In this document: positions 1-64,000 of the stretch, in pieces
Numbering within the stretch: position 1 is the first letter of the stretch
Layout: the number at the start of each line of letters is the position of its first letter
Assembly (NCBI RefSeq): GCF_002946835.1
Contig: NZ_CP026652.1
Location: 2,852,001 to 2,916,000 of the forward strand
From: Streptomyces dengpaensis
GTDB lineage: Bacteria > Actinomycetota > Actinomycetes > Streptomycetales > Streptomycetaceae
Direction: 5' to 3'
Length of the DNA stretch: 64,000 nt
Position numbers and translations under genes: made by a program
Notes under the pieces: generated by a model
What the model was told of the DNA's origin: nothing
Databases searched by the model: none
Seen by the model: only the letters and a program-made list of their open reading frames with translations

Positions 1-63
1 CCGCGTTGCGCGCCGCGGGCTCGGCGTCCGCGTTGCGCGCCGCGGGCTCGGCGTCCGCGTTGC
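1..63. repeat. 27-bp in-frame tandem repeat in the kinase tail
   Basis: Two nearly perfect 27-bp copies plus a partial third encode repeats of NADAEPAAR on the minus strand at the C-terminal end of the sensor kinase. The repeat preserves the frame, so it lengthens a disordered tail rather than breaking the gene. Confidence 0.8.
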
Positions 64-2365
64 GTACCGCCGCCTCCGCCGCCGCGATCAGCGGGTCCTC
101 GTCGCCCTCGGGGTCCGCCGCCACGAGGGCCGAACGCCCCCGCAGCACGTTGGAGTTGGCCTCGGCGTCCGCGCCGGGCAGCGATACCGAGGAAGCGCCG
201 CCGACGAACCCGGTGGCCGCGGGGACGGTGGCGGCGGGCGCCGCGGCGAACAGGGTCTTCGGAAGGACGACCACGGCGGCGACGCCGCCCTGCTTCTGCT
301 CGCGCAGCTGCACGCGCACACCGTGCCGGTGGGCGAGCCGGGCCACCACGTACAGGCCGAGCCCGAGTCCCTCGTCGCTCTCCAGGTCGTACGCGTCGTC
401 AGCGCCGAAGCCCGAGAGGCGGGAGTTGAGCTGGCTCATCCGCTCGTCGGTCATGCCGATGCCCTCGTCCTGCACGGAGAGCATCACCTCACCGCTCTCC
501 AGGAGCCAGCCGGAGACCTCGATGGGCCGGTCGGGTGGCGAGAACGACGAGGCGTTCTCCATGAGTTCGGCCACGAGGTGACTGATGTCGTCGGCGGCGA
601 ACCCGGCGAGGTGCGCGTGCGGCGGCAGCGTGGCGATGCGGACCCGCTCGTACCGCTCGATCTCGCTTACCGCGGCCCGTACGACGTCGATGAGCGGGAC
701 GGGGTTCGCGTGGTGCTGGACGTGCTCGGTGCCCGCGAGGACGAGCAGGTTCTCGCTGTGGCGCCGCATGACGGTCGCGAAGTGGTCGAGCTTGAAGAGC
801 GTGGCCAGGCGGTCGGGGTCGTGCTCGCGCTCCTCCAGGCCCTCGATGACACCGAGCTGGCGCTCGACGAGGCCGAGGGTGCGCAGCGCGAGGTTGACGA
901 ACGTGCCGTGGATGTTGCCGCGCATCTGCTCCAGGTGCGCGGTGGCCTCGGCGAGTTCCGTACGGAGCTTGTCGCGCTCGTCGGCCATCAGCTGGCGCTG
1001 GCCGATGAGGTGCTTGCGGTCGCCTTCGAGGGTCGCGATCCGCTCGTGGAGGGTCGCGAGCCGCTCGTGGAGCGTCGCGGCGTGCGCGTGCAGCGCGTTG
1101 ACGGAGCGGACGACCTGGGCGAACTCGTCGTTGCGGCCGGTGAACTTGACCGGCTCCTCGGCGTCCGGGTCGGCGGCGAGCCGGGCCGAGCCGAGGCGCA
1201 GCACGGCCAGCGGGCGGGTGAGGGTGCGGGCCATGGCCATCGAGACGCCGACCGCGACGAGCAGCAGCGTGCCGATGAGGGCGATCCGGATCTCCAGCGC
1301 GGTGACGTCGTCGTCCCGCAGAAGTTCGAGGTCCTTGGTGCGGCCTTCGTTGAGGGAGGCCTCGGCGCCGCGCATCAGCTCGATACGGGCCGACAGGGCG
1401 GCGTCCAGTTTCTTGACGCTGGTGTCGAGTTCGGCGTCGGAGAGCGCCGGCTGGTCGGTCAGGCTCGCGAGGTACTTGTCGGCGGTGACGACGTCGGGCC
1501 CGGTGACCGTGGAGGTGTACGAGGAACGGGCCGCCTTGGGCGCCGCCTCGCGGAAGTCGGCGAGGGCCGCGTCCGAGCGGAGCCGGGCCTGCTGGGCGGC
1601 GGCGCTCAAGGCGTCCCGCTGCTTGGTGTCGGCGTCCGACGAGGCGCTGGTGGTGGTCGCGAGACCGGTGACCGGGTCGATGACGGTCTGGGTCGTACGC
1701 GGGATACTCAGGGCGGCGAGGAGCAGGCCGCGGGCGGCGGCGGACTGCTGCACCGCGGAGTCCAGCTCGGCGAGGGCGTGCGCGCCGGAATCCGCGCGGG
1801 GCGGCAGCCGGTCGGCCAGGTCCTCGGCGAGGGCGTGGAGTTCGCTGATGACGGCCGAGTACGCCTGGTGCGCGTCGAGAGCGCTGCTCTTTCCGGTGAG
1901 CGCCGCTCGGCGCAGGGAGGCGATGGCGTCGAAGTCCTTGAGCAGCGACGCGGGCGCGTCGTCGTCCGCCCGCAGCTCCTCGACCTGCCGGTCGACGCGC
2001 GCGCTGTGCTGCTCGGAGGGAGCCTTGGTCTTGGGTCGTCCCGCGGCGATGTACGCGGTGACGTCGTCCCGCTCGTCGGCCAGCGAGTGCGCGAGCGTCA
2101 GCGCCTGCTGGGTCCGCTGGGCGAGCGTCACCAGGTTCTGGGTGTCGTTCAGTTGTTCCGAGGCGGCCAGCACCGTGGGGGCACCGGCGCCGGCGATGGC
2201 GGCCGCGACGACCGCCACGGCGACGATCAGCCGGTTACGTACGTGGGCGGGCCGACCCTTGCCCGCGGAGTGGACGGCGTCGCCGGTGGCGCCGGTGGCG
2301 CCTCCCGTGGAGGCCGTCTGCTTGCCTGTGCGCCTCGGCCGCGTCTTCTGCACCGGTGCTCGCAT
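1..2365 (-). CDS. Conservon-type (CvnA-like) sensor histidine kinase, partial at left edge
   Basis: A continuous reading frame runs leftward from ATG 2363-2365 to the window edge with no stop, so the C-terminus is missing. A first membrane helix lies near residues 45-65, followed by a long helical extracellular region of the nitrate/nitrite-sensing (NIT) type. A second helix lies near 358-378 (IALIGTLLLVAVGV), then a HAMP-like segment, then an HATPase with N box ELMENASSFSPP, G1 DEGIGM and G2 GLGLGLYVV. The region before the ATPase (FVNLALRTLGLVERQL) lacks an HE-type phosphoacceptor histidine, as in conservon CvnA proteins. The tail is Ala/Glu-rich and carries 9-aa repeats. The family is usually followed by roadblock, DUF742 and Ras-like GTPase genes, which would lie beyond the window. 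The fold call is firm; the conservon assignment is inferred. Confidence 0.82.
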   Translation of the reverse strand, partial: MRAPVQKTRPRRTGKQTASTGGATGATGDAVHSAGKGRPAHVRNRLIVAVAVVAAAIAGAGAPTVLAASEQLNDTQNLVTLAQRTQQALTLAHSLADERDDVTAYIAAGRPKTKAPSEQHSARVDRQVEELRADDDAPASLLKDFDAIASLRRAALTGKSSALDAHQAYSAVISELHALAEDLADRLPPRADSGAHALAELDSAVQQSAAARGLLLAALSIPRTTQTVIDPVTGLATTTSASSDADTKQRDALSAAAQQARLRSDAALADFREAAPKAARSSYTSTVTGPDVVTADKYLASLTDQPALSDAELDTSVKKLDAALSARIELMRGAEASLNEGRTKDLELLRDDDVTALEIRIALIGTLLLVAVGVSMAMARTLTRPLAVLRLGSARLAADPDAEEPVKFTGRNDEFAQVVRSVNALHAHAATLHERLATLHERIATLEGDRKHLIGQRQLMADERDKLRTELAEATAHLEQMRGNIHGTFVNLALRTLGLVERQLGVIEGLEEREHDPDRLATLFKLDHFATVMRRHSENLLVLAGTEHVQHHANPVPLIDVVRAAVSEIERYERVRIATLPPHAHLAGFAADDISHLVAELMENASSFSPPDRPIEVSGWLLESGEVMLSVQDEGIGMTDERMSQLNSRLSGFGADDAYDLESDEGLGLGLYVVARLAHRHGVRVQLREQKQGGVAAVVVLPKTLFAAAPAATVPAATGFVGGASSVSLPGADAEANSNVLRGRSALVAADPEGDEDPLIAAAEAAVRNADAEPAARNADAEPAARNA

Positions 2366-2721
2366 TCCTGTACTCGTGTACCCATGGGCCCGGGTGACGT
2401 TCCGTCAACGGAGGCGTCCGCCCGGTACGGCTCCCGACCCTCCCAGTGCCGGTGGGCAGTGGTCCCGCATCATCCGGCCCGCCACCTGAAGGAGTGAACC
2501 CCGGAGGGGAGTTGGCGGGCAAGTTCCTCCGGCGGGCGCGACGGTCTTGACCCGCGAGCCGGTTGGACGTCGGCGACAGGCTTTGGCACTATTCGCCGCC
2601 ACGCTTCACCGGAGCCGATCATTCCGTGTCAAACCCGGCGCCTGACCGCCGGTCCGCAGCCGTTCGGCGACCGATGCCAGCCTCTTGTGGACCTTGTGAA
2701 GAGGTCGTGCACACTGGCCGA
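2366..2721. other. Divergent intergenic region between sensor kinase and PP2C-like gene
   Basis: These 356 bases have no convincing gene. They must hold the promoters of the leftward kinase and the rightward phosphatase-like gene. A small inverted repeat, TGACG-TTC-CGTCA, sits at 2395-2407, about 30 bases upstream of the kinase start. I see no clear -10/-35 pair or RNA structure. Confidence 0.5.
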
Positions 2722-3507
2722 ATGCGCACTGAACTCGCCTCGGAGCCCGGCGACCCGGACCGCCCCAATGAGGACTTCGCATCGGTCGGACTTCCGGCCT
2801 CAGGACAGGGAGGTGCCCTGGTCGTCCTCGACGGGGTGACACCCCCTCGGGGCGACTACGGCTGTCTGCATTCGGTCGCCTGGTTCGCCTCCCGGCTCGG
2901 CGGAGCCCTGACCGAACTGTCCCTTTCGCTCAGGGATTTGACGCTCCCGGAGATCCTCTCGCGGGCCATTCGCCGCGTGGCCGACGCCCATGCCAAATCC
3001 TGTGACCTTTCTCACCCACGCACGCCCCAGGCGACCGTGGTCCTCGCGCGGTGGTCCGCCGACACGGTCGAGTACCTGGTCCTGTCCGACTCGGCCCTGC
3101 TGGTGGAGTCCCCGACGGGCGAGGTCACAGCGCTCCTGGACGACCGCCTCGACCGCCTCCCCCGCGCCTCCCTCGCCACGGACGCCGTCGCCGACGCGAC
3201 CGTCCGCAACAAGGAGGGCGGCTTCTTCACCGCGGCCGCCGACCCCTCGGTGGCCTCCCGCGCGGTGACGGGCGTCCTCCCCCGGGCGGATGTCCGCGCT
3301 CTCGCCGCCCTGACGGACGGCGCCACCCGCTGGGTGGAGAAGTTCCGCGAGGGCGACTGGCCGGATCTGTTCGCCCTCGTACGGAAGGAGGGCCCCCAGG
3401 CCGTCATCGATCGCGTACGGGCGCTGGAACGCGCCGACACGGAACGGGTGTTCCTGCGGCGGAGCAAGACACACGACGACGCGACGGTCGTGTACGTCGA
3501 GCCGTGA
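2722..3507 (+). CDS. PP2C-like protein phosphatase domain protein
   Basis: This 261-residue protein has the spaced acidic motifs of the PP2C fold: NEDFA near residue 16, VVLDGV near 34, YLVLSDS around 120 and HDDATVV at the C-terminus. These would coordinate the metal pair used for Ser/Thr dephosphorylation. It has no membrane segment or extra domain, and the usual DGxGG motif is reduced to DGVTPP, so activity is uncertain. ATG 2722 starts a typical soluble N-terminus (MRTELASEPGD); an in-frame GTG at 2707 with GAAGAGG just upstream is an alternative. It converges on the MarR gene with only two bases between stop codons. Substrate unknown. Confidence 0.7.
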   Translation: MRTELASEPGDPDRPNEDFASVGLPASGQGGALVVLDGVTPPRGDYGCLHSVAWFASRLGGALTELSLSLRDLTLPEILSRAIRRVADAHAKSCDLSHPRTPQATVVLARWSADTVEYLVLSDSALLVESPTGEVTALLDDRLDRLPRASLATDAVADATVRNKEGGFFTAAADPSVASRAVTGVLPRADVRALAALTDGATRWVEKFREGDWPDLFALVRKEGPQAVIDRVRALERADTERVFLRRSKTHDDATVVYVEP

Positions 3508-3509
3508 CG

Positions 3510-4025
3510 CTACTTCTCCATGTCGTTCAGCTGGTGCAGCAGCCGCGCCAGTTCCGCGACCTCGTGGGGGTCCCAGTCGGCGAGCCGGCGGACGTACCGG
3601 GCGCGGCGGGCCTCGCGTACCCGGCTGACGCGGGTGCGGCCCTCCTCGGTGAGGTGGACGAGCCAGGCGCGGCCGTCGGCGGGGTCCGGTTCGCGGGCCA
3701 CCAGGCCGAGTTCCTCCAGGGCGCGGAGCTGGCGGGACATCGTGGCCTTGCCGACGCCGATGTAGCCGGCGAGATCCGTGGCACGCTGGCGGCCGCATTC
3801 GTCGAGGCGTACGAGGAGTCCGTACGCGGCGGACTCCAGGTCCGGATGGACCTCGCGGGCCATCTCACCCTGGCTGGCGCGGGCTCGGCGCAGGAGCACG
3901 GTCAACTCGCGCTCCAGGGACAGGAACTCCCGCTCCCCGCCGCCGTGCGCGGCGGACTGGTCCCCACCGCGTCCCGACGCCCCGGACGCGGCACCCTGCC
4001 GCTCGCCGTTCCCGCCCTCGTGCAC
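3510..4025 (-). CDS. MarR-family transcriptional regulator
   Basis: A winged-helix regulator of about 171 residues. After a Gly/Glu-rich N-terminal segment come the MarR dimerisation helix (SLERELTVLLRRA), recognition region GVGKATMSRQLRALEELGLV, and wing motif REPDPADGRAWLVHLTEEG, which fits the DxRxxxVxLT signature of the family. GTG 4023-4025 is chosen because AGGGG lies just upstream; the frame stays open further upstream, so the start is not certain. Such proteins are dimeric ligand-responsive repressors. No divergent target operon is obvious; the GH25 gene starts about 275 bases away on the other strand. Confidence 0.82.
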   Translation of the reverse strand: MHEGGNGERQGAASGASGRGGDQSAAHGGGEREFLSLERELTVLLRRARASQGEMAREVHPDLESAAYGLLVRLDECGRQRATDLAGYIGVGKATMSRQLRALEELGLVAREPDPADGRAWLVHLTEEGRTRVSRVREARRARYVRRLADWDPHEVAELARLLHQLNDMEK

Positions 4026-4299
4026 GTCAGACCCCTGCCCCGGTTTCCCGATCCTGAAAGTTTCCGTCAAAACTCGCCATTGCCGCAGCTCCGCCAGTAT
4101 TTCGCAGGCGTAGACCAACGGCAGCCTCGAGGCCCTCTTCCCGCGCCCACTTCTCCGTGCGTAGCTTCGTTACGGCAACTCTGGCATGCCCACGCCATCG
4201 ACAAGTCGACGAGGACTTGGCCGCCCACGGCCCGGCGCGTGCCGTCAGCTCCCCCCACCGAGCACCACCGTGCACCACCGATCTCTTCGGAGGCACGCA

Positions 4300-5118
4300 A
4301 TGCCCGTGCACAGACCCGGAACGGCCCGCCGCCTGCGGCTGCTCGCGGTAGGGATCCTGCTCGCGGCCTTCTCCTTGCTGTACACCCTCCCCTCCTCCGC
4401 GGCCGACACCCCCGCCCGGGGCTCCGCCCACATGGGCATGGGTGTCATCGCGCACGACGGCCGGCACGGCACACCCGCCACCGGTGACACGACCCAGACG
4501 GAGGGCGTGGACGTCTCCAGCCACCAGGGCAACGTCGCCTGGTCGACCCTGTGGAACAGCGGGGTCAAGTGGGCCTACGTCAAGGCGACCGAGGGGACGT
4601 ACTACACGAACCCGTACTTCGCCCAGCAGTACAACGGCTCGTACAACGTCGGGATGATCCGCGGCGCCTACCACTTCGCCACCCCGGACACCACGACCGG
4701 CGCCGCCCAGGCCAACTACTTCGTCGACCACGGCGGCGGCTGGTCCCGGGACGGCAAGACGCTGCCGGGCGCGCTCGACATCGAGTGGAACCCGTACGGC
4801 GCCGCCTGCTACGGCAAGTCGCAGAGCACGATGATCACCTGGATCAGCAGCTTCCTCAACCAGTACAAGGCCCGCACCGGCCGCGACGCCGTGATCTACA
4901 CGGCCACCAACTGGTGGACCCAGTGCACGGGCAACTACGCGGGCTTCGGGGCCGGCAACCCGCTGTGGATCGCGCGGTACGCCTCGACCGTGGGGACGCT
5001 GCCGGCGGGTTGGTCCTTCTACACGATGTGGCAGTACACGTCGTCGGGGCCGGTCGTCGGAGATCACAACAAGTTCAACGGCGCACTGGACCGCGTGATC
5101 GCGCTCGCCAACGGCTGA
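4300..5118 (+). CDS. Secreted GH25 (Chalaropsis-type) lysozyme
   Basis: This 272-residue protein starts at ATG 4300 behind GGAGG. It has a signal peptide with twin arginines (ARRLRLL), a hydrophobic core and a cleavage region around SSAADTP. The catalytic domain begins near residue 67 with GVDVSSHQG and contains YVKATEG, GAYHFA, the catalytic pair in ALDIEW, and the C-terminal TMWQYTS. All are diagnostic of glycoside hydrolase family 25 N-acetylmuramidases that cleave peptidoglycan. There is no cell-wall-binding repeat. The enzyme probably acts outside the cell in wall turnover or in lysing competitors. It is followed by a strong hairpin shared with the convergent lon gene. Confidence 0.93.
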   Translation: MPVHRPGTARRLRLLAVGILLAAFSLLYTLPSSAADTPARGSAHMGMGVIAHDGRHGTPATGDTTQTEGVDVSSHQGNVAWSTLWNSGVKWAYVKATEGTYYTNPYFAQQYNGSYNVGMIRGAYHFATPDTTTGAAQANYFVDHGGGWSRDGKTLPGALDIEWNPYGAACYGKSQSTMITWISSFLNQYKARTGRDAVIYTATNWWTQCTGNYAGFGAGNPLWIARYASTVGTLPAGWSFYTMWQYTSSGPVVGDHNKFNGALDRVIALANG

Positions 5119-5163
5119 CATACGGCCCGACCGGCTGACATACGGCACACAACCGGCTGACGT
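5112..5163. repeat. Short direct repeats after the lysozyme stop
   Basis: The sequence CGGCTGACATACGG occurs twice and a diverged third copy follows (CGGCTGACGTATG), beginning at the lysozyme stop codon. It looks like a small local duplication of the gene end; no function can be inferred. Confidence 0.6.
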
Positions 5164-5176
5164 ATGCGCGCGTACG

Positions 5177-5215
5177 GCGGAGGCCCGGCCTCCCTCACGG
5201 GACCCGGGCCTCCGC
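5177..5215. terminator. Bidirectional hairpin terminator between GH25 gene and lon
   Basis: GCGGAGGCCCGG (5177-5188) pairs perfectly with CCGGGCCTCCGC (5204-5215) across a 15-base loop. It lies between two convergent genes and should serve both. Confidence 0.8.
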
Positions 5216-5232
5216 TCTTCCGGAAGCGTCCG

Positions 5233-7659
<2,427 letters not shown>

Positions 7660-7684
7660 GATCTTCCCCTCGACAATGAAGTAA

Positions 7685-7705
7685 GTTGAGCTAAACCGAC
7701 TCAAT
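7685..7705. promoter_or_regulatory. HAIR-like operator (HspR site) upstream of lon
   Basis: Read on the minus strand the site is ATTGAGT-N7-GCTCAAC, a close match to the HAIR inverted repeat CTTGAGT-N7-ACTCAAG bound by HspR. It ends about 26 bases before the lon start. HspR repression of Streptomyces lon is established knowledge; the site here is read from sequence. Confidence 0.8.
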
Positions 7706-7737
7706 GCTTGTGAGCACCCTATTGTTCCCCGGCTTCT

Positions 7738-7754
7738 GTTCGCTCTCAGCGATC
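7738..7754. promoter_or_regulatory. ClgR-like box upstream of lon
   Basis: GTTCGC-TCTCA-GCGATC fits the GTTCGC-N5-GCG pattern known for ClgR, the activator of clp and lon genes in Streptomyces. It lies about 80 bases upstream of lon and just beyond the HAIR site, a sensible place for an activator. Confidence 0.7.
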
Positions 7755-7803
7755 GCGCCGTCCTTGGCCCGCTACCGGCTGTGGTGACCCCGGGCGGGCG
7801 CCC

Positions 7804-8406
7804 TCAGGTGATGCCGCCGCCCCGGGCGGAGGGCTGGCGGAAGAAGCGGCGCATGAGGGACCTTGTCTCGAGGCCCTTCTCCACGGACAGCAGGTACGCG
7901 GAGGGCGAGGAGGCGAGCAGGGCCTGGCGTTCGCCGGTCGCCGTCCGGGCCAGGCCGGCGACGGCGAAGGTGACGCCGGCGGCCGAACTGATCAGCGGGC
8001 CGGCGACCACGCCCGGCTCGGAGAAGCGTGTCCCCCGGGAGGGCACGGCGATCCCGGCGTCGAACAGAGCCTCCCGCACCTCCGCGGCGACCTCGTCCCG
8101 GTGAAGGTAGGCCGGGCTGCGCGGGTGCGGTCCCGCGGCGGCCCCGTACCGTTGCCGCAGGTCCTCCGCGTGCGCCGCGATGACGTCCAGGAAGGCGGAC
8201 GAGACTCCGAGCGTGGACGAGGCGGGCTCGACCGGAACGATGAAGTCGAGTTCTTCCGCGAGCGCGCGGACGGTGTCGGAGTCGGTCGTCGGGAAGCGTG
8301 CCGGAACGATCCGGGCCAGCTGAGGCCAGTAGAGCGCGGCCGTTTTCAGCCACCGCTCGTCTCTGAAGTTGATGTACGGGTAGTAGAGCCCGATGCGCTG
8401 CAGCAC
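7804..8406 (-). CDS. Conserved hypothetical protein (DUF6236-like)
   Basis: A 200-residue soluble protein starting at GTG 8406 behind GAGGGGGGAAG. The N-terminus (LQRIGLYYPYINFRDERWLK) resembles a Streptomyces family I associate with DUF6236, an assignment from memory. It has no signal, no transmembrane helix and no catalytic motif I can name. It is transcribed away from the methyltransferase-like gene on its right and has an independent promoter region. Function unknown. Confidence 0.7.
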   Translation of the reverse strand: MLQRIGLYYPYINFRDERWLKTAALYWPQLARIVPARFPTTDSDTVRALAEELDFIVPVEPASSTLGVSSAFLDVIAAHAEDLRQRYGAAAGPHPRSPAYLHRDEVAAEVREALFDAGIAVPSRGTRFSEPGVVAGPLISSAAGVTFAVAGLARTATGERQALLASSPSAYLLSVEKGLETRSLMRRFFRQPSARGGGIT

Positions 8407-8585
8407 GCTTCCCCCCTCTCGCGCCCGGCCCGGCGGGCCGGAGCCCCAGGGTGGCAGCGTGCTCCCGCTCGCGCCACGCGCAAGCCGGTTCGCGGCAATC
8501 CCAGGGGGACTTGGGAGGCACCGACGCGGACACCGAAGCGTTAATTTCGGCAACCCATCCTGGTGAAACTGCCAGGATGGGGACC

Positions 8586-9263
8586 ATGACTGCCTCGTAC
8601 GACACCCCCGTAGTCATCGATCGCCGGGACGGCCCGTACGGCGAGGTCGTGCTGCGGCGCCATGGCGCGCTGTTGCAGATCATCGCCAATGGGTGCTTCC
8701 TGATGGACACGTCCGACGGCCGCTCGGAGCGGCTGCTCGTCGACGCCGCGTACGGCGCGCTGGACGGGCGGGCGGAGCCGAGTGTGCTGATCGGAGGCCT
8801 GGGCGTCGGGTTTTCGCTCGCACACGCCGCCGCCGATGCCCGGTGGGGGCGCATCACCGTCGTCGAACGCGAGCCGGCCGTCATCGACTGGCACCTCGAC
8901 GGACCGCTGTCCGCGCTGTCCGCCGAGGCCATCGCCGATCCGCGTACCGAAGTCGTCGAGGCCGATCTGCTCGATTACGTCAATGAGATTTCCGCCACGT
9001 ACGACGCGCTGTGCCTCGACATCGACAACGGGCCCGGCTGGACGGTCACCGAGGACAACGACGGGCTGTACTCGAAGGCCGGACTGGCAAGCTGCGCAAG
9101 GGCGTTGAGGCCTGGAGGGGTGCTCGCGGTGTGGTCGGCGCAGCCCTCTCCGGAATTTGAAGGAAGCTTGCGGAATGCCCAGTTCCAGCGGGTGCGTACC
9201 GAAGAGATCCCGGTTGCCCGGGGCGTTCCGGACGTCGTGCACCTCGCGGTCAGACCTGGATAG
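8586..9263 (+). CDS. SAM-dependent methyltransferase / spermidine-synthase-like protein
   Basis: A 225-residue Rossmann-fold protein. VLIGGLGVGFSLAHA is the SAM or decarboxylated-SAM binding loop, VVEREPAVIDW ends strand beta-2 with an acidic residue, and LCLDIDNGPGW lies where spermidine synthases keep their active-site Asp. The family is mostly of unknown substrate; a methyltransferase or aminopropyltransferase role is inferred from the fold. Start ATG 8586 has AGGAT nearby; ATG 8577 in frame is possible. It is followed by the two-component pair about 110 bases away. Confidence 0.75.
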   Translation: MTASYDTPVVIDRRDGPYGEVVLRRHGALLQIIANGCFLMDTSDGRSERLLVDAAYGALDGRAEPSVLIGGLGVGFSLAHAAADARWGRITVVEREPAVIDWHLDGPLSALSAEAIADPRTEVVEADLLDYVNEISATYDALCLDIDNGPGWTVTEDNDGLYSKAGLASCARALRPGGVLAVWSAQPSPEFEGSLRNAQFQRVRTEEIPVARGVPDVVHLAVRPG

Positions 9264-9376
9264 CCGAGCTGCGGTGCCTGCCCGTACGCTGCTGCCCTGA
9301 CGCGGATCATTCAAGCGTCAAGCGCAGTCATGGGATCACCCCACGGATTCCGGAAAGCACACTTCAGGGGCGGGCG

Positions 9377-10114
9377 ATGGAGCAGACACACACCTCCCAC
9401 AACGGCACGACGGCGACCCCCGGCGCTCAACGCCGGGTGTTGGTGGTCGAGGACGACCCCACGATCCTCGACGCCATCGCGGCCCGCCTGCGTGCCGAGG
9501 GATTTCTGGTGCAGACCGCGGGCGACGGTCCGGCGGCCGTCGACACCGCCGAGGCCTGGCAGCCCGACCTGCTCATCCTCGACATCATGCTGCCGGGCTT
9601 CGACGGCCTGGAGGTCTGCCGTCGTGTGCAGGCCCAGCGCCCGGTGCCGGTGCTGATGCTCACCGCGCGCGACGACGAGACCGACATGCTGGTCGGGCTC
9701 GGTGTCGGCGCCGACGACTACATGACGAAGCCGTTCTCGATGCGTGAGCTGGCCGCGCGCGTGCACGTCCTGCTGCGCCGGGTGGAGCGCGCCGCGCTGG
9801 CCGCCACGACGCCGCGCAGCGGCATCCTGCGCCTCGGCGAGCTGGAGATCGACCACGCGCAGCGCCGGGTGCGGGTGCGGAGCGAGGACGTCCACCTCAC
9901 GCCCACCGAGTTCGACCTCCTTGTCTGCCTGGCGAACACCCCGCGTGCCGTACTCTCGCGCGAGCAGCTGCTCGCCGAGGTGTGGGACTGGGCGGACGCC
10001 TCCGGCACCCGTACCGTGGACAGCCACATCAAGGCGCTGCGCCGGAAGATCGGCGCCGAGCGGATCCGTACGGTGCACGGCGTGGGCTACGCGCTGGAGA
10101 CCCCGACGCCCTGA
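9377..10114 (+). CDS. OmpR-family response regulator
   Basis: A 245-residue regulator. The receiver domain spans about residues 20-135, with acidic pair VVEDDP, phosphoacceptor Asp in LLILDIMLPG, switch Thr in MLTARDD and Lys in YMTKPFS. The C-terminal winged helix has TPTEFDLLVCLANTPRAVLSRE, the DSHIKALRRKIG recognition helix and the RTVHGVGY turn. It pairs with the kinase gene that begins about 78 bases downstream. ATG 9377 follows GGGGCGGGCG. No target site is visible in the window. Confidence 0.93.
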   Translation: MEQTHTSHNGTTATPGAQRRVLVVEDDPTILDAIAARLRAEGFLVQTAGDGPAAVDTAEAWQPDLLILDIMLPGFDGLEVCRRVQAQRPVPVLMLTARDDETDMLVGLGVGADDYMTKPFSMRELAARVHVLLRRVERAALAATTPRSGILRLGELEIDHAQRRVRVRSEDVHLTPTEFDLLVCLANTPRAVLSREQLLAEVWDWADASGTRTVDSHIKALRRKIGAERIRTVHGVGYALETPTP

Positions 10115-10129
10115 GGGCCCGGCTCTCGC

Positions 10130-10167
10130 CGGGATCTTCGGGACCTTCGGAACCTTCGGGACTTTCG
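10130..10167. repeat. 9-bp tandem repeats between regulator and kinase genes
   Basis: The spacer contains consecutive units close to GGACCTTCG (TCTTCGGGA, CCTTCGGAA, CCTTCGGGA, CTTTCG). They lie between two genes expected to be co-transcribed and may reflect slippage. Confidence 0.6.
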
Positions 10168-10191
10168 TGAGGCTGAAGTGAGGGGGCTGGT

Positions 10192-11337
10192 GTGATGGGC
10201 GGGTCCGGGAAGCACGTGTTCGGGCCGAGCGGCTCGGGAGAGCGCCTCGGGGAACGCGGCAGCGCGAGTCCCTGGGGGGGCGTACGCCCCTTCTCCATCA
10301 AGACCAAGCTCGGCGCACTCGTCGTCATCTCGGTGCTCATCACCACCGGTCTGATGATGATCGCGATGCGCACCGAGACCGAGCTGCGCTTCATCACCGT
10401 CTTCTCGATGATCGCCACCCTGCTGATAACGCAGTTCGTGGCCCATTCACTGACCGCCCCGCTGGACGAGATGAACGCGGTGGCCCGGTCCATCTCGCAC
10501 GGCGACTACACGCGCCGGGTGAGCGACAGCCGCCGTGACGAGCTGGGCGACCTGGCCGAGACGATCAACCTGATGGCCGACGAGCTGGAGGCCCAGGACC
10601 GCCAGCGCAAGGAACTCGTCGCGAACGTCTCGCACGAGCTGCGCACCCCCATCGCGGGCCTGCGCGCGGTCCTGGAGAACGTCGTGGACGGCGTCTCCGC
10701 CGCCGACCCCGAGACGATGCGTACGGCCCTGCAGCAGACGGAACGCCTCGGACGTCTCGTCGAGACGCTCCTTGACCTGTCCCGGCTGGACAACGGCGTC
10801 ATACCGCTGCGCATGAGGCGTTTCGAGGTGTGGCCGTACCTCTCGGGCGTGCTCAAGGAGGCCAACATGGTCTCCTCCGCGCGCGCGGGCATCGCCTCGG
10901 GCTCCGGCAGCCACACGCGCACCGACGTCCATCTGCACCTCGACGTGTCCCCGCCCGAGCTGACCGCGCACGCGGACCCGGAGCGGATCCACCAGGTCGT
11001 CGCCAATCTGATCGACAACGCGGTCAAGCACAGCCCGCCGCACGGCCGGGTGACGGTGAAGGCGCGACGGGGCGACTACCCGGAGTCGCTGGCCCTGGAG
11101 GTCCTGGACGAGGGGCCCGGCATTCCCAGGACGGAGTGGCACCGGGTCTTCGAGCGGTTCAACCGGGGCGGGGTCCCCTCGCCGCACGGCCCGGGCAGCG
11201 ACGGCGGTACGGGTCTGGGCCTGGCCATCGCGCGCTGGGCGGTCGATCTGCACGGCGGCCGGATCGGTGTGGCCGAATCCCAGCGGGGTTGCCGGATTCA
11301 GGTCACCCTTCCCGGGCTTCCATCTCTGCCAAGTTGA
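10192..11337 (+). CDS. Sensor histidine kinase of the OmpR-type pair
   Basis: A 381-residue membrane kinase. Two hydrophobic segments (LGALVVISVLITTGLMM and ITVFSMIATLLITQFVA) enclose a very short loop, so sensing may occur in the membrane. HAMP-like residues follow, then the H box VANVSHELRTPIAG, N box HQVVANLIDNAVKHS, and G boxes DEGPGIPR and GTGLGLAIARWAV. GTG 10192 and ATG 10195 are both usable starts. It phosphorylates the regulator just upstream. The short extracytoplasmic loop is typical of intramembrane-sensing kinases in Streptomyces. Confidence 0.92.
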   Translation: MMGGSGKHVFGPSGSGERLGERGSASPWGGVRPFSIKTKLGALVVISVLITTGLMMIAMRTETELRFITVFSMIATLLITQFVAHSLTAPLDEMNAVARSISHGDYTRRVSDSRRDELGDLAETINLMADELEAQDRQRKELVANVSHELRTPIAGLRAVLENVVDGVSAADPETMRTALQQTERLGRLVETLLDLSRLDNGVIPLRMRRFEVWPYLSGVLKEANMVSSARAGIASGSGSHTRTDVHLHLDVSPPELTAHADPERIHQVVANLIDNAVKHSPPHGRVTVKARRGDYPESLALEVLDEGPGIPRTEWHRVFERFNRGGVPSPHGPGSDGGTGLGLAIARWAVDLHGGRIGVAESQRGCRIQVTLPGLPSLPS

Positions 11338-11617
11338 CGTAAAGTTCGAGCCGGAGCCACAAGATTCATCCGTGTCGCCGCTGGCGGACACGTGTGATCA
11401 GGCAGAGGGCCGCGTGAGTCGTACCGCGACCCTGGATCGACATACCCATTCCGAAGCGGAACCCCGCCTGTTTCCCGCCATTTCCACGACTGAAACGCGG
11501 TTTTCGATGTGACTTACACGACGTTGGACGGCCCGGTCTGACCTTCTCGGCCATGGAGGCGTAGCCTTAATTCCCGCTGTCCATCACCTTGTGAAGCGGA
11601 AGAGGGCGGTTACCGCC
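11338..11617. other. Intergenic region upstream of kgd
   Basis: About 280 bases with no convincing gene between the kinase stop and the kgd start. It must carry the promoter of the large metabolic gene. I see no hairpin terminator or named operator. Confidence 0.5.
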
Positions 11618-14600
11618 GTGTCGCCACAGTCCCCCAGTAACTCGAGCATCTCGACCGATGACCAAGCCGGGAAGAGTCCCGCTGCTGCGTTCGGTCCCAA
11701 TGAGTGGCTCGTCGACGAGATCTATCAGCAGTACCTCCAGGACCCCAATTCGGTAGACCGAGCCTGGTGGGACTTCTTCGCCGACTACAAGCCGGGGGCG
11801 ACCGCCGCCCCGGCTCCGGCGGGTACTGCGGCCGCGGGGGCCGCAGGGACCACCACGGCAGCTCCCGCCGCCCCGGCCGCGCCCACCGCTCCGGCCGCCC
11901 CTGTGGCGCCCGCCGCGCCCGCGGCCCCGGCTCCGGCTCCGGCCGCTGCTGCTCCGGCACCGGCCGCGCCCGCGCCCGCTCCGGCGGCCCCGAAGCCCGC
12001 TGCCGCCGCTCCGGCCGCCGTGAAGGCCGCCCCGGCCCCCGCGAAGGCCGCCCCGGCCCCCGCGAAGGCCGCTCCGGCCGCCGCGAAGCCCAAGGCCGAG
12101 CCGGCGACCGAGGCCCCCGCGGGCCCGGAGATGGTGACCCTGCGCGGCCCCGCCGCCGCGGTCGCGAAGAACATGAACGCCTCCCTGGGGCTGCCCACGG
12201 CCACGTCCGTGCGCGCGGTCCCAGTGAAGCTGCTCTTCGACAACCGCATCGTCATCAACAACCACCTGAAGCGCGCCCGGGGCGGGAAGATCTCCTTCAC
12301 CCACCTCATCGGCTACGCGATGGTGCAGGCCATCAAGGCCATGCCGTCGATGAACTGGCACTACGCCGAGAAGGACGGCAAGCCGACCCTCGTCAAGCCG
12401 GAGCACATCAACTTCGGCCTCGCCATCGACCTGGTGAAGCCCAACGGCGACCGCCAGCTCGTCGTCGCCGGCATCAAGAAGGCCGAGACGCTGAACTTCT
12501 TCGAGTTCTGGCAGGCCTACGAGGACATCGTCCGCCGCGCCCGTGACGGCAAGCTGACGATGGACGACTTCACCGGTGTCACGGTCTCCCTGACCAACCC
12601 CGGCGGCCTCGGCACCGTCCACTCGGTGCCGCGTCTGATGCCCGGACAGTCGGTCATCATGGGCGTCGGCTCCATGGACTACCCGGCGGAGTTCCAGGGC
12701 ACCTCCCAGGACACCCTGAACAAGCTCGGCATCTCGAAGGTCATGACGCTCACGTCGACCTACGACCACCGGGTGATCCAGGGCGCCGCCTCCGGCGAGT
12801 TCCTGCGCATCGTCGCGAACATGCTGCTCGGCGAGAACGAGTTCTTCGACGAGATCTTCAAGTCGCTGCGCATTCCGTACGAGCCGGTCCGCTGGCTCAA
12901 GGACATCGACGCCTCGCACGACGACGACGTCACCAAGGCCGCCCGCGTCTTCGAGCTGATCCACTCCTACCGGGTCCGCGGCCACGTCATGGCCGACACC
13001 GACCCGCTGGAGTACCGCCAGCGCAAGCACCCCGACCTGGACATCACCGAGCACGGCCTCACGCTGTGGGACCTGGAGCGCGAGTTCGCGGTCGGCGGCT
13101 TCTCCGGCAAGTCCCTGATGAAGCTGCGCGACATCCTCGGCGTGCTGCGCGACTCGTACTGCCGCACCATCGGCATCGAGTTCATGCACATCCAGGACCC
13201 GAAGCAGCGCAAGTGGATCCAGGACCGCGTCGAGCGCCCGCACTCCAAGCCGGAGCGCGAGGAGCAGCTGCGCATCCTGCGCCGCCTGAACGCGGCGGAG
13301 GCCTTCGAGACCTTCCTGCAGACGAAGTACGTCGGCCAGAAGCGCTTCTCCCTGGAGGGCGGCGAGTCGGTCATCCCGCTCCTTGACGCCGTCATCGACA
13401 GCGCGGCCGAGTCGCGCCTGGACGAGGTCGTCATCGGCATGGCCCACCGCGGCCGCCTGAACGTTCTCGCGAACATCGTCGGCAAGTCGTACGCGCAGAT
13501 CTTCCGCGAGTTCGAGGGCAACCTCGACCCGAAGTCGATGCACGGCTCCGGCGACGTGAAGTACCACCTGGGTGCCCAGGGCGTCTTCACGGGCCTGGAC
13601 GGCGAGCAGATCAACGTCTCGCTGGCCGCCAACCCGTCCCACCTGGAGACGGTCGACCCGGTCATCGAGGGCATCGCCCGCGCCAAGCAGGACATCATCA
13701 ACAAGGGCGGCACGGACTTCACCGTCCTGCCGGTCGCCCTGCACGGTGACGCGGCCTTCGCCGGCCAGGGTGTGGTCGCCGAGACGCTCAACATGTCGCA
13801 GCTGCGCGGCTACCGCACGGGCGGCACGGTCCACATCGTCATCAACAACCAGGTCGGCTTCACCGCGGCCCCCGAGTCCTCGCGCTCGTCGATGTACGCG
13901 ACGGACGTGGCGCGCATGATCGAGGCGCCGATCTTCCACGTGAACGGCGACGACCCCGAGGCCGTCGTCCGCGTCGCCCGCCTGGCCTTCGAGTTCCGCC
14001 AGGCGTTCAACAAGGACGTCGTCATCGACCTCATCTGCTACCGCCGCCGCGGACACAACGAGTCCGACAACCCGGCGTTCACGCAGCCGCTGATGTACGA
14101 CCTGATCGACAAGAAGCGCTCGGTGCGCAAGCTCTACACCGAGTCCCTGATCGGCCGCGGCGACATCACCCTCGAAGAGGCCGAGCAGGCGCTGCAGGAC
14201 TTCCAGGGCCAGCTGGAGAAGGTCTTCACCGAGGTCCGCGAGGCCGTCGCGGCCCCGGCCGAGGCGCACGTCCCCGAGGCACGGCCCGAGTTCCCGGTCG
14301 CCGTGTCCACCGCGGTCTCCCAGGAGGTCGTGAAGCGGATCGCCGAGTCCCAGGTCAACATCCCCGACCACGTCACCGTGCACCCGCGGCTGCTGCCGCA
14401 GCTGCAGCGCCGGGCGTCGATGATCGAGGACGGCACGATCGACTGGGGCATGGGCGAGACCCTCGCCATCGGCTCGCTGCTGCTCGAGGGCACCACGGTC
14501 CGCCTGTCGGGCCAGGACTCCCGCCGCGGCACCTTCGGCCAGCGTCACGCGGTGCTGATCGACCGGGTCACGGGCGAGGACTTCACCCCGCTCCAGTACC

Positions 14601-15487
14601 TGTCGGACGACCAGGCCCGCCTGAACGTCTACGACTCGCTGCTCTCCGAGTACGCGGTCATGGGCTTCGAATACGGCTACTCGCTGGCCCGCCCCGACGC
14701 ACTGGTGATGTGGGAGGCGCAGTTCGGTGACTTCGTCAACGGCGCGCAGACGATCGTCGACGAGTACATCTCGGCCGCCGAGCAGAAGTGGGGCCAGACG
14801 TCCGGCGTCACCCTGCTGCTCCCGCACGGCTACGAGGGCCAGGGCCCGGACCACTCCTCGGCCCGTATCGAGCGGTTCCTCCAGCTGTGCGCGCAGAACA
14901 GCATGACAGTCGCCCAGCCGACGCTCCCGTCGAACTACTTCCACCTCCTGCGGTGGCAGGTGCACAACCCGCACCACAAGCCGCTGGTGGTCTTCACCCC
15001 GAAGTCGATGCTGCGCCTCAAGGCCGCCGCGTCGAAGGCGGAGGAGTTCACGTCGGGCGGCTTCCGCCCCGTCATCGGCGACGAGTCGGTCGACGCCGCG
15101 GCGGTCCGCAAGGTCGTCTTCTGCGCCGGCAAGCTGTACTACGACCTCGATGCCGAGCGGAAGAAGCGCGGCGTCACGGACACGGCGATCATCCGCATCG
15201 AGCGTCTGTACCCGCTGCCGGGTGCCGAGCTCCAGGCGGAGGTCAACAAGTACCCGAACGCCGAGAAGTACCTGTGGGCCCAGGAGGAGCCGGCGAACCA
15301 GGGTGCCTGGCCGTTCATCGCGCTCAACCTGATCGACCACCTGGACCTGGCGGTCGGCGCGGACGTCCCGCACGACGAGCGCCTGCGCCGCATCTCCCGC
15401 CCGCACTCCTCCTCGCCCGCCGTGGGTTCCGCGAAGCGGCACCAGGCGGAGCAGGAGCAGCTGATGCGTGAGGTGTTCGAGGCATAG
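11618..15487 (+). CDS. kgd: Multifunctional 2-oxoglutarate decarboxylase/dehydrogenase E1-E2 fusion
   Basis: A 1289-residue actinobacterial fusion enzyme of the TCA cycle. The N-terminal segment ([16 protein letters not shown]) matches the E1 tail. A long Ala/Pro/Lys linker covers about residues 70-165. An acyltransferase-like E2 catalytic domain follows, with YDHRVIQGA. The thiamine-diphosphate E1 domains have [28 protein letters not shown] and the cofactor-binding stretch after VNGDDPEA; the C-terminal transketolase part ends in [12 protein letters not shown]. There is no lipoyl domain, as usual for Kgd, so the enzyme must use the E2/lipoyl and E3 of another complex. GTG 11618 gives the standard MSPQSPSN start. 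A strong terminator follows. Confidence 0.95.
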
Positions 15488-15511
15488 GCCTCCGGCACGG
15501 CAGCACCGTAG

Positions 15512-15549
15512 GGGCCCGGCCCCAGGTCTTCGGACTTGGGGCCGGGCCC
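15512..15549 (+). terminator. Intrinsic terminator after kgd
   Basis: A near-perfect hairpin of about 17 bp with a TTCG tetraloop: GGGCCCGGCCCCAGGTC pairs with GACTTGGGGCCGGGCCC. It ends 11 bases before the stop of the convergent STAND gene, so it can insulate both. Confidence 0.9.
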
Positions 15550-15560
15550 TTCGGCTTCTG

Positions 15561-18500
15561 TCAGGTTGTCTGGGGTTCGAAGTCCCAGGAGGGGCGTTGG
15601 CGGTTCCGGGCGTCCCGTGTGCGGGGGTGGTGGGGGCCGAGGGTCGCTGTCAGACCGTCCAGGGCGATGTTCTCCACCCGCTCGGCGTCCTGACGCTTGC
15701 CGGTGGCCCGCAAGTCGGCGGCCTGCGCGATGCGCGCGGACAGGGTCAGTGGATGCAGGGGGCCAAGGGCCTCGACGGCTCGGTCCGCGGTGTCCAGGCT
15801 GATCAAGAGGGCCGCTCGGGGGCCATCCGCGAGGGAGCGCCCGGCGGAGGCGTTGAGGGCGCAGCCGAGCGTCCACGGGTGGTCGGCTCCCACCGCCCGC
15901 TCCATGACGGCCAACGCGTGGTCGGCCAGGGCATGAAACTCCTCTCCTTCGCCCACCGCACGCAGGATCAGGGCCTGGTTGGAGTGGGCCCCGGCTACGT
16001 ACGGATGCGCGGGGCCGAGCATCCGCTCGTAGCGGGCGACAACCGACTCCCCGGCCTCCCGCGCCTCGGCGAGATCCCCGTGATCCCGTGCGAAACAGCT
16101 GCGGATGGCGGAGAAGATCAGGCTCAAAGGGTCGTCCCCTCCGACAACCCGCTCGCCGCGTTCGCGGATGGAGGCGAACAGGGCATCGGCCTCGGTGAAC
16201 TCCCCCGCCTGGTAATGGCACATGGCCAGGTTGTGCTCGGCCTGCAGGGTCTGGGGGTGATCGCGGCCCATCTGCGCACGGTGGCGTTCCACGCAGCGCT
16301 CCTGAACGGACAGGGCCTCCCGCACCTGCCCCAGCAGGCGGAGATCGATCGCGTAGGACGTCTCGGAGAGAAGTGTCCACGGGTGACGGGGGCCCAGGAC
16401 CCGGTCGCGGGCGTGCAAGGTGCTCCGGTCGGTGTCCCGCGCGCCGTCGTAGTCGCCGAGCAAGCGCAGCGACACGGCCAGGTTGTTCCGCGCCGCGAGG
16501 GCGGCCGGGTGGTTCTCGTCGCCCATGAGCTCCGCGTAGGCGTCGTACACCTCCCGCGACAGGCCGTACGCCTCCTCGTAACGCCCCAGCGCCCGCAGGT
16601 CCGCGGCGAGGCCGCTCGCGGCTCTCAGGTATGGCCGCAGACGATCCCCTCGTCCGGCGATCCGGTGACGCTCGGCCGCGGCGCGGCTGACGGCCTCGCT
16701 GTGCCGGTAGTCGCCGACCGCGCGCAGCAGGTTGGCGTAGTGGTGGCCGAGGTCCCACAGGCTGGAATCGTCGGAGTCGAGATGGGCCTCCCAGACGGGG
16801 ATGGCCTGTTCGGCGAGGCGGAGACCAGTGCCGTACTCCCCGGCGAGGTAGAGGTGGCGCAGGCAGTCCACGACGAGGGTCCGCACGGCCGGGGCGGTGT
16901 CCCGCAGGGCGTTCGCGTACTCCAGGTGCGGAACGATCTCGGCGTAGGCGGGCCATGTCTCCGGGTCGCCCGGCGTGGCGGGGGCTGCGGCGGCGAGCGC
17001 GGCGCGGGCCGCGGCGGCGCATTCCTCGGCGGCCTCGCCCGGCATGTCCTGGCGGATGATCTGGTGCACCATGCGGTGCAGGTACAGGGCCGTCTCCCGT
17101 GACTCCAGCCGGACCACGGAGTACTGGGCCAGCCGCCGAACCGTCCTGTCCCACAGCTCCGGGTCGTCGATCAGCCCGGCCAGGGGCTCCGGTCGTTGGT
17201 CCTCCGGTACGCCCCTGAGAAGACGTACGGGGATCGAGCCCGGTGCGAAGAACGCGCACAGGCGGAGCAGATCGACGGACTCGGGAGCGATCTCGCGCAG
17301 TCTGTTCAGCAGGATCGCCCAGGCGGTCCGAAACGCGACGGGAAAGGCCGCGGAGACCGCGACGACGTCGTCCCCGGTGCCGCGTTTCAGCAGGGCGATG
17401 TACTCCTGGACGGGCATGTCGGAGTCGCTCAGCCAGCCGGCCGTCTGGTCGAGCAGGAGGGGCAGGTCTTCCAGGGCTTCGGCGAGCTGGTCCGCCTCGT
17501 CCTCGGTGAGTCGGGGGGCGCGGCGGCGGATGAAGGCGATGGACTCGCCGCGTTGGTAGAGCGGGACTTCGCTCAGGGCGGCATCGTGGCGCGCCCAGTC
17601 GGAGTTGCGGGTGGTCATCAGGACATGACCGGTCCCGGTCGGCAGGGTGTCGGCGATGATGTCGGGGTCATCCGCGCCGTCCACGACGAGCAGCCAGCGC
17701 CGGTACGGCTCGCCGCGCCGCAGCGCATGGTGCACGGCGCGGATGCGTTCGCCGTACTCTTGACGGGTCCTCAGGCCCAGTGCCGGGGCGAGTTCGGCGA
17801 GACGCTCGCGGAAGGTGGCGCGCCCGTCGGCGCTCACCCACCAGATGACGTCGTACTCGTTGGCGAACCGGTGGGCGTACTCGGCGGCCACCTGCGTCTT
17901 GCCCACACCTGACATGCCATGCAGCGCCACCACGCCGGATTCCGTGTCGTCGAGCAGCTGGCGCACGTTGCTGAGCAGCGCCTCACGACCGGTGAAACGG
18001 CTGTTGCGGCGCGGCACCCCGCCCCACACCTCGGGGGGGTCGTTGGGGAAGCGGACACGAGGTCGACCGCTCTCGTCCGGCACGGGCCCGGTCGGCAGAC
18101 CCAGGCGGACCAGCAGACGTCGCTCGGCCTCCCGGGCGTCGACGCCGTACAGGTCGGCGGGTTCGAGTGCGGCGGTCATGGAAGGCAGGGGCGACGAGGT
18201 GATGCTGACCGCCGCGAAGCGGTCGGCGTTCGGGAGGACGACCTCACGCAGGGCCGTGTTCCAGTCGTCGTCACTGCCCGGGCCAGGCTGGAAGTACCAG
18301 TGGCTGAGGACCAAGAGCGCCGTCCCCGGCGGCAGGAGGAGGTCGCGCAGCTCGTCCGCCATCGGCCTGCCCGCCAGCGGTTCCCAGCGCAGCGGCGTCA
18401 CGACCAGGCCGCGCCGCTCCAGCCGGTCCGCGATCCACGCGGCCCAGGCCCGGTTGCATCCGGCGTAACTGATGATGACGACCGGGCGGCCGGTCAGCGG

Positions 18501-19019
18501 TGGGCTGAGCACCGGCCGGGTGGTGACGTCGGCCGGCCGCTCGGGAGCGTGCTCCAGCGGCTGCGGCCGGTACGGTGCGGGCCGGGCAGCCCGGGCGCGC
18601 ACGACCTCCGCGAGCTGTGCCGCCGGGGCCCGCCCCGGCTCCCGTTCCCGGATCTCCGAACGCAGCTCGGCCTTGCGGACGGGCACGCCCCACTGGTTGC
18701 TGACCGTCAGCCACAGCGCGGCGGGGCCAGGGATGGTGCCCGCGGAGACGCGGAAGGCGGCCGGGCCGTAGGTGCCGCCGAAGCGGTGCAGGACCACGCT
18801 GGGGTCGTCGAGGGCCGTGCAGATGAAATGCGGGGAGCCGTCGAGGGCGACGGTGAAGGTGAACTCCTCGTCGGGATAAGGCCATTCGGGCCCACCGTCT
18901 CCTGCGGTCAGCGGTCCGCGCAGGTCGACGGTGACGAGGTAGTCGCAGTCCGTCTCGGCGCGGTGCGGCCAGGCGACGACGGGTTCGATGAGGAGGGGGC
19001 GTTCTTCGGGGGTGGTCAC
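15561..19019 (-). CDS. TIR / NB-ARC / TPR STAND protein, FxsT-like, with extra N-terminal domain
   Basis: A 1152-residue protein and last gene of the 22-kb train. Residues 1-130 form a beta-rich domain I do not recognise, absent from the paralogue at 23630-26641. A TIR-like domain follows near 178-310 (VVIISYAGCNRAWAAWIADRL, LLVLSHWYFQ). Then come an NB-ARC module with Walker A HGMSGVGKTQ near 370 and Walker B LLVVDGADD, MHD-like ALYLHRMVH, and TPR-type helices from about 680 to the end. The pattern matches the FxSxx-COOH-associated TPR family. STAND proteins oligomerise on sensing and activate an effector; here TIR may be an NAD-consuming or signalling output. GTG 19019 overlaps the CHAT stop codon (GTGA). 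Confidence 0.88.
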   Translation of the reverse strand: MTTPEERPLLIEPVVAWPHRAETDCDYLVTVDLRGPLTAGDGGPEWPYPDEEFTFTVALDGSPHFICTALDDPSVVLHRFGGTYGPAAFRVSAGTIPGPAALWLTVSNQWGVPVRKAELRSEIREREPGRAPAAQLAEVVRARAARPAPYRPQPLEHAPERPADVTTRPVLSPPLTGRPVVIISYAGCNRAWAAWIADRLERRGLVVTPLRWEPLAGRPMADELRDLLLPPGTALLVLSHWYFQPGPGSDDDWNTALREVVLPNADRFAAVSITSSPLPSMTAALEPADLYGVDAREAERRLLVRLGLPTGPVPDESGRPRVRFPNDPPEVWGGVPRRNSRFTGREALLSNVRQLLDDTESGVVALHGMSGVGKTQVAAEYAHRFANEYDVIWWVSADGRATFRERLAELAPALGLRTRQEYGERIRAVHHALRRGEPYRRWLLVVDGADDPDIIADTLPTGTGHVLMTTRNSDWARHDAALSEVPLYQRGESIAFIRRRAPRLTEDEADQLAEALEDLPLLLDQTAGWLSDSDMPVQEYIALLKRGTGDDVVAVSAAFPVAFRTAWAILLNRLREIAPESVDLLRLCAFFAPGSIPVRLLRGVPEDQRPEPLAGLIDDPELWDRTVRRLAQYSVVRLESRETALYLHRMVHQIIRQDMPGEAAEECAAAARAALAAAAPATPGDPETWPAYAEIVPHLEYANALRDTAPAVRTLVVDCLRHLYLAGEYGTGLRLAEQAIPVWEAHLDSDDSSLWDLGHHYANLLRAVGDYRHSEAVSRAAAERHRIAGRGDRLRPYLRAASGLAADLRALGRYEEAYGLSREVYDAYAELMGDENHPAALAARNNLAVSLRLLGDYDGARDTDRSTLHARDRVLGPRHPWTLLSETSYAIDLRLLGQVREALSVQERCVERHRAQMGRDHPQTLQAEHNLAMCHYQAGEFTEADALFASIRERGERVVGGDDPLSLIFSAIRSCFARDHGDLAEAREAGESVVARYERMLGPAHPYVAGAHSNQALILRAVGEGEEFHALADHALAVMERAVGADHPWTLGCALNASAGRSLADGPRAALLISLDTADRAVEALGPLHPLTLSARIAQAADLRATGKRQDAERVENIALDGLTATLGPHHPRTRDARNRQRPSWDFEPQTT

Positions 19020-20314
19020 CGGGCTCCCCCTTCGCGGGCCGTGAGCCGGAGTGTGGTCAGCGGGTGCCCGTAGTAGTGGAACATGAACGCGTACAGCAGC
19101 CGCAGGACCCGTTTCTGGCCCGGCTCGTCGACCCTGCCGTCGTCGTCGCGGATCGGCGGGACGGCGGACGGCGGGCCGAACTCCGCGGCGGCGTGGGCCC
19201 GGAAGGACAGCAGGGTCCGGGAGACCGGGCTGTGCGGGTGTTCGGCCACCTGCTCGACGAGACCACGGACCAGCGCGCGTGCCTCCTTGTCTCCGACCTG
19301 ACCCGTCGTGACGATGCAGCCGCCGGCCCCTTTGCGCAGGAAGAGTTCAGCGAAGCCGCGGAGCGCCTGCTCGCCCTGGGCTCTGTTGAGGACGGCGCGC
19401 CCGGAGTGGCAGGCATTGAGGCAGACCAGGGAGCGGTCGGTGCGCAGGGCGCCCATGGTCTGGCCGTTCAGTTCGGCCCAGGTGCGGTTGCCGAGGGTGA
19501 GGCGCGGGACGCTGTCGCCGTAGGTGCCGTGGCAGCCCATGTAGACGAGGCCGGTGGGCTCGCCGGGGGTGTCGAGGGCCTGGAGGAACGCGGTCATCCT
19601 GGCGTGGAGTTGGTGGGCGTAAGGCCGGAAGACGTGTCCGTCGTCGGCCATCTCATGGTGGAGGTAACCGAGCACGCGGCCACGGCAGTCCGTGGTCTCG
19701 CGGGGCAGGTCGTGCTTGCTGTCGTGGACGGTCGTCCACCGGGACATCACGACCTGCGCGCCCAGCCATGCCTCGTGAAACCCCCGCTGAGGGTCGGCCG
19801 GCAGCAGGAAGAGCTCCCAGGGGAGTTCGTACCCCGTGTCGTCCCACACGAGGAGCCGCAGGTCGGAGCCGTGTCGGGCGCGGATGCGGTTGAACCAGTC
19901 GCCGAGCTCGCGCTGGTTGCGTGACCACAGATGGATGCCGTGCAGGATGTCGGCGGGGTACTCGCCCTTGCGGTGGAGGTTGCCCAGGCCCACTCCGGGG
20001 GCGCTCAGGCGGGGAGACTCGGCCGCGCCGCGGACCGTGAGGTCGCCGCACCAGCCGGTCACGCGGTAGGCGTCGCGCCCCGCGCTGTCCTGGACCCGTA
20101 CGACGTAGAGCACGGCGTCCCCGTCCTGGAGGCGCTGATACGGGTGGGCCGCGGCGCCTCCGACACCGGACGCGGCCTCGCGCGGCTGCCGGAGGTTGCG
20201 CAGGGAGGCAGGGGCACGGCGGGCCGCTTCCTTCAGTCCCGGCAGCGCCGCCCGGCGCGCCATGGCTCCCGTCCCGGACAGCCACCGGGCTCCGTGCTGC
20301 GCCTCAGCGCCCAT
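19016..20314 (-). CDS. CHAT-domain (caspase-like) peptidase
   Basis: A 432-residue protein. After an Ala/Arg-rich N-terminus, the region from about residue 65 is a beta-rich CHAT-associated segment (LRLLVWDDTGYELPWELFLLP). The peptidase core has catalytic His in YMGCHGTYGD near 260 and catalytic Cys in VCLNACHSG near 300, plus GGCIVTTGQV. CHAT proteins are clan CD cysteine peptidases, often activated by STAND proteins, and the downstream neighbour is exactly such a protein, with a 4-base stop/start overlap. The start is uncertain: ATG 20314 is listed; an in-frame GTG at 20356 with GAGGA upstream would close the gap to the preceding gene. Confidence 0.88.
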   Translation of the reverse strand: MGAEAQHGARWLSGTGAMARRAALPGLKEAARRAPASLRNLRQPREAASGVGGAAAHPYQRLQDGDAVLYVVRVQDSAGRDAYRVTGWCGDLTVRGAAESPRLSAPGVGLGNLHRKGEYPADILHGIHLWSRNQRELGDWFNRIRARHGSDLRLLVWDDTGYELPWELFLLPADPQRGFHEAWLGAQVVMSRWTTVHDSKHDLPRETTDCRGRVLGYLHHEMADDGHVFRPYAHQLHARMTAFLQALDTPGEPTGLVYMGCHGTYGDSVPRLTLGNRTWAELNGQTMGALRTDRSLVCLNACHSGRAVLNRAQGEQALRGFAELFLRKGAGGCIVTTGQVGDKEARALVRGLVEQVAEHPHSPVSRTLLSFRAHAAAEFGPPSAVPPIRDDDGRVDEPGQKRVLRLLYAFMFHYYGHPLTTLRLTAREGGAR

Positions 20315-20370
20315 GGCGGCGCCGCTCCTCGACGATGCCGGCTCCCGTGACCGCACGGTCCTCGACGGCT

Positions 20371-22152
20371 TCAGCTCCCATGGTCGCCCCGTCCTTCGAC
20401 GACCATGGCTCCGAGCGTCTCCGCCAGCGCGAACGGCAGCTCCCCGTACGGCCGTCGGGCCGCGTCGACGACCGCCACGCGCAGCCTGCCGCGATCCAGT
20501 GCGGCGATCGGGGCGGCCGCGGTGAGGCTGTCCTCGATACCCCGGGCGGCCACGGGTCCGTGCAGGCGGCCGGTGTGGCTGGCCCGCAGCGGAACATTGC
20601 CGCGGCCGTCGGTCACCACGACGAGCCAGGCCTCCGCGAGGGCGCTGCCCTGTCGGCGGAACGCCTGGCGCATTGTCCGAGCCGCCTGTTCGATGCCGTG
20701 GGCCAGCGGAGTGGCCCTCCCCCTGGGCCGGTACAGGGCGGTCATCAGGCGTGGGTCGAGCACACCGCGCGCGGCGAAGGACTCGGCCCGCAGTTCGTCC
20801 GCCGCGTCGGCGCCGCCGACCTCGATGACGTGGAGGGCCGCGCGCGCGGTGTAGGCCCACTGGAGGAACGGGGTGAGGGCGTCCTGCCAGTCCCAGTCGC
20901 CGCGGCACGTGTGGTCGAGGAGGAGGGTGAGCAGGCGTTCGGGGGCGGGGGCGCGGAGGTTGCTGTGCAGGTCGACGGGTGCGACGGTGAAGTCCTCGTA
21001 GCCCCGGATCCGTTGGTGCACGGCGGCCTCCCGCACGGTGCGCAGCAGCGCGAGGTCCCGCAGATCGTGCGCCCGGCGGGTGCCCACGACCGCGCCGCGT
21101 GCCGAGGCGGGCCCGGAGCGCCGCTGCCAGGGGTTGCGCAGCGGCATGAACTCGCGCAGGGCCACGGCGTCGTCCTCCGGGTACGGCATGCCGAGCGGGG
21201 CACCCGGCGCGGAGCCGACCCCCTCGGCGGGCCCGGACGCAAGCAGCGGCTGCTCCTCCTCCGGGCGGCGGCGCCTGTTGCTCCGGCCCCCTCGGCGGCC
21301 GGTGTCGCCGGGATGCGGCAGCGGTGCGGGCAGCGGGCCGGGCTCCCCGCTGTCGGGACGGTCCGCGGACGGTGCCGGTTCGGTGACACGCAGCCCGATG
21401 AGTCGCGCCGCGTCCTCGCAGTGCGCGGCCGTCACCTCCCGCTGCCCGCCGAGGGTGGCGAGCGCCCGCGCGAGCCGCGCCAGGGCCAGGCTTCTGCGCG
21501 GTCCTGCTCCCGGTCCGAGGATCTCCTGTACGCGGGTGACGGCTTCCTCCGTGGTGGCGGCGAACGCCCCAAGCGGTGCGGCCGAATCCGACGACAGGCC
21601 TTCCGGCACCGTACGCAGCCCGGGCACCGCGAGCCGCAGCGCGAACCGGTCGAGGAGGTGTGGGGTCACCCGGCCCGAGTCCTCCGAGCGGCACACCGCG
21701 AGCCAGCGAGCGCGTGGCCGGTCCACGAGCCGCAGCCCCGGCTGTTCGACGCAGACGACGTCGGCGCCGATGAGCTGCACGGCGGCCCGCATCCCGGCGA
21801 CACTGAGGTGCGCCAGGTCCGGCACGACGGCCAGGGGCGGCGGGCCGGCACCGGCGACGAGAGGGCCGGGGGCGACGGTGAACGCAATTCCGTCGCGGTG
21901 CCGTTCGAGCCGCGAGGTGACCCACAGATCCTCGTCACGGGTGGCGGCGCCGAGCGGGATGCGGGCGGCGGGCGGTCCGGCCGGGCCGCCGAGGATCGCT
22001 GTGAAGAGGCCTGCGACGGGCCGGATCAGTCGCGGCTCCAGGTCGAAGAGCAGCACGCCGGAGAGGGCCGGGTCGAGGGCGGCGCACCGGAAGGCGCGCT
22101 CCAGCCGCCGCGCGTCGTCGGGCGGTTCGAGGGCCGGGGTCGAGGTGGTCAT
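20371..22152 (-). CDS. BchD-like AAA-lid/vWA protein with degenerate MIDAS
   Basis: A 593-residue protein resembling the D subunit of Mg-chelatase-type ATPases. The first 230 residues are an inactive AAA-like half with no P-loop (ALSGVLLFDLEP, LDRFALRLAVPG, an AAA-lid-like helical block around 190-250). An acidic/basic linker follows, then a vWA-like C-terminal half. The first MIDAS element, normally DxSxS, reads LLDHTCRGD, while the later VVVTDGRGN motif is kept. With the BchI-like ATPase encoded just upstream (start 9 bases after its stop) it probably forms a two-subunit ATP-driven remodelling machine. Target unknown. It precedes the CHAT gene. Confidence 0.8.
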   Translation of the reverse strand: MTTSTPALEPPDDARRLERAFRCAALDPALSGVLLFDLEPRLIRPVAGLFTAILGGPAGPPAARIPLGAATRDEDLWVTSRLERHRDGIAFTVAPGPLVAGAGPPPLAVVPDLAHLSVAGMRAAVQLIGADVVCVEQPGLRLVDRPRARWLAVCRSEDSGRVTPHLLDRFALRLAVPGLRTVPEGLSSDSAAPLGAFAATTEEAVTRVQEILGPGAGPRRSLALARLARALATLGGQREVTAAHCEDAARLIGLRVTEPAPSADRPDSGEPGPLPAPLPHPGDTGRRGGRSNRRRRPEEEQPLLASGPAEGVGSAPGAPLGMPYPEDDAVALREFMPLRNPWQRRSGPASARGAVVGTRRAHDLRDLALLRTVREAAVHQRIRGYEDFTVAPVDLHSNLRAPAPERLLTLLLDHTCRGDWDWQDALTPFLQWAYTARAALHVIEVGGADAADELRAESFAARGVLDPRLMTALYRPRGRATPLAHGIEQAARTMRQAFRRQGSALAEAWLVVVTDGRGNVPLRASHTGRLHGPVAARGIEDSLTAAAPIAALDRGRLRVAVVDAARRPYGELPFALAETLGAMVVEGRGDHGS

Positions 22153-22161
22153 GGGGCGGGC

Positions 22162-23121
22162 TCAGCCTGCATCGAAGAGGTCCTTGATCCGGGCATGGTC
22201 GTCGGGCCCCCAGTCGAACGTGCCGCCGTGGGCCGCCTCGGGCCTGCGATGACGCAGGGCGGGCGGCAGGACCCGGAGCAGGTGCCGCGGCTCTACGCGC
22301 TCGGCACCTTCCAGGGCGGCGAGGGCGCGGGCGGCATGGGTGGCGACGATCTCGCCGCGCTGTCCCACGGCGTCGAGCCGCCCGGCCGCCTCGGCGCACA
22401 GCCGCAGGACGGGGTCGGGGACGTCGACCTGTGCGAAGCGCTCCCGGGCGGCTCGAAGACGGTCGCGCACGGCGGCGTTGTCCCGTTCGGCATCCGTCAG
22501 CCACTCCGAGGTGTCCCGGGCCCGTGCTTCCTCGAAGGCGAGGACGGTACGGATCATGCGGTGCCGGGCGTCCGTGTCCAGGTCCGCGGCGGTGACCATG
22601 AGCCCGAAGCGGTCCAGCAACTGGGGCCGCAGCCCGCCCTCTTCCGGGTTCATGGTGCCGACAAGACCGAAGTCGAGTTGCCTGGCGGCGGCCAGCCCCT
22701 CGCGCTGCACGGACAGCTGGCCGGTCGAGACGACGTCGAGGATGATGTTGACGACATGGTCGTCGAGGAGGTTCACCTCATCGACGTAGAGGATTCCCTT
22801 GTCGTGCGCCTCCTCAAGGAGCCCGGGCTGTTCCAGCGTCTCGCCGCGCATCAGGGCGTCGAGCCGCCAGCCTCCGACGACCCGGTCGTCGGTGGCGTTG
22901 ATGGGCAGGGTGACCGGTAGCTCGCCGTGCGCCATCAGGGCGAAGGCGCGGACGAGCGTCGACTTGGCGGTGCCGCGCTGCCCGGCCATGAGCACGCCGC
23001 CGATGCCCGGCGCCACATGGTTGAGCTCCAGGGCCAGCTTCAGGTCGTCCTGTCCCACGACACGGCTGTACGGGAGGATCGACGCGCCGGGGCGCCCCGC
23101 CTCGGGTGCCGTGCCGCTCAC
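22162..23121 (-). CDS. BchI/MoxR-type AAA+ ATPase
   Basis: A 319-residue AAA+ ATPase of the Mg-chelatase I / MoxR clade. Walker A is MAGQRGTAKS near residue 45, followed by the insertion VVGGWRLDALMRGETLEQPGLL; Walker B is ILYVDEVNLLDDHVV, with sensor region LVGTMNPEEGGLRPQLLDRFG and an AAA-lid toward the C-terminus. GTG 23119-23121 overlaps the stop of the preceding small gene (GTGA), implying translational coupling. A genuine chelatase is unlikely because no H subunit or pigment genes are present. A chaperone-like role with the neighbouring vWA protein is inferred. Confidence 0.9.
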   Translation of the reverse strand: MSGTAPEAGRPGASILPYSRVVGQDDLKLALELNHVAPGIGGVLMAGQRGTAKSTLVRAFALMAHGELPVTLPINATDDRVVGGWRLDALMRGETLEQPGLLEEAHDKGILYVDEVNLLDDHVVNIILDVVSTGQLSVQREGLAAARQLDFGLVGTMNPEEGGLRPQLLDRFGLMVTAADLDTDARHRMIRTVLAFEEARARDTSEWLTDAERDNAAVRDRLRAARERFAQVDVPDPVLRLCAEAAGRLDAVGQRGEIVATHAARALAALEGAERVEPRHLLRVLPPALRHRRPEAAHGGTFDWGPDDHARIKDLFDAG

Positions 23122-23522
23122 GAGGCGCCCCCGGTCGCGCCCCCTGCCGCGTCCGGAGGGCCGGAGGTCTGCCAACGGAGGGTGATCTGCAGCTGGGCCT
23201 CGGCCCCGCTCTTGACCAGGGCCGCCACTCCCGCGTCGACCTTGATGGAGAGCTGCATCTCGATCTCGTCGGGCCGCAGACCCGCTTCCAGCTCCTCGAA
23301 CCTCCGTACGGCCTGTGCTGCGCACCGGCGTGCCAGGTCCAGTCCGTCGGTGTAGGCGTCGCGGGCGACCTCCACGACACGCCGGGCGGCTCCTGCCCTG
23401 GTGGCCTCGTCGCCGTAGACGAGGTCGAGGCCGTCGAGGGCGGCCGGGTCCAGATCCGTGTCGACTTCGACGGGGATGGGTCCGTCCGCACCCGCCGGAA
23501 CGGGCCCCACTAAGATCACCAC
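23118..23522 (-). CDS. Small Trypco1-like (CU044_2847-like) protein with early TTA codon
   Basis: A 134-residue protein: variable N-terminus, a middle alpha-helical part (GLDLARRCAAQAVRRFEELEAGLRPDEIEMQLSI) and a C-terminal beta segment (GAEAQLQITLRW). The arrangement RPDEIEMQLSIK...AEAQLQITL parallels the protein encoded at 36852-37394 (VKPDEVSVEFGIELTAK...AGITVTLTW), a family reported beside trypsin and NTPase conflict genes. GTG 23522 has GGGGGGAC directly upstream. Codon 4 is TTA (23511-23513), the codon read by the bldA tRNA. The gene is coupled to the BchI-like ATPase by a GTGA overlap. Probably an adaptor between sensor and effector; function not known. Confidence 0.75.
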   Translation of the reverse strand: MVILVGPVPAGADGPIPVEVDTDLDPAALDGLDLVYGDEATRAGAARRVVEVARDAYTDGLDLARRCAAQAVRRFEELEAGLRPDEIEMQLSIKVDAGVAALVKSGAEAQLQITLRWQTSGPPDAAGGATGGAS

Positions 23523-23629
23523 GCGTCCCCCCGGTCCAACTCTCTTGTAATATTCAGCAGTTGAGAGAGACCTGGGTCCTTCCCCGGTGAGCGAGCGGTT
23601 ATGCGCACCGGGGATCTTCCGGGACGGCG
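23523..23629 (-). other. 107-base gap between FxsT and the second module
   Basis: This is the widest gap but one in the leftward train. It is AT-richer than its neighbours and contains an inverted repeat, CTCTC...GAGAG, around 23542-23571 with a CAACT...AGTTG pair nested in it. It may hold a regulatory hairpin or a secondary promoter for the downstream module. No clear -10/-35 pair is visible. Confidence 0.45.
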
Positions 23630-26600
23630 TCAGGTCGCCTGGGGTTCGAAGTCCCAGTAGGGACGGTTACGGGAACGGGCCGAGATGGTGTGGACATGCT
23701 GGGGCCCGAGCGTGGCGGCCAGGTCGGACAGGGCCTCCTCTTCGACCTTCTCGGCCTGCTGACGGTCCCTCAGGCCACGGAGGTCGGCCGCGTGGGCGAT
23801 ACGGGCGGACAGAGTCAGAGGGTGGGTGCGCCCGAGCGTTTCGGTGGCCCGGGTGATCGTGATCCTGCTGAGTTCGGCCGCGGACTCGGTGTCTCCGACG
23901 AGATTGCGCAGGGCGGAGGCGTTGATGGCGCAGCCCAGGGCGTAGGAGTGGTTCTCCCCCACGACCGTGGTCATGTCGGCCATCGCCTGCTCCATCAGTG
24001 CGTGGGCGTACTCGCGCTCGCCCACGCTCCGCAGGATCAGCGCGTGATTGGCATGGGCTCCGGCGATGAACGGGTGCCCGTCGGTGAGCATCGCCTCGTA
24101 GCGCGCGATGATGGATTCGGCCGCCTCCCGCGCCTGGTCGATGTCACCGTGTTCGCGTGCGAAGCAGCTCTGGCTGACGGCGGCGGCCAGAGTCTGCGGG
24201 TCGGTCTCGCCCAGCTTGCGCTCGTATCGCTCCAGCACTCGGGAGAAGAGCGGGCCCGCCGTGGCCCGGTCGCCACTGCGGTACTGGCACAACGCCAGGT
24301 TGTGCTCGGCGCGCAGGGTCTGCGGATTGTCCGGCCCCATCACGATGCGGTGCTCACGTACGTTCTTCGCCTGGACCGATTCGGCCTCGCTGTAGCGGCC
24401 CAGCAGACGCAGATCTATGGCGTAGGAGACCTCCGAGAAGAGGGTCCACGGGTGCCGCCCCCGCAACAGCTGCCGCCGCGCCTCCAGTGTCCGCCGGTCG
24501 ATGTCCAGTGCCTCCGTGTAGCGACCGAGCAACCGCAGGGAGAATCCAAGGTTGTTCCGAGCGCTGAGGGTCCGTGAGTCCTGCTCGCCGAGAAGGTGGC
24601 TGTAGGTCCCGACCAGCCGCTCGTACAGTTCCAGCGCCTCCTCGTAGCGGCCGAGGCCCCACAGGTCGGCACCCAGACCGTTGACCGCGCGCAGGTGGTC
24701 CAGGTCCTCTTCCCCGCGCTGCTCTCGCAGATGCTCGACAGCCGCACGCTCGATGGCCTCCGTGCGCCGGTACTCACCGGCCGAGCGCAGCAGGTTGGCG
24801 TAGTGGTGGGTCAGCTCCCAGATCCGCGGATGGGCCTCGCCCAGCAGCGGCTTCCACGCCGCCATCGCGCGCTCACCCAGCTTGACTCCCGTCGTGTACT
24901 CGCCGGTGAGCCACATGTAGCGAAGGCAGTTGAGGACCATGTTCTGGACCGCCCGGTCCTCGCTCATGAGGACGTCCGCGTACTTCAGATGCGGCACGAT
25001 CTCGGCGTACGCGTCCCACAGCCGGGTATCGGTGGGGCGCCCGGGGTCGGCCGCCGCCAGCGCGCGACGCACCACGCCCATGAACTCCTGCCGGTCCTCC
25101 GCCGGCATGTCCTTGTGCACGATCTGGTGCACCATGCGGTGCAGATAGAGCGCCTCACCCGAGGACGCCGGGTCGTCCGCCGGTGTCTCGTGGGACTCCA
25201 GGCGGACCACGGAGTACTGGCGCAGCTGGTTGATCGCCTTGTTCCACAGCAGCGGGTCGTTGAGCAGCCCCGCGACCTGCTCGGGCAGCTCGTCGTGCGG
25301 CATCTCCTTCAGAAGCCGTACGGGGATGAAACCGGGCGCGAAGAACGTGCACAGCCGCAGCAGGTCGACCGACTCCGGGACCGTGTCACGCAGCTTGTTC
25401 AGGAGTATCGACCAGGCCGTCTGGAACGCCAGCGGGAAGTCCGCGGAGACCTTGACCACGTCCTGGTCGATGCCGCCCTCCAGGAGGGCGATGTAATCCT
25501 CGACGGACAGGTCGGAATCATTCAGCCAGCCGGCGGTCTGGTCCAGCAGCAGCGGAAGGTCCTCCAGGGCATCCGCCAGCTGGTCGGCCTCCGCCTCCGT
25601 CAGCCGCGGCGCCCGGCGCCTGATGAACGCGACCGACTCGTCGCGGTCGTAGACCGGTACTTCCAGCAGCTTGCTGTTGTGTTCGTTCCACTCCGGGTTG
25701 CGCGAGGTGATCAGCACATGGCCCGGGCCCGTGGGCACCAGGTCCCAGATCTGGTCCGGCTCGTCGGCACCGTCCAGGATCAGCAGCCAGCGGGAGTACG
25801 GATCTCCACGGCGCAGCGAATCCCGTACGGCGCGCAGTCGTTCGCCGTATTCGGCGCCTGTCTGGAGCCCCAACTGCGGTGCCAGTTCGGCCAGTCGGCG
25901 CCGATAGGTGACACGCTTCTCGGAGTTGACCCACCACACGACGTCGTACTCGGAGCCGAACCGGTAGACATACTCGGCCGCGAGCTGCGTCTTGCCCACA
26001 CCCGACATGCCGTGCAGGGTGACCACGCCCGCGCCCTGCTCGGCACCCTGCAGCAGATGGTAGGCGTCGTTGAGCAGGTGCTCGCGTCCGGTGAAACGGG
26101 TGTTGCGGCGGGGCACGCCACCCCACACCTCGGGCATGGCCGCGGGGAAACGCGGCCCGCGCCGCCCGCCGTCCGGGGGCTCGGGCAATGGGTCACCGGG
26201 CAGGTCAAGCCGGTCCAGCAGCCGCCGCTCGGCCTCGTCGGCGCCCACATTGGTGAGGTCCGTCGCCGCGAGCATCGCGGTCGCGGAGGGAACCGACGCC
26301 GTGGTGACCGAGACGGCCGCGAAACGCGACGGGTCAGGTGCCACGACTTCGCGCAGAGCCGCGTTCCACTCCTCGTGGGTGCGGGGACCCAATTGGAAGT
26401 ACCACTCGCTGACGATGACAAGGATCCGACCCTCTGTGCGCTTCAGATCCCCTAGCAGATCCACGAGCGGGGTCTCCGCGGGCGAATCCCATCGCATGTA
26501 CACGACACGGAGGCCTCGCCGCTCCAGTCGGTCCCCGATCCAGGCCGCCCAAGCCCGGTTGAACCCGGCGAAACTGATCGTGACAGTCTGCCTTAAGGCC

Positions 26601-26641
26601 CCCCTGTCGGTTGGCCCGACCGGTGTACGAACTCCAGACAT
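23630..26641 (-). CDS. fxsT: FxsT: TIR / NB-ARC / TPR protein of the FxSxx-COOH system
   Basis: A 1003-residue STAND protein. A TIR-like domain covers about 18-150 (VTISFAGFNRAWAAWIGDRL, ILVIVSEWYFQ). NB-ARC follows, with Walker A HGMSGVGKTQ near 214 and Walker B WLLILDGADEP, and LYLHRMVHQIVH at the MHD-like position. TPR helices run from about 560 to the end (RYEEALELYERLVGTY, RYTEALDIDRRTLEA). ATG 26641 is chosen because GGGGAGG sits just upstream; an ATG six codons earlier is weaker. The family is annotated as the tetratricopeptide protein of the FxSxx-COOH system and follows the HExxH and radical-SAM genes here. Likely a ligand-gated switch. Confidence 0.92.
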   Translation of the reverse strand: MSGVRTPVGPTDRGALRQTVTISFAGFNRAWAAWIGDRLERRGLRVVYMRWDSPAETPLVDLLGDLKRTEGRILVIVSEWYFQLGPRTHEEWNAALREVVAPDPSRFAAVSVTTASVPSATAMLAATDLTNVGADEAERRLLDRLDLPGDPLPEPPDGGRRGPRFPAAMPEVWGGVPRRNTRFTGREHLLNDAYHLLQGAEQGAGVVTLHGMSGVGKTQLAAEYVYRFGSEYDVVWWVNSEKRVTYRRRLAELAPQLGLQTGAEYGERLRAVRDSLRRGDPYSRWLLILDGADEPDQIWDLVPTGPGHVLITSRNPEWNEHNSKLLEVPVYDRDESVAFIRRRAPRLTEAEADQLADALEDLPLLLDQTAGWLNDSDLSVEDYIALLEGGIDQDVVKVSADFPLAFQTAWSILLNKLRDTVPESVDLLRLCTFFAPGFIPVRLLKEMPHDELPEQVAGLLNDPLLWNKAINQLRQYSVVRLESHETPADDPASSGEALYLHRMVHQIVHKDMPAEDRQEFMGVVRRALAAADPGRPTDTRLWDAYAEIVPHLKYADVLMSEDRAVQNMVLNCLRYMWLTGEYTTGVKLGERAMAAWKPLLGEAHPRIWELTHHYANLLRSAGEYRRTEAIERAAVEHLREQRGEEDLDHLRAVNGLGADLWGLGRYEEALELYERLVGTYSHLLGEQDSRTLSARNNLGFSLRLLGRYTEALDIDRRTLEARRQLLRGRHPWTLFSEVSYAIDLRLLGRYSEAESVQAKNVREHRIVMGPDNPQTLRAEHNLALCQYRSGDRATAGPLFSRVLERYERKLGETDPQTLAAAVSQSCFAREHGDIDQAREAAESIIARYEAMLTDGHPFIAGAHANHALILRSVGEREYAHALMEQAMADMTTVVGENHSYALGCAINASALRNLVGDTESAAELSRITITRATETLGRTHPLTLSARIAHAADLRGLRDRQQAEKVEEEALSDLAATLGPQHVHTISARSRNRPYWDFEPQAT

Positions 26642-26805
26642 GCAGCGGCCTCCCCGCACATAATTTTAGAACCAGGGCGCGGCGCCGCGATAGGCAGAGA
26701 CGGGTTCCGATCGCCGACGCTCGCGGTTCGCATCCTTTCCCGCAAACGCGACGATCACCACGCCACAGCGCAACGATCTTCACCTCGATCGGCATCTCCG
26801 TCACG
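26642..26805 (-). promoter_or_regulatory. Spacer with possible internal promoter before fxsT
   Basis: The 164-base spacer between the HExxH gene and fxsT contains TAAAAT about 20 bases before the fxsT start, in an unusually AT-rich patch for this genome. It could be a -10 element for internal initiation, but no convincing -35 accompanies it. Confidence 0.3.
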
Positions 26806-28332
26806 CTACTGGCGCAACTCGGCCGCATGACGTTGCAGCCACAGCGCACGGGCGGCCCTCACGTGTTCGTGGGCCCTGACGGCGTGGTCGCGCGGAGCGG
26901 GCTGCTCGGCCATTCGCTCGTACACGGCGACCATCCCGTCCACGAACTGCCGTCCACGTGAGGTGAGATCGCTCGATCCTACGAGGGCCGGCAGCACCGC
27001 GCCGATCTGTTCGCGGTAGCGGGCGTGCTGCGCCCACGCGGACTCGCGGTGTGCGGGGTTCGCGTCGGCGAGCGCGTGGCGCTGGAAGAAGTCGGCGAGT
27101 GCCAGGTGCGAGTAGGCGCCCTGCAGCAAGCCGTCGTACGGGCGCGGATCAGGCCTCCACGGTGCGAAATATCGTGCGGCGCCGTTCGCATGGTGGAGCG
27201 TCACCATCTCACTGAGTGCGGTGAGTTTGGTGTGCTGCAGTTCGTGGACCAGGGTGGCGGCGAAGCCGACGGGGGTGGGCGGGGTGCTGCTGAGGACGGC
27301 ACCGAACGCCTCCCTCCGCGTGGCGCTGCACCCCCCGGTGGCCCGGCCGTCCGCTGCCGCACCGCCGGGGGGCACTGCCAGGGGAACCAGGCATCGCAAC
27401 AGAGCCACCGCCTCCGCGACCCTCTGCGCGCCGCCGAGCCGCAGTGCCGCGGCGGTGCCCGACCACGATTGCAGCCAGCGTTTGCGTTCCGGGTCGTCAA
27501 GCGTGACCGGGCCGCTCAGTGCGTGGTGGCGGGGGCCTCCGCGCACGGTGCGGTACGGGTCCAGGTCGTCCAGCGGCATGGGCGCGCCACCGGGCAGCAG
27601 GCCAGGCAGGGCGTACGCGGGCGTCCAGGCGGGAGCGGAGGACCAGGCGCCGATTCCACTCTCCAGGTGGACCACGACGTCAGCCGCGCCCTTCTGCCGA
27701 AGCGTCAGCCGGCCACGCCGGTGAACGACGTCGACCGGGGCGTTCCCGAGCCCGGCACCACGCAGCGCCCCGAGGGAAGGCAGGGTGAGTACTCCCTCGG
27801 TGGCGGTCAGCCGTACGGCGAAGCAGATCCCGCCACGGGCGGCGGCCACCGCGGCGATCGCACTGAAGTGGGCCAGGTCCTGGCTCAGTTCGCGCGACTG
27901 CCGCTCTGTGCGGGGGCCGGCTTCCGTGTCCAGCCCGCGCAGAGCGCGCCTGGTCCACGGCCCGGTCAAGGGGTGGAGCAGGCGGGCCCGGGCGGGTGAC
28001 AGCCGGGTGTGCGTCGCGCTTCCTCCACCTGCGACGGCCGGCTGGCCCGTTGGTACGGGCAAGCCATGCCCCGGGCCGCGGCCGGCGGATTCGACACCCG
28101 TCGGCATCGCCCTGTCCGCCTCCACCAACATCTCCCAGTCCGCCCCCACACGCCTGCGCGCCGCGGCGGAACACACCGCCGCGTCCGCCGCGTCCGCCGC
28201 GTCGAGCACGGCGCGCAGCAGCAGCAGACGTCGCGTGTCCTGGTCGCGCACCAGGTGCGCGAGGGTCTCGGGACCGCCTTCCGTGCGGCCGAGTTCGGTC
28301 AGGGCCCGGTCCGGGACCGCCGGCAGGATCAC
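26806..28332 (-). CDS. HExxH-motif peptide-modification protein of the FxSxx-COOH system
   Basis: A 508-residue protein. A helical N-terminal half (LAHLVRDQDTRRLLLLRAVLD) is followed by a beta-rich middle, then LVHELQHTKL near residue 360, the HExxH signature of a metal centre, and downstream TLHHANGAARYFAPWRPDPRP and GAYSHLALADFF. The family is annotated as a putative peptide-modification protein that co-occurs with FxSxx peptides and FxsB. Whether it is a peptidase or another metal-dependent enzyme cannot be decided from sequence. GTG 28330-28332 overlaps the FxsB stop (GTGA), so the two are translationally coupled. Confidence 0.9.
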   Translation of the reverse strand: MILPAVPDRALTELGRTEGGPETLAHLVRDQDTRRLLLLRAVLDAADAADAAVCSAAARRRVGADWEMLVEADRAMPTGVESAGRGPGHGLPVPTGQPAVAGGGSATHTRLSPARARLLHPLTGPWTRRALRGLDTEAGPRTERQSRELSQDLAHFSAIAAVAAARGGICFAVRLTATEGVLTLPSLGALRGAGLGNAPVDVVHRRGRLTLRQKGAADVVVHLESGIGAWSSAPAWTPAYALPGLLPGGAPMPLDDLDPYRTVRGGPRHHALSGPVTLDDPERKRWLQSWSGTAAALRLGGAQRVAEAVALLRCLVPLAVPPGGAAADGRATGGCSATRREAFGAVLSSTPPTPVGFAATLVHELQHTKLTALSEMVTLHHANGAARYFAPWRPDPRPYDGLLQGAYSHLALADFFQRHALADANPAHRESAWAQHARYREQIGAVLPALVGSSDLTSRGRQFVDGMVAVYERMAEQPAPRDHAVRAHEHVRAARALWLQRHAAELRQ

Positions 28333-29546
28333 GGGGTGCCTCCTTCGAGAGAGGCAGGGACGGGTGTGGCGGCCCCGGCGAGCCGTCCCGCCACGTGGTG
28401 GATGAAGCGCTGGAGGTCCGCGCAGTAGACGGAGGGGTTCGCGAAGCCGTGGCCGGCGCGGTAGCGGTGGGCGTAGTGGCCGCCGCCGCAGACGGAGAGC
28501 AGCGGGCAGGCCCGGCAGCGCGCGGCCAGCGACGCGGCGCCCGCCTGCCGGGCCGCGACACCGGGGTGGCGCAGCGCCTCGTCGAAGCCGTGGCGGAAGA
28601 CGTCGAGGCCGGTCTCCGCCGCCCCCTCGTAACAGGACTTCAGGGAATCCACCTGCTCGATCGACCCGTCCGTCTCGACGACCACCGCGTCGAACGGGGC
28701 CAGCCCCAGCGACTCGGTGGCGGCGGGCAGCCCGTACAGCAGGGCGAGGCACTCCTCGAAGAGCCGTACCCGTGTCTCCCGCCGTCCGGCATGCCACCAG
28801 CGGTCGAAGACGGCGCACAGCCAGTCCCCGTACGGGGTTCCGGCGCCGTCGCCATGCGGCGGAGGGGCCGACCAGTTGCCGTGCGGCAGCAGCAGGTCGA
28901 GGGCCGGTGGCCGCAGGGCGAGCAGGGACTCGTACAGCTCGACCGGGTCGGTCGTGGGGTCCACGACCGTGAGGATCCCGGCGTACGCCCCGGGAAAGCG
29001 GTCGGCGATCAGGCGCGCGCCGCGCGAGGCGGCGGGCCAGGACGGGCGTCCCGCGCGATCGGTGCGCAGCGTGTTGTGCGCGGGCAGGCCGCCGTCGAGG
29101 CTGATGCCGACGCGGATGCCGTGCCGGGCCAGGACGGCGAGCCGCTTCTCGGTGAGCAGGGTGGCGTTGGTCTGGACGGTGGCGTGGACCGTGCAGGAAT
29201 CCGGGACCCGGTCGCGTACGAGACCGGTGAAGCGGGCGAGCGTGTCCACGCCCGCGAGCAGAGGTTCGCCGCCGTGCAGGACGAGGGAGAGCGCCGTCAT
29301 GCCGTGGACGCGCGCGTGTTCGCCGATCCGCAGCGCGGTGTGGGCCAGCACGCCGGGCGGCGCGGCGGCCGGGCGCGTGCGCCAGGTGTGATCGGGGCCT
29401 TCGTAGAGGTAGCAGTAGCGGCAGGCGAGGTTGCAGCGCCCGTGCACCTTGACGATGAACTGCCGGAAGGGGAAGGGCGGTTCAGGGGCCAGCGGGTCGC
29501 GGTCGGAGTGCCGGACAGTGGTCGCGGAGGTCACCTCTTCAGACAC
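28329..29546 (-). CDS. fxsB: FxsB radical SAM/SPASM enzyme
   Basis: A 405-residue radical SAM enzyme. The SAM-binding cluster motif is CNLACRYCYLYEG near residue 37; SLVLHGGEPLL and GISLDGG follow. A C-terminal SPASM region has CRACPLLSVCGGGHYAHRY and a late Cys in PSVYCADL, positioned for auxiliary Fe-S clusters. SPASM enzymes of this type install radical-derived cross-links or epimerisations in ribosomal peptides. The peptide gene fxsA lies directly upstream, so FxsA is the inferred substrate. GTG 29546 is chosen as start; the frame stays open to GTG 29681 but that extension is low-complexity and has no ribosome-binding site. Confidence 0.93.
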   Translation of the reverse strand: MSEEVTSATTVRHSDRDPLAPEPPFPFRQFIVKVHGRCNLACRYCYLYEGPDHTWRTRPAAAPPGVLAHTALRIGEHARVHGMTALSLVLHGGEPLLAGVDTLARFTGLVRDRVPDSCTVHATVQTNATLLTEKRLAVLARHGIRVGISLDGGLPAHNTLRTDRAGRPSWPAASRGARLIADRFPGAYAGILTVVDPTTDPVELYESLLALRPPALDLLLPHGNWSAPPPHGDGAGTPYGDWLCAVFDRWWHAGRRETRVRLFEECLALLYGLPAATESLGLAPFDAVVVETDGSIEQVDSLKSCYEGAAETGLDVFRHGFDEALRHPGVAARQAGAASLAARCRACPLLSVCGGGHYAHRYRAGHGFANPSVYCADLQRFIHHVAGRLAGAATPVPASLEGGTP

Positions 29547-29680
29547 TCCGGCACCCCCATGGTGTACGGCCCGCGATCCCTGCGGTACGGCCCGCGTCAC
29601 GGCCCCTGCCCGTACGGGCGGCATTCCCTGGCGGGGGCCCGACGCAAACGCGGCACGAGCGAACTTGTCCGGTTCAACCA

Positions 29681-29707
29681 CAAGGTGAGATCACCATTAA
29701 CACCTTG
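29681..29707. promoter_or_regulatory. Inverted repeat between fxsA and fxsB
   Basis: CAAGGTG (29681-29687) and CACCTTG (29701-29707) are perfect complements separated by 13 bases. The spacer contains part of a further near-palindrome, GGTGA-GA-TCACC. The element sits about 45 bases after the fxsA stop, in the 204-base gap before fxsB. It could be an operator or an RNA hairpin that lets fxsA be made in excess over fxsB. Confidence 0.5.
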
Positions 29708-29750
29708 CGACCGGATATTGACCGCTTCTGTGTCACCTCACCTTCGCGCC

Positions 29751-29987
29751 TCAGAAGGAGTTGTTGAACCCCCAGAGCATCTCGCTGGGCTGGCCCGCCC
29801 GTTCTCTCAGCTCGGTCAACACCTCGGCCAGTACCGGGTGCTGGATCGTCCTGAGGTCCGCCAGGTCGAGCTCCAGCAGGTCCGGCAGACTCGGCGAGCC
29901 CAGCGAATCCGGCAGAACCGGCGAATCCGGCAGCCGCTCCCCCGCGATGCCGACGTCGGCATCGCGTGCGTCGTCCCGTGCGCCCAT
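29751..29987 (-). CDS. fxsA: FxsA, FxSxx-COOH-type precursor peptide (variant C-terminus)
   Basis: A 78-residue peptide starting at ATG 29987 directly behind GGGGGAGGAC. The N-terminal half is acidic and Pro/Ser-rich; the conserved helical block LPDLLELDLADLRTIQHPVL and the following AEVLTELRE match the leader type of FxSxx-COOH peptides. The C-terminus is WGFNNSF-COOH: Phe lies five residues from the end as expected, but the third position from the end is Asn rather than Ser, with Ser one place later. Followed by fxsB and the HExxH gene, it is the likely modified substrate. The ORF is open upstream, but only this ATG has a good ribosome-binding site. Confidence 0.9.
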   Translation of the reverse strand: MGARDDARDADVGIAGERLPDSPVLPDSLGSPSLPDLLELDLADLRTIQHPVLAEVLTELRERAGQPSEMLWGFNNSF

Positions 29988-30046
29988 GTCCTCCCCCTTG
30001 TTCCCGTGCCTCCGCCCCGGCGGCCGCCGGCAGGCGCTCCGCTCCC

Positions 30047-33000
30047 TCACTCCAGCTCGGCCAGCCGCTGCGCCGTCTGCCGGGACGTCGGCTCGCCCGT
30101 GCTCACGGCGCCGTCCGGCAGCCTGGACCACTCGGCCCGGGCGGACCGGTAGGCCTCGCGTGCGGCGCGCGGGCGCGCCGCCGCCTCGTAGGACATACCC
30201 CGCCAGTGGTGCGCCTGCGCACCCAGCTCCACGGCCTCCTGGCGGAGTCGGTCCGTCTCCGCCCCGTCCTCGGCCTCGCGCGCCGACTCCGCCGCCGAAC
30301 GGAACGCGTCGACCGCCTCGTCGAGCCGCGCGGGCCGGCCCAGGCTCTGGTAGGCCTCGAACTGCGCCTGCCCGAGCTCCAGCCAGCAGCGCGCGGCCGT
30401 CAGCGGCTCGCCGGCCTCCAGCGCCGCGAGGCCGAAGAGGTGTTCGGCCTCCCGCAGGTCCACCCGGTCGCCCCGGGCCTGGTAGCGCAGCATCAGGGCA
30501 CGCCCGAGCAGCAGCAGGCGGTACGCCAGCTCCGCGCTGCCCGCCGGTGTTTCGGTGCGGCAGTCCCGGAGCACCCGGATGGCCTGGGACAGCGCCTCGG
30601 GCGTACCGGGAGCGTTGGCCGGCACTGCCCGGCGCAGCAGCACCTCGCCCCATTCGGCGAGGACGTCGGCATGCGCGGGGGCGTCGCGGGGCACGCCGCG
30701 CGAGGCCTGCTCGAACTGTTCGGCGGCTTCCTGGAGTTCGCGGGGGTCGCCCGACTCGGCGTACCGCGCCGCCTTGATGCGCCCGGCGCGCACCAGCAGC
30801 GCGGCGCGCAGCCCCTGTTCACGGGCCCCCCGCTCACGGGCCAGCCGCAGCGCCTCGTCGACGTGGGCCTGGGCGTCGTCCAGCCCGCCGCCCGCCTTCA
30901 ACAGCGCGTCGACGAGGTCGAGGAGGATGCGGACGCGGTCGCGCGCGGGGCCCGTGTCGTCCTCGGGGCCCGCTTCCAGCGCGGCGCGCAGGGAGTGCGC
31001 CCCCTGTTCCGCGTACAGGCGGGCCTGTTCGTGGTCGGGCGTGGCGGTCGACAGGCGCAGCAGAACGCGGCCGTGGGCGAGCGGGAGTTCGGGCGGGCGG
31101 TGGCGCCGGTCGGGCCAGGCGTCGGCGAACGCCTCCAGCATGCCGACCGCGCCCTGGAGCAGCGCACTGTCGCCGCCGAGCCGCCACTGTGCCTCCAGCG
31201 CCCGCACCCGCTCCAGGGTGAGCCGCAGGGCCTCGCGCGCCTCCAGGTCGGGCGCGGCGCAGGCGACCGCGTACTCGCGGTCGGCGCGGCGCAGCAGGTC
31301 GAGCGCGCCGCGCCAGTCGCCGCGCCGCCTGCGGTCGGTGGCGGCGGCGCGCAACACCCGTGCCAGTACGGCGCGTTCGCGCAGGGCGCGCGGGTGCGCG
31401 ACGGCCCGCTCGGCCGCCGCCTCCGCCTCGCGCAGCAGCTCGGCGCCGCCCTGCACCTCCCACAGCCGCAGCAGACAAGTGGCGTACTCGGCCCACAGCT
31501 CCGGGTCGGCGCCGACGGGCTGTTCGTGTTCGGTGGCGCCGCGCAGCAGCTGTACGGCGTCGATGAGGTCCTGCACCATGCCGTCGGTGTCGAACTGACC
31601 GACCAGGGAGCGGGCCCGGATCACCGCCGCGTGGGTCGGCCGCTCGCCGGCCGGCTCCGCGCGCCCCCGGCCGCCGTACCCCGCGAACTCTTCCGGCAGC
31701 GGCATATAGCGCTCCAGGACCCGCGCGGCGACCTCGGCGAAGGGCTGCGGGACGAGGGTGTCCCCGCCGTTGTCACCGTTCTCGCCGTTCTCGCCGTTCT
31801 CGCCGGGATATCCCGCGCCCTGCGCGTACGGCCTCCCGGAGCCGCCTTCGCCGAGCTGCGCGAGCGCCAGGGCCGGGAAGTTGGGGCCGCCCTTGCCGAA
31901 GCGGTGCTCGATGTACTCCGAACAGTGCTTGAGCACCAGCATGGCCTCGTCGCGGCCCAGCGGCGACAGCAGCGCCTCCTGTACACCGGGCAGGAACTCG
32001 TACCACCGGGCGTCGTCCGCCCCGTAATCCTCCGCCTTGGGGCGCCACACCAGGCCGCTGAGCAGGACCTCGGCCAGCTCGGACGGCCCGGAGTCGGGCA
32101 GCATGGTGCGCTGTACGAGCTGCATCACCGGGAGATAGAGGGGCGCCGCCGCCAGATAGCCGGCCAGGCGGCCCGCGCTCTTCGAGGTGTTGGAGCGGAA
32201 CCGGCTGACCAGTTCGAGCGCGGACAGCCGGCGCCCGGCACGGGAGGCCTGAGCGGGCGGATGGTCGTGGCGCACCCAGCCGACCGCTCCGGCCACGGGC
32301 CCCGCACCGGCCCCGGACAGCAACCGTGCCCAGGCGCCGAGCGCGGTGGGCTCCGGGGGCAGTACGGGCACGGGAAGCACACCGGAGCGGGCCTCCGGCG
32401 GGATGCCGGTCGGCACGCGGACCTTCAGCGTGGCCGCACCCGCGAGAGCCCCGCCCCGCGTCAACTCGCCGTAGGAAACGGGCAGTCGGGTGCGGTTCCA
32501 CATGCGCTGCGGCAGCGGCTGGAGTACGGCGACGGGGCCGAGGCCCGACAGCTGGTGCAGCAGCCGGTGGGCATGGCCGCTGTGCCACAGGGCGCCCGCG
32601 CAGTCGCTGACCAGGAGGGTGATCCGGCGGCCCGTGGGGTCGCGCAGCCGGTCGGCGGAGTGCAGCGGGGCCGCCTGGAGTTCGGGGCTGCGGCTGACGG
32701 CGGGCCCGCCGTCCGGGCCCTGGTGCAGATAACTGACCTCGATGTCCCAGAAGGCGCCCAACTGGCCGAATATCTGCTCCAGTTCGCCGAACATCCGGTC
32801 CCACACCCGCATCGACGAGGAGGCGTCCATCACCAGCTGGAGCGCCGCGTCGGCCCGGGTCACTCCGCGGAACACCGGCAGGACCAGGCCGCCCGCCCGG
32901 GCGCTCCGTTCCGCGGTCGCCGCCTCGTCCAGGGTCGTGCGCAGCGGCGGCGCCGCGGTCCGGTAGCCCTGCAACGGCCGTAATGCGCGCTGGAGTTCGA

Positions 33001-33454
33001 GCGGCGCCGGGAACGCGGGCGCGGCGGGCACCCCGATCGGCAGCGCCATCGCTCCCCGGCCCAGTCCGCGCGGCGCCCCGTCCCGCGACGCGGGGTACAG
33101 AGCGACGCTCCGCTCGGCCGCCCCGCGCCCGTCCTGCCGCGGCTCGGGACCCGGGACGGGTGGGCCCGGAACGGCGTCACGGGCATCCGGACGCTCGGGG
33201 GCCGGGGCGCTCCCGGCCCCCGGCCGGGCGGCACCGGACGGCCGCGCACGCCCTTGCTCCCCCTCACGGGCACTCGGCGGGCTCGACCAGCGGGCCAGCC
33301 ACAGCGTGTCGCACAGCTGGCCGACATCGGGATCCAGCCCCATCTGCCGCATCCTGGCGATGAGTTCGGCGATGGGGTCGCCGCCGGAAGGCACCCGTCC
33401 GCCGCCGGACGATTCGGCGGGATCAGGCCCGTGGCGCGCCGCGGCGTCAGGCAT
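30047..33454 (-). CDS. vWA / TPR protein with SAV_2336-type N-terminus
   Basis: A 1135-residue protein. The first 45 residues (DPIAELIARMRQMGLDPDVGQLCDTLWLA) match the short helical domain that defines SAV_2336-related proteins. A Pro/Arg-rich linker follows. A vWA domain begins near 203 with an intact MIDAS, LVMDASSSM, and continues with TLLVSDCAGALW. A helical domain (ALELVSRFRSNTSKSAGRLAGYLAAAPL) precedes a GEN-repeat linker near 550-565 and long TPR-like helices to the end. It pairs with the MoxR ATPase encoded seven bases upstream (GAGGTGA ribosome-binding site). In ternary MoxR-vWA-VMAP systems the vWA protein carries or recognises the target. Confidence 0.85.
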   Translation of the reverse strand: MPDAAARHGPDPAESSGGGRVPSGGDPIAELIARMRQMGLDPDVGQLCDTLWLARWSSPPSAREGEQGRARPSGAARPGAGSAPAPERPDARDAVPGPPVPGPEPRQDGRGAAERSVALYPASRDGAPRGLGRGAMALPIGVPAAPAFPAPLELQRALRPLQGYRTAAPPLRTTLDEAATAERSARAGGLVLPVFRGVTRADAALQLVMDASSSMRVWDRMFGELEQIFGQLGAFWDIEVSYLHQGPDGGPAVSRSPELQAAPLHSADRLRDPTGRRITLLVSDCAGALWHSGHAHRLLHQLSGLGPVAVLQPLPQRMWNRTRLPVSYGELTRGGALAGAATLKVRVPTGIPPEARSGVLPVPVLPPEPTALGAWARLLSGAGAGPVAGAVGWVRHDHPPAQASRAGRRLSALELVSRFRSNTSKSAGRLAGYLAAAPLYLPVMQLVQRTMLPDSGPSELAEVLLSGLVWRPKAEDYGADDARWYEFLPGVQEALLSPLGRDEAMLVLKHCSEYIEHRFGKGGPNFPALALAQLGEGGSGRPYAQGAGYPGENGENGENGDNGGDTLVPQPFAEVAARVLERYMPLPEEFAGYGGRGRAEPAGERPTHAAVIRARSLVGQFDTDGMVQDLIDAVQLLRGATEHEQPVGADPELWAEYATCLLRLWEVQGGAELLREAEAAAERAVAHPRALRERAVLARVLRAAATDRRRRGDWRGALDLLRRADREYAVACAAPDLEAREALRLTLERVRALEAQWRLGGDSALLQGAVGMLEAFADAWPDRRHRPPELPLAHGRVLLRLSTATPDHEQARLYAEQGAHSLRAALEAGPEDDTGPARDRVRILLDLVDALLKAGGGLDDAQAHVDEALRLARERGAREQGLRAALLVRAGRIKAARYAESGDPRELQEAAEQFEQASRGVPRDAPAHADVLAEWGEVLLRRAVPANAPGTPEALSQAIRVLRDCRTETPAGSAELAYRLLLLGRALMLRYQARGDRVDLREAEHLFGLAALEAGEPLTAARCWLELGQAQFEAYQSLGRPARLDEAVDAFRSAAESAREAEDGAETDRLRQEAVELGAQAHHWRGMSYEAAARPRAAREAYRSARAEWSRLPDGAVSTGEPTSRQTAQRLAELE

Positions 33455-33461
33455 CAGCGGG

Positions 33462-34493
33462 TCACCTCGGGCGGTCGAGTCGCTGGATGAGCAGGTCCGC
33501 GAGACGGTCACGACTCGGCGGGGCGGCCGCGTCGACGAGGTAGATGGCGTTCAACAGCTGGTCGGCGGCGACGAGTTCGCTGCGCGAGCGCTCAAGGAAG
33601 TGGGCGATGAGGTCGTCCCCGGCCCGCGCGGCCTCGTCGCCGAGGTGGGCGCGTACGAAGGTGGCAAGCCGCCTGTGGTCCGGACGCTCCAGTTCGAGGT
33701 GGATGCAGCGGCGCATCAGCGGGGCCGGGAAGTCGCGCTCGCCGTTGCTGGTGAGCACCACGAAGGGGAACGTACGGCAGCGCACCCGGCCGTCGCGCAC
33801 CAGGGCCTTGGTGCCGTCGGCGGTGAGCACCTCGGCCTCGCCGCCGGGCAGCCGGTCGGCGACGCGCTCCAGCTCGGGGATGGCGAACTCGCCTTCTTCG
33901 AGCACGTTGAGGAGGTCGTTGGGCAGGTCGATGTCGCTCTTGTCCAGCTCGTCGATGAGCAGTACGCGCGGGGTGTCGGAGGGCAGCAGTGCGGTCCCGA
34001 GGGGACCGAGCCGGATGTAGCTGCCGATGCCATCGACGGAACCGGGGGCGCCGGGAGTGGCGGGATCGGTGCCCTGCGGCGCGGCGGCGATCTGCACGTC
34101 CTGGAGCCGGGCGATCGCGTCGTAGTGGTAGAGCCCGTCCTGCAGCGTGGACCGGCTGACGATCGGCCAGCGCAGCACATTGCCCAGGCCCAGTTCGTAC
34201 GCCACCGAGTGCGCGAGCGTGCTCTTGCCCGCGCCCGGGCTGCCGGTGACGAGCAGGGGACGGCGCAGATAGAGCGCCGCGTTGATCATTTCGAGTTCCT
34301 CGGCGCCCGGCCGGTGCAGCTCGGCCATGTGCCGGTGCGCGCCCAGCCTGCGGTCCTCGGAGCCGTCGCCGTTCCTCCCGGCCGCGTCCCGGCTCGCGAA
34401 GTCGCGCCACGGGGGCGGGGCCGGGAGGCGGGCCATGCCGTCGTGGGGTTCACCGGCGCCTCGGTAGATGAGCCACTCGCTGGATTCGGTCAT
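33462..34493 (-). CDS. MoxR-family AAA+ ATPase
   Basis: A 343-residue MoxR ATPase. Walker A is VTGSPGAGKS near residue 86, Walker B is VLLIDELDKSD, and sensor 1 is in VVLTSNGERDF; the lid helices (RLATFVRAHLGDEAA) complete the fold. MoxR ATPases act as chaperones for vWA-domain partners, and the vWA gene follows seven bases downstream. ATG 34491-34493 overlaps the TGA of the small repeat ORF upstream (ATGA), so translation of this ATPase may depend on translation of that ORF. Confidence 0.93.
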   Translation of the reverse strand: MTESSEWLIYRGAGEPHDGMARLPAPPPWRDFASRDAAGRNGDGSEDRRLGAHRHMAELHRPGAEELEMINAALYLRRPLLVTGSPGAGKSTLAHSVAYELGLGNVLRWPIVSRSTLQDGLYHYDAIARLQDVQIAAAPQGTDPATPGAPGSVDGIGSYIRLGPLGTALLPSDTPRVLLIDELDKSDIDLPNDLLNVLEEGEFAIPELERVADRLPGGEAEVLTADGTKALVRDGRVRCRTFPFVVLTSNGERDFPAPLMRRCIHLELERPDHRRLATFVRAHLGDEAARAGDDLIAHFLERSRSELVAADQLLNAIYLVDAAAPPSRDRLADLLIQRLDRPR

Positions 34494-34726
34494 TGCCCAG
34501 TCCTCGTCGTCACTCGTCCACCCCGGCCGCCGTCGAACGTCGCCTCACCGTATCGACCGCCGGGGGGCCTCGTCAGGTCCCAAGACGGCCTTATAACAGC
34601 CCACTTGGGCGTTGTCCGCGTGCCACGGGGCAGGGCTGTCCGTGCGCCTCGAGGCAGCGTCGTAGGGGTGCCGCGCGACGGAGTCGTCCGCGTGCCGCGC
34701 GACAGGGCACAGGGCGGTGCGGTCAT
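34490..34726 (-). CDS. 78-residue octapeptide-repeat protein coupled to both neighbours
   Basis: The ORF begins with an ATG that overlaps the VMAP stop (ATGA) and ends with a TGA that overlaps the MoxR start (ATGA), exactly filling what would otherwise be a 229-base gap. After MTAPPCAL come four octapeptide units close to SRGTRTTP (SRGTRTTP, SRGTPTTL, PRGARTAL, PRGTRTTP), then KWAVIRPSWDLTRPPGGRYGEATF and a Gly/Arg tail. It is strongly basic, has no membrane segment, and matches no family I know. It may be a real coupled protein, a low-complexity spacer that keeps ribosomes on the message, or chance. Frame conservation in relatives would decide. Confidence 0.5.
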   Translation of the reverse strand: MTAPPCALSRGTRTTPSRGTPTTLPRGARTALPRGTRTTPKWAVIRPSWDLTRPPGGRYGEATFDGGRGGRVTTRTGQ

Positions 34727-36855
34727 GGCGCCTCCAGCAGGTCCCCGGTCCCGGGCAGGGGCCGGCGTGGATCGTCGTAGAACAGGGCGATTCCGTCCGC
34801 CCAGAAGGTCTCCGGTTTGCCCGCCCGCACCCCGGCACGCAGCGCGTGGACGAGTTCGGGAAGCCGGTCCGCGCTGCCGGCGCGCGCCACGGTGTCGCCC
34901 GCCTGCCGGTGGAACTCCCCGCACACCGCGTCGGGCCGGCCGCGCCAGCGCCGCCACAGCGCGACGCCGTACCCGCCGTGCACGATCCGTACGAGTGCCA
35001 CCGGGTCGTCCTCGAAGCGGTCGTCGCCGTAGCGGCACAGGACCGGGACCGTCCTGTACGGGAAACCGCGCAGGGAATCCGCGGGCGGTACGGGTACCCG
35101 CAACCCGTCCTCGCAGTCCACGACTTCGGCCTTCGCACCGTACGCGTGGAGCCAGCGCCAGCGGGCCTCGCGTTCGTGCTGCTCCTCGTCGGCGGAGGGC
35201 CGCTTCCCGCCGAGGGGGTCGTCCCCGTCGGGCAGCTGCTCCCGGTCGGCGCAGCGCACGACGACGGGCCGGTGGGCGCCGAGCGGGGGTTCGCCGGGCC
35301 CGAGCTGCCAGGCGTCGACGTCGAGGCCGAGCAGCAGATGCGGCAGCGCGACCTGGAGATCCGCGGGCCGGCCGGGTTCGTCGCACTGTCGGAAGGCCTC
35401 CGCGAGCGGCTGCGCGAGGACGCCGGGGAGCTCTTCGAGCGGTGTGCGCTCGCCGTCGCGCAGACGCACCACCTCTCCGGTCGGCCCGCCCACCGAGACA
35501 TGCCAGTCGCAGCGCCCTGGTTCCCAGCCCCGTTGCTCCAGTTCGAGCAGGGCGAAGCGGCGGGGCGCACGGTCGGCGGCGTGCTCCGGGGTGCGCGCCG
35601 CCCGTGCATCCGCCGAGGACGGGTCGCGTGGCGGCAGCCGGAGCCGCTCGATCCACTGCTCGCTCAGCCGACGTCGGTACGCCGGACCCGGCCGGCCCTC
35701 CGCGGTCTGCCGCACCCACTCCCACAGCGCCCGCTCGGCGGCCTGGGTGCCGGGCGTGACGAAGGGGCGCTCGGCGGACATGACCCGCATCGCGTAGTCG
35801 AGGACGAGTTCCAGCGCGGCGTCGTGACGCGACGTCTCGTACAACGCCCCGAGCCCGTCGCGCCAGCCGCGCGGTGCCGGGTGCGGGATCGCCGCCTGAC
35901 TGCCGAGGAGCGATTCGAGCAGGCCGAGCAGGGCGCGCGTGCTCACCGGAGGCGGCAGGTCGGCGAGCCTGCCGAGCAGCTGGGTCCGCTCCTCCGGGCT
36001 GAGGGCGCGCCCGGGCCGCGCTCCGAGCTGGTTCTGGACGTCGGCCCAGGTGCTGCGGTCGCTGTCGGGGTGGCGCTGCCGGTCCCGGTGGTAGCGGTCG
36101 TGGGCGTGGAAGACGGCCTGGTAGCTGTCGTCGTGCTCGGCCCGCACCTCGCCGGCGGGGACCGGCAGCGCCCGTAACTGCTCCACGCCCGTGCAGGTGC
36201 CGCCGAGCCCCCGGTCGGCCTGCGACTTCAGGACACCGACGACCTCTCCGCGTACGGGATCGACCACCGGCCCGCCCGAGACGCCGGGCGGCAGCACGTC
36301 GCCGCCGAGCCGGATCTGCTCGTCGTCGGACCAGCCGCCGAGGGTGCCCTGCACCGTGCACGTCCCGTTCAGCCGGCGCAGCTCCCCGCCGACCACAGAC
36401 CACCCGGAGTAGAAGACGACCGCCTCTCCGTAGTACGCCGCCGGGCGCTCGGTGACGTAGGCGCAGTCGTGGTCGACGGGTTCGCGCAGCCGCACGAGCG
36501 CGAGGTCCGGGGCCGGCCAGTTGCCGCGCAGGGCGGGTCCGGCGTGCTCGGGGATGTCCTGTTCGGGGATGGCCGTCGCCACCTCGCCAGCGACGGCGGA
36601 CGTGCCGCGGCCCGGCCCGGTCTCGTACACCACGGTCACCTCGCCCCCCTCCCCGCTCCGTGCCACATGCGCGCAGGTCAGAACCCAGTTCGGAGCGACG
36701 AAGAAGCCGGATCCGAGGAACGTGCCTGGTTCGTCCAGGGCATACCCGGAGCCCGCGCGATGGATGCGCACCGTCGCCGCCATCACGAGGTCACGCAGGG
36801 CACGGTGAGCGTTTCCGGGGCCGCCCGGTGCGCCCCGGGCGTGCCCGTCCGTCAT
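34723..36855 (-). CDS. Trypsin-like serine protease fused to VMAP-type C-terminal region
   Basis: A 710-residue protein. Residues 20-240 form a trypsin-like domain: catalytic His in VLTCAHVA near 62, Asp in APDLALVRL near 117, Ser in LPPGVSGGPVVD near 200. The usual GDSGGP is altered to GVSGGP. A helical middle domain (ERTQLLGRLADLPPP, RALLGLLESLLG) and a C-terminal domain rich in Trp and charged residues (VVVRCADREQLP, TFWADGIALFYDDPR) match vWA-MoxR-associated proteins. No signal peptide is present, so it should be cytoplasmic. ATG 36855 overlaps the stop of the Trypco1-like gene (ATGA). Likely the protease effector or sensor of the MoxR/vWA module. Confidence 0.87.
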   Translation of the reverse strand: MTDGHARGAPGGPGNAHRALRDLVMAATVRIHRAGSGYALDEPGTFLGSGFFVAPNWVLTCAHVARSGEGGEVTVVYETGPGRGTSAVAGEVATAIPEQDIPEHAGPALRGNWPAPDLALVRLREPVDHDCAYVTERPAAYYGEAVVFYSGWSVVGGELRRLNGTCTVQGTLGGWSDDEQIRLGGDVLPPGVSGGPVVDPVRGEVVGVLKSQADRGLGGTCTGVEQLRALPVPAGEVRAEHDDSYQAVFHAHDRYHRDRQRHPDSDRSTWADVQNQLGARPGRALSPEERTQLLGRLADLPPPVSTRALLGLLESLLGSQAAIPHPAPRGWRDGLGALYETSRHDAALELVLDYAMRVMSAERPFVTPGTQAAERALWEWVRQTAEGRPGPAYRRRLSEQWIERLRLPPRDPSSADARAARTPEHAADRAPRRFALLELEQRGWEPGRCDWHVSVGGPTGEVVRLRDGERTPLEELPGVLAQPLAEAFRQCDEPGRPADLQVALPHLLLGLDVDAWQLGPGEPPLGAHRPVVVRCADREQLPDGDDPLGGKRPSADEEQHEREARWRWLHAYGAKAEVVDCEDGLRVPVPPADSLRGFPYRTVPVLCRYGDDRFEDDPVALVRIVHGGYGVALWRRWRGRPDAVCGEFHRQAGDTVARAGSADRLPELVHALRAGVRAGKPETFWADGIALFYDDPRRPLPGTGDLLEAP

Positions 36856-37394
36856 GCCCGGCCCCCGGCGGAGGCGTCACCGGGGCCGCCGTGCGCCGGG
36901 GCGCCGGGGGACGCGCCCGCGTGCGGAGTGGGCGGGTGCGGGGCCGCCGCTGGATCGGGTGGCGTGTTTTCGCCGGTTCCGGCGGGGGCGCCCGGGTGCG
37001 GGTTCGCGTCGGAGCCGTCGCTTCCGGCGGTGGCGTCGACGTTCGGTGGGGGGCCGCCGTTCCAGGTCAGCGTGACCGTGATGCCCGCCTTGGCCTCGCC
37101 GTCCGCGAGGAGGCCGACCACCTTGCCCGCCTTGGCGGTCAGCTCGATCCCGAACTCGACGCTGACCTCGTCGGGCTTTACGGCGCGCAGGGGTGCGGCC
37201 AGCGAGCGCGCGACGCTGGTGATCACCGACTGCAGGCTCTCCACCTGCGCTTCGACCCGCTCGCCGAACCTCGTGTCCGTGTACGACAGCCCGCCGGACG
37301 GCGCCTCCAGCTCCTCGGCCCCCGAGATCCGGGCCCACACCGGTGTCCCGTCCGGCATCTCGATCCGTGCGATCCGCGTCACTGCGTCACCCAT
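36852..37394 (-). CDS. Trypco1-like (CU044_2847-like) protein, first gene of the island
   Basis: A 180-residue protein. A beta strand with substrate-like start (RIARIEMPDGTPVWARIS) is followed by an acidic loop, a helix (RVEAQVESLQSVITSVARSL), the core VKPDEVSVEFGIELTAKAG and a last strand ITVTLTWNGG. The Pro/Ala/Gly-rich tail is disordered. This fold is described as a trypsin-co-occurring domain, and the next gene indeed encodes a trypsin-like protease, with ATGA overlap. ATG 37394 is preceded by GGGGGATG. As first gene of the unidirectional 22-kb train its upstream region should hold the main promoter. Function is inferred to be adaptor-like. Confidence 0.85.
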   Translation of the reverse strand: MGDAVTRIARIEMPDGTPVWARISGAEELEAPSGGLSYTDTRFGERVEAQVESLQSVITSVARSLAAPLRAVKPDEVSVEFGIELTAKAGKVVGLLADGEAKAGITVTLTWNGGPPPNVDATAGSDGSDANPHPGAPAGTGENTPPDPAAAPHPPTPHAGASPGAPAHGGPGDASAGGRA

Positions 37395-37548
37395 GGCATC
37401 CCCCGTTCCCCCACGCCCCCGTGGTTGCAGCCGGCCTTGCAGGCTAGTCGGAGGGGAGCAGCCGCGACAGAGGACCTCCGCGGGCCGCCCGCCCCCACCT
37501 ATCCTTTTCCCAGCGTTCCACTTCACTTTCACCGACGGAGCACCATCC
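37395..37548. promoter_or_regulatory. Divergent promoter region of the 22-kb island
   Basis: A 154-base segment separates the first leftward island gene from a rightward small gene, so it must drive both. It contains a GC-rich stretch, a C-rich tract and the candidate ribosome-binding site GACGGAGC for the rightward gene. No recognisable operator stands out. Confidence 0.5.
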
Positions 37549-37731
37549 ATGTACTTCACCGACCGTGGCATCGAGGAACTTGAGAAGCGGCGGGGCGAGG
37601 AAGAGGTCACCTTCGAGTGGCTCGCCGAGCAGCTGCGGACGTTCGTCGACCTCAACCCGGACTTCGAGGTCCCGGTGGAGCGGCTGGCGACGTGGCTGGC
37701 ACGGCTGGACGACGAGGACGACGAGGAGTAG
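37549..37731 (+). CDS. Small conserved acidic protein (DUF6104-like)
   Basis: A 60-residue protein beginning YFTDRGIEELEKRRGEEEV and ending in an acidic DDEDDEE tail. Its compact, highly charged helices and sequence resemble a small family widespread in Streptomyces that I associate with DUF6104. No catalytic motif. GACGGAGCACCATCC precedes ATG 37549. It is divergent from the conflict-like island and convergent with the next gene. Function unknown. Confidence 0.8.
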   Translation: MYFTDRGIEELEKRRGEEEVTFEWLAEQLRTFVDLNPDFEVPVERLATWLARLDDEDDEE

Positions 37732-37760
37732 ACGCCGCCCTCGTCTCGGGCGCGCGGGGG

Positions 37761-38579
37761 TCAGTCGAAGGCGCGCAGGTGCTCGTACGCCACACCGAGG
37801 GCGCCGTGGATCACCAGCAGCGCGCCGGCGGCGATCCAGCCGCCACTGCGGCGCCGTACGCCCCAGGCGGTGATCGGGAGCCCGGCGGCCAGCTCGGCCA
37901 CGGCGAGCGTGCGGGCCCCCGAACCGCGGAGCCAGGGCTTCAGGGTGCCGCCTTCCACGGCGTCGAGTTCGGCGGCACTCCAGCCGGTCCACTCGATCTG
38001 CTCGGCGCCCGGCTGGATCCTGGCCACCGCACGGAGCCGGTCGGCGGGTTCGCCGGGGCTGAGCCCGGCCGGAAGCACCACCCCCGCGCGCGTGAGGACG
38101 GCGATCAGCCCGCGCATGCGCGCGTGTGCGTCCACACCGGGGTCGGGCTTCGTCAACTGCTCCAGGGACTGCATCTCGATCACCGGGTCGAGGCCGAGCC
38201 GCGCGGCGAAGGTGCGCATCGCCTCGTCGGCACCGACCGGGGTGCCGTTCGCGAGCCACTCGTAGCCGACGGCGCGGCGGAAACCCGAGGCGAGGGTGTA
38301 ACCGCCGCGGTCGGCGTCCCACCACAGGGCGAGTACGGGCCAGGGGGCGCCGACGGCGAGGGCCGTGGCCCAGCCGGTGAGCACGCGGTCGACGGGTTCC
38401 GCGCCGTGCCGCCAGGGCTTGCCCTCGGGAACCAGCACGCTCCACTCGGGACCGGCCGGGGTGAGCAGCATCCGCTCACGCAGCAACTGGGCGGCGGGAC
38501 CGACGTACTCGGGGTGGGCCCGGCAGAGGAGCAGGGCGCCGGGTGCCTGGGCCGAGGGTTCGCCGGACACAGTCGACAT
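37761..38579 (-). CDS. Hypothetical protein with a C-terminal membrane segment
   Basis: A 272-residue protein. The N-terminal part (ALLLCRAHPEYVGPAAQLLRERMLL, WSVLVPEGKPWRHG) looks like a compact alpha/beta domain; the extreme C-terminus (GGWIAAGALLVIHGALGVAYEHL) is hydrophobic enough for one membrane helix. I do not recognise the family. It starts at ATG 38579 and is divergent from the DUF4097 operon, with the 25-bp tandem repeats between. No sign of transfer. Confidence 0.75.
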   Translation of the reverse strand: MSTVSGEPSAQAPGALLLCRAHPEYVGPAAQLLRERMLLTPAGPEWSVLVPEGKPWRHGAEPVDRVLTGWATALAVGAPWPVLALWWDADRGGYTLASGFRRAVGYEWLANGTPVGADEAMRTFAARLGLDPVIEMQSLEQLTKPDPGVDAHARMRGLIAVLTRAGVVLPAGLSPGEPADRLRAVARIQPGAEQIEWTGWSAAELDAVEGGTLKPWLRGSGARTLAVAELAAGLPITAWGVRRRSGGWIAAGALLVIHGALGVAYEHLRAFD

Positions 38580-38656
38580 GCTGACATTTTAGGATGATTT
38601 GCCAGCGTTCAGGCGCAATTACCCCACCTGGGGCCGGTGTCGCGGCGGAGTGGGAG

Positions 38657-38731
38657 GCATCTCGTGGACACATCCATGGGCGCATCTCGTGGACGCATCC
38701 ATGGGCGCATCTCGTGGACGCATCCAGGGGG
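38657..38731. repeat. Three 25-bp tandem repeats
   Basis: Units start at 38657, 38682 and 38707 with core GCATCTCGTGGACGCATCC; the first differs by one base and the last diverges at its end. Degenerate echoes (GCGCGATCTCAGGGG, GCGCGACCTCGGGGG) and an incomplete GCATCCCATGGAC copy follow to about 38784. Each unit contains CATCCATGG-like half-symmetry. Confidence 0.85.
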
Positions 38732-38797
38732 CGCGATCTCAGGGGGCGCGACCTCGGGGGCGCATCGGGACGCATCCCATGGACTTCTCGACGCGTC

Positions 38798-38846
38798 TTG
38801 ACTTTCCGCAACCGCGATATATCGTGAATGACGGGAGACGCGATAT
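38798..38846 (+). promoter_or_regulatory. Promoter with PadR-type operator for the DUF4097-padR operon
   Basis: TTGACT (38798-38803) and TATCGT (38820-38825) are a plausible -35/-10 pair with 16 bases between. The perfect palindrome CGATATATCG (38815-38824) overlaps the -10, and a half site CGATAT recurs at 38841-38846. PadR regulators commonly bind AT-core palindromes of this kind, so autorepression by the downstream PadR gene is inferred. Confidence 0.65.
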
Positions 38847-38900
38847 GGCGCGTCGGGTTCGGGCTCACGTCGGGTCCGTCCGGTCGAGGAGGTCTGCACC

Positions 38901-39815
38901 ATGTCCGAGTGGTCCGTCGCAGAGCCGAGGAAGCTCACCTTCGACGACCCCGTGACGGCACTGCACGTACGCGTCGTCAACGGAACTGTGAACGTCGTGG
39001 GCACCGACGAGGGTTCCGCCCGGCTGGAGGTGTCCGCGCTGGAGGGCCCGCCGCTCCAGGTGACCCAGCAGGGCGGCACGCTCACGGTGGCGTACGAGGA
39101 CCTTCCCTGGAAGGGCTTCCTCAAGTGGCTCGACCGCAAGGGCTGGCGCCGCGACGTGGTGGTCTCCCTGGCCGTTCCCACCGGCACCCGGGTCGAGGTC
39201 GGCGTGGTCGGCGCCGCCGCCGTGGTCTCCGGGATGGACGCGCGCGTGGAGGTCAAGGGCGTCACGGGTGACACGACACTCGTCCGCATCGCGGGTCCGG
39301 TCCGGGTGGACACGGTGTCCGGAAATCTGGAGGCCCAGGCCGTCACCGGCGGCCTCCGCTTCAACTCCGTCTCCGGCGACCTGACCGTCGTCGAGGGCTC
39401 GGGCTCGTCCGTGCGGGCCGACTCGGTGAGCGGCTCGATGATCGTGGACCTCGACCCCACGGGCGCGCCCACCGACGTCCAGCTGACGAACGTCTCGGGC
39501 GAGATCGCCATCCGGCTCCCCCACCCGGCGGACGCGGAGGTGGAGGCGAACACCGCGAGCGGCACCGTCTCCACTGCCTTCGAGGATCTCCGGGTCAGCG
39601 GCCAGTGGGGAGCCAAGAAGATCACCGGCCGACTGGGCGCGGGCAACGGCAGGCTGAAGGCAGTGACCGCGAGCGGCTCCATCGCCCTGCTCCGCAGGCC
39701 ACCGACGGAGGACGAACCGTACGACAGCCCGGCCGAAGCCCCGACGGACGGCGGCTCCCCGCAAGCCCCGACCGACGGCTCGACCGAAGGCCCGACCGAC
39801 AAGAAGGTGCTCTGA
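38901..39815 (+). CDS. DUF4097-family beta-strand repeat protein
   Basis: A 304-residue protein that is almost all short beta strands: VRVVNGTVNVVGTDEG near the start, then repeated units such as VKGVTGDTTLVRIAGPVRVDTVSGNLEAQAV and VRADSVSGSMIVDL with recurring V-S-G-x turns. This is the parallel-beta pattern of DUF4097 (putative adhesin) proteins. No signal peptide is visible. The tail is Pro/Thr/Asp-rich. It is cotranscribed with the PadR gene, one base away, an arrangement frequent in actinobacteria; it may be the protein whose level that regulator controls. Confidence 0.88.
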   Translation: MSEWSVAEPRKLTFDDPVTALHVRVVNGTVNVVGTDEGSARLEVSALEGPPLQVTQQGGTLTVAYEDLPWKGFLKWLDRKGWRRDVVVSLAVPTGTRVEVGVVGAAAVVSGMDARVEVKGVTGDTTLVRIAGPVRVDTVSGNLEAQAVTGGLRFNSVSGDLTVVEGSGSSVRADSVSGSMIVDLDPTGAPTDVQLTNVSGEIAIRLPHPADAEVEANTASGTVSTAFEDLRVSGQWGAKKITGRLGAGNGRLKAVTASGSIALLRRPPTEDEPYDSPAEAPTDGGSPQAPTDGSTEGPTDKKVL

Positions 39816-39816
39816 C

Positions 39817-40881
39817 ATGGCCCCCGTCTTCGCTCATGGCCGCCTGCGCCTCTACCTCCTCAAGCTGCTGGACGAGGCGCCGCGCCACGGATACGAGGTG
39901 ATCCGCCTCCTGGAGGAGCGCTTCCAGGGCCTGTACGCGCCCTCGGCGGGCACCGTCTACCCCCGGCTGGCGAAGCTGGAGGCCGAGGGCCTCGTCACGC
40001 ACACCACCGAGGGCGGCCGCAAGGTGTACGCGATCACGGACGCGGGCCGCGCCGAACTGGCCGACCGCAGCGGCGAACTGGCCGATCTGGAGCTGGAGAT
40101 CCGCGAGTCGGTGGCGGAGCTCGCGGCGGAGATCCGCGCCGACGTCCGGGGCGCTGCGGGCGACCTGCGCCGCGAGATGCGGGCGGCGGCCACGGAGGCC
40201 CGGCAGGGCTCCAAGGCAGGCGCCGGGGCGAAGGGACACGACACCGCCGCGGGCGAGTTCGGCGGTCTCGGCGACTTCCAGGACAAGGAGTCGTGGCGTG
40301 CGGCGAAGGAGGAGTTGCGGCGCGTCCGGCAGGAGTGGAAGGAACAGGCCCGCCGCGCGAAGGACGAGAGCCGCCGCGCCCGCGACGAGGCCCAGCGCGC
40401 CCGCCGCCAGGCCAAGGAGGCCCAGGAGCGGGCCCGCGCCCAGGCCCAGGAGGAGATGCAGCGCATGGCCAAGCGGGTCCAGGAGCAGGTCCAGGACCAC
40501 TTCGCGCGGGGCGACTGGCCGACGGGCGTACGCGAGGGACTGACCGAACTGGCCAAGGAATTCGGCGAGTTCGGAAAGAACTTCGGAAAGGACCTGGGCA
40601 AGGACTTCGGCTTCACCCACGCGGGCACCACCACGGAGCCGGACTACACGGTCACCCCCGAGGACTTCCCCGCCGCCTACGAACCCTCCTGGGCCCACGA
40701 GGACTCCACCGGCAACCCCGCCCGAGACCTCGACCGCCTCCTGGACCGCTTCCGCGACGACATCCGCGACACGGCCCGCGACCACGGCGTAACCGAGACC
40801 CAACTACGCGAGGCCCGCCGCCACTTGTCAACAGCGGCGGCCCACATCAGCGCAACACTACGAAGCTCCGACCGCGGCTAG
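39817..40881 (+). CDS. PadR-family transcriptional regulator with long coiled-coil tail
   Basis: A 354-residue protein. The N-terminal 85 residues are a PadR winged helix (RLRLYLLKLLDEAPRHGYEV, APSAGTVYPRLAKLEAEGLV, GRKVYAITDAG). The following 170 residues are a very charged Arg/Glu/Ala-rich helix, strongly predicted coiled coil (RRARDEAQRARRQAKEAQERA), much longer than classical PadR tails. The C-terminus is acidic with a final helix (ARDLDRLLDRFRDDIRDTARD). It probably represses its own operon through the CGATATATCG site. The extra coiled coil may mediate dimerisation or partner binding. Confidence 0.88.
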   Translation: MAPVFAHGRLRLYLLKLLDEAPRHGYEVIRLLEERFQGLYAPSAGTVYPRLAKLEAEGLVTHTTEGGRKVYAITDAGRAELADRSGELADLELEIRESVAELAAEIRADVRGAAGDLRREMRAAATEARQGSKAGAGAKGHDTAAGEFGGLGDFQDKESWRAAKEELRRVRQEWKEQARRAKDESRRARDEAQRARRQAKEAQERARAQAQEEMQRMAKRVQEQVQDHFARGDWPTGVREGLTELAKEFGEFGKNFGKDLGKDFGFTHAGTTTEPDYTVTPEDFPAAYEPSWAHEDSTGNPARDLDRLLDRFRDDIRDTARDHGVTETQLREARRHLSTAAAHISATLRSSDRG

Positions 40882-40905
40882 AGACAGCCCCTCAGGACCC
40901 TTCAG

Positions 40906-40935
40906 CCGGGCGGGCGAGGTCTTCGGCCCGCCCGG
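40906..40935 (+). terminator. Terminator hairpin after padR-like gene
   Basis: CCGGGCGGGC (40906-40915) pairs with GCCCGCCCGG (40926-40935) around a 10-base loop. It begins a longer dispersed-type intergenic repeat that continues to about 41095. Confidence 0.85.
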
Positions 40936-41110
40936 CGTTTGAGGGGCGAGGCCGTTCAGGCCGACAGCGGGGGCCTGGGGGCGGCAGCCCCCAGGCACGA
41001 TGGGGGTCCCCCCGCTCTGGGGGTATCTCCCAGGCCCTTAAGGCACTGGGGGAGAAGCCGGGAGTGGGGGAGGGTAGGGGCGGAGAGGGCGACACCCCCC
41101 GCCCGCACCC
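40936..41110. repeat. Dispersed Streptomyces-type intergenic repeat with second hairpin
   Basis: The phrase GGCGTTTGAGGGGCGAGG follows the terminator, then a perfect hairpin GCCTGGGGGC/GCCCCCAGGC with loop GGCA (40972-40995) and G-rich stretches. A related phrase, CCGGCGTTTGAGGAGCGGGG, recurs at about 43081. Such segments are common between Streptomyces genes; function unknown. Confidence 0.6.
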
Positions 41111-41117
41111 ACAAACC

Positions 41118-41690
41118 TCATCCCGCTGCGGCCACGCCTCCCCCATCCCCGTACAGCACCCGCGCCACCGACTCGTACGTAACCCCGTGATCGGCGAGCA
41201 CCTCCGCGAGCACCCCGGGCATCACGGTGAGCGCCATCAGCAGATGCTCGTCGCCGATGTGCCGTTCCCGCCGGGCGAGAGCGATCCGAAGGGAGCGCGT
41301 CAGCACGTCCTTGGCCCCCTGGGCAAAGGGCCGTCGCCGCAACCACCGGCCACCCCCGCCCTTCCGCCCCGACTCCAGCGCGCCCACCCCATGCGCCTCC
41401 TCGACCCGGGAAACGATCTCCGACACGTCGATACCGAGCCCGGAGAGGGCGTCCGCGTCCGCGCGGGAGAGCCCGCCCCGACGGCGGGCCTCGGCAAGAC
41501 CCCGTTCCACCGAGTCGCGCCGGCCGGCCAGTCCCAGCGAGGCGAGGGCGAACGACCCACGGCTCCCCTCCCGGTCGAGGAGGGCGAACAGCATGTGCTC
41601 CGCCTCCACCGTGTCGGCCCCCGCCCGCTCGGACTGAAGCACCGCCCCCTCGACGACAGCCCGCGCGTCCTTCGTGAACCGCTCGAACAT
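41118..41690 (-). CDS. Clp N-terminal-domain protein without ATPase
   Basis: A 190-residue protein with two Clp-N repeats: MFERFTKDARAVVEGAVLQSERAGAD plus EAEHMLFALL, and RSLRIALARRERHIGDEHLLMALT. It lacks the AAA modules of ClpA/ClpC. Stand-alone Clp-N proteins may act as adaptors or decoys for Clp substrates. The ATG at 41690 shares a base with the stop of the HTH gene (TGATG), so the two form a translationally coupled pair. An upstream in-frame extension is inside the HTH gene and is rejected. Confidence 0.9.
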   Translation of the reverse strand: MFERFTKDARAVVEGAVLQSERAGADTVEAEHMLFALLDREGSRGSFALASLGLAGRRDSVERGLAEARRRGGLSRADADALSGLGIDVSEIVSRVEEAHGVGALESGRKGGGGRWLRRRPFAQGAKDVLTRSLRIALARRERHIGDEHLLMALTVMPGVLAEVLADHGVTYESVARVLYGDGGGVAAAG

Positions 41691-41899
41691 CACTGCCTCC
41701 CGTACTTCTTGTGCACGGCCTGCCGGCTCACTCCGAGTTCCGCGGCGATCTCCTGCCACGACCAGCCCTGATTGCGCGCACTGCGCACCTGTACCGCTTC
41801 CAACTGCTCCAGCAGCCTCCGCAGCGCGGAGACTGCCCGCAGCCCGATCCGCGGATCACGATCACCCGCGCGCTCGGCAAGATCCGTTGCTTCGGTCAT
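41690..41899 (-). CDS. Small helix-turn-helix protein coupled to Clp-N gene
   Basis: A 69-residue protein ending in the HTH NQGWSWQEIAAELGVSRQAVHKKYG, a sigma-region-4 or Fis-like DNA-binding motif, behind an N-terminal helix LLEQLEAVQVRSAR. The pair HTH plus Clp-N protein recurs in streptomycetes. It probably controls its own expression. Start ATG 41899. Confidence 0.85.
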   Translation of the reverse strand: MTEATDLAERAGDRDPRIGLRAVSALRRLLEQLEAVQVRSARNQGWSWQEIAAELGVSRQAVHKKYGRQ

Positions 41900-42021
41900 G
41901 TTGTCAACTTACGTTGACACCTCGGCCCGCGTCAACCACGGTTGACAAACGCCCGCCCGCGAAAACGCGAACGGCGGGCTCGAAACCGAGCCCGCCGCAC
42001 CCGCAGCACCACACCAAAACG

Positions 42022-42987
42022 TCAGTCCACCGCGAACACGATCTTCCCGAACTGACCGCCCGACTCCATCCGTTCGAACCCCTCGCGGGCCCGGTCCAGC
42101 GGCAGCACCTCGTCAATGACGGGCCGCACCCCGGTGGCGGCACAGAAGGACAGCAGGTCCTCCAGCTCGTCCTTGGTGCCCATCGTGGAGCCGACCACCT
42201 TCAGCTCCAGGAAGAAGATGCGGGTCAGTTCGGCGTGCGGGGGCCGGTCGCCGCTGGTGGCACCGGAGATGACCAACGTGCCGCCGGGACGCAGGGACTT
42301 GACCGAATGCGACCAGGTCGCCGCCCCCACCGTCTCGATGACGGCGTCGACCCGCTGCGGGAGCCGCGCCCCCGACTCGAAGGCCTCCACAGCCCCCAGC
42401 TCGACGGCCCGCTTCCGCTTGGCCTCGTCACGGCTGGTGGCGTACACCTTCAGCCCTGCGGCCTTCCCGAGCACGATCGCGGCGGTGGCCACGCCGCCGC
42501 CCGCCCCCTGAACGAGGACGCAGTCACCGGGCCGTACGCCCGCGTTCGTGAACAGCATGCGGTACGCGGTCAGCCACGCGGTGGGCAGACAGGCGGCCTC
42601 CGCGAACGAGAGCTCCTTGGGCTTCGGGAGGATGTTCCACGTCGGTACGGAGACCTGCTCGGCGAAGGTGCCCTGGTAGCGCTCGGTGAGGATGGACCGG
42701 GGCTCCTTGGGGCCGACCCCGTGCCCGGTCTGGCCGATGACGGAGTGCAGGACGACCTCGTTGCCGTCCTCGTCGATGCCGGCGGCGTCGCAGCCGAGGA
42801 TCATCGGGAGCTTCTCCTCGGACAGGCCGACTCCGCGGAGGGACCACAGGTCGTGGTGGTTGAGCGAGGCGGCCCGTACGTTCACGGTCGTCCAGCCCGG
42901 CCTTTTCTCGGGGGCCGGGCGCTCCCCCAACTCCAGGCCGTTCAGCGGCTCGTCACGGTCGATTCGGGCGGCATAGGCAGCGAACAT
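42022..42987 (-). CDS. Zinc-binding-dehydrogenase family quinone oxidoreductase
   Basis: A 321-residue medium-chain dehydrogenase/reductase. The catalytic N-terminal domain contains NHHDLWSLRG, GCDAAGIDEDG and HGVGPKEP; the cofactor loop is VQGAGGGVATAAIVL, a variant of the nucleotide-binding GxGxxG motif. Structural-zinc cysteines are absent, pointing to the NADPH:quinone oxidoreductase-like branch. It has its own promoter and lies between the Clp-N pair and malic enzyme. Substrate unknown. Confidence 0.88.
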   Translation of the reverse strand: MFAAYAARIDRDEPLNGLELGERPAPEKRPGWTTVNVRAASLNHHDLWSLRGVGLSEEKLPMILGCDAAGIDEDGNEVVLHSVIGQTGHGVGPKEPRSILTERYQGTFAEQVSVPTWNILPKPKELSFAEAACLPTAWLTAYRMLFTNAGVRPGDCVLVQGAGGGVATAAIVLGKAAGLKVYATSRDEAKRKRAVELGAVEAFESGARLPQRVDAVIETVGAATWSHSVKSLRPGGTLVISGATSGDRPPHAELTRIFFLELKVVGSTMGTKDELEDLLSFCAATGVRPVIDEVLPLDRAREGFERMESGGQFGKIVFAVD

Positions 42988-43221
42988 GACCTTGACGATA
43001 GGCTCCGCCCCCGACCGGGGGAACCACGTCCTCGTGTGACACGCGTCCCGCCGTTGCCCGCCGGCAATAACTCAGCCCCTCCGGCGTTTGAGGAGCGGGG
43101 TCCGGGGCGCTGCATCGATCAGCGGCTCCGCCGCGGGCCCAGGTACGGGACGGGTAGGGGCGGGGGGCGAAAAAATGGCCCCGCCGGGCAGCACAACCCA
43201 GCGGGACCGAACCACGCCGCG

Positions 43222-44445
43222 TCAGCGGCGGGCAACCCCCTCGGTCCGAGCGGCCGCGGCCACCGCCGCGGTCACCGCCGGAGCCACCCGCTCGTCGAAG
43301 GGCGAGGGAATCACGTAGTCCGCGGCAAGGTCGTCCCCGACCACCGCGGCCAACGCCTCCGCAGCCGCGATCTTCATCCCCTCGGTGATCCGGGACGCCC
43401 GCACCTGCAACGCCCCCGCGAAGATCCCCGGGAACGCCAGCACGTTGTTGATCTGGTTCGGGAAGTCCGACCGCCCGGTCGCGACGACGGCCGCGTACTT
43501 GTGGGCGATGTCGGGATGCACCTCGGGGTTCGGGTTGGCCATGGCGAAGACGAAGGCACCCTCCGCCATGGAAGCCACCGCCGGCTCCGGCACCGTACCG
43601 CCGGAGACGCCGATGAAGACGTCGGCGCCCGCGAGCGCGGACTCCAGCGACCCCGTCAGCCCCGCCTTGTTGGTGATCTCGGCGAGCTCCCGCTTGACGT
43701 CCGTCAGGTCCTCGCGGTCCTTGGACACGACACCCTTGCGGTCCGTGACGGCGACATCCCCGAGCCCCGCCTCCAGCAGGAACTTGGCGATGGCGACCCC
43801 GGCCGCACCCGCGCCGGAGATGACCGCGCGCAGGTCGCCCAGCGACCGCCCGGTCAGCTTGGCGGCGTTCCGCAGGGCCGCGAGGGTGACGACCGCGGTG
43901 CCGTGCTGGTCGTCGTGGAAGACGGGAATGTCCAGCCGCTCCTGGAGCTTCCGCTCGATCTCGAAGCACCGGGGTGCCGAGATGTCCTCGAGGTTCACGC
44001 CCCCGAACGAGGGCGCAAGGCGGGCCACCGTCTCGACGATCTCGTCGACGCCGGTGCAGTCGAGCGCGATCGGCACCGCGTCGACCCCGCCGAACTGCTT
44101 GAAGAGGATGGCCTTGCCCTCCATCACGGGGAGGGATGCCTCGGGACCGATGTCACCGAGCCCGAGCACGGCCGTTCCGTCGGTCACCACCGCGACCACG
44201 GACGACTTCCACGTGTAGTCGTGGACGAGTTCCGGCTGCTCCGCGATGGCGCTGCACACCTTCGCGACGCCGGGCGTGTACGCCAGGGACAGGTCGTCCC
44301 TGTCACGGACCGGCACGGTGGCCTGCACGGCCATCTTCCCGCCACGGTGCAGCGCGAAGGCCGGGTCGAAGGAATCGAGGGGCTCGGCCCCGCCTTCCTG
44401 ATCCGTACCGCTGTCGCTGCGAGGATTGACGATCTCCGCTGCCAC
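43222..44445 (-). CDS. NAD(P)-dependent malic enzyme
   Basis: A 407-residue malic enzyme of the short bacterial type, oxidatively decarboxylating malate to pyruvate. Motifs: LAYTPGVAKVC, AVLGLGDIGPEA, MEGKAILFKQF, the metal-binding FHDDQHGTAVV, and the nucleotide loop ISGAGAAGVAIAKFL. FAMANPNPEVHPD and PNQINNVLAFPGIF complete the signature. GTG 44443-44445 is the start. No PTA domain is present, unlike MaeB. It is divergent from the amino-acid ABC operon, with a 539-base spacer. Confidence 0.95.
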   Translation of the reverse strand: MAAEIVNPRSDSGTDQEGGAEPLDSFDPAFALHRGGKMAVQATVPVRDRDDLSLAYTPGVAKVCSAIAEQPELVHDYTWKSSVVAVVTDGTAVLGLGDIGPEASLPVMEGKAILFKQFGGVDAVPIALDCTGVDEIVETVARLAPSFGGVNLEDISAPRCFEIERKLQERLDIPVFHDDQHGTAVVTLAALRNAAKLTGRSLGDLRAVISGAGAAGVAIAKFLLEAGLGDVAVTDRKGVVSKDREDLTDVKRELAEITNKAGLTGSLESALAGADVFIGVSGGTVPEPAVASMAEGAFVFAMANPNPEVHPDIAHKYAAVVATGRSDFPNQINNVLAFPGIFAGALQVRASRITEGMKIAAAEALAAVVGDDLAADYVIPSPFDERVAPAVTAAVAAAARTEGVARR

Positions 44446-44686
44446 TTTGTTTTACCCCTTAAGTCTTCATTGGTTGAGGGTGACCACTCCTGGTTGAGGG
44501 GTGGGCGGGCACCGCGCAAGCCCAGCCGCCGTGGTTGCGTACGGGCGTTTGTGCGACGGGCGCGCCGCACACGCGCCCTGAGCCCCCGATGAGGGGTGTA
44601 AAGAACCTTCTTACCTGACGGACGGCGTCACGGACGAGTCCATAGCGCGAAGATCACACCCCGGTGACATGACTCATAACCGATTG

Positions 44687-44702
44687 TGTGGACAAGTCCA
44701 CA
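44687..44702. promoter_or_regulatory. Paired DnaA-box palindrome
   Basis: TGTGGAC-AA-GTCCACA is a perfect inverted repeat. On the minus strand its left half reads TTGTCCACA, the consensus Streptomyces DnaA box; the right half on the plus strand reads AAGTCCACA, one or two bases off. Two overlapping boxes suggest DnaA titration or regulation, though binding is only inferred. Confidence 0.55.
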
Positions 44703-44853
44703 ACTTGCCCGCATGACGCCGCGAGTGCGGAGCACGGCCGCTCGCATCGTGAGATGCGCCGAAGATTTTCCGGCCGCGGAGGGGGATTCCCGCAGAAGAA
44801 CCGGCCTTGCTGGACCGGGCAGCGGTGGTCGGGGGTCACCCGTTATCCGATTT

Positions 44854-44875
44854 TGACATAGCAAGGACCCTTGCT
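44854..44875 (+). promoter_or_regulatory. Operator-like inverted repeat beside TTGACA
   Basis: TTGACA is followed at once by AGCAAGG-AC-CCTTGCT (44860-44875), a seven-base perfect inverted repeat, about 110 bases upstream of the solute-binding protein gene. The position suggests a repressor or activator site in the transporter promoter; no matching -10 is evident. Confidence 0.5.
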
Positions 44876-44984
44876 GCCCGAGTCCGAATGGCAAGATGCC
44901 GTCATCACACAAGGTCGCGACACCCGAAGCCGTGTGTTCTCGTCGACCTATCGGCTACTCCCTCATCCGCCGGAGGAACCCACC

Positions 44985-45947
44985 ATGACCGCAAGCTCCA
45001 CCCGTCGTACGACCGCCGCGAAGTCCCGGATAGCAGCGGTCGGTGCGATCGCGGTCGCCGGCGCCCTGATCCTCACTGGCTGCGGTGACCAGACCGAAGG
45101 CGGAGGCGGCAGCTCCACCGAGTCGGCGAAGGCCAACACCGCCCCGCTGTTCTCCAAGCTGCCCAAGAAGATCCAGGACGCGGGCGAGATCAAGGTCGGC
45201 ACGAACGCCGAGTACGCCCCGATGGAGTCGGTGGAGAACGGCAAGATCGTCGGCGTCGACCCGGACCTGGCCGAGGCGCTCGGCAAGCAGCTCGGCGTGA
45301 AGTTCACGTTCACCTCCGGCTCCTTCGACGGCCTGATCACCGCCGTCAACTCCGGCCGCTACGACATCGCGATGTCCTCCATCACGGACAACAAGCAGCG
45401 CCAGGAGGGCCTGGACGACAAGGGCAAGAAGCTCGGCGAGGGCGTCGACTTCGTCGACTACTTCGTCGCGGGCACGGCCATCTACGTCAAGAAGGGCAAC
45501 CCGGAGGGCGTCAAGGGCATCGAGGACCTCTGCGGCAAGACCGCCGCCGTGCAGCGGGGCACTACGTACGAGACGGCCCTCAAGGACCAGTCCAAGAAGT
45601 GCACGGACGCCAAGAAGAAGGCCATCGACATCGAGTCCTTCGAGAACGACACCGAGGCGCAGACCCGGGTGAAGTCCGGCGGCGCGGCGGCCGGCGTCAA
45701 CGACTACCCGGTGGCGCTGGACCTGTCCCGCAAGGCCGACGGCGGCAACGCCTTCGAGGTGGTCGGCGAGCAGTACGACGCGGGCCCGTTCGGCATCGTG
45801 CTGAGCAAGAAGAACACCGAGCTCCGCGATGTCCTGAAGGAAGCCGTCGACGCGATCATCAAGGACGGCTCGTACCAGAAGGTCCTGGACAAGTGGGGCG
45901 CGCAGTCGGGCGCGATCGACAAGGCCGCGATCAACGGCGGCAAGTGA
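44985..45947 (+). CDS. Amino-acid ABC transporter substrate-binding lipoprotein
   Basis: A 320-residue lipoprotein starting at ATG 44985 behind CGGAGGAACC. The signal ends with ALILTGCG, the lipobox. The mature part has the polar-amino-acid-binding signature GEIKVGTNAEYAPMESVENGKIVGVDPDLAEALGKQLG, AVQRGTTYE and AGPFGIVLSKKN. It delivers a polar amino acid, likely glutamate or glutamine, to the membrane permease encoded next, with which it forms an operon. Confidence 0.92.
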   Translation: MTASSTRRTTAAKSRIAAVGAIAVAGALILTGCGDQTEGGGGSSTESAKANTAPLFSKLPKKIQDAGEIKVGTNAEYAPMESVENGKIVGVDPDLAEALGKQLGVKFTFTSGSFDGLITAVNSGRYDIAMSSITDNKQRQEGLDDKGKKLGEGVDFVDYFVAGTAIYVKKGNPEGVKGIEDLCGKTAAVQRGTTYETALKDQSKKCTDAKKKAIDIESFENDTEAQTRVKSGGAAAGVNDYPVALDLSRKADGGNAFEVVGEQYDAGPFGIVLSKKNTELRDVLKEAVDAIIKDGSYQKVLDKWGAQSGAIDKAAINGGK

Positions 45948-45975
45948 GCGAAGCGCACCACTGAAGGGCAGTCAC

Positions 45976-46950
45976 GTGACTGACAAGCTCAATAAGTCAG
46001 ACAAGTCCCCCGAGGACACTCCACCCTCCGGCACGACGCTCTCCAAGGCGTCGGTGCCCACGGGCGGCCCGGAGGCCATCAAGGCGATCCCCGTCCGCCA
46101 CTACGGCCGGTGGGTCAGCGGTGTCGTCGTCCTCGCGCTCCTCGCGGGGCTCGCCTACGCGTTCTCGCAGGGCGACATCCAGTGGAGCACGGTCGGCGAC
46201 CAGCTCTTCGAGGCCAGTGTCGTCAAGGGCGCGGGCCGTACGCTGCTGATCAGCGTGCTCGCCATGGTCATGGGCGTGGTGCTGGGCGTCATCCTGGCGG
46301 TGATGCGCCTGTCGAAGAACCCGGTGACCAGCAGCGTCGCCTGGCTGTACATCTGGTTCTTCCGCGGCACCCCGGTCTACGTCCAGCTGCTGCTCTGGTT
46401 CAACCTGGCGCTGATCTTCCCCGTCCTCAACCTCGGTCCGATCTACAAGGACGAGATGACGGACGTGATGACCCCGTTCATGTGCGCCCTGCTGGGCCTG
46501 GGCCTGAACGAGGCCGCGTACATGGCGGAGATCTGCCGCGCCGGCCTGCTGGCCGTCGACGAGGGCCAGACGGAGGCCTCGCACGCGCTGGGCATGACGC
46601 ACACCAAGACCCTGCGCCGGATCGTGATCCCGCAGGCGATGCGCGTCATCGTGCCGCCGACCGGCAACGAGTTCATCAACATGTTGAAGACCTCGTCGCT
46701 GGTGTACGCGGTGACGTACAACGAGCTGCTGCGCTCGACGTCGGCGATCGGCTCCACGTCGTACGCCGTGATGGAGATGCTCTTCGTGGCCTCCATCTGG
46801 TACCTGGTGATGACCAGCGTGTTCAGCGTCTTCCAGTACTACCTGGAGCGCCATTACGCACGTGGTTCCAGCCGCAGCCTGCCGCCGACGGTCTTCCAGA
46901 AGATCCAGGCGAACCTGTTCTCGAAGGGCAGCCCGAGGGGAGCCGTGTGA
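45976..46950 (+). CDS. Amino-acid ABC transporter permease
   Basis: A 324-residue His/Glu/Gln/Arg-type permease. A 50-residue cytoplasmic N-terminus is followed by about six membrane helices; the family motifs are [17 protein letters not shown] and the EAA loop [28 protein letters not shown] 45976 is the start. The stop overlaps the ATG of the ATPase gene by one base (TGATG). A single permease suggests a homodimeric channel. Confidence 0.95.
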
Positions 46951-47711
46951 TGACCGCCATGGTGAAGGCCGAGGGCGTCCACAAGTCCTTCGGACTGGTC
47001 GAGGTTCTCAAGGGCATCGACCTGGAAGTGCAGTCCGGCGAGGTCTTCTGCCTCATCGGCCCGTCCGGCTCCGGCAAGTCGACCTTCCTCCGGTGCATCA
47101 ACCACCTGGAGAAGATCAACGCCGGCCGCCTGTACGTCGACGGTGACCTGGTCGGCTATCGCCAGAAGGGCGACAAGCTGTACGAGCTCAAGGACAGCGA
47201 AGTCGCCCTGAAGCGCCGGGACATCGGCATGGTCTTCCAGCGCTTCAACCTGTTCCCGCACATGACGGCCGTCGAGAACGTCATGGAGGCCCCCATCCAG
47301 GTGAAGGGTGCGAAGAAGGCTGACGCGCACCACCGTGCGATGGAGCTCCTCGACCGGGTCGGCCTGTCCGACAAAGCGGGCAACTACCCCTCGCAGCTCT
47401 CCGGCGGCCAGCAGCAGCGCGTGGCGATCGCCCGCGCGCTGGCGATGGACCCGAAGCTGATGCTCTTCGACGAGCCGACCTCGGCGCTCGACCCGGAGCT
47501 GGTCGGTGACGTCCTCGACGTCATGCGCGACCTCGCCGAGTCCGGTATGACGATGGTCGTCGTCACGCACGAGATGGGCTTCGCCCGCGAGGTGGGCGAC
47601 TCGCTGGTCTTCATGGACGGCGGTGTGGTGGTCGAGAAGGGCCACCCCCGTGACGTCCTGACGGATCCGCAGCACGAGCGGACGAAGTCGTTCCTGTCGA
47701 AGGTGCTGTAG
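46950..47711 (+). CDS. Amino-acid ABC transporter ATP-binding protein
   Basis: A 253-residue ATPase of the polar amino-acid transporter family. Walker A is [11 protein letters not shown] loop [11 protein letters not shown], signature [16 protein letters not shown], Walker [13 protein letters not shown] and switch His in [12 protein letters not shown]. It powers the transporter encoded by the two genes upstream and ends the operon; a strong hairpin lies 14 bases after the stop. Confidence 0.97.
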
Positions 47712-47724
47712 CCCGACGAAAAGG

Positions 47725-47753
47725 GGGGCGGTACGGGATCCTCGTACCGCCCC
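47725..47753 (+). terminator. Terminator of the amino-acid ABC operon
   Basis: GGGGCGGTACG pairs with CGTACCGCCCC around a seven-base loop, preceded by AAAA and followed by TCCTTCG. It is shared with the convergent decayed sigma locus. Confidence 0.85.
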
Positions 47754-47820
47754 TCCTTCGTGTCCGCGGACTACGGCAACAGCTGTGGCCTGACGGCCAG
47801 TTCGCGCAGCTGCGCCCGGG

Positions 47821-48018
47821 TCAGCGCAGCACGCCCGCCCCGAGGACGACCCCGGACGCGACCGTCGCCGCAACCACGCCCGTCGCCACGGCGCGCCGGC
47901 GCCACCGCAGCCGGGACGCCCGCGCGAAGACGGCCTCGCCGCCCCGGCTCACCGGCACCGGCACGGTGTCGACGGCCCTCCCCAGCAGCTCTCGTACCCG
48001 CACTTCTTCCTCACTCAT
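47821..48018 (-). pseudogene. Truncated sigma-associated membrane protein
   Basis: This 65-residue ORF starts with an ATG overlapping the sigma-factor stop (ATGA): cytoplasmic N-terminus [21 protein letters not shown], then a membrane helix VATGVVAATVASGVVLGAGV, and stops abruptly at GVLR. In another frame directly after it one reads ALTRAQLRELAVRPQLLP followed by a stop, which looks like the original C-terminus of this protein type. An internal deletion with frameshift is the simplest explanation. It would have been the partner (anti-sigma or related) of the sigma factor. Confidence 0.6.
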
Positions 48019-48503
48019 ACGTGTTCCTCCCGCACCGCGGCCCTCAACGCCGCGAGTCCCCTGGCCGTGTGGCTCTTGACCGTGCTCTCCCGCATCCCGA
48101 GCAGCTCGGCGGTGGCGGCCACGCTGAGGTCCTCCCAGAACCGCAGCACCAGCACCGCCCGCTGTCTGGGCGCGAGTTCCGCGAGAGCGGCCCGCACCAT
48201 CAGCCCGGTGTCGCTGTCCACCGACTGCCCCGGCACGTCCGGCAGTTCGCCCTACGCCTGCTCGCGCCGCCAGAATCTGCGGCGGGCCGAGATGAAGGTG
48301 TTGACGAGCGTCCTGCGCGCATAGGCCTCGAGGTTCTCCAGCCGCCCGTGCCTCCGCGCGCCGAGGACGACCTTCACCAGCGTCGTCTGGACGAGGTCCT
48401 CCGCCTCGTCGCGGTTGCCGCACAACAGGTAGGCACTGCGGAACAGTGCCGTGCGCCTGCCCTCGACGAAGGCGTGCAGAGCCGCTTCCGCGCCCCGCGT
48501 CAT
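48015..48503 (-). pseudogene. SigE-family ECF sigma factor interrupted by an in-frame TAG
   Basis: ATG 48503 behind GGGAGGG starts a SigE-family sigma: ALHAFVEGRRTALFRSAYLLCGNRDEAEDLVQTTLVKV (region 2) and ENLEAYARRTLVNTFISARRRFWRREQA, then TAG at 48252-48254. The same frame continues with [14 protein letters not shown] and a complete region 4 ([42 protein letters not shown]) to the stop at 48015. The amber codon sits in the linker between regions 2 and 4. Without suppression only half a sigma is made. The next gene is also damaged, which supports genuine decay rather than sequencing error. Confidence 0.75.
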
Positions 48504-48581
48504 CCCTCCCCCTTTCCCCGGTCCACCGGGTACGGACCGTCTCACCCGTACCAGTGCGGTGGGGTGCCTCATGGGATGCAG

Positions 48582-48613
48582 AGGAGGCGGTACGAACTTT
48601 CGTACCGCCTCCT
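48582..48613 (-). terminator. Perfect 15-bp inverted repeat after methyltransferase gene
   Basis: AGGAGGCGGTACGAA and its exact complement are separated by only CT, forming a cruciform or terminator hairpin after the methyltransferase stop. The core GGCGGTACG also forms the stem of the hairpin at 47725-47753, so similar hairpins flank the decayed sigma locus. Confidence 0.8.
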
Positions 48614-48631
48614 GCTCGCCGGTGCGGAGCC

Positions 48632-49390
48632 CTACTTGACCGCGAGGACCAGCGCGTCCGAGGGCGAGCGCCACACGGGCCGGGCCTCCCCGAAGCCCTT
48701 CTCGCGCAGTACGCGCGCGTGCCACTCGGCGGAGGGGGTCTCGCCGTCGGCGTGGTCGCCGTAGATCTCGAAGCGGCGGGCGGTGGGCTCGGCGAGGACG
48801 GGGTCGCTCGCGGCCAGCTCCCACCATTCGGTCCAGGCGAGTGCGCCGTCCTTCTTGGCCTGTTCCATACGGGCGTGCCGCTGGGCGCGCTCCGCCGCGT
48901 TGATCCTGGGCGTCGTCTCGTCGATCATGTGGTCGGCGTTCATGAAGACACCGCCGTCGCGGACGAGTTCCGCGATCTGACCGTAGAGGGCCGCGAGGGG
49001 TTCGATGTGCAGCCAGTGCAGGGCCGTGGCCGTGAGGACGGCGTCGTAGGAGTCGTACGGCAGCCGCGTGGGCCACGCGGGGTCCTTGAGGTCGTCCGTG
49101 ACGAAGGTGACCCGGTCGTCGCCCGCGAAGGTGCCCTCGGCGATGGTGAGCAGTGCGGGGTCGCGGTCGACGCCGGTGCTGGTGGCCTTGGGGAAGCGGG
49201 CGAGCAGCCGCGCCGTGATGGTGCCGGTGCCGCAGGCGAGGTCGAGGACGCGCGGCTCCGGCCCGACAACGGCCTCGACCATGTCGAGCATCACGCGGAA
49301 GCGTTCCTCGCGGTCCGGCATGTACCACTCCTGCTGCCGGTCCCAGCTCTCCTGCCAGGCGCGCCAGTCGGTTCCGGTGGCGATGTCCAT
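48632..49390 (-). CDS. Class I SAM-dependent methyltransferase
   Basis: A 252-residue methyltransferase. SAM motif I is VLDLACGTGTITARLL near residue 43, acidic motif II VDRDPALL, motif IV in YDAVLTATALHWL. FMNADHMIDETTPR and the C-terminal region are of the trans-aconitate-methyltransferase-like class that acts on small molecules. ATG 49390 is preceded by GAAGGGGCTTCC in reverse sense; an upstream ATG exists but overlaps the divergent promoter. Substrate unknown. Confidence 0.88.
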   Translation of the reverse strand: MDIATGTDWRAWQESWDRQQEWYMPDREERFRVMLDMVEAVVGPEPRVLDLACGTGTITARLLARFPKATSTGVDRDPALLTIAEGTFAGDDRVTFVTDDLKDPAWPTRLPYDSYDAVLTATALHWLHIEPLAALYGQIAELVRDGGVFMNADHMIDETTPRINAAERAQRHARMEQAKKDGALAWTEWWELAASDPVLAEPTARRFEIYGDHADGETPSAEWHARVLREKGFGEARPVWRSPSDALVLAVK

Positions 49391-49490
49391 GGAAGCCCCT
49401 TCTCCCCTCGTCCACGTAATACCCTGTAAGTGCAATCAGCTGTTACCTGACCGCAGGCACGACGATAGAGCGCCCTCGTAAGGACTACAA

Positions 49491-50120
49491 GTGGAACTGG
49501 CCTATTACTCGGATTACGCTGTCCGTCTCGTCAACAGCGAGGAACCGGCCCGGGGCAAGGACTCACTGACCTCGGTCGAGGCCGTCCGCGACCTCTTCGG
49601 GGGCAACGCCTCGGCGGCCCGCCGCGCCACGGACGCGGACGTCACCCGCTTCCGCTCCGTACGGGCCCGGCTGCGCGCTGTCTTCGAGGCGGCGGACGGC
49701 GACGACGAAACCCTCGCCGTGGACCTGCTGAACTCACTCCTGCTGGAGTTCCCGGTGAGCCCGCAGATCTCCGGCCACGACGTCCGGGACGACGACGGGC
49801 GCCCCCTGTGGCACATGCACCTGGCCGACCACCCGTCGAACGCGACGGCGGGCTACGCGGCGATCGCCGCGATGGGCCTCGCCTTCCACCTCACCGAGTA
49901 CGGCGTCGACCGGCTGGGCCTGTGCCAGGCAGCACCCTGCCGCAACGCCTACCTGGACACCTCGACGAACCGCTCCCGGCGCTACTGCTCGGACCGCTGC
50001 GCGACCCGCGCCAACGTGGCGGCCTACCGCGCCCGCAAGCGCTTGGAGGCGGACCGGTCGGACAGCACGGGCCTGGCAGCCCCCAGCACCCACCGCACCA
50101 CCGCGAGCGGCGACCGCTGA
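49491..50120 (+). CDS. CGNR zinc-finger / ABATE-domain regulator
   Basis: A 209-residue protein. The N-terminal ABATE domain (YSDYAVRLVNSEEPARG, SVEAVRDLFGG) is a stress-sensing-like module; the C-terminal treble clef has CQAAPCRNAYLD...RRYCSDRCATRANVAAYR, the CGNR zinc finger with CGNR-type second loop here varied to CRN. Such proteins are predicted transcription regulators. GTG 49491 follows AAGGACTACAA. Its 3' end overlaps that of the convergent sodX gene by 97 bases. Confidence 0.92.
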   Translation: MELAYYSDYAVRLVNSEEPARGKDSLTSVEAVRDLFGGNASAARRATDADVTRFRSVRARLRAVFEAADGDDETLAVDLLNSLLLEFPVSPQISGHDVRDDDGRPLWHMHLADHPSNATAGYAAIAAMGLAFHLTEYGVDRLGLCQAAPCRNAYLDTSTNRSRRYCSDRCATRANVAAYRARKRLEADRSDSTGLAAPSTHRTTASGDR

Positions 50121-50458
50121 CCGTCCTTCAGGGGCCGGCACCGAAACCGCACCTTCCCGAGGACGAGCTCCTCGGGAACGGTGCCGTAATCAGTGCTGTC
50201 GCCCCCGGCGAACGCGTTGTCGCCGAGCACCCACCAGCCCGCCTCCCGCCGCTCCGCGATCCGCTTGACGACCAGCAGATCCTGCTGGAACGGATGACGC
50301 AGGACGACGACGTCACCGGGCCTGACCCGCGCCCCCCACTGCACGACGAGCCGATCCCCGTGCCGCAGCGTGGGCACCATCGACGGCCCCGTCACCTCCG
50401 CCGCCCCGAACGGCAGCAGGACCCTCCCCCGCTCGGTCTCCTGCGACAGCTCCGGCAT
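50024..50458 (-). CDS. sodX: Nickel superoxide dismutase maturation protease
   Basis: A 144-residue signal-peptidase-type serine protease. Catalytic Ser lies in VTGPSMVPTLRHGDRL and Lys in DLLVVKRIAERR; WWVLGDNAFAGGDST is the third S26 box. Such proteins remove the N-terminal leader of SodN so that His1 can bind nickel. The divergent neighbour encodes SodN, confirming the role. ATG 50456-50458 yields the expected MPELSQ start; longer in-frame starts run into the sodN gene. The 3' end runs 97 bases into the convergent CGNR gene. Confidence 0.93.
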   Translation of the reverse strand: MPELSQETERGRVLLPFGAAEVTGPSMVPTLRHGDRLVVQWGARVRPGDVVVLRHPFQQDLLVVKRIAERREAGWWVLGDNAFAGGDSTDYGTVPEELVLGKVRFRCRPLKDGQRSPLAVVRWVLGAARPVLSDRSASKRLRAR

Positions 50459-50603
50459 CCCCGGCACCTCCCCGGTCCTATCCTCCACCAGTCCCAGTTT
50501 CACCCTGGACTTTTGACCTAAGCCCATGGGGGCACTCGCGAAAAGTCGTCTCCTACGGAGTAATGTCCCACCTGAGAAGACGATCACGAGGAAGGACAGC
50601 TCC
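50459..50603. promoter_or_regulatory. Divergent sodX/sodN promoter region
   Basis: In 145 bases both genes must be promoted. TAATGT (around 50561) is a plausible -10 for sodN about 40 bases before its start, with AAAGTC as weak -35. AGGAAGGA is the sodN ribosome-binding site. In S. coelicolor sodN mRNA is controlled by a small RNA from sodF; I could not verify the pairing sequence here. Confidence 0.5.
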
Positions 50604-50999
50604 ATGCTCTCCCGCCTGTTTGCCCCCAAGGTCAAGGTCAGCGCGCACTGCGACCTGCCCTGCGGTGTGTACGACCCGGCCCAGGCCCGCATCGAGGCGG
50701 AGTCGGTGAAGGCCGTCCAGGAAAAGATGGCCGCCAACGACGATCCGCACTTCCAGATGCGCGCCACCCTCATCAAGGAGCAGCGCGCCGAGCTCGCCAA
50801 GCACCACGTGTCGGTGCTCTGGAGCGACTACTTCAAGCCCCCGCACTTCGAGAAGTACCCCGAGCTGAACCAGCTGGTCAACGACACCCTGAAGGCCCTC
50901 TCGGCCGCCAAGGCGTCGACGGACCCGGCGACGGGCCAGAAGGCTCTGGACTACATCGCCCAGATCGACAAGATCTTCTGGGAGACCAAGAAGGCTTGA
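50604..50999 (+). CDS. sodN: Nickel superoxide dismutase
   Basis: A 131-residue precursor with a 14-residue leader (MLSRLFAPKVKVSA) cleaved before HCDLPCGVYDP, the nickel hook that provides His1, Cys2 and Cys6 as ligands. The remaining four-helix protein (ARIEAESVKAVQEKM, HHVSVLWSDYFKPPHFEKYP) matches full-length Streptomyces SodN. It dismutates superoxide in the cytoplasm as a hexamer. Its stop is only seven bases from the stop of the integrase gene, so the mobile element lies directly against its 3' end. Confidence 0.97.
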   Translation: MLSRLFAPKVKVSAHCDLPCGVYDPAQARIEAESVKAVQEKMAANDDPHFQMRATLIKEQRAELAKHHVSVLWSDYFKPPHFEKYPELNQLVNDTLKALSAAKASTDPATGQKALDYIAQIDKIFWETKKA

Positions 51000-51006
51000 T
51001 CTTGCC

Positions 51007-52161
51007 TCAAGTCCTTTGACCTGCAATTTCCTTGCTTGCAGTGTCTCCCTGTCCGCACCCGGTCCGCAGGCCGCCAAGCACGGCGTCCATAACGGTCCGG
51101 GTGCGGTCTTCTTCGCCCGGCCACAGGTGGGCGTAGATCCGCAGCGTGATGACGGCGGACGCGTGGCCGAGGACGAGTTGGACCTGCTTGACGCTTGCCC
51201 CACCCGCGATGAGCGCGGAGGCGTAGAAGTGCCGCAGGTCGTGCGTCACCATGTGCGGCAGCTCGACGGGTTTGCGGCCCTCGCGCTCGGCCGCCTCGTT
51301 CTCCGCGGCTTGGAGCGCCTTGCGAGCGCAGTTCCATTCGGTCTTCCAGCGACGGTAGTTGAGGGGTTCGCCCTCCTCCATCGTGAACAGCCACTCCTTG
51401 GAGGGGCGTGCGGCGAGGTGCGTGAGGAGCGCGTCAGTGACGACCTCACCGACCGGGACAGTACGCCGGGACTTTGCGGTCTTCGGCGGCCCGATCTTCC
51501 CGGACTGAAGGCGCTGGCGCTCGACGCGAATAGTGCCGGCCTTGAAGTCGACGTCCGACACCTTGAGGCCGAGCAACTCGCCTATTCGCAAGCCTGATCC
51601 GGCGAGCGTGACGATCGCCGCGCGGATGTACGGCGGCATCACGCGGGCCATGGCCTCGACTTGCGCGACCGTGGGCGGGGTGACCTCCTCGTCCGGCATG
51701 GGCGGGAGGGTGATCCGGCGGCACGGGCTGGAGGCAATGACCTTGTCCTCGACGGCCGCGGTCATGAGGCGTACGAGGACGTCGTAGACGTTGCGCACGC
51801 TGCCAGGCCCGAGCAGCTCCGACAGGTTCTTGAAGAGCACCTGGAGGTCGTTGCGGCGTATCGCCGCCATGGCGCGGGCGCCGAGCGCCGGGACGAGGTG
51901 GAGCCGGAGCGCGTTGTCGGTGATCCGCTCACCCGCCTCGCTCGCGATGAGCGACTCCTCCCACTTCTTCGCGTACTTCTCGAACGTGATCCGTCCGGCC
52001 TGCGGGTCGACGTACTGGCCCGTGACGATGCTGGCCGTGACCTCGTCGAGCCAGCGCTGGGCGTCGAGCTTCCGGTCGAAGTGGCGGGCGTGCTCATTGC
52101 CGTCGAGATCTCGGTAGCGGGCCCGCCATTTGCCGTTGGGACGCTTCTGGATGTTCGCCAA
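51007..52161 (-). CDS. int: Tyrosine-recombinase integrase of the mobile element
   Basis: A 384-residue phage-type integrase. The N-terminal arm-binding part (GKWRARYRDLDGNEHARHF) and SAM-like core domain precede the catalytic domain: Arg in GSGLRIGELLGLKVSDVD, HDLRHFYAS (His-x-x-Arg), His in LGHASAVIT and Tyr in LRIYAHL. ATG 52161. It converges on sodN with a seven-base gap, suggesting that attL lies at or next to the sodN 3' end. It would integrate and excise the element with the excisionase-like protein. Confidence 0.95.
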   Translation of the reverse strand: MANIQKRPNGKWRARYRDLDGNEHARHFDRKLDAQRWLDEVTASIVTGQYVDPQAGRITFEKYAKKWEESLIASEAGERITDNALRLHLVPALGARAMAAIRRNDLQVLFKNLSELLGPGSVRNVYDVLVRLMTAAVEDKVIASSPCRRITLPPMPDEEVTPPTVAQVEAMARVMPPYIRAAIVTLAGSGLRIGELLGLKVSDVDFKAGTIRVERQRLQSGKIGPPKTAKSRRTVPVGEVVTDALLTHLAARPSKEWLFTMEEGEPLNYRRWKTEWNCARKALQAAENEAAEREGRKPVELPHMVTHDLRHFYASALIAGGASVKQVQLVLGHASAVITLRIYAHLWPGEEDRTRTVMDAVLGGLRTGCGQGDTASKEIAGQRT

Positions 52162-52182
52162 GTGGCTTCTCCCTTGGGTTGG

Positions 52183-52686
52183 TTATCGGTGGTAGCCGCC
52201 GCCCTCGATGTGCTCGGTGAGGGTGCGGGCGTCGCGCTCGTCGCCCATGAGGCGAAGGCACTGTTCGTGGATGGCCCGTGAGCTGTCCGGGTGGGCCTGG
52301 ATGTACTCGGCGATGCCAACGACGGCGTGGTGCAGGCGGTCCTCGGCATCGCGTGTCTCGTAGTACGCCTCGACGGCTTCCTGGACGAGCCGTCTGCTGT
52401 CGAGGTCCAGCCCTTCCAGAGGCGGGGACATCAGCTCTTCGAGGGGCAGCTCGAAGACGCGGGCGAAGGCGAGGGCTTCGTCGACGTTGATACGGCGGCG
52501 TGGGGTGCCGTTCTCGATGCGCCAGACCGCGGTTTGGTTCATCTTGACGCCGGCCTTGGACACACGGTCCGCCAGCTCGATCGTGCTCCATCCCCTGACC
52601 TCGCGCTCCAGCGCCACCCGGGCGGCGATGTTGCCCTCGCTGTAGAGCAGCGGCACCTCACCACCGTCGACCTTGTCGCCTGCCAT
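52183..52686 (-). CDS. XRE-family helix-turn-helix regulator
   Basis: A 167-residue protein with an N-terminal HTH (WSTIELADRVSKAGVKMNQTAVWRIENGTP) followed by a helical domain. It lies between the integrase and the rightward excisionase-like gene, the usual place for the repressor of an integrative element. The 120-base AT-richer gap to 52807 would be its operator and promoter region. Start ATG 52686. Confidence 0.88.
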   Translation of the reverse strand: MAGDKVDGGEVPLLYSEGNIAARVALEREVRGWSTIELADRVSKAGVKMNQTAVWRIENGTPRRRINVDEALAFARVFELPLEELMSPPLEGLDLDSRRLVQEAVEAYYETRDAEDRLHHAVVGIAEYIQAHPDSSRAIHEQCLRLMGDERDARTLTEHIEGGGYHR

Positions 52687-52806
52687 CGGACCTCCATCTT
52701 GATCGTCGCTTTCCTAATTGAAACACGTACTTGCCGATTTGGCTAACCGTCGATCGTCGGGTACAACCTATGCAGACCGGATTGCCACCTAGTCGATTGG
52801 GAATGC

Positions 52807-53001
52807 ATGCGATATCTGACCACCGCCGAGGTCGCCGAGCGCTACCGCACAGCGGAGAGCACCGTCTGCTACTGGCGCCAGATCGAAAAGGGCCCTCGCG
52901 GCATCAAGATCGGCAAGCGGGTGCTGTACCCCGAAGCCGAACTGCTGCGGTACGAGCGGGCGCTGATCGACGGCCGCGACGAGTGGGGTCTGGCCTCCTG
53001 A
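52807..53001 (+). CDS. Excisionase-like HTH protein
   Basis: A 64-residue winged-helix protein of the MerR/AlpA type (YLTTAEVAERYRTAESTVCYWRQIEKGPRGIKIGKRVLY), typical of actinobacterial Xis proteins. It is divergent from the repressor. ATG 52807; an ATG four bases earlier is out of frame. A terminator follows 25 bases after the stop, so it is probably made alone. Confidence 0.87.
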   Translation: MRYLTTAEVAERYRTAESTVCYWRQIEKGPRGIKIGKRVLYPEAELLRYERALIDGRDEWGLAS

Positions 53002-53025
53002 GCCGTAGGCGCCGGACACAGCAAC

Positions 53026-53053
53026 GGCCCTCGGCGCGCCAACGCCGAGGGCC
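53026..53053 (+). terminator. Terminator after excisionase gene
   Basis: GGCCCTCGGCG pairs perfectly with CGCCGAGGGCC around a six-base loop (CGCCAA). Confidence 0.9.
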
Positions 53054-53146
53054 GGAGATTCCCCTGCCGATCGCCCATCCCTGAACGAACAAGCTGGTGA
53101 GGGGCGGGACCTTGCCCGTCCTGCCCCTCACCGGAGAGGAACGTCT

Positions 53147-54748
53147 ATGGAGGACTCTGCGTCCCCTACCACCACGAACGCGTCCCCCGGCGCCTGGCCC
53201 ACAACAGCGGTCCCCGGCGAGGGCATCCCCTGGAGCCGCGGGGACCAGCACTCCGCTGATGCGGTGTCAGGGGACCGTCCCCGCGACGCATCCGGTCCCC
53301 TGACGCCGCATGCCGCGGTCCCGATATCCACATTCACTGGAAACGTGCAGGCCAGCAGCGTGACAACGGGGACCGGTCCCCAAGACGCCGGAGTTACACC
53401 AGGGGACCGCAATGGGGACCGGGAAAACGGCTCGCGCCTATCGTCGGGGACCGACGCTCCCGTCGAGGGGACCGAGCAGCACAAGATCACGGCCGCTGAT
53501 GGCGAGGCAGGCACCGGAGGCCATGAAGGCGCGAGGGCGCAGGTAACTGCTGACGGGATCGCGCTGCTGGACGAGTTGCGGGCAGCGATCGGCAAGTACG
53601 TGGTGCTGCCCAGCGAGGAGGCGCTGACCGCGGTCACCCTGTGGGTGGCGGCCACACACATCCAGACGGCCCTGCAGCACGCGCCGCGTCTGGCGGTGGT
53701 GAGCCCGACGAAGGGGTGCGGCAAGTCCCGGGTTCTGGACGTGCTCCACGAGACCGTGCACCAGCCGATGATGACGGTGAACACCTCCCCGGCGGTCATC
53801 TTCCGGGTCATCGGCAAGAACCCGCCCACCCTGCTGGTGGACGAGGCGGACACCATCTTCGGCCCCAAAGCGAGCGGTGACAGTGAGATCCTGCGCGGCC
53901 TGCTGAATGCCGGGCACCAGCGCAACCGGCCCGCGTGGCGGATCTCCGGCCCGGATCACAAACCGACCCCGTTCCCCACCTTCGCCATGGCTGCCATCGC
54001 GGGGATCGGCGACCTGCCGGATACGGTCATGGACCGGGCAGTCGTGCTGCGGATGCAGAAGCGCAAGCCGGGCGAGAAGGTCACCCCTTTCCGCTCCCGG
54101 TATTCGGTGCCGGAACTCAACGCGCTGCGTGACCGGCTGACCGCCTGGCTGGGTCCGCTGCGCGGGCAGGCTGCCCGCATGGTGCCGCACATGCCGGTGG
54201 AGGACCGGGCCGCGGACACCTGGGAGCCGCTGGTCATCATCGCTGACCTGGCCGGCGGCCAGTGGCCCGCCCACGCTCGTGCCGCCTGCCTGGCCATGAC
54301 CCGCCACGAGGCGGCCCAGGACGAGCAGGGCAGCCTGAAGACGCGGCTCCTGCGCGACATCCACCGCATCTTCGCGCAGGCGGACAACCCCGAGGCCCTG
54401 GCCACCCAGGATCTGGTCGCCGCACTGCTCCAGGACGCTGAGGCCCCGTGGGCGGAGCACGGCACCAAAGGGCTGAACGCGTACCACCTGAGCAACCTGC
54501 TGCGGGACTTCAACATCAGCCCGGCCAACTACCGGTTCGACAAGGGAAGGCAGGCCAAGGCGTACATGCGCAACCGGTTCCTGGACGCCTGGGCCCGCAA
54601 CTGCCCGGACCTCGTCGAGGCGGCACCCGATCCCGAACACGGCGCTTCCCCTGCCCGCGTAACCCAGGGCAGGCTGCCCGCCGCCCCGACGGGGACGCTG
54701 CCTGTCGGCCCGCCCGGTGGCCCCGCCGCCCCGAAACGCGCTCTCTGA
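53147..54748 (+). CDS. DUF3631-domain P-loop protein of the mobile element
   Basis: A 533-residue protein. The first 120 residues are low-complexity Gly/Asp/Thr-rich and coincide with the GGGGACC cluster in the DNA. The core has a P-loop-like VSPTKGCGKSRVLD, Walker B TLLVDEADTIF, and a DUF3631 module (AWRISGPDHKPTPF, GDLPDTVMDRAVVLRM). A winged-helix-like end (TKGLNAYHLSNLLRDFNI) precedes a Pro-rich tail. DUF3631 proteins are common in actinobacterial plasmids and integrative elements and resemble replication or helicase factors. ATG 53147 follows GGAGAGGAACGT. Confidence 0.88.
   Translation: MEDSASPTTTNASPGAWPTTAVPGEGIPWSRGDQHSADAVSGDRPRDASGPLTPHAAVPISTFTGNVQASSVTTGTGPQDAGVTPGDRNGDRENGSRLSSGTDAPVEGTEQHKITAADGEAGTGGHEGARAQVTADGIALLDELRAAIGKYVVLPSEEALTAVTLWVAATHIQTALQHAPRLAVVSPTKGCGKSRVLDVLHETVHQPMMTVNTSPAVIFRVIGKNPPTLLVDEADTIFGPKASGDSEILRGLLNAGHQRNRPAWRISGPDHKPTPFPTFAMAAIAGIGDLPDTVMDRAVVLRMQKRKPGEKVTPFRSRYSVPELNALRDRLTAWLGPLRGQAARMVPHMPVEDRAADTWEPLVIIADLAGGQWPAHARAACLAMTRHEAAQDEQGSLKTRLLRDIHRIFAQADNPEALATQDLVAALLQDAEAPWAEHGTKGLNAYHLSNLLRDFNISPANYRFDKGRQAKAYMRNRFLDAWARNCPDLVEAAPDPEHGASPARVTQGRLPAAPTGTLPVGPPGGPAAPKRAL
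53209..53473. repeat. Iteron-like GGGGACC cluster (candidate replication origin)
   Basis: Ten GGGGACC heptamers in 265 bases: forward at 53240, 53270, 53368, 53402, 53414, 53446 and 53467; reverse at 53209, 53294 and 53375. Two adjacent copies form the palindrome GGGGACC-GGTCCCC (53368-53381), and GGGGAC-C-GTCCCC lies at 53270-53282. They lie inside the 5' part of the DUF3631 gene. Rep-binding iterons within a rep gene are known in some Streptomyces plasmids, so an origin is inferred. Confidence 0.6.
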
Positions 54749-54930
54749 ATCCACCGGGGTCCGTATCACTTCGTCGCATCCGTCCCCGCGCAGGTCAGCG
54801 CGGGGACGGACTCTGTCGCCGGGACGGTGTTCTCCGTACCTGCCCGCGTCTCCGTACCTGTGCTGACCAGGCATGCGACGGATGCGACGGACGTGACACA
54901 GCCCGATCCCCTCTCCTCCGGAGCACCACC
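54749..54930. other. Candidate oriT region upstream of mobC
   Basis: A perfect 12-bp hairpin, CCGTCCCCGCGC/GCGCGGGGACGG (54780-54809), is enclosed by a longer inverted repeat, TCGTCGCATCCGTC at 54771 and GACGGATGCGACGG at 54877 (13 of 14 bases complementary). A direct repeat of TCTCCGTACCTG lies between. Nested repeats directly before the mobilisation genes are typical of transfer origins, although the first hairpin could also terminate the DUF3631 gene. Confidence 0.5.
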
Positions 54931-55671
54931 ATGCACACCGAGAACGACACAAACCCCTCTTCTTCCCGCCGCTGGGGTTGGTTCAGCCGGGACCGACGAA
55001 CAGCAGCAAGCTGGAGCGAACGAGCCCCTAAAGAGGCTTCGTCCGCGCTTGCCCCCGCCCCTGGGGTGGCGGAGGGAGAGGGGGCCGGGCGCCAGCGGGC
55101 GCCCGAGCCTGAGGAGGGGGTGAACGAGCCCCGCACCGCGTCTACCGCCGACAGCGCCGAGCGGCCCGTCGCCGACTCCATCACCCCACACGCCGAGCCG
55201 TCCGCCCGTCAACCGCCCGCCGCCGTTGAGCAGCCCTCGTGGCGTGAGCCCGACGCCCCCGCACTGCCCACGCGGATGAACCGCAAGCGCACCACCGAGA
55301 AACGCGATCAGGAGAAGAAGATCCGCTTTACCCCGACCGCGGTCTGCCTCATCGATGCCGAGGCCAGGCGGCGCCACCAGAAGTTCGCCGGCTTCGTCGG
55401 CGACGCCGCCCTCGCCGTCGCGCTCGGCAAGGCGGGCATGGTCGGCAGCCCAGAAGACGACCCCGTCCGCCCGCTGGTGGAGGCCGTCGAAGCGCACACC
55501 AAGGCGCTGAACCGGATCGGCACCAACCTCAACCAGATCACGGCAGCCATCCACTCCGGCGCGATACCCGAGCGCGCCGAGGCCGTCCTCGACCGCATTG
55601 ACCAAGCCGCCCAGGCCAGTTACGCACTGATGGACCGGCTCCTGGCGGAAGGGGCCAGTCATGGTGCCTGA
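54931..55671 (+). CDS. mobC: MobC-type relaxosome accessory protein
   Basis: A 246-residue protein. The first 130 residues are disordered, Pro/Ala/Glu-rich. The conserved C-terminal part has a ribbon-helix-helix-like start (KKIRFTPTAVCLIDAEARRR) and the MobC box ALNRIGTNLNQITAAIHSG. MobC proteins bind oriT and help the relaxase open the strands. ATG 54931 follows CTCCGGAGC. Its 3' end overlaps the relaxase start by 11 bases. Confidence 0.88.
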   Translation: MHTENDTNPSSSRRWGWFSRDRRTAASWSERAPKEASSALAPAPGVAEGEGAGRQRAPEPEEGVNEPRTASTADSAERPVADSITPHAEPSARQPPAAVEQPSWREPDAPALPTRMNRKRTTEKRDQEKKIRFTPTAVCLIDAEARRRHQKFAGFVGDAALAVALGKAGMVGSPEDDPVRPLVEAVEAHTKALNRIGTNLNQITAAIHSGAIPERAEAVLDRIDQAAQASYALMDRLLAEGASHGA

Positions 55672-57355
55672 CGTCTCCACCGGCTCCAGCACGCTCGGCC
55701 TGATCAACTACCTCTTCGGCCAGGGGCGGCGCGACGAGCACACCGACCCCCACATCGTGGCCGCCTGGGACATGGCCGGCGCCCCCGACCCCGGCCGCGA
55801 CCCCACCGCTACCTACACCCACCTCGCCCGGCGCCTGGACCACCACGTCGACCTGCGCACCCGAGAGCTCGGCGGAAAGCAGCCGCCGCAGCATGTGTGG
55901 CACTGCCCTGTGCGCACCGCGCCCGGCGACCGCTACCTAACCGACGCCGAGTGGGCCGAAGTCGCCCGCCGCGTCGTCGCCGCAACCTGCATCGCCCCCG
56001 AGGGCGACGAGAAGGCGTGCCGCTGGATCGCGGTTCGGCACGCAGACGACCACATCCACATCATGGCCACCACCGTCCGAGCCGACGGCCGTCGCCCTCG
56101 TACGAACCGGGATGGCTGGCGGGCACAGCGCGAATGCCGAAAGATCGAGGCCGAGTTCGGACTGCGCCGCCTGAAGTCCGGTGACCTCACCGCCCCGCGC
56201 ACCCCGACCGGCGCCGAGCGCGCGAAGGCCGAGCGCCAGGGCCAGAACAAGGCCGCGCGGGAGTGGCTGCGCGAGCAGGCGTACGCGGTCGCCGCCGCCG
56301 TACGCAGCATGGACGAGTACTTCACCGTGCTGCGCTCCCTTGGCATCCAGGTCAGGCCGCGCATCGGCCCCGAGACCGGCGAGGTGACCGGCTACAGCCT
56401 GGCCGCGCCCGGCGACACCAGCCGGGGTGAGCCCATCTGGTTCGGCGGCTCAAGCCTCGCCCCCGACCTGTCCTACAACCGCCTGTGTGAACGCCTCCAC
56501 ACCCAGCCCCTGGCCGACCGCCCCCAACAGATGGCGGACCCGGCCGAACCGTGGCACCGCGCCGAAACCGCCATCCGCGACGCCCACGCCGTCCTCGACT
56601 CGGGCGACGACACTGTGGCCCAGGGCCACCTGGATGCCTTCGGCGACACCCTCCACAACCTGGCCCTCACCACCAACGGCGGGCACCGGGCCGAACTGCA
56701 AGCCGCGGCAAGGGCGTTCAACCGCGCCCGCCGCTCGGCGATCCGGGCCGACCACCAGGCCGCCACCGCCCTACGGGAAGCCGCCAAAGAACTCGCCTAC
56801 GCCTCACACGAGCCGGGCGGACTCGCCATCGCCCTGATCTTCGCCGCGCTCCACGTGGCACGCGCCGCCGCCAAGTGGCATGAGCAGCGCGGTCACGAGC
56901 AGCAGGCCGCAGCGGCCGAAGAAGCCTTCCGCCACCTGCAGGCCAGTTACCAGCAGGCCGCCCAGCCAGTCTTGGCGGATCTCGCGCGGCGCGCACCGCG
57001 CGCCACAACCGCCAGCCGCTTCGAGCAGGATCTACGCGCAGTCCTCCCCGACCACGCTGACCGCGTCCTCTCCGATCCAGCATGGCCAGCCCTGACCACG
57101 ACCCTCGCCCGCGCCGAGACCGCCGGCCACAACCCCCGACGCCTCTTGGCTGAAATCGCCGCGCGGCGAGAACTCGACACCGCCGATCGCCCCGTCGAGG
57201 TCCTCAACTGGCGCATCACTGTGCAGCCGAACAGGCGAGCACAGGCAGCTTGCAAGCGGAGCACCCGCACCACCCTCGTCACGCCCACACCACAGCCCAC
57301 GTCCACGCCCACGACAGTGAGCGAACGGTCTACGGAACGCGGCCGACGGCGATAG
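55661..57355 (+). CDS. Relaxase / mobilization nuclease
   Basis: A 564-residue relaxase. Motif I with candidate catalytic Tyr is LINYLFGQGRRDEH near residue 17; the metal-binding triad motif is RHADDHIHIMATT near 130. The C-terminal half is helical, probably for relaxosome contacts (QAAARAFNRARRSAI, REAAKELAYAS). It belongs to the actinobacterial MOB_P-like group. With MobC it would nick oriT; no T4SS or TraB-type translocase is seen, so the element should be mobilizable rather than self-transmissible. Confidence 0.93.
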   Translation: MVPDVSTGSSTLGLINYLFGQGRRDEHTDPHIVAAWDMAGAPDPGRDPTATYTHLARRLDHHVDLRTRELGGKQPPQHVWHCPVRTAPGDRYLTDAEWAEVARRVVAATCIAPEGDEKACRWIAVRHADDHIHIMATTVRADGRRPRTNRDGWRAQRECRKIEAEFGLRRLKSGDLTAPRTPTGAERAKAERQGQNKAAREWLREQAYAVAAAVRSMDEYFTVLRSLGIQVRPRIGPETGEVTGYSLAAPGDTSRGEPIWFGGSSLAPDLSYNRLCERLHTQPLADRPQQMADPAEPWHRAETAIRDAHAVLDSGDDTVAQGHLDAFGDTLHNLALTTNGGHRAELQAAARAFNRARRSAIRADHQAATALREAAKELAYASHEPGGLAIALIFAALHVARAAAKWHEQRGHEQQAAAAEEAFRHLQASYQQAAQPVLADLARRAPRATTASRFEQDLRAVLPDHADRVLSDPAWPALTTTLARAETAGHNPRRLLAEIAARRELDTADRPVEVLNWRITVQPNRRAQAACKRSTRTTLVTPTPQPTSTPTTVSERSTERGRRR

Positions 57356-57367
57356 CCAAGTCTGCTC

Positions 57368-58186
57368 TCAGCGACGGCAGACGAGGATGCCGCCCAGGCA
57401 CGTGACCTCGAAGGCCCCGTGTCGGGCGATGTGATCGACAAGGATCGCTCGGGCCCGCTCGATCGTGGCCTCGAAGGGCACGTCGTGCTGGTCCGCCCAC
57501 GCGCGGTAGGAGGCCATATGCGCGATGACCGGATCGGGGTCGTGGACCGTGATGGTGCCGGGCAGCTTGATCGTCTCCACCCGGCCGAACTCCTCGCCCA
57601 GAAAGGCTGGGGCCTTCTCCAGGGAGAACCGGGCACTGAGCGAAATACGGGCCGGGCCGCGTCCGGTGCCGAGGACGTCGCCTGCGGCACGCTGCCACAG
57701 GTCGTCGAGTTCGGCCTTGTCACGGTCGCTGTTGGTGGAAGCGATCACCAGCCCGTCACGGGCGACGACGCGGGACAGCTCCCTGACCGCCTGAGGGATG
57801 TGGGGGACGTGGTAGAGCATGTGCAGCGCCAGGGCGGCGTCGACGCTCGCCGTGGCCAGCGGTAGGCGGGTGGCATCGGCCACGGCGACGGGGCCGGGCA
57901 CGGCGGCGAGGATGCCGGGGGCGATGTCCAGGCCGAGCAGGGCCAGCTCGGGCTGATCATCGCGGAGCCGCTGGATGAACTTGCCGTTGCCGCAGCCGAC
58001 ATCGACCACGCGCCCGCGCACGCCGCTCAGTTGCTCGGCGACGATGCCGGGCAGGTCGTGACGGGGCGTCTGCCACTGGTAGAGCGACTGGCGGGCGGCC
58101 AGGTCCCGGTCGCTGTTGTAGGCGCTCCCGGCGAGACGACCCCGGTCGGTGACGGCGGCGTCGTGTGCGGCAGACAGTTCGGTCAT
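57368..58186 (-). CDS. Class I SAM-dependent methyltransferase
   Basis: A 272-residue methyltransferase. Motif I VVDVGCGNGKFIQRL near residue 62, motif II LGLDIAPGI, later VDAALALHMLYHV and DGLVIASTNSDRD. Its sequence resembles ubiquinone/menaquinone-type small-molecule methyltransferases. ATG 58186 overlaps the stop of the HTH gene (ATGA), so the two are co-translated. It converges on the relaxase with 12 bases between. Substrate unknown; it may be cargo of the mobile element. Confidence 0.85.
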   Translation of the reverse strand: MTELSAAHDAAVTDRGRLAGSAYNSDRDLAARQSLYQWQTPRHDLPGIVAEQLSGVRGRVVDVGCGNGKFIQRLRDDQPELALLGLDIAPGILAAVPGPVAVADATRLPLATASVDAALALHMLYHVPHIPQAVRELSRVVARDGLVIASTNSDRDKAELDDLWQRAAGDVLGTGRGPARISLSARFSLEKAPAFLGEEFGRVETIKLPGTITVHDPDPVIAHMASYRAWADQHDVPFEATIERARAILVDHIARHGAFEVTCLGGILVCRR

Positions 58187-59523
58187 GTCGGCAGCTCCGG
58201 TGGGTGGGCGGCGGGTGAGGCCGCGAGGACGGCCGTGTGCTGGAGTCGTTCGCGTAGGTGTGCGGCCTGCGCCGCTCCACCGTACTGCGGCTCTCCCAGC
58301 TCCCGGCCCAGAGCGGTGAGTCGGCGCACGATGCTGGCCGACATGCGCTCGGGCGGGGATTCGAGGACGAATCCGAGCATCGCCTCGGTGCCGTCCAAGT
58401 CGCCGAGGAGGAGGTGACCGCGGGCGAGATCGACATGGGCGGCGAACAGGTCGCCGACCGATTGGTCGTCGTCTTCCGCACTGCGGTAGAGCCGGACTGC
58501 GGTGTCCGCGCTGGCGATGGCTTGCCGGACGTGCTCCCGCCCGCCCACGGCCAGGTGGCTCGTCCCGGCGTACGCGAACTGCTTGGCGGCAGGGAAGGCA
58601 AAGATGCCCGGCACCTCGTCGTGACCCGGCATCGCCTCACGCGAGCGCTCGGCGTCCGCCAAGGCGGCCACCGCGCCCGCCTGGTCTCCGGCTATGGCGA
58701 GCGCCCGCGCCTCCAGGCTCGCCAGCCGGGCTCCGATACTGCCGCGAGCCCGGTGGTGGCGGCCGGCCTGCGCAAGCCGCGCCGCCTGGTCGTACCGCCC
58801 GGTCCAGTAGGCGATCAGGGACTCCACCGCCCGCACCCAGGCCAGCATCCCCTCGTGCCCGGCCGCCTCGGCACACGCCCGGGCGGTACGGGCGTGGGTG
58901 GCAGCCGAGTCGTAGTCGCCCAGGTCCAGGCAGACGTGCGCGGACAGCCCGCACAACCGTGAGGCGGCAACATACAGGTCGGCGGTCTGCCGGGGATGTT
59001 GGCGCCCGCGCAGCAGCTCGAACACCCCGTCCCGCAACCGCTTGATCTCGATGTACAGCTCCATCAGCGGATGGCTGACGTAGACGCGGGCGAGCCTTGC
59101 GACATCGGCCTCCAGCTGCTCGACGACGAACTCGTCGGCGTTGCGCTGCGCGATGAACCGTGCGAAGTCGGCTGACATCACCGCGTCCACCGATATGGCA
59201 CCCTTGCCGGAATGTGAAGGCACGGCAGGCCACGCTGGCCGCTCCGGCGAGGACCCGGAGGAGCTGTCCTCCTCGCCCCGGAGGCTCTTGCTGAGGGCCA
59301 CAGCCCGGTCGAGTGCCACGACATCGACGCCGAACACCTGCGCCAGGTACTTGCGGGTGTACGGAACCGGGACGCGCGCCTCGCGCTCGTAACGCCCGAT
59401 CTCCTTACCGGTCTTGGCGGCACGCCCCTCCAGGGCGTTGTACTCGTCGGCCACCCGCTGCTGGGTCCAGCCACGCTCAGTGCGCAGCAGGAGGAGCAAC
59501 GCGCCGATCCCCGTGTCGCCCAT
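58183..59523 (-). CDS. XRE-type regulator with TPR-like C-terminal domain
   Basis: A 446-residue protein. N-terminal HTH: ALLLLLRTERGWTQQRVADEYNALEG, then GKEIGRYEREARVPV. A helical repeat domain follows (AATHARTARACAEAAGHEGML, YDQAARLAQAGRHHRARG, HLLLGDLDGTEAMLGFVL). This is the layout of Streptomyces quorum or signal-receptor regulators. ATG 59523 is preceded by GGGGAGAGGGG; two upstream in-frame ATGs (59559, 59541) are possible. Coupled to the methyltransferase gene by an ATGA overlap and divergent from an HATPase gene. Confidence 0.88.
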   Translation of the reverse strand: MGDTGIGALLLLLRTERGWTQQRVADEYNALEGRAAKTGKEIGRYEREARVPVPYTRKYLAQVFGVDVVALDRAVALSKSLRGEEDSSSGSSPERPAWPAVPSHSGKGAISVDAVMSADFARFIAQRNADEFVVEQLEADVARLARVYVSHPLMELYIEIKRLRDGVFELLRGRQHPRQTADLYVAASRLCGLSAHVCLDLGDYDSAATHARTARACAEAAGHEGMLAWVRAVESLIAYWTGRYDQAARLAQAGRHHRARGSIGARLASLEARALAIAGDQAGAVAALADAERSREAMPGHDEVPGIFAFPAAKQFAYAGTSHLAVGGREHVRQAIASADTAVRLYRSAEDDDQSVGDLFAAHVDLARGHLLLGDLDGTEAMLGFVLESPPERMSASIVRRLTALGRELGEPQYGGAAQAAHLRERLQHTAVLAASPAAHPPELPT

Positions 59524-59627
59524 CCCCTCTCCCCGGAGCATGCGAACTCTGGCCCCCATAGTGGCCCCCTGCACGGCCCCCACGCTGGCTCCCGACCCAA
59601 ACGAGCGACGGCGGTTGGCTGTTGGCC

Positions 59628-60089
59628 ATGCCCAGCACACTGCCCGACGAGCCGGACACCCTCGCACCGGACCAAGCCCTCGACGGCGCCGTCGAGCACG
59701 AAACGATGCTCTTCGACCGGCGCCGGACCACCCCATGCGCCGCCCGCTCCTTCGTCGCCATGACCCTTACCCAATGGGGCCGGACCGAACGCCTTGACGA
59801 CATCCGGCTGTGCATCTCCGAGCTCGCCACCAACGCCGTCCTGCACGGAGCCCCTGCGGGCGGTCAGGTCCTCGTACGCGTCGAACTGCACGCCACGATG
59901 CTGCGCATCGAGGTGCACGACGGCGGCAACGGCACACCCGCCAAGCGGGAGTCACGGGGCACCGCCGACGGCGGCCGCGGCCTGCAGCTGGTGTCCGCAG
60001 TCGCCGACCACTGGGGCGTGATGGAGCGCCAGGGCCCTGGCAAGTGTGTCTGGGCCGCCTTCCACCACAGCGCGGTGCCCACATGCTGA
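59628..60089 (+). CDS. HATPase-type ATP-binding regulatory protein
   Basis: A 153-residue single-domain GHKL ATPase: ARSFVAMTLTQWG, N box RLCISELATNAVLHGA, G1 EVHDGGNGTP and G2 GGRGLQLVSAVADHWGV. This matches anti-sigma/RsbW-like kinases abundant in Streptomyces. It is divergent from the XRE regulator and overlaps the next gene by a few bases. No sigma or anti-anti-sigma gene is nearby, so the partner is unknown. Confidence 0.9.
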   Translation: MPSTLPDEPDTLAPDQALDGAVEHETMLFDRRRTTPCAARSFVAMTLTQWGRTERLDDIRLCISELATNAVLHGAPAGGQVLVRVELHATMLRIEVHDGGNGTPAKRESRGTADGGRGLQLVSAVADHWGVMERQGPGKCVWAAFHHSAVPTC

Positions 60090-60559
60090 CGCCTGCCCGC
60101 ACCGAGTCCTTCAGGCCGTCCGCCGGTCTGATCGCCTCCCTAGCCACCACCACGTGGTTGGACACCGCGCCGACCGGCGCCACTCTGTGCTGCCTCCTTC
60201 TCGTGCCCCAACCGCCGCGCAGCTTCTACGAGACGCCGGCCGTCATCGCGCAACGCATGCGCGCGGTCGCCGAGGCTCTGCGCCTCGGCCCCGCCACCGC
60301 GCCCCCGCCGGACATCGGGCCACGCCTGCGTCTGATCACCCCAACCGAGGTAGCCCTGCGCTTCGACGCCACCCCCTACCGCAAACGCATCCCCACCGGC
60401 CGTCCCTGGTCCCTCCTACTCGGCCAAGGAACCCCGGTGGCCCTCGTCCTGGGCCTCGACCCGCTCTCCCGCAGCGCCACACCAGCACAGATCGACACCT
60501 ACCTGGACCGCGCCACGCTCCGCCAGCGCCTCCTCTTCGCTCACACCCGAACCGAATGA
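60083..60559 (+). CDS. Hypothetical protein
   Basis: A 158-residue protein; ATG 60083 overlaps the HATPase stop. Hydrophobic stretch ATLCCLLLVPQPP near residue 32 is too short for a firm membrane call. The rest is basic and Pro-rich with TPTEVALRFDATPYRKRIPTG. I do not recognise the family. It sits between an HATPase gene and the aminoacyl-tRNA-synthetase-like gene and is probably cotranscribed with both. Confidence 0.65.
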   Translation: MLTPARTESFRPSAGLIASLATTTWLDTAPTGATLCCLLLVPQPPRSFYETPAVIAQRMRAVAEALRLGPATAPPPDIGPRLRLITPTEVALRFDATPYRKRIPTGRPWSLLLGQGTPVALVLGLDPLSRSATPAQIDTYLDRATLRQRLLFAHTRTE

Positions 60560-60587
60560 ACCCCAACCCGTCCCAGGGGGACATCCC

Positions 60588-61703
60588 GTGACGACCCATC
60601 CCGTCTCACCGAACACCGTCCTGGCCAACGCCCTCCACCACGCCGAGGACGTCCTGACCCCACGCATCCTGGCCACCCCACCCGAGCGGATCGTGCTGGT
60701 CGTCGGCACCCAGATCAACGGCGCCCCACACATCGGCACCTCACTTGTGCAGTCCCTGGCCTTCGCCATGGCTGCCCGCCTGCGCGGCCGCTTCGGTATC
60801 CCGACCGAGGTCCTGTTCAGCGCCCTCGACAACGCCCCCTACGAGCTGACCACCGATCCGGTCAGCGGCCACCGCTACCAGCGCGCCTACGCCCAAGCCC
60901 TCGGCCACGAGGCCCTGACCGACCTTGTCACCGCGCTCTACCAACCTCTGTTCACCGCGCTGTCCCGGCGCCTGGGCGTCCCCCACCGCGTCGAGACGTA
61001 CAGCCAGCAACAGGCCGGCGAGCACTTCCGCTGCACCTGGCTGCGGCTCCTGCCCCGCATGGACGCCGCCCGCTGGTGGCTCGCCCCCTCCACCGGCACC
61101 CCACACCTGCGCGTGCCCTGCCCGCGCCCCGGCTGCGGCTGGGCCGAGAAGCACGCAGAACGCACGCATGTCCGCCTCACCGGCTACGAGACTGCGCAAG
61201 TGGCTGCCGTCTGCCTCCACCACGGCCCATACCAAGCCACCCTCACACCCGCCGGAGGCGCCTATCTCGACCTGGCCACCCTGTACCGCAACGCGGTCAA
61301 GGAACTCGCCCTGTCCAACCCCCACGGCACGCTCCACGTCATGGTCAAGGGTGGCGACTGGGTCTTCGGCTCCCACCTGGTCGACGAAGCCCTCCAGGCC
61401 GTCGGCCTCACCCGCGCCCAACTCCCCGCCCGCTTGTACTGCCCGCAAGTCGTCACCGACACCGGTGCCAAGCTGTCCAAGTCGCTGATCCGCGAAGGCT
61501 GTGCGCCCTTGCCCGAAGGCGCAGCCGACTGGATGCTCGACACCCGTCAGTGGCCCGGCACCGTCGCGGAGTACGCCGAGCAACTGCTGGCCATGACCGA
61601 TACGTTGCTGTCCGACCCCCGTCACTTCTTCCGCTCGTACTCGGCCGCCGAGATCAGCCGCATGATGACCGCACCAGCAACCAGGAGCGTTCCCGCCCCA
61701 TGA
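60588..61703 (+). CDS. Class I aminoacyl-tRNA-synthetase-like protein
   Basis: A 371-residue protein with class I synthetase signatures: NGAPHIGTSLVQ (HIGH-like) near residue 43 and TGAKLSKSLI (KMSKS-like) near 300. Between them, VPCPRPGCGWAEKHAERTH and VCLHHGPY look like a zinc knuckle. The length and shape recall the catalytic core of class I lysyl-tRNA synthetase without an anticodon-binding domain. Such paralogues may modify tRNA, make amino-acid conjugates or aminoacylate other molecules. GTG 60588 follows AGGGGGACATCCC. The stop overlaps the ASCH gene start (ATGA), implying a functional link. Confidence 0.8.
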   Translation: MTTHPVSPNTVLANALHHAEDVLTPRILATPPERIVLVVGTQINGAPHIGTSLVQSLAFAMAARLRGRFGIPTEVLFSALDNAPYELTTDPVSGHRYQRAYAQALGHEALTDLVTALYQPLFTALSRRLGVPHRVETYSQQQAGEHFRCTWLRLLPRMDAARWWLAPSTGTPHLRVPCPRPGCGWAEKHAERTHVRLTGYETAQVAAVCLHHGPYQATLTPAGGAYLDLATLYRNAVKELALSNPHGTLHVMVKGGDWVFGSHLVDEALQAVGLTRAQLPARLYCPQVVTDTGAKLSKSLIREGCAPLPEGAADWMLDTRQWPGTVAEYAEQLLAMTDTLLSDPRHFFRSYSAAEISRMMTAPATRSVPAP

Positions 61704-62059
61704 CCGACACCACCGCCCGCGTCCGCGAGCTCAACCTCTACCGCCAGTACTTCGACCTCGTCGCCGCGGGCACCAAGACCATCGAGGTGCGGGTGAAATA
61801 CCCGCACCTCACCGATCTCGCTGCAGGCGACATCATCCGCTTCCGCATCAAGGGCACGGACGAAACCTGCAAGGTGAACGTCAAGCGGGTCACCGAATAC
61901 ACCAATTTCGAGGCCCTGCTCGACGGCGAGGGACCGGCCAACATCAATCCAACCGCTACTCGCGAACAGCAGCTCAACAACATCCGAGCCATCTACCCGC
62001 CCAAGAAGGAAGCCCTGGGTGCTCTGGCCATCGAAATCGAACGTACCGCTGATCATTAG
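61700..62059 (+). CDS. ASCH-domain protein
   Basis: A 119-residue protein of the ASCH fold: LYRQYFDLVAAGTKTIEVRVKYPHLTDLAAGDIIRFR, with the Gly-x-K-x-x-E/R pattern GTKTIEVRV of the family, and a C-terminal ALAIEIERT strand. ASCH domains are related to PUA RNA-binding domains; some are amidohydrolases or ribonucleases. It is coupled by ATGA to the synthetase-like gene. Confidence 0.9.
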   Translation: MTDTTARVRELNLYRQYFDLVAAGTKTIEVRVKYPHLTDLAAGDIIRFRIKGTDETCKVNVKRVTEYTNFEALLDGEGPANINPTATREQQLNNIRAIYPPKKEALGALAIEIERTADH

Positions 62060-62188
62060 CCTCGGGCTTTCACAAAGTTGGAGGCAGGCAGGCGTCAGCC
62101 GGGCGTAAGCGGTCGTGATCGCCAACTGGGCCAGACGGGCGGTACCTTCAGCAGCTCGGTGTCGAGTACGGGGAAGGGGAGGGGCAGC

Positions 62189-62539
62189 ATGTCGAGGGGC
62201 AAGCAGATGTTGCGCAAGCTCGGCCACGCGGTACGAGAGGTGGCCAAGGAGGGGGCCGAGGAGAGCGCACGCGCCTATTACTTCAATGTGTACGATCGCG
62301 GCTTCAACGAGGCGGCCCAGACCTGCCTGGGCGTCCTGTCCGATGCCACGGAAGAGTTGTTGGCGAGGATGAAGTCCGGAAACCTGTCCAAGCAAGAACA
62401 GGCGCTGTACGCGCGGCTGACTGAACTGACGGCTGAAATGGACGAACGTCTCCGGAACGCCTGCCAGAAAGAGCCGACAGGAGACGCCCTGCCGCAGCCG
62501 TCCGGCGCCCGATCCGGCCAGCCAACAAGACTGTCCTGA
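62189..62539 (+). CDS. Small helical hypothetical protein
   Basis: A 116-residue protein, mostly helical and charged (MLRKLGHAVREVAKEGAEESARAYYF, LSKQEQALYARLTELTAEMDERL). No family recognised. ATG 62189 follows GGGGAGGGG. It converges on the lipoprotein gene with a three-base gap. Confidence 0.65.
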   Translation: MSRGKQMLRKLGHAVREVAKEGAEESARAYYFNVYDRGFNEAAQTCLGVLSDATEELLARMKSGNLSKQEQALYARLTELTAEMDERLRNACQKEPTGDALPQPSGARSGQPTRLS

Positions 62540-62542
62540 GGC

Positions 62543-62935
62543 TCACTTCTGAGGATCGGCCCCGTACATCACGACGTCCGGCGCACCGAGAGCCATGCCG
62601 GTGATGCAACCCTTGTTCCATGCGTCGCGCTCGTCGCCGTCCAGGCCGCTAGGGAGCGCGTCTGCGCACTCCCGCTGTCCCACGGAGGCGGGGTACCGGG
62701 TGTCGAGGCCGCCGGGGCGGGTGCACATGTCCTGCCGGGCGGCCACCTCCCCGCCGGTCGTGCAGTACGTGAAGTTGGTGTCGAGGACGCGCTTCGCGTA
62801 GTCCGTCGCCGTCTGCTCGCCGAACCGGTAGCCGTCCCAGTACCTCGCGGCTTTGTCCTCCTCGGTGGTGCAGCCGACCAGAGCGAGAGCGGCGAGGGCG
62901 AGCAGTATGAAGGTGCGTCGCATGCGCCGGAGCAT
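62543..62935 (-). CDS. Small lipoprotein
   Basis: A 130-residue lipoprotein. The signal TFILLALAALALVGC ends in a lipobox; the mature part has four further cysteines (TYCTTGG, QDMCTRP, RECADALP, NKGCITGM) that may form two disulphides on the cell surface. No family recognised. ATG 62935 is listed; ATG 62923 in frame would shorten the signal by four residues and is also possible. Confidence 0.75.
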   Translation of the reverse strand: MLRRMRRTFILLALAALALVGCTTEEDKAARYWDGYRFGEQTATDYAKRVLDTNFTYCTTGGEVAARQDMCTRPGGLDTRYPASVGQRECADALPSGLDGDERDAWNKGCITGMALGAPDVVMYGADPQK

Positions 62936-63107
62936 ACGAGAAGTACCCCGCCCCCCGCAGGGGGCCGGGGTACCGGCCAGACTGCCAAGTCGTACTCGTC
63001 GGGCCAGGGGTCCTCGGTCCACAGGTCGTCGTAGTGTCCTGCACCCAGCCCACGAAATTCCGCACCCCGTAAGCACAGAGTCCCCATCAGCGAACCGACG
63101 AGGACTC

Positions 63108-63317
63108 ATGAACGATCGAGGCTAACGGCTTTCTCACTATCGTCTTCGGCGTCCACGAATGGACCGGCGAACCCGAAAACCTCGAACCACGCAAGCGCTT
63201 TCAGGTCTGCTGGGTCGAAGCCAACGCCATCCTCGAAAACTTTGTAGACACCACCTCAAGCGCTCTCCACCATTATCTAGGGGAAGGCTCAGAGGTCTCC
63301 CTTGACGGCTGGAAATA
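63108..63317 (+). pseudogene. Frameshifted remnant of a small gene
   Basis: ATG 63108 reads MNDRG and stops at once, but shifting by one base after the third codon opens a clean frame: EANGFLTIVFGVHEWTGEP, FQVCWVEANAILENFVD, TSSALHHYLGEGSEVSLDGWK, stop at 63317. The open frame has no start codon of its own, since an upstream TGA overlaps the ATG. Protein-like composition argues for a real gene damaged by a single-base indel or, less likely, programmed frameshifting. Function unknown. Confidence 0.6.
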
Positions 63318-63554
63318 GCGGCACGAAGCGGCCCGACTATTTGCCAGGGCGACCGTTCGCAACAGGCTTATGCCAACAAGGGTCGTTCGCGCGTCATGAA
63401 GGCACCAAGGGCAAATGCCATTGCGCGTCCCGCTCACCGAATGCAAGCCGCGCGACTTACTGCCCCGTACACTCCGGGCGTAATGCACTCACATGACTGG
63501 CAGATAATGCCGCTTTCCGGAAGTCTCACAAGACGTCGCGCAGCCCCTGAGGCA
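63318..63554. other. Intergenic region near right edge
   Basis: About 240 bases of lower GC than the window average. No credible gene or hairpin is visible. Confidence 0.4.
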
Positions 63555-64000
63555 TCACCTGCTGTACGGCGCCAGCCCCTCATTTCCGGCGACGACCAAG
63601 GAGTCGACGAGCATCTGCCACTCGTCCAATTCGCCGAGTTCCTCAGCCGTCCTGCGAATTTCCTTGAGCCAGCTGTTCGAGAGCCACGACTGTTTGACCG
63701 TGACACGTCCATCTTGAATGCAGAGGTCGGAAACCCAATGCACGCCACGGATAGCCTGCACTTCCTGCGAGAGCTTCCGCAGGATGCCGATGAGCGCGTC
63801 GACGCACTTGGCTTCCCCGCGAGCTGTCGGCAGCCAATCGTCGAGCGACTCAACCAGGTCCTCAGCGCGGACCCAGTCGACGGGTTCGCCAACGACCTCG
63901 TTGTACAAGCCCTGCGTCCATGGAAGAGGGTCCGGCAGCAGGGCAGCGGCAGCCCAGTCGCCCCAATGATGGTCACGGTAAGGGCTTGAGTCGTCACTCA
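63555..64000 (-). CDS. Hypothetical protein, start codon straddling the right edge
   Basis: The frame continues upstream of the TTG at 63908 to the edge of the window without a stop and stays protein-like (SDDSSPYRDHHWGDWAAAAL, LPDPLPWTQGLYNEVVGEP). The last two bases of the window are CA, complement TG, so a start codon ATG or GTG completed by one more base is probable, giving about 149 residues. Downstream parts: DWVRAEDLVESLDDWLPTARGE, VHWVSDLCIQDGRVTVKQSWLSNSWLKEI. Acidic, Trp-rich, no family recognised; it could be an immunity or antitoxin-like protein, but nothing shows it. Confidence 0.7.
   Translation of the reverse strand, partial: SDDSSPYRDHHWGDWAAAALLPDPLPWTQGLYNEVVGEPVDWVRAEDLVESLDDWLPTARGEAKCVDALIGILRKLSQEVQAIRGVHWVSDLCIQDGRVTVKQSWLSNSWLKEIRRTAEELGELDEWQMLVDSLVVAGNEGLAPYSR

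Follow-up and report, generated by a model that had tools for sequence, protein, structure and literature searches.

What kind of system is encoded by the 22-kb leftward island (15561-37394) in the window, the whole 64,000-nucleotide stretch of Streptomyces dengpaensis DNA analysed here: one peptide device, or several modules side by side? Fourteen genes with seven stop/start overlaps had been proposed. The frames were re-read and assigned with HMMs, which supported 13 of the 14, and the island is real (Table 1). The exception is a supposed small repeat protein with atypical G+C by codon position; it is probably not a gene, since its position-3 value is 0.71 against 0.83-0.91 in the ten island genes compared. 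Seven four-base overlaps are found if fxsA starts at GTG 30050, and six if it starts at ATG 29987, so the proposed number is correct or one too many. The order VMAP, MoxR, vWA, FxsA, FxsB, HExxH, FxsT1, five-gene module is the same in 15 other genomes, 13 of which additionally have Trypco1a, and this recurrence places the arrangement beyond chance. Lack of co-occurrence in relatives had been named as the finding that would count against a joint assembly; the gene-order comparison showed that the modules co-occur, and this objection therefore fails. A PADLOC scan of ten of the proteins returned weak AAA or protease matches and nothing stronger.

Table 1. Features of the island, with positions in the window and supporting matches.
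Feature	Position	Strand	Matches and motifs
FxsT2, betaN + TIR-NB-ARC-TPR effector	15561..19019	-	NF040586 8.6e-251, TIR_2, NB-ARC, TPR
betaN domain, ~ residues 1-107 of FxsT2	18699..19019	-	HRFGGTYG signature; 44-sequence alignment
CHAT caspase-like peptidase of module	19016..20356	-	PF12770 5.7e-9; start 20356 or 20314
BchD-like: AAA+ domain without P-loop + vWA-like domain	20371..22152	-	Pfam AAA_lid_2 only
BchI-like AAA+ ATPase	22162..23121	-	P-loop GQRGTAKS; TIGR02442 7.2e-81, TIGR02030 5.3e-67, both below cut-off; bpMoxR 2.6e-6
Trypco1b, first gene of module	23118..23522	-	PF19493 1e-15
FxsT1, TIR-NB-ARC-TPR	23630..26641	-	NF040586 4.5e-258; TIR_2 1.5e-16; NB-ARC 4.7e-9
HExxH protein, predicted alpha-ketoglutarate peptide beta-hydroxylase	26806..28332	-	TIGR04267 6.3e-49; HELQH motif
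FxsB radical SAM/SPASM cyclophane synthase	28329..29681	-	TIGR04269 6.8e-127, 423 bits vs cut-off 370; start 29681, 29624 or 29546
FxsA peptide precursor	29751..29987	-	TIGR04268 3.2e-12, 46.4 bits vs cut-off 28; C-terminus WGFNNSF; start ATG 29987 or GTG 30050
vWA-TPR protein (SAV_2336_NTERM)	30047..33454	-	NF041121 5.9e-146; DASSS sequence
MoxR AAA+ ATPase, VMAP type	33462..34493	-	AAA_5 1.2e-5
Frame of supposed small repeat protein	34490..34726	-	G+C 0.61/0.81/0.71 at codon positions 1/2/3
Trypsin + VMAP-C protein	34723..36855	-	PF13365 4.7e-13, PF20028 2.4e-38; motifs TCAHV, GVSGGP
Trypco1a, small adaptor of VMAP system	36852..37394	-	PF19493 7.7e-20; homologue upstream of VMAP in 13/15 related islands

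By its protein families, the right half is assignable to a VMAP ternary system joined to an FxSxx cassette. Its make-up is already known from Kaur et al. 2020 (PMC7159879), who described the FxSxx peptide with a radical SAM/SPASM enzyme, a zincin-like protein, the VMAP ternary core and, downstream of them, a TIR-AP-ATPase-TPR gene; a role of the peptide as toxin or amplifying signal was proposed there as well. The suggestion that a peptide is joined here to a sensor-switch-protease system thus holds in that the modules co-occur, its FxSxx/VMAP part having been anticipated in that paper. FxsB has VMAP-C within 12 kb in 32 of 122 typed FxsB rows from 150 genomes (own included). The agreement is component by component (trypsin-VMAP, Trypco1, MoxR, vWA-TPR, FxSxx peptide, rSAM/SPASM, zincin-like, TIR-AP-ATPase-TPR); the paper's passages on the VMAP/FxSxx system contain neither a second, chelatase-type module nor a second FxsT. 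The MoxR N-terminal sequences WLIYRG and PPWRDF fit, by eye, the published motifs WxhapG/PsWRxa. The vWA-TPR protein had no Pfam match at 0.01. Trypsin-type motifs were recovered by pattern search in 13 of the 15 relatives, and VMAP-C, MoxR and vWA follow in this order in the window and in all 15.

The FxsA precursor ends in FNNSF and not in a literal F-x-S-x-x. In 16 of 18 related loci its C-terminus reads WGF[NT][NS][AS][FL], the exceptions being L028 and L029; the ends in relatives follow F[NT]N[AS][FL], apart from FNSAF (L032), FDNAM (L028) and FDNDTP (L029). FxsB and the HExxH protein belong to the same families as the fused radical SAM-HExxH enzymes (ChlBH; Morishita 2024, via PMC12636437), although in the island they are two separate genes beside a precursor ending in WGFNNSF. 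By analogy with the passages of PMC12636437 on ChlBH, a cyclophane and beta-hydroxylation would be expected from the island's pair; the same passages mention backbone cutting as a further possibility for HEXXH enzymes. Two proteases had been counted in the island, and the clear ones are the trypsin and CHAT, because the HExxH family is now named as alpha-ketoglutarate peptide beta-hydroxylase.

The left half is the new part. Trypco1b, BchI-like, BchD-like, CHAT and FxsT2 make up an assembly that looks undescribed, and no description of a chelatase-type five-gene module was found in the literature searched. Its first gene, previously called a small adaptor-like protein, can be named more exactly as a second Trypco1. 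Comparison of loci delineates a separable module of Trypco1, BchI-like motor, BchD-like protein, CHAT peptidase and betaN fused to an exchangeable effector. The survey comprised 68 loci, two of which were set aside; the gene order was fixed at the other 66, many of them interrupted by contig ends. CHAT was found at 62 and a betaN terminal gene at 60 of these 66, the remainder being interrupted in this way. Where the record left room, CHAT followed BchD at 59 of 60 loci, betaN was present at 58 of 59 and Trypco1b at 40 of 58. The one miss for CHAT and betaN is L085, set aside from the 66-locus count. The second MoxR/vWA pair, CHAT and the second FxsT had been ascribed to one peptide system, a view we abandon: the module appears autonomous, 29 loci carrying it with no FxsB in flanks of up to 10 kb. 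Since the module also occurs in this way, the peptide is unneeded by it as such and is tied to one effector type.

The nearest named families of the BchI/BchD-like proteins are cobalto/magnesium chelatase subunits, which would fit a metal chelatase or metallation chaperone placing a metal ion into a cofactor. Their scores, however, are far under the family cut-offs (272 and 75 against 779 bits, 226 against 467, 50 against 500), and in contrast to magnesium/cobalt chelatase BchI-BchD, the constant partners are a peptidase and betaN, with varied effectors; we consider metal insertion very improbable. A regular-expression search found the P-loop GxxxTAKS in 34 of 69 BchI-like rows and a GK[ST] type in 23, with 12 unread. 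The N-terminal motifs of VMAP-type MoxR are absent from the BchI-like N-terminus. In the 593-residue model of the BchD-like protein, the vWA-like part lies at the C-terminal end; D-x-[ST]-C-x stands there in place of DxSxS, and no vWA chain was among the fold-search matches listed for this domain.

A His/Cys pair, which we take to be the criterion of an active CHAT peptidase, is present in the window's CHAT and in 60 of 68 aligned rows in all. Some members fall below the Pfam cut-off (L051, 19 bits) or give no match (L082 and the own-genome paralogue L016), and are assigned to CHAT by an HMM built in this analysis together with the His/Cys pair. All five scanned cyanobacterial proteins that occupy the CHAT slot without the pair carry PNP_UDP_1 (nucleoside phosphorylase). 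Such a replacement of a peptidase in one slot would be a natural experiment on signalling in these systems.

The betaN part of FxsT2 has no Pfam match. In the predicted model it forms a beta-sandwich (pLDDT 87), and betaN appears to be an undescribed beta-sandwich of ~110 residues that starts the module's last gene. What follows betaN varies: a Pfam scan of 20 terminal proteins gave NACHT-HEAT, STAND/AAA-TPR, NACHT-NCH2, WD40, amylase, TIR, CHAT+FHA, nSTAND1+CHAT, EAD7 and VMAP-C+NYN+EAD2, as well as a sub-threshold trypsin, with two of the 20 lacking a match. In Streptomyces, nearly all betaN rows listed (rows without gene context) are FxsT, which suggests that effectors are exchanged between more than within lineages. 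In the window's FxsT2, Asp and not Glu precedes the TIR Trp, so this TIR may be weak.

To place the module, we compared it with known MoxR-vWA ternary systems, namely the iSTAND, FtsH and beta-propeller types (2020) and iSTAND2 and TERNS3 (2021, PMC8195603), which the consulted passages of these accounts report in multicellular hosts. According to these passages, the common features are a MoxR-superclade AAA+ with a vWA partner, a third component with an exchangeable enzyme, and a variable effector; the P-loop GxxxTAKS is likewise found in the FtsH and beta-propeller types. The left module differs in its chelatase-like MoxR/vWA pair, in CHAT (or PNP) as third component, and in carrying its effectors on a separate betaN protein, whereas in the systems covered there they sit on the vWA protein; in TERNS3 and iSTAND2 the effector may also be a separate gene, but through vWA-L. 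The Pfam matches listed for the island proteins include neither vWA-L nor the third-component domains of these two systems. The VMAP system has VMAP-C as third component, and the left module has none of its own; among scanned terminal proteins VMAP-C occurs only in L016 and L036, in effector position. Beta-propeller systems carry the propeller C-terminal to vWA, where the BchD-like model ends, and no FtsH family is found among the island genes. The reading that fits the module best is a chelatase-type subclass among the MoxR-vWA conflict systems, with a link to a cyclophane peptide in Streptomycetaceae.

This link could be accidental, with Fxs cassette, VMAP ternary system and chelatase module as independent neighbours merely sharing a defence-rich spot. 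Each does occur apart (of 150 genomes surveyed, 77 have FxsB and 84 have VMAP-C, and there are the module loci lacking nearby FxsB), and common descent at the kgd-linked site can keep a chance association. The 20 FxsT/FxsB loci are not independent, as their hosts are Streptomycetaceae apart from one unclassified actinobacterium, and that one site accounts for most of them; the VMAP core adjoins 15 of these 20 FxsB-linked modules. Against mere neighbourhood, FxsB is nearby at 20 of 21 loci with an FxsT effector and at 1 of 30 with other effectors, so that among surveyed loci it accompanies the module almost only with FxsT. A second assembly (L065, L074) combines the module with double FxsB and other peptides, with no VMAP-C in the genome. 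Moreover, conversion of the FxsT1/FxsT2 switch is suggested by exact DNA runs of 212, 152, 107, 74 and 70 bp in five of 20 pairs, all in TIR/NB-ARC; it was not seen as a recent event in the window's own pair, whose longest exact run is 25 bp. Independent neighbours are accordingly an improbable explanation. In paired plant NLRs, two NB-ARC receptors stand side by side with a common switch and different sensing arms. The likeness is functional only, the island pair being bacterial TIR-NB-ARC-TPR proteins.

Module hosts are actinobacteria, cyanobacteria, Chloroflexi and Sorangium, many of which, from names in locus titles, we presume to be multicellular or filamentous. This growth habit would suit a developmental or programmed-cell-death device rather than an anti-phage one, with parts acting in hyphal differentiation and FxsA as a morphogenetic signal, as would the constant kgd-adjacent site (18 of 68 module loci and the window), which resembles a resident more than a mobile locus. 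The spread is patchy, however, with BchD in 5 of 150 relatives and betaN in 2 of 296 genomes of the class (own genome included in both), and effectors vary freely between lineages. Conflict therefore suits better, a developmental role seems unlikely to us, and by analogy we infer a role in defence.

We hypothesize that the BchI/BchD pair is a chelatase-like two-ring remodelling machine that would hold the CHAT enzyme and betaN protein in an inactive complex, with Trypco1 as adaptor. A cue, perceived either by vWA or by the STAND/TPR part of the effector, would trigger ATP hydrolysis and CHAT activation; CHAT would then cut the linker after betaN and free or arm the effector. In the island the effector is a TIR-NB-ARC-TPR protein, whose expected action is an attack on NAD or a cell-death signal. 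FxsA would be cross-linked by FxsB, probably hydroxylated by the HExxH enzyme, and would most likely be the ligand that FxsT1 and FxsT2 recognise with their TPR arms, serving as a licensing or cell-to-cell alarm signal. That the island comprises two AAA+-gated conflict modules with one common peptide cassette working by this mechanism is a reading towards which we lean slightly. We find it fairly probable that an undescribed conflict class spans several phyla, in which a chelatase-derived AAA+/vWA machine gates both an interchangeable enzyme, either CHAT or nucleoside phosphorylase, and a plug-in effector on its private betaN. In Streptomycetaceae, paired TIR-NB-ARC receptors would couple this class to a cyclophane peptide; gene conversion would keep the switches of the two receptors similar, and their sensor arms would diverge. 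If this is true, one more subclass joins the AAA+-gated systems with variable effectors that are thought to provide multicellular bacteria with immunity, and a cyclophane peptide tied to one receptor type would make the long-open purpose of FxSxx peptides directly testable.

The HRFGGTYG-marked betaN adaptor may also serve as a handle for effector mining, any protein starting with betaN being a candidate. Further betaN-linked domains, among them FGE-sulfatase, caspase and cyanophycinase, came from database searches. In the own-genome paralogue (L016), betaN-STAND-TPR is fused to VMAP-C.

The left half of the island appears to be a system separate from the right half, and it is the part of the island that appears to be new. 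To follow it, patterns derived from a five-sequence BchD alignment were applied to the genomes of 84,980 species, which yielded 68 loci, a number limited by the reach of the patterns and not a census. L085 and L086 resemble conventional chelatases and were put aside. In the 66 loci kept, iterative HMMs built here recovered the order Trypco1, BchI-like, BchD-like, CHAT and a terminal protein in which an N-terminal domain, here called betaN, precedes an effector part. BchD was found in 66, BchI in 63, CHAT in 62, betaN in 60 and Trypco1 in 43 of these, many misses being contig ends. Where the record was long enough, CHAT was present in 59/60 loci and betaN in 58/59, with L085 the one miss in both counts, and Trypco1 in 40/58, so Trypco1 is an optional component. 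The script count scored L077, L079 and L083 as lacking BchI, as a truncated BchD had been mis-anchored; BchI is present in all three (as a fragment in L083), and an HMM search likewise corrected the count by finding Trypco1 in L077. For Walker B and the MIDAS-like motif, whose regular expressions overlooked many rows, the tallies are lower bounds.

A metal-chelatase function was rejected, with scores far below the chelatase family cut-offs. Fold searches with the BchD model matched the AAA+ folds BchI, RavA and MCM; none of the matches listed is a vWA chain, so the vWA part is assigned from the TIGR02442 and TIGR02031 alignments. PADLOC gave weak matches at most for ten proteins. No description of a BchI/BchD/CHAT/betaN module was found in open-licence PMC text, a search that does not prove priority. 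iSTAND2 and TERNS3, listed in a 2021 follow-up (PMC8195603), differ from it by the descriptions given there. The module is probably a subclass of MoxR-vWA conflict systems.

The betaN domain comprises ~110 residues at the start of the last gene and carries the signature HRFGG[TS]YG, with P13, W46, E51, R79, G81, Y84 and G111 invariant in an alignment of 44 sequences. No best Pfam stretch fell inside it in the 22 terminal proteins scanned. AlphaFold2 predicts an Ig-like sandwich of nine strands (mean pLDDT 87), for which searches of solved structures returned many Ig-like folds as generic matches, none standing out. The module is uncommon: BchD was found in 5/150 genomes near the window (own genome included), and betaN in 15/291 genomes of the cyanobacterial class (known centre included) and 2/296 of the window's class (own included). 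Each positive genome had one betaN, except that the window's own genome shows two, one per module; at most 13 candidates were scored at first look in both class surveys, and more copies are possible. As far as these surveys show, betaN is private to the chelatase-type module.

What follows betaN is exchangeable. Pfam scans of 20 of the 60 betaN proteins found AAA/STAND-TPR, NACHT-NCH2, alpha-amylase and TIR in two cases each, and CHAT+FHA, NACHT-HEAT, NACHT, AAA, WD40, EAD7-NACHT-HATPase, nSTAND1+CHAT, CHAT-NACHT-TPR, VMAP-C+NYN+EAD2 and a sub-threshold trypsin in one each; two of the 20 had no Pfam match at all. The alpha-amylase-family domains (L058, L075) are a surprising candidate effector that might act on glycogen. 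Protein database searches with three betaN-protein queries (best 120 of 166, 13 of 13 and best 120 of 221 matches) added, among the matches listed, FGE-sulfatase, GUN4, caspase, cyanophycinase, LexA-type peptidase, metallo-beta-lactamase fold, Roc-LRR, lipoxygenase and nucleoside phosphorylase with VMAP-C; several of these are the Pfam names that we take the listed accession numbers to denote. The Streptomyces-like query gave almost only FxsT-type proteins (TIR-NB-ARC-TPR) among the matches listed (best 120 of 166), so most effector exchange appears to be between lineages. Kaur et al. (PMC7159879) also name FGE-sulfatase, GUN4, caspase, trypsin and EADs in VMAP systems.

The window's own genome holds a second module at 1.17 Mb (L016), whose terminal protein, betaN-STAND-TPR-VMAP-C, appears to link the chelatase-type module to VMAP systems. 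No Fxs gene of the window was matched in a 35-kb stretch around it. Its CHAT-slot protein is without a Pfam match, yet it retains the His/Cys pair and is recovered by our own HMM; those of L051 and L082 are below the Pfam cut-off for CHAT. The pair is present in 60/68 aligned rows. Two of the other eight (L028, L029) are split alignments, and of the remaining six, all five scanned (L044, L056, L062, L073, L084; L055 is the sixth) carry an N-terminal PNP_UDP_1 domain (1.6e-28 to 5.3e-24), the CHAT part still being alignable with its catalytic residues gone. The enzyme slot thus appears to swap the CHAT peptidase for a nucleoside phosphorylase domain. VMAP proteins show a parallel exchange, between peptidases and nucleotide enzymes (PMC7159879), so the CHAT protein would be, by analogy, the counterpart of VMAP.

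The right half is, by its gene-by-gene match, already known. Trypco1a, trypsin-VMAP-C, MoxR, vWA-TPR, FxsA, FxsB, HExxH and TIR-NB-ARC-TPR (FxsT1) all correspond to the VMAP systems that Kaur et al. 2020 describe (PMC7159879), where ~20% of the actinobacterial systems carry a peptide-processing cassette, an FxSxx-type peptide goes with a separate TIR-AP-ATPase-TPR gene, and the peptide is proposed to be a toxin or an amplifying signal. PMC10910872 does no more than mention vWA-MoxR-VMAP genes in the vicinity of CRISPR loci. In 150 genomes (own included), FxsB occurred in 77 and VMAP-C in 84; VMAP-C lay <=12 kb from 32/122 FxsB rows, spread over 31 genomes, with the second halves of split VMAP-C rows excluded from the count. 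The C-terminus of FxsA is WGF[NT][NS][AS][FL] in the window and 16/18 main-group loci, a departure from literal FxSxx; the ends in L028 and L029 deviate further. The HExxH protein matches a family now named alpha-ketoglutarate peptide beta-hydroxylase, and its reading as a plain protease was rejected on this ground. Enzymes of the HEXXH type hydroxylate peptides and sometimes also cut backbones (2025 preprint PMC12636437), so the peptide-processing idea of Kaur et al. may still be compatible. Two more FxsB genes occur in the window's own genome, one of them inside a frame of 793 residues, which falls in the length class of FxsB-HExxH fusions.

The two halves are linked through the effector type. 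Among loci with a betaN match and a record reaching 6.5 kb or more upstream of BchD (L074, with broken frames, was assigned by hand), FxsB was present within the locus in 20/21 with an FxsT-type effector vs 1/30 with other effectors. The FxsT case lacking FxsB is L066; in L047, the non-FxsT case, FxsB lies downstream, and its frame of 767 residues falls in the FxsB-HExxH length class. The predicted co-occurrence of the modules in relatives was borne out by the DNA fetched: VMAP, MoxR and vWA lie directly upstream in 15 of the 20 FxsT/FxsB loci, 13 of them also with Trypco1a. No VMAP-C was found at the expected distance in L023, L031, L065 and L074; L024 has no vWA gene upstream of fxsA, and its contig ends too early to judge VMAP-C. 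Because kgd adjoins the island in the window and in 18/68 surveyed loci, much of the association is shared descent. The same neighbour speaks against a mobile insertion, which was considered for the island, and suggests a resident locus instead. A second assembly (L065, L074, L077 and another genome, G068) has two FxsB genes, a distant FxsT branch and no HExxH match; L065 and L074 also lack kgd in the flanks covered and VMAP-C anywhere in the genome. With these differences, the coupling of peptide and module seems to have arisen or persisted at least twice. The peptides of this assembly (two in L065 and L077, one in G068) have C-termini unlike those of the main group; endings in L065 and L077 such as YHEDSPG... 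and FYEDGPYQL are perhaps near the YxD-tail type.

Features of the island, its surroundings and related loci
Feature	Record	Position	Strand	Remark
kgd, 2-oxoglutarate dehydrogenase	window	11591-15487	+	left of island, convergent
DDDW motif, FxsT2 TIR	window	18261-18272
'Small repeat protein' frame	window	34490-34726		low complexity
272-residue frame	window			right of island, no family match
DUF4097/LiaG-like protein, then PadR-family regulator	window	38901-40881	+	right of island
Second module	L016 (G000:C1, own genome)	8740-16117 (1.168-1.176 Mb)
FxsB within 793-residue frame	G000:C1	5958985-5960064
Further FxsB	G000:C1	6998182-6999267
Second-assembly locus	G068:C1	8.962-8.969 Mb

The NB-ARC cores of FxsT1 and FxsT2 (the terminal protein of the left half) do not separate into two clades: 9 changes of label are required on the tree, and strongly supported branches alone impose at least 7 of them. 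We read this as gene conversion, repeated captures being a possible alternative. FxsT1 and FxsT2 of one locus pair as sisters in L022, L025, L028 and L029, FxsT2 having the longer branch. Codon alignment revealed 50-codon TIR/NB-ARC stretches with 95-100% DNA identity in L022, L028, L029, L030, L033 and L068, next to C-terminal TPR identities of 65-92% in L022 and ~47-80% in the other five. The longest exact runs among 20 pairs were 212 bp (L022), 152 (L068), 107 (L030), 74 (L029) and 70 (L033), with 25 in the window; cross-locus runs between near relatives reach 107 bp, which makes the weaker cases less than conclusive. On our reading, conversion is recurrent and preserves joint assembly of the switch parts as the sensing arms grow apart. 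In the TIR, the residue preceding Trp, which we guess to be catalytic, is Glu in 23/23 readable FxsT1 rows and not Glu in 5/25 FxsT2 rows. The window's FxsT2 belongs to the latter, with DDDW instead of the EW-type motif and Asp where FxsT1 has Glu, and its TIR is possibly weakened.

Beyond the parts, order, exchange patterns and linkage established from sequence comparison, the module proteins would form an ATP-gated complex, in which CHAT may cleave after betaN and TIR may attack NAD, with the peptide as putative ligand of the TPR arms. A defence role rests on analogy with the systems of Kaur et al., themselves largely predictions. VMAP systems have also been proposed to work the opposite way, with the effector part as sensor and the VMAP enzyme as output (2024 PNAS paper, PMC10907252), a direction that would suit betaN-STAND/TPR proteins equally well.

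According to record titles, the hosts of the module include Streptomyces, Actinacidiphila, Actinomadura, Actinoplanes, Lentzea, Saccharothrix, Nonomuraea, Frankia and other actinobacteria; Nostoc, Calothrix, Scytonema, Symploca, Leptolyngbya, Brasilonema and other cyanobacteria; and Sorangium, Herpetosiphon and Anaerolineae. Most of these hosts, taken by themselves rather than against a control set, are filamentous or multicellular, a pattern that Prochloron and some MAGs do not fit or do not clearly fit.

The window occupies 2.85-2.92 Mb of the 8.7-Mb genome. Of the 14 leftward island genes in the original prediction, 13 were upheld by HMM assignments; the fourteenth, the small repeat protein, is probably no gene, as its frame lacks the codon signature. 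By what is probably a coincidence, 2-oxoglutarate is both the substrate of kgd and the co-substrate expected for the predicted HExxH enzyme.
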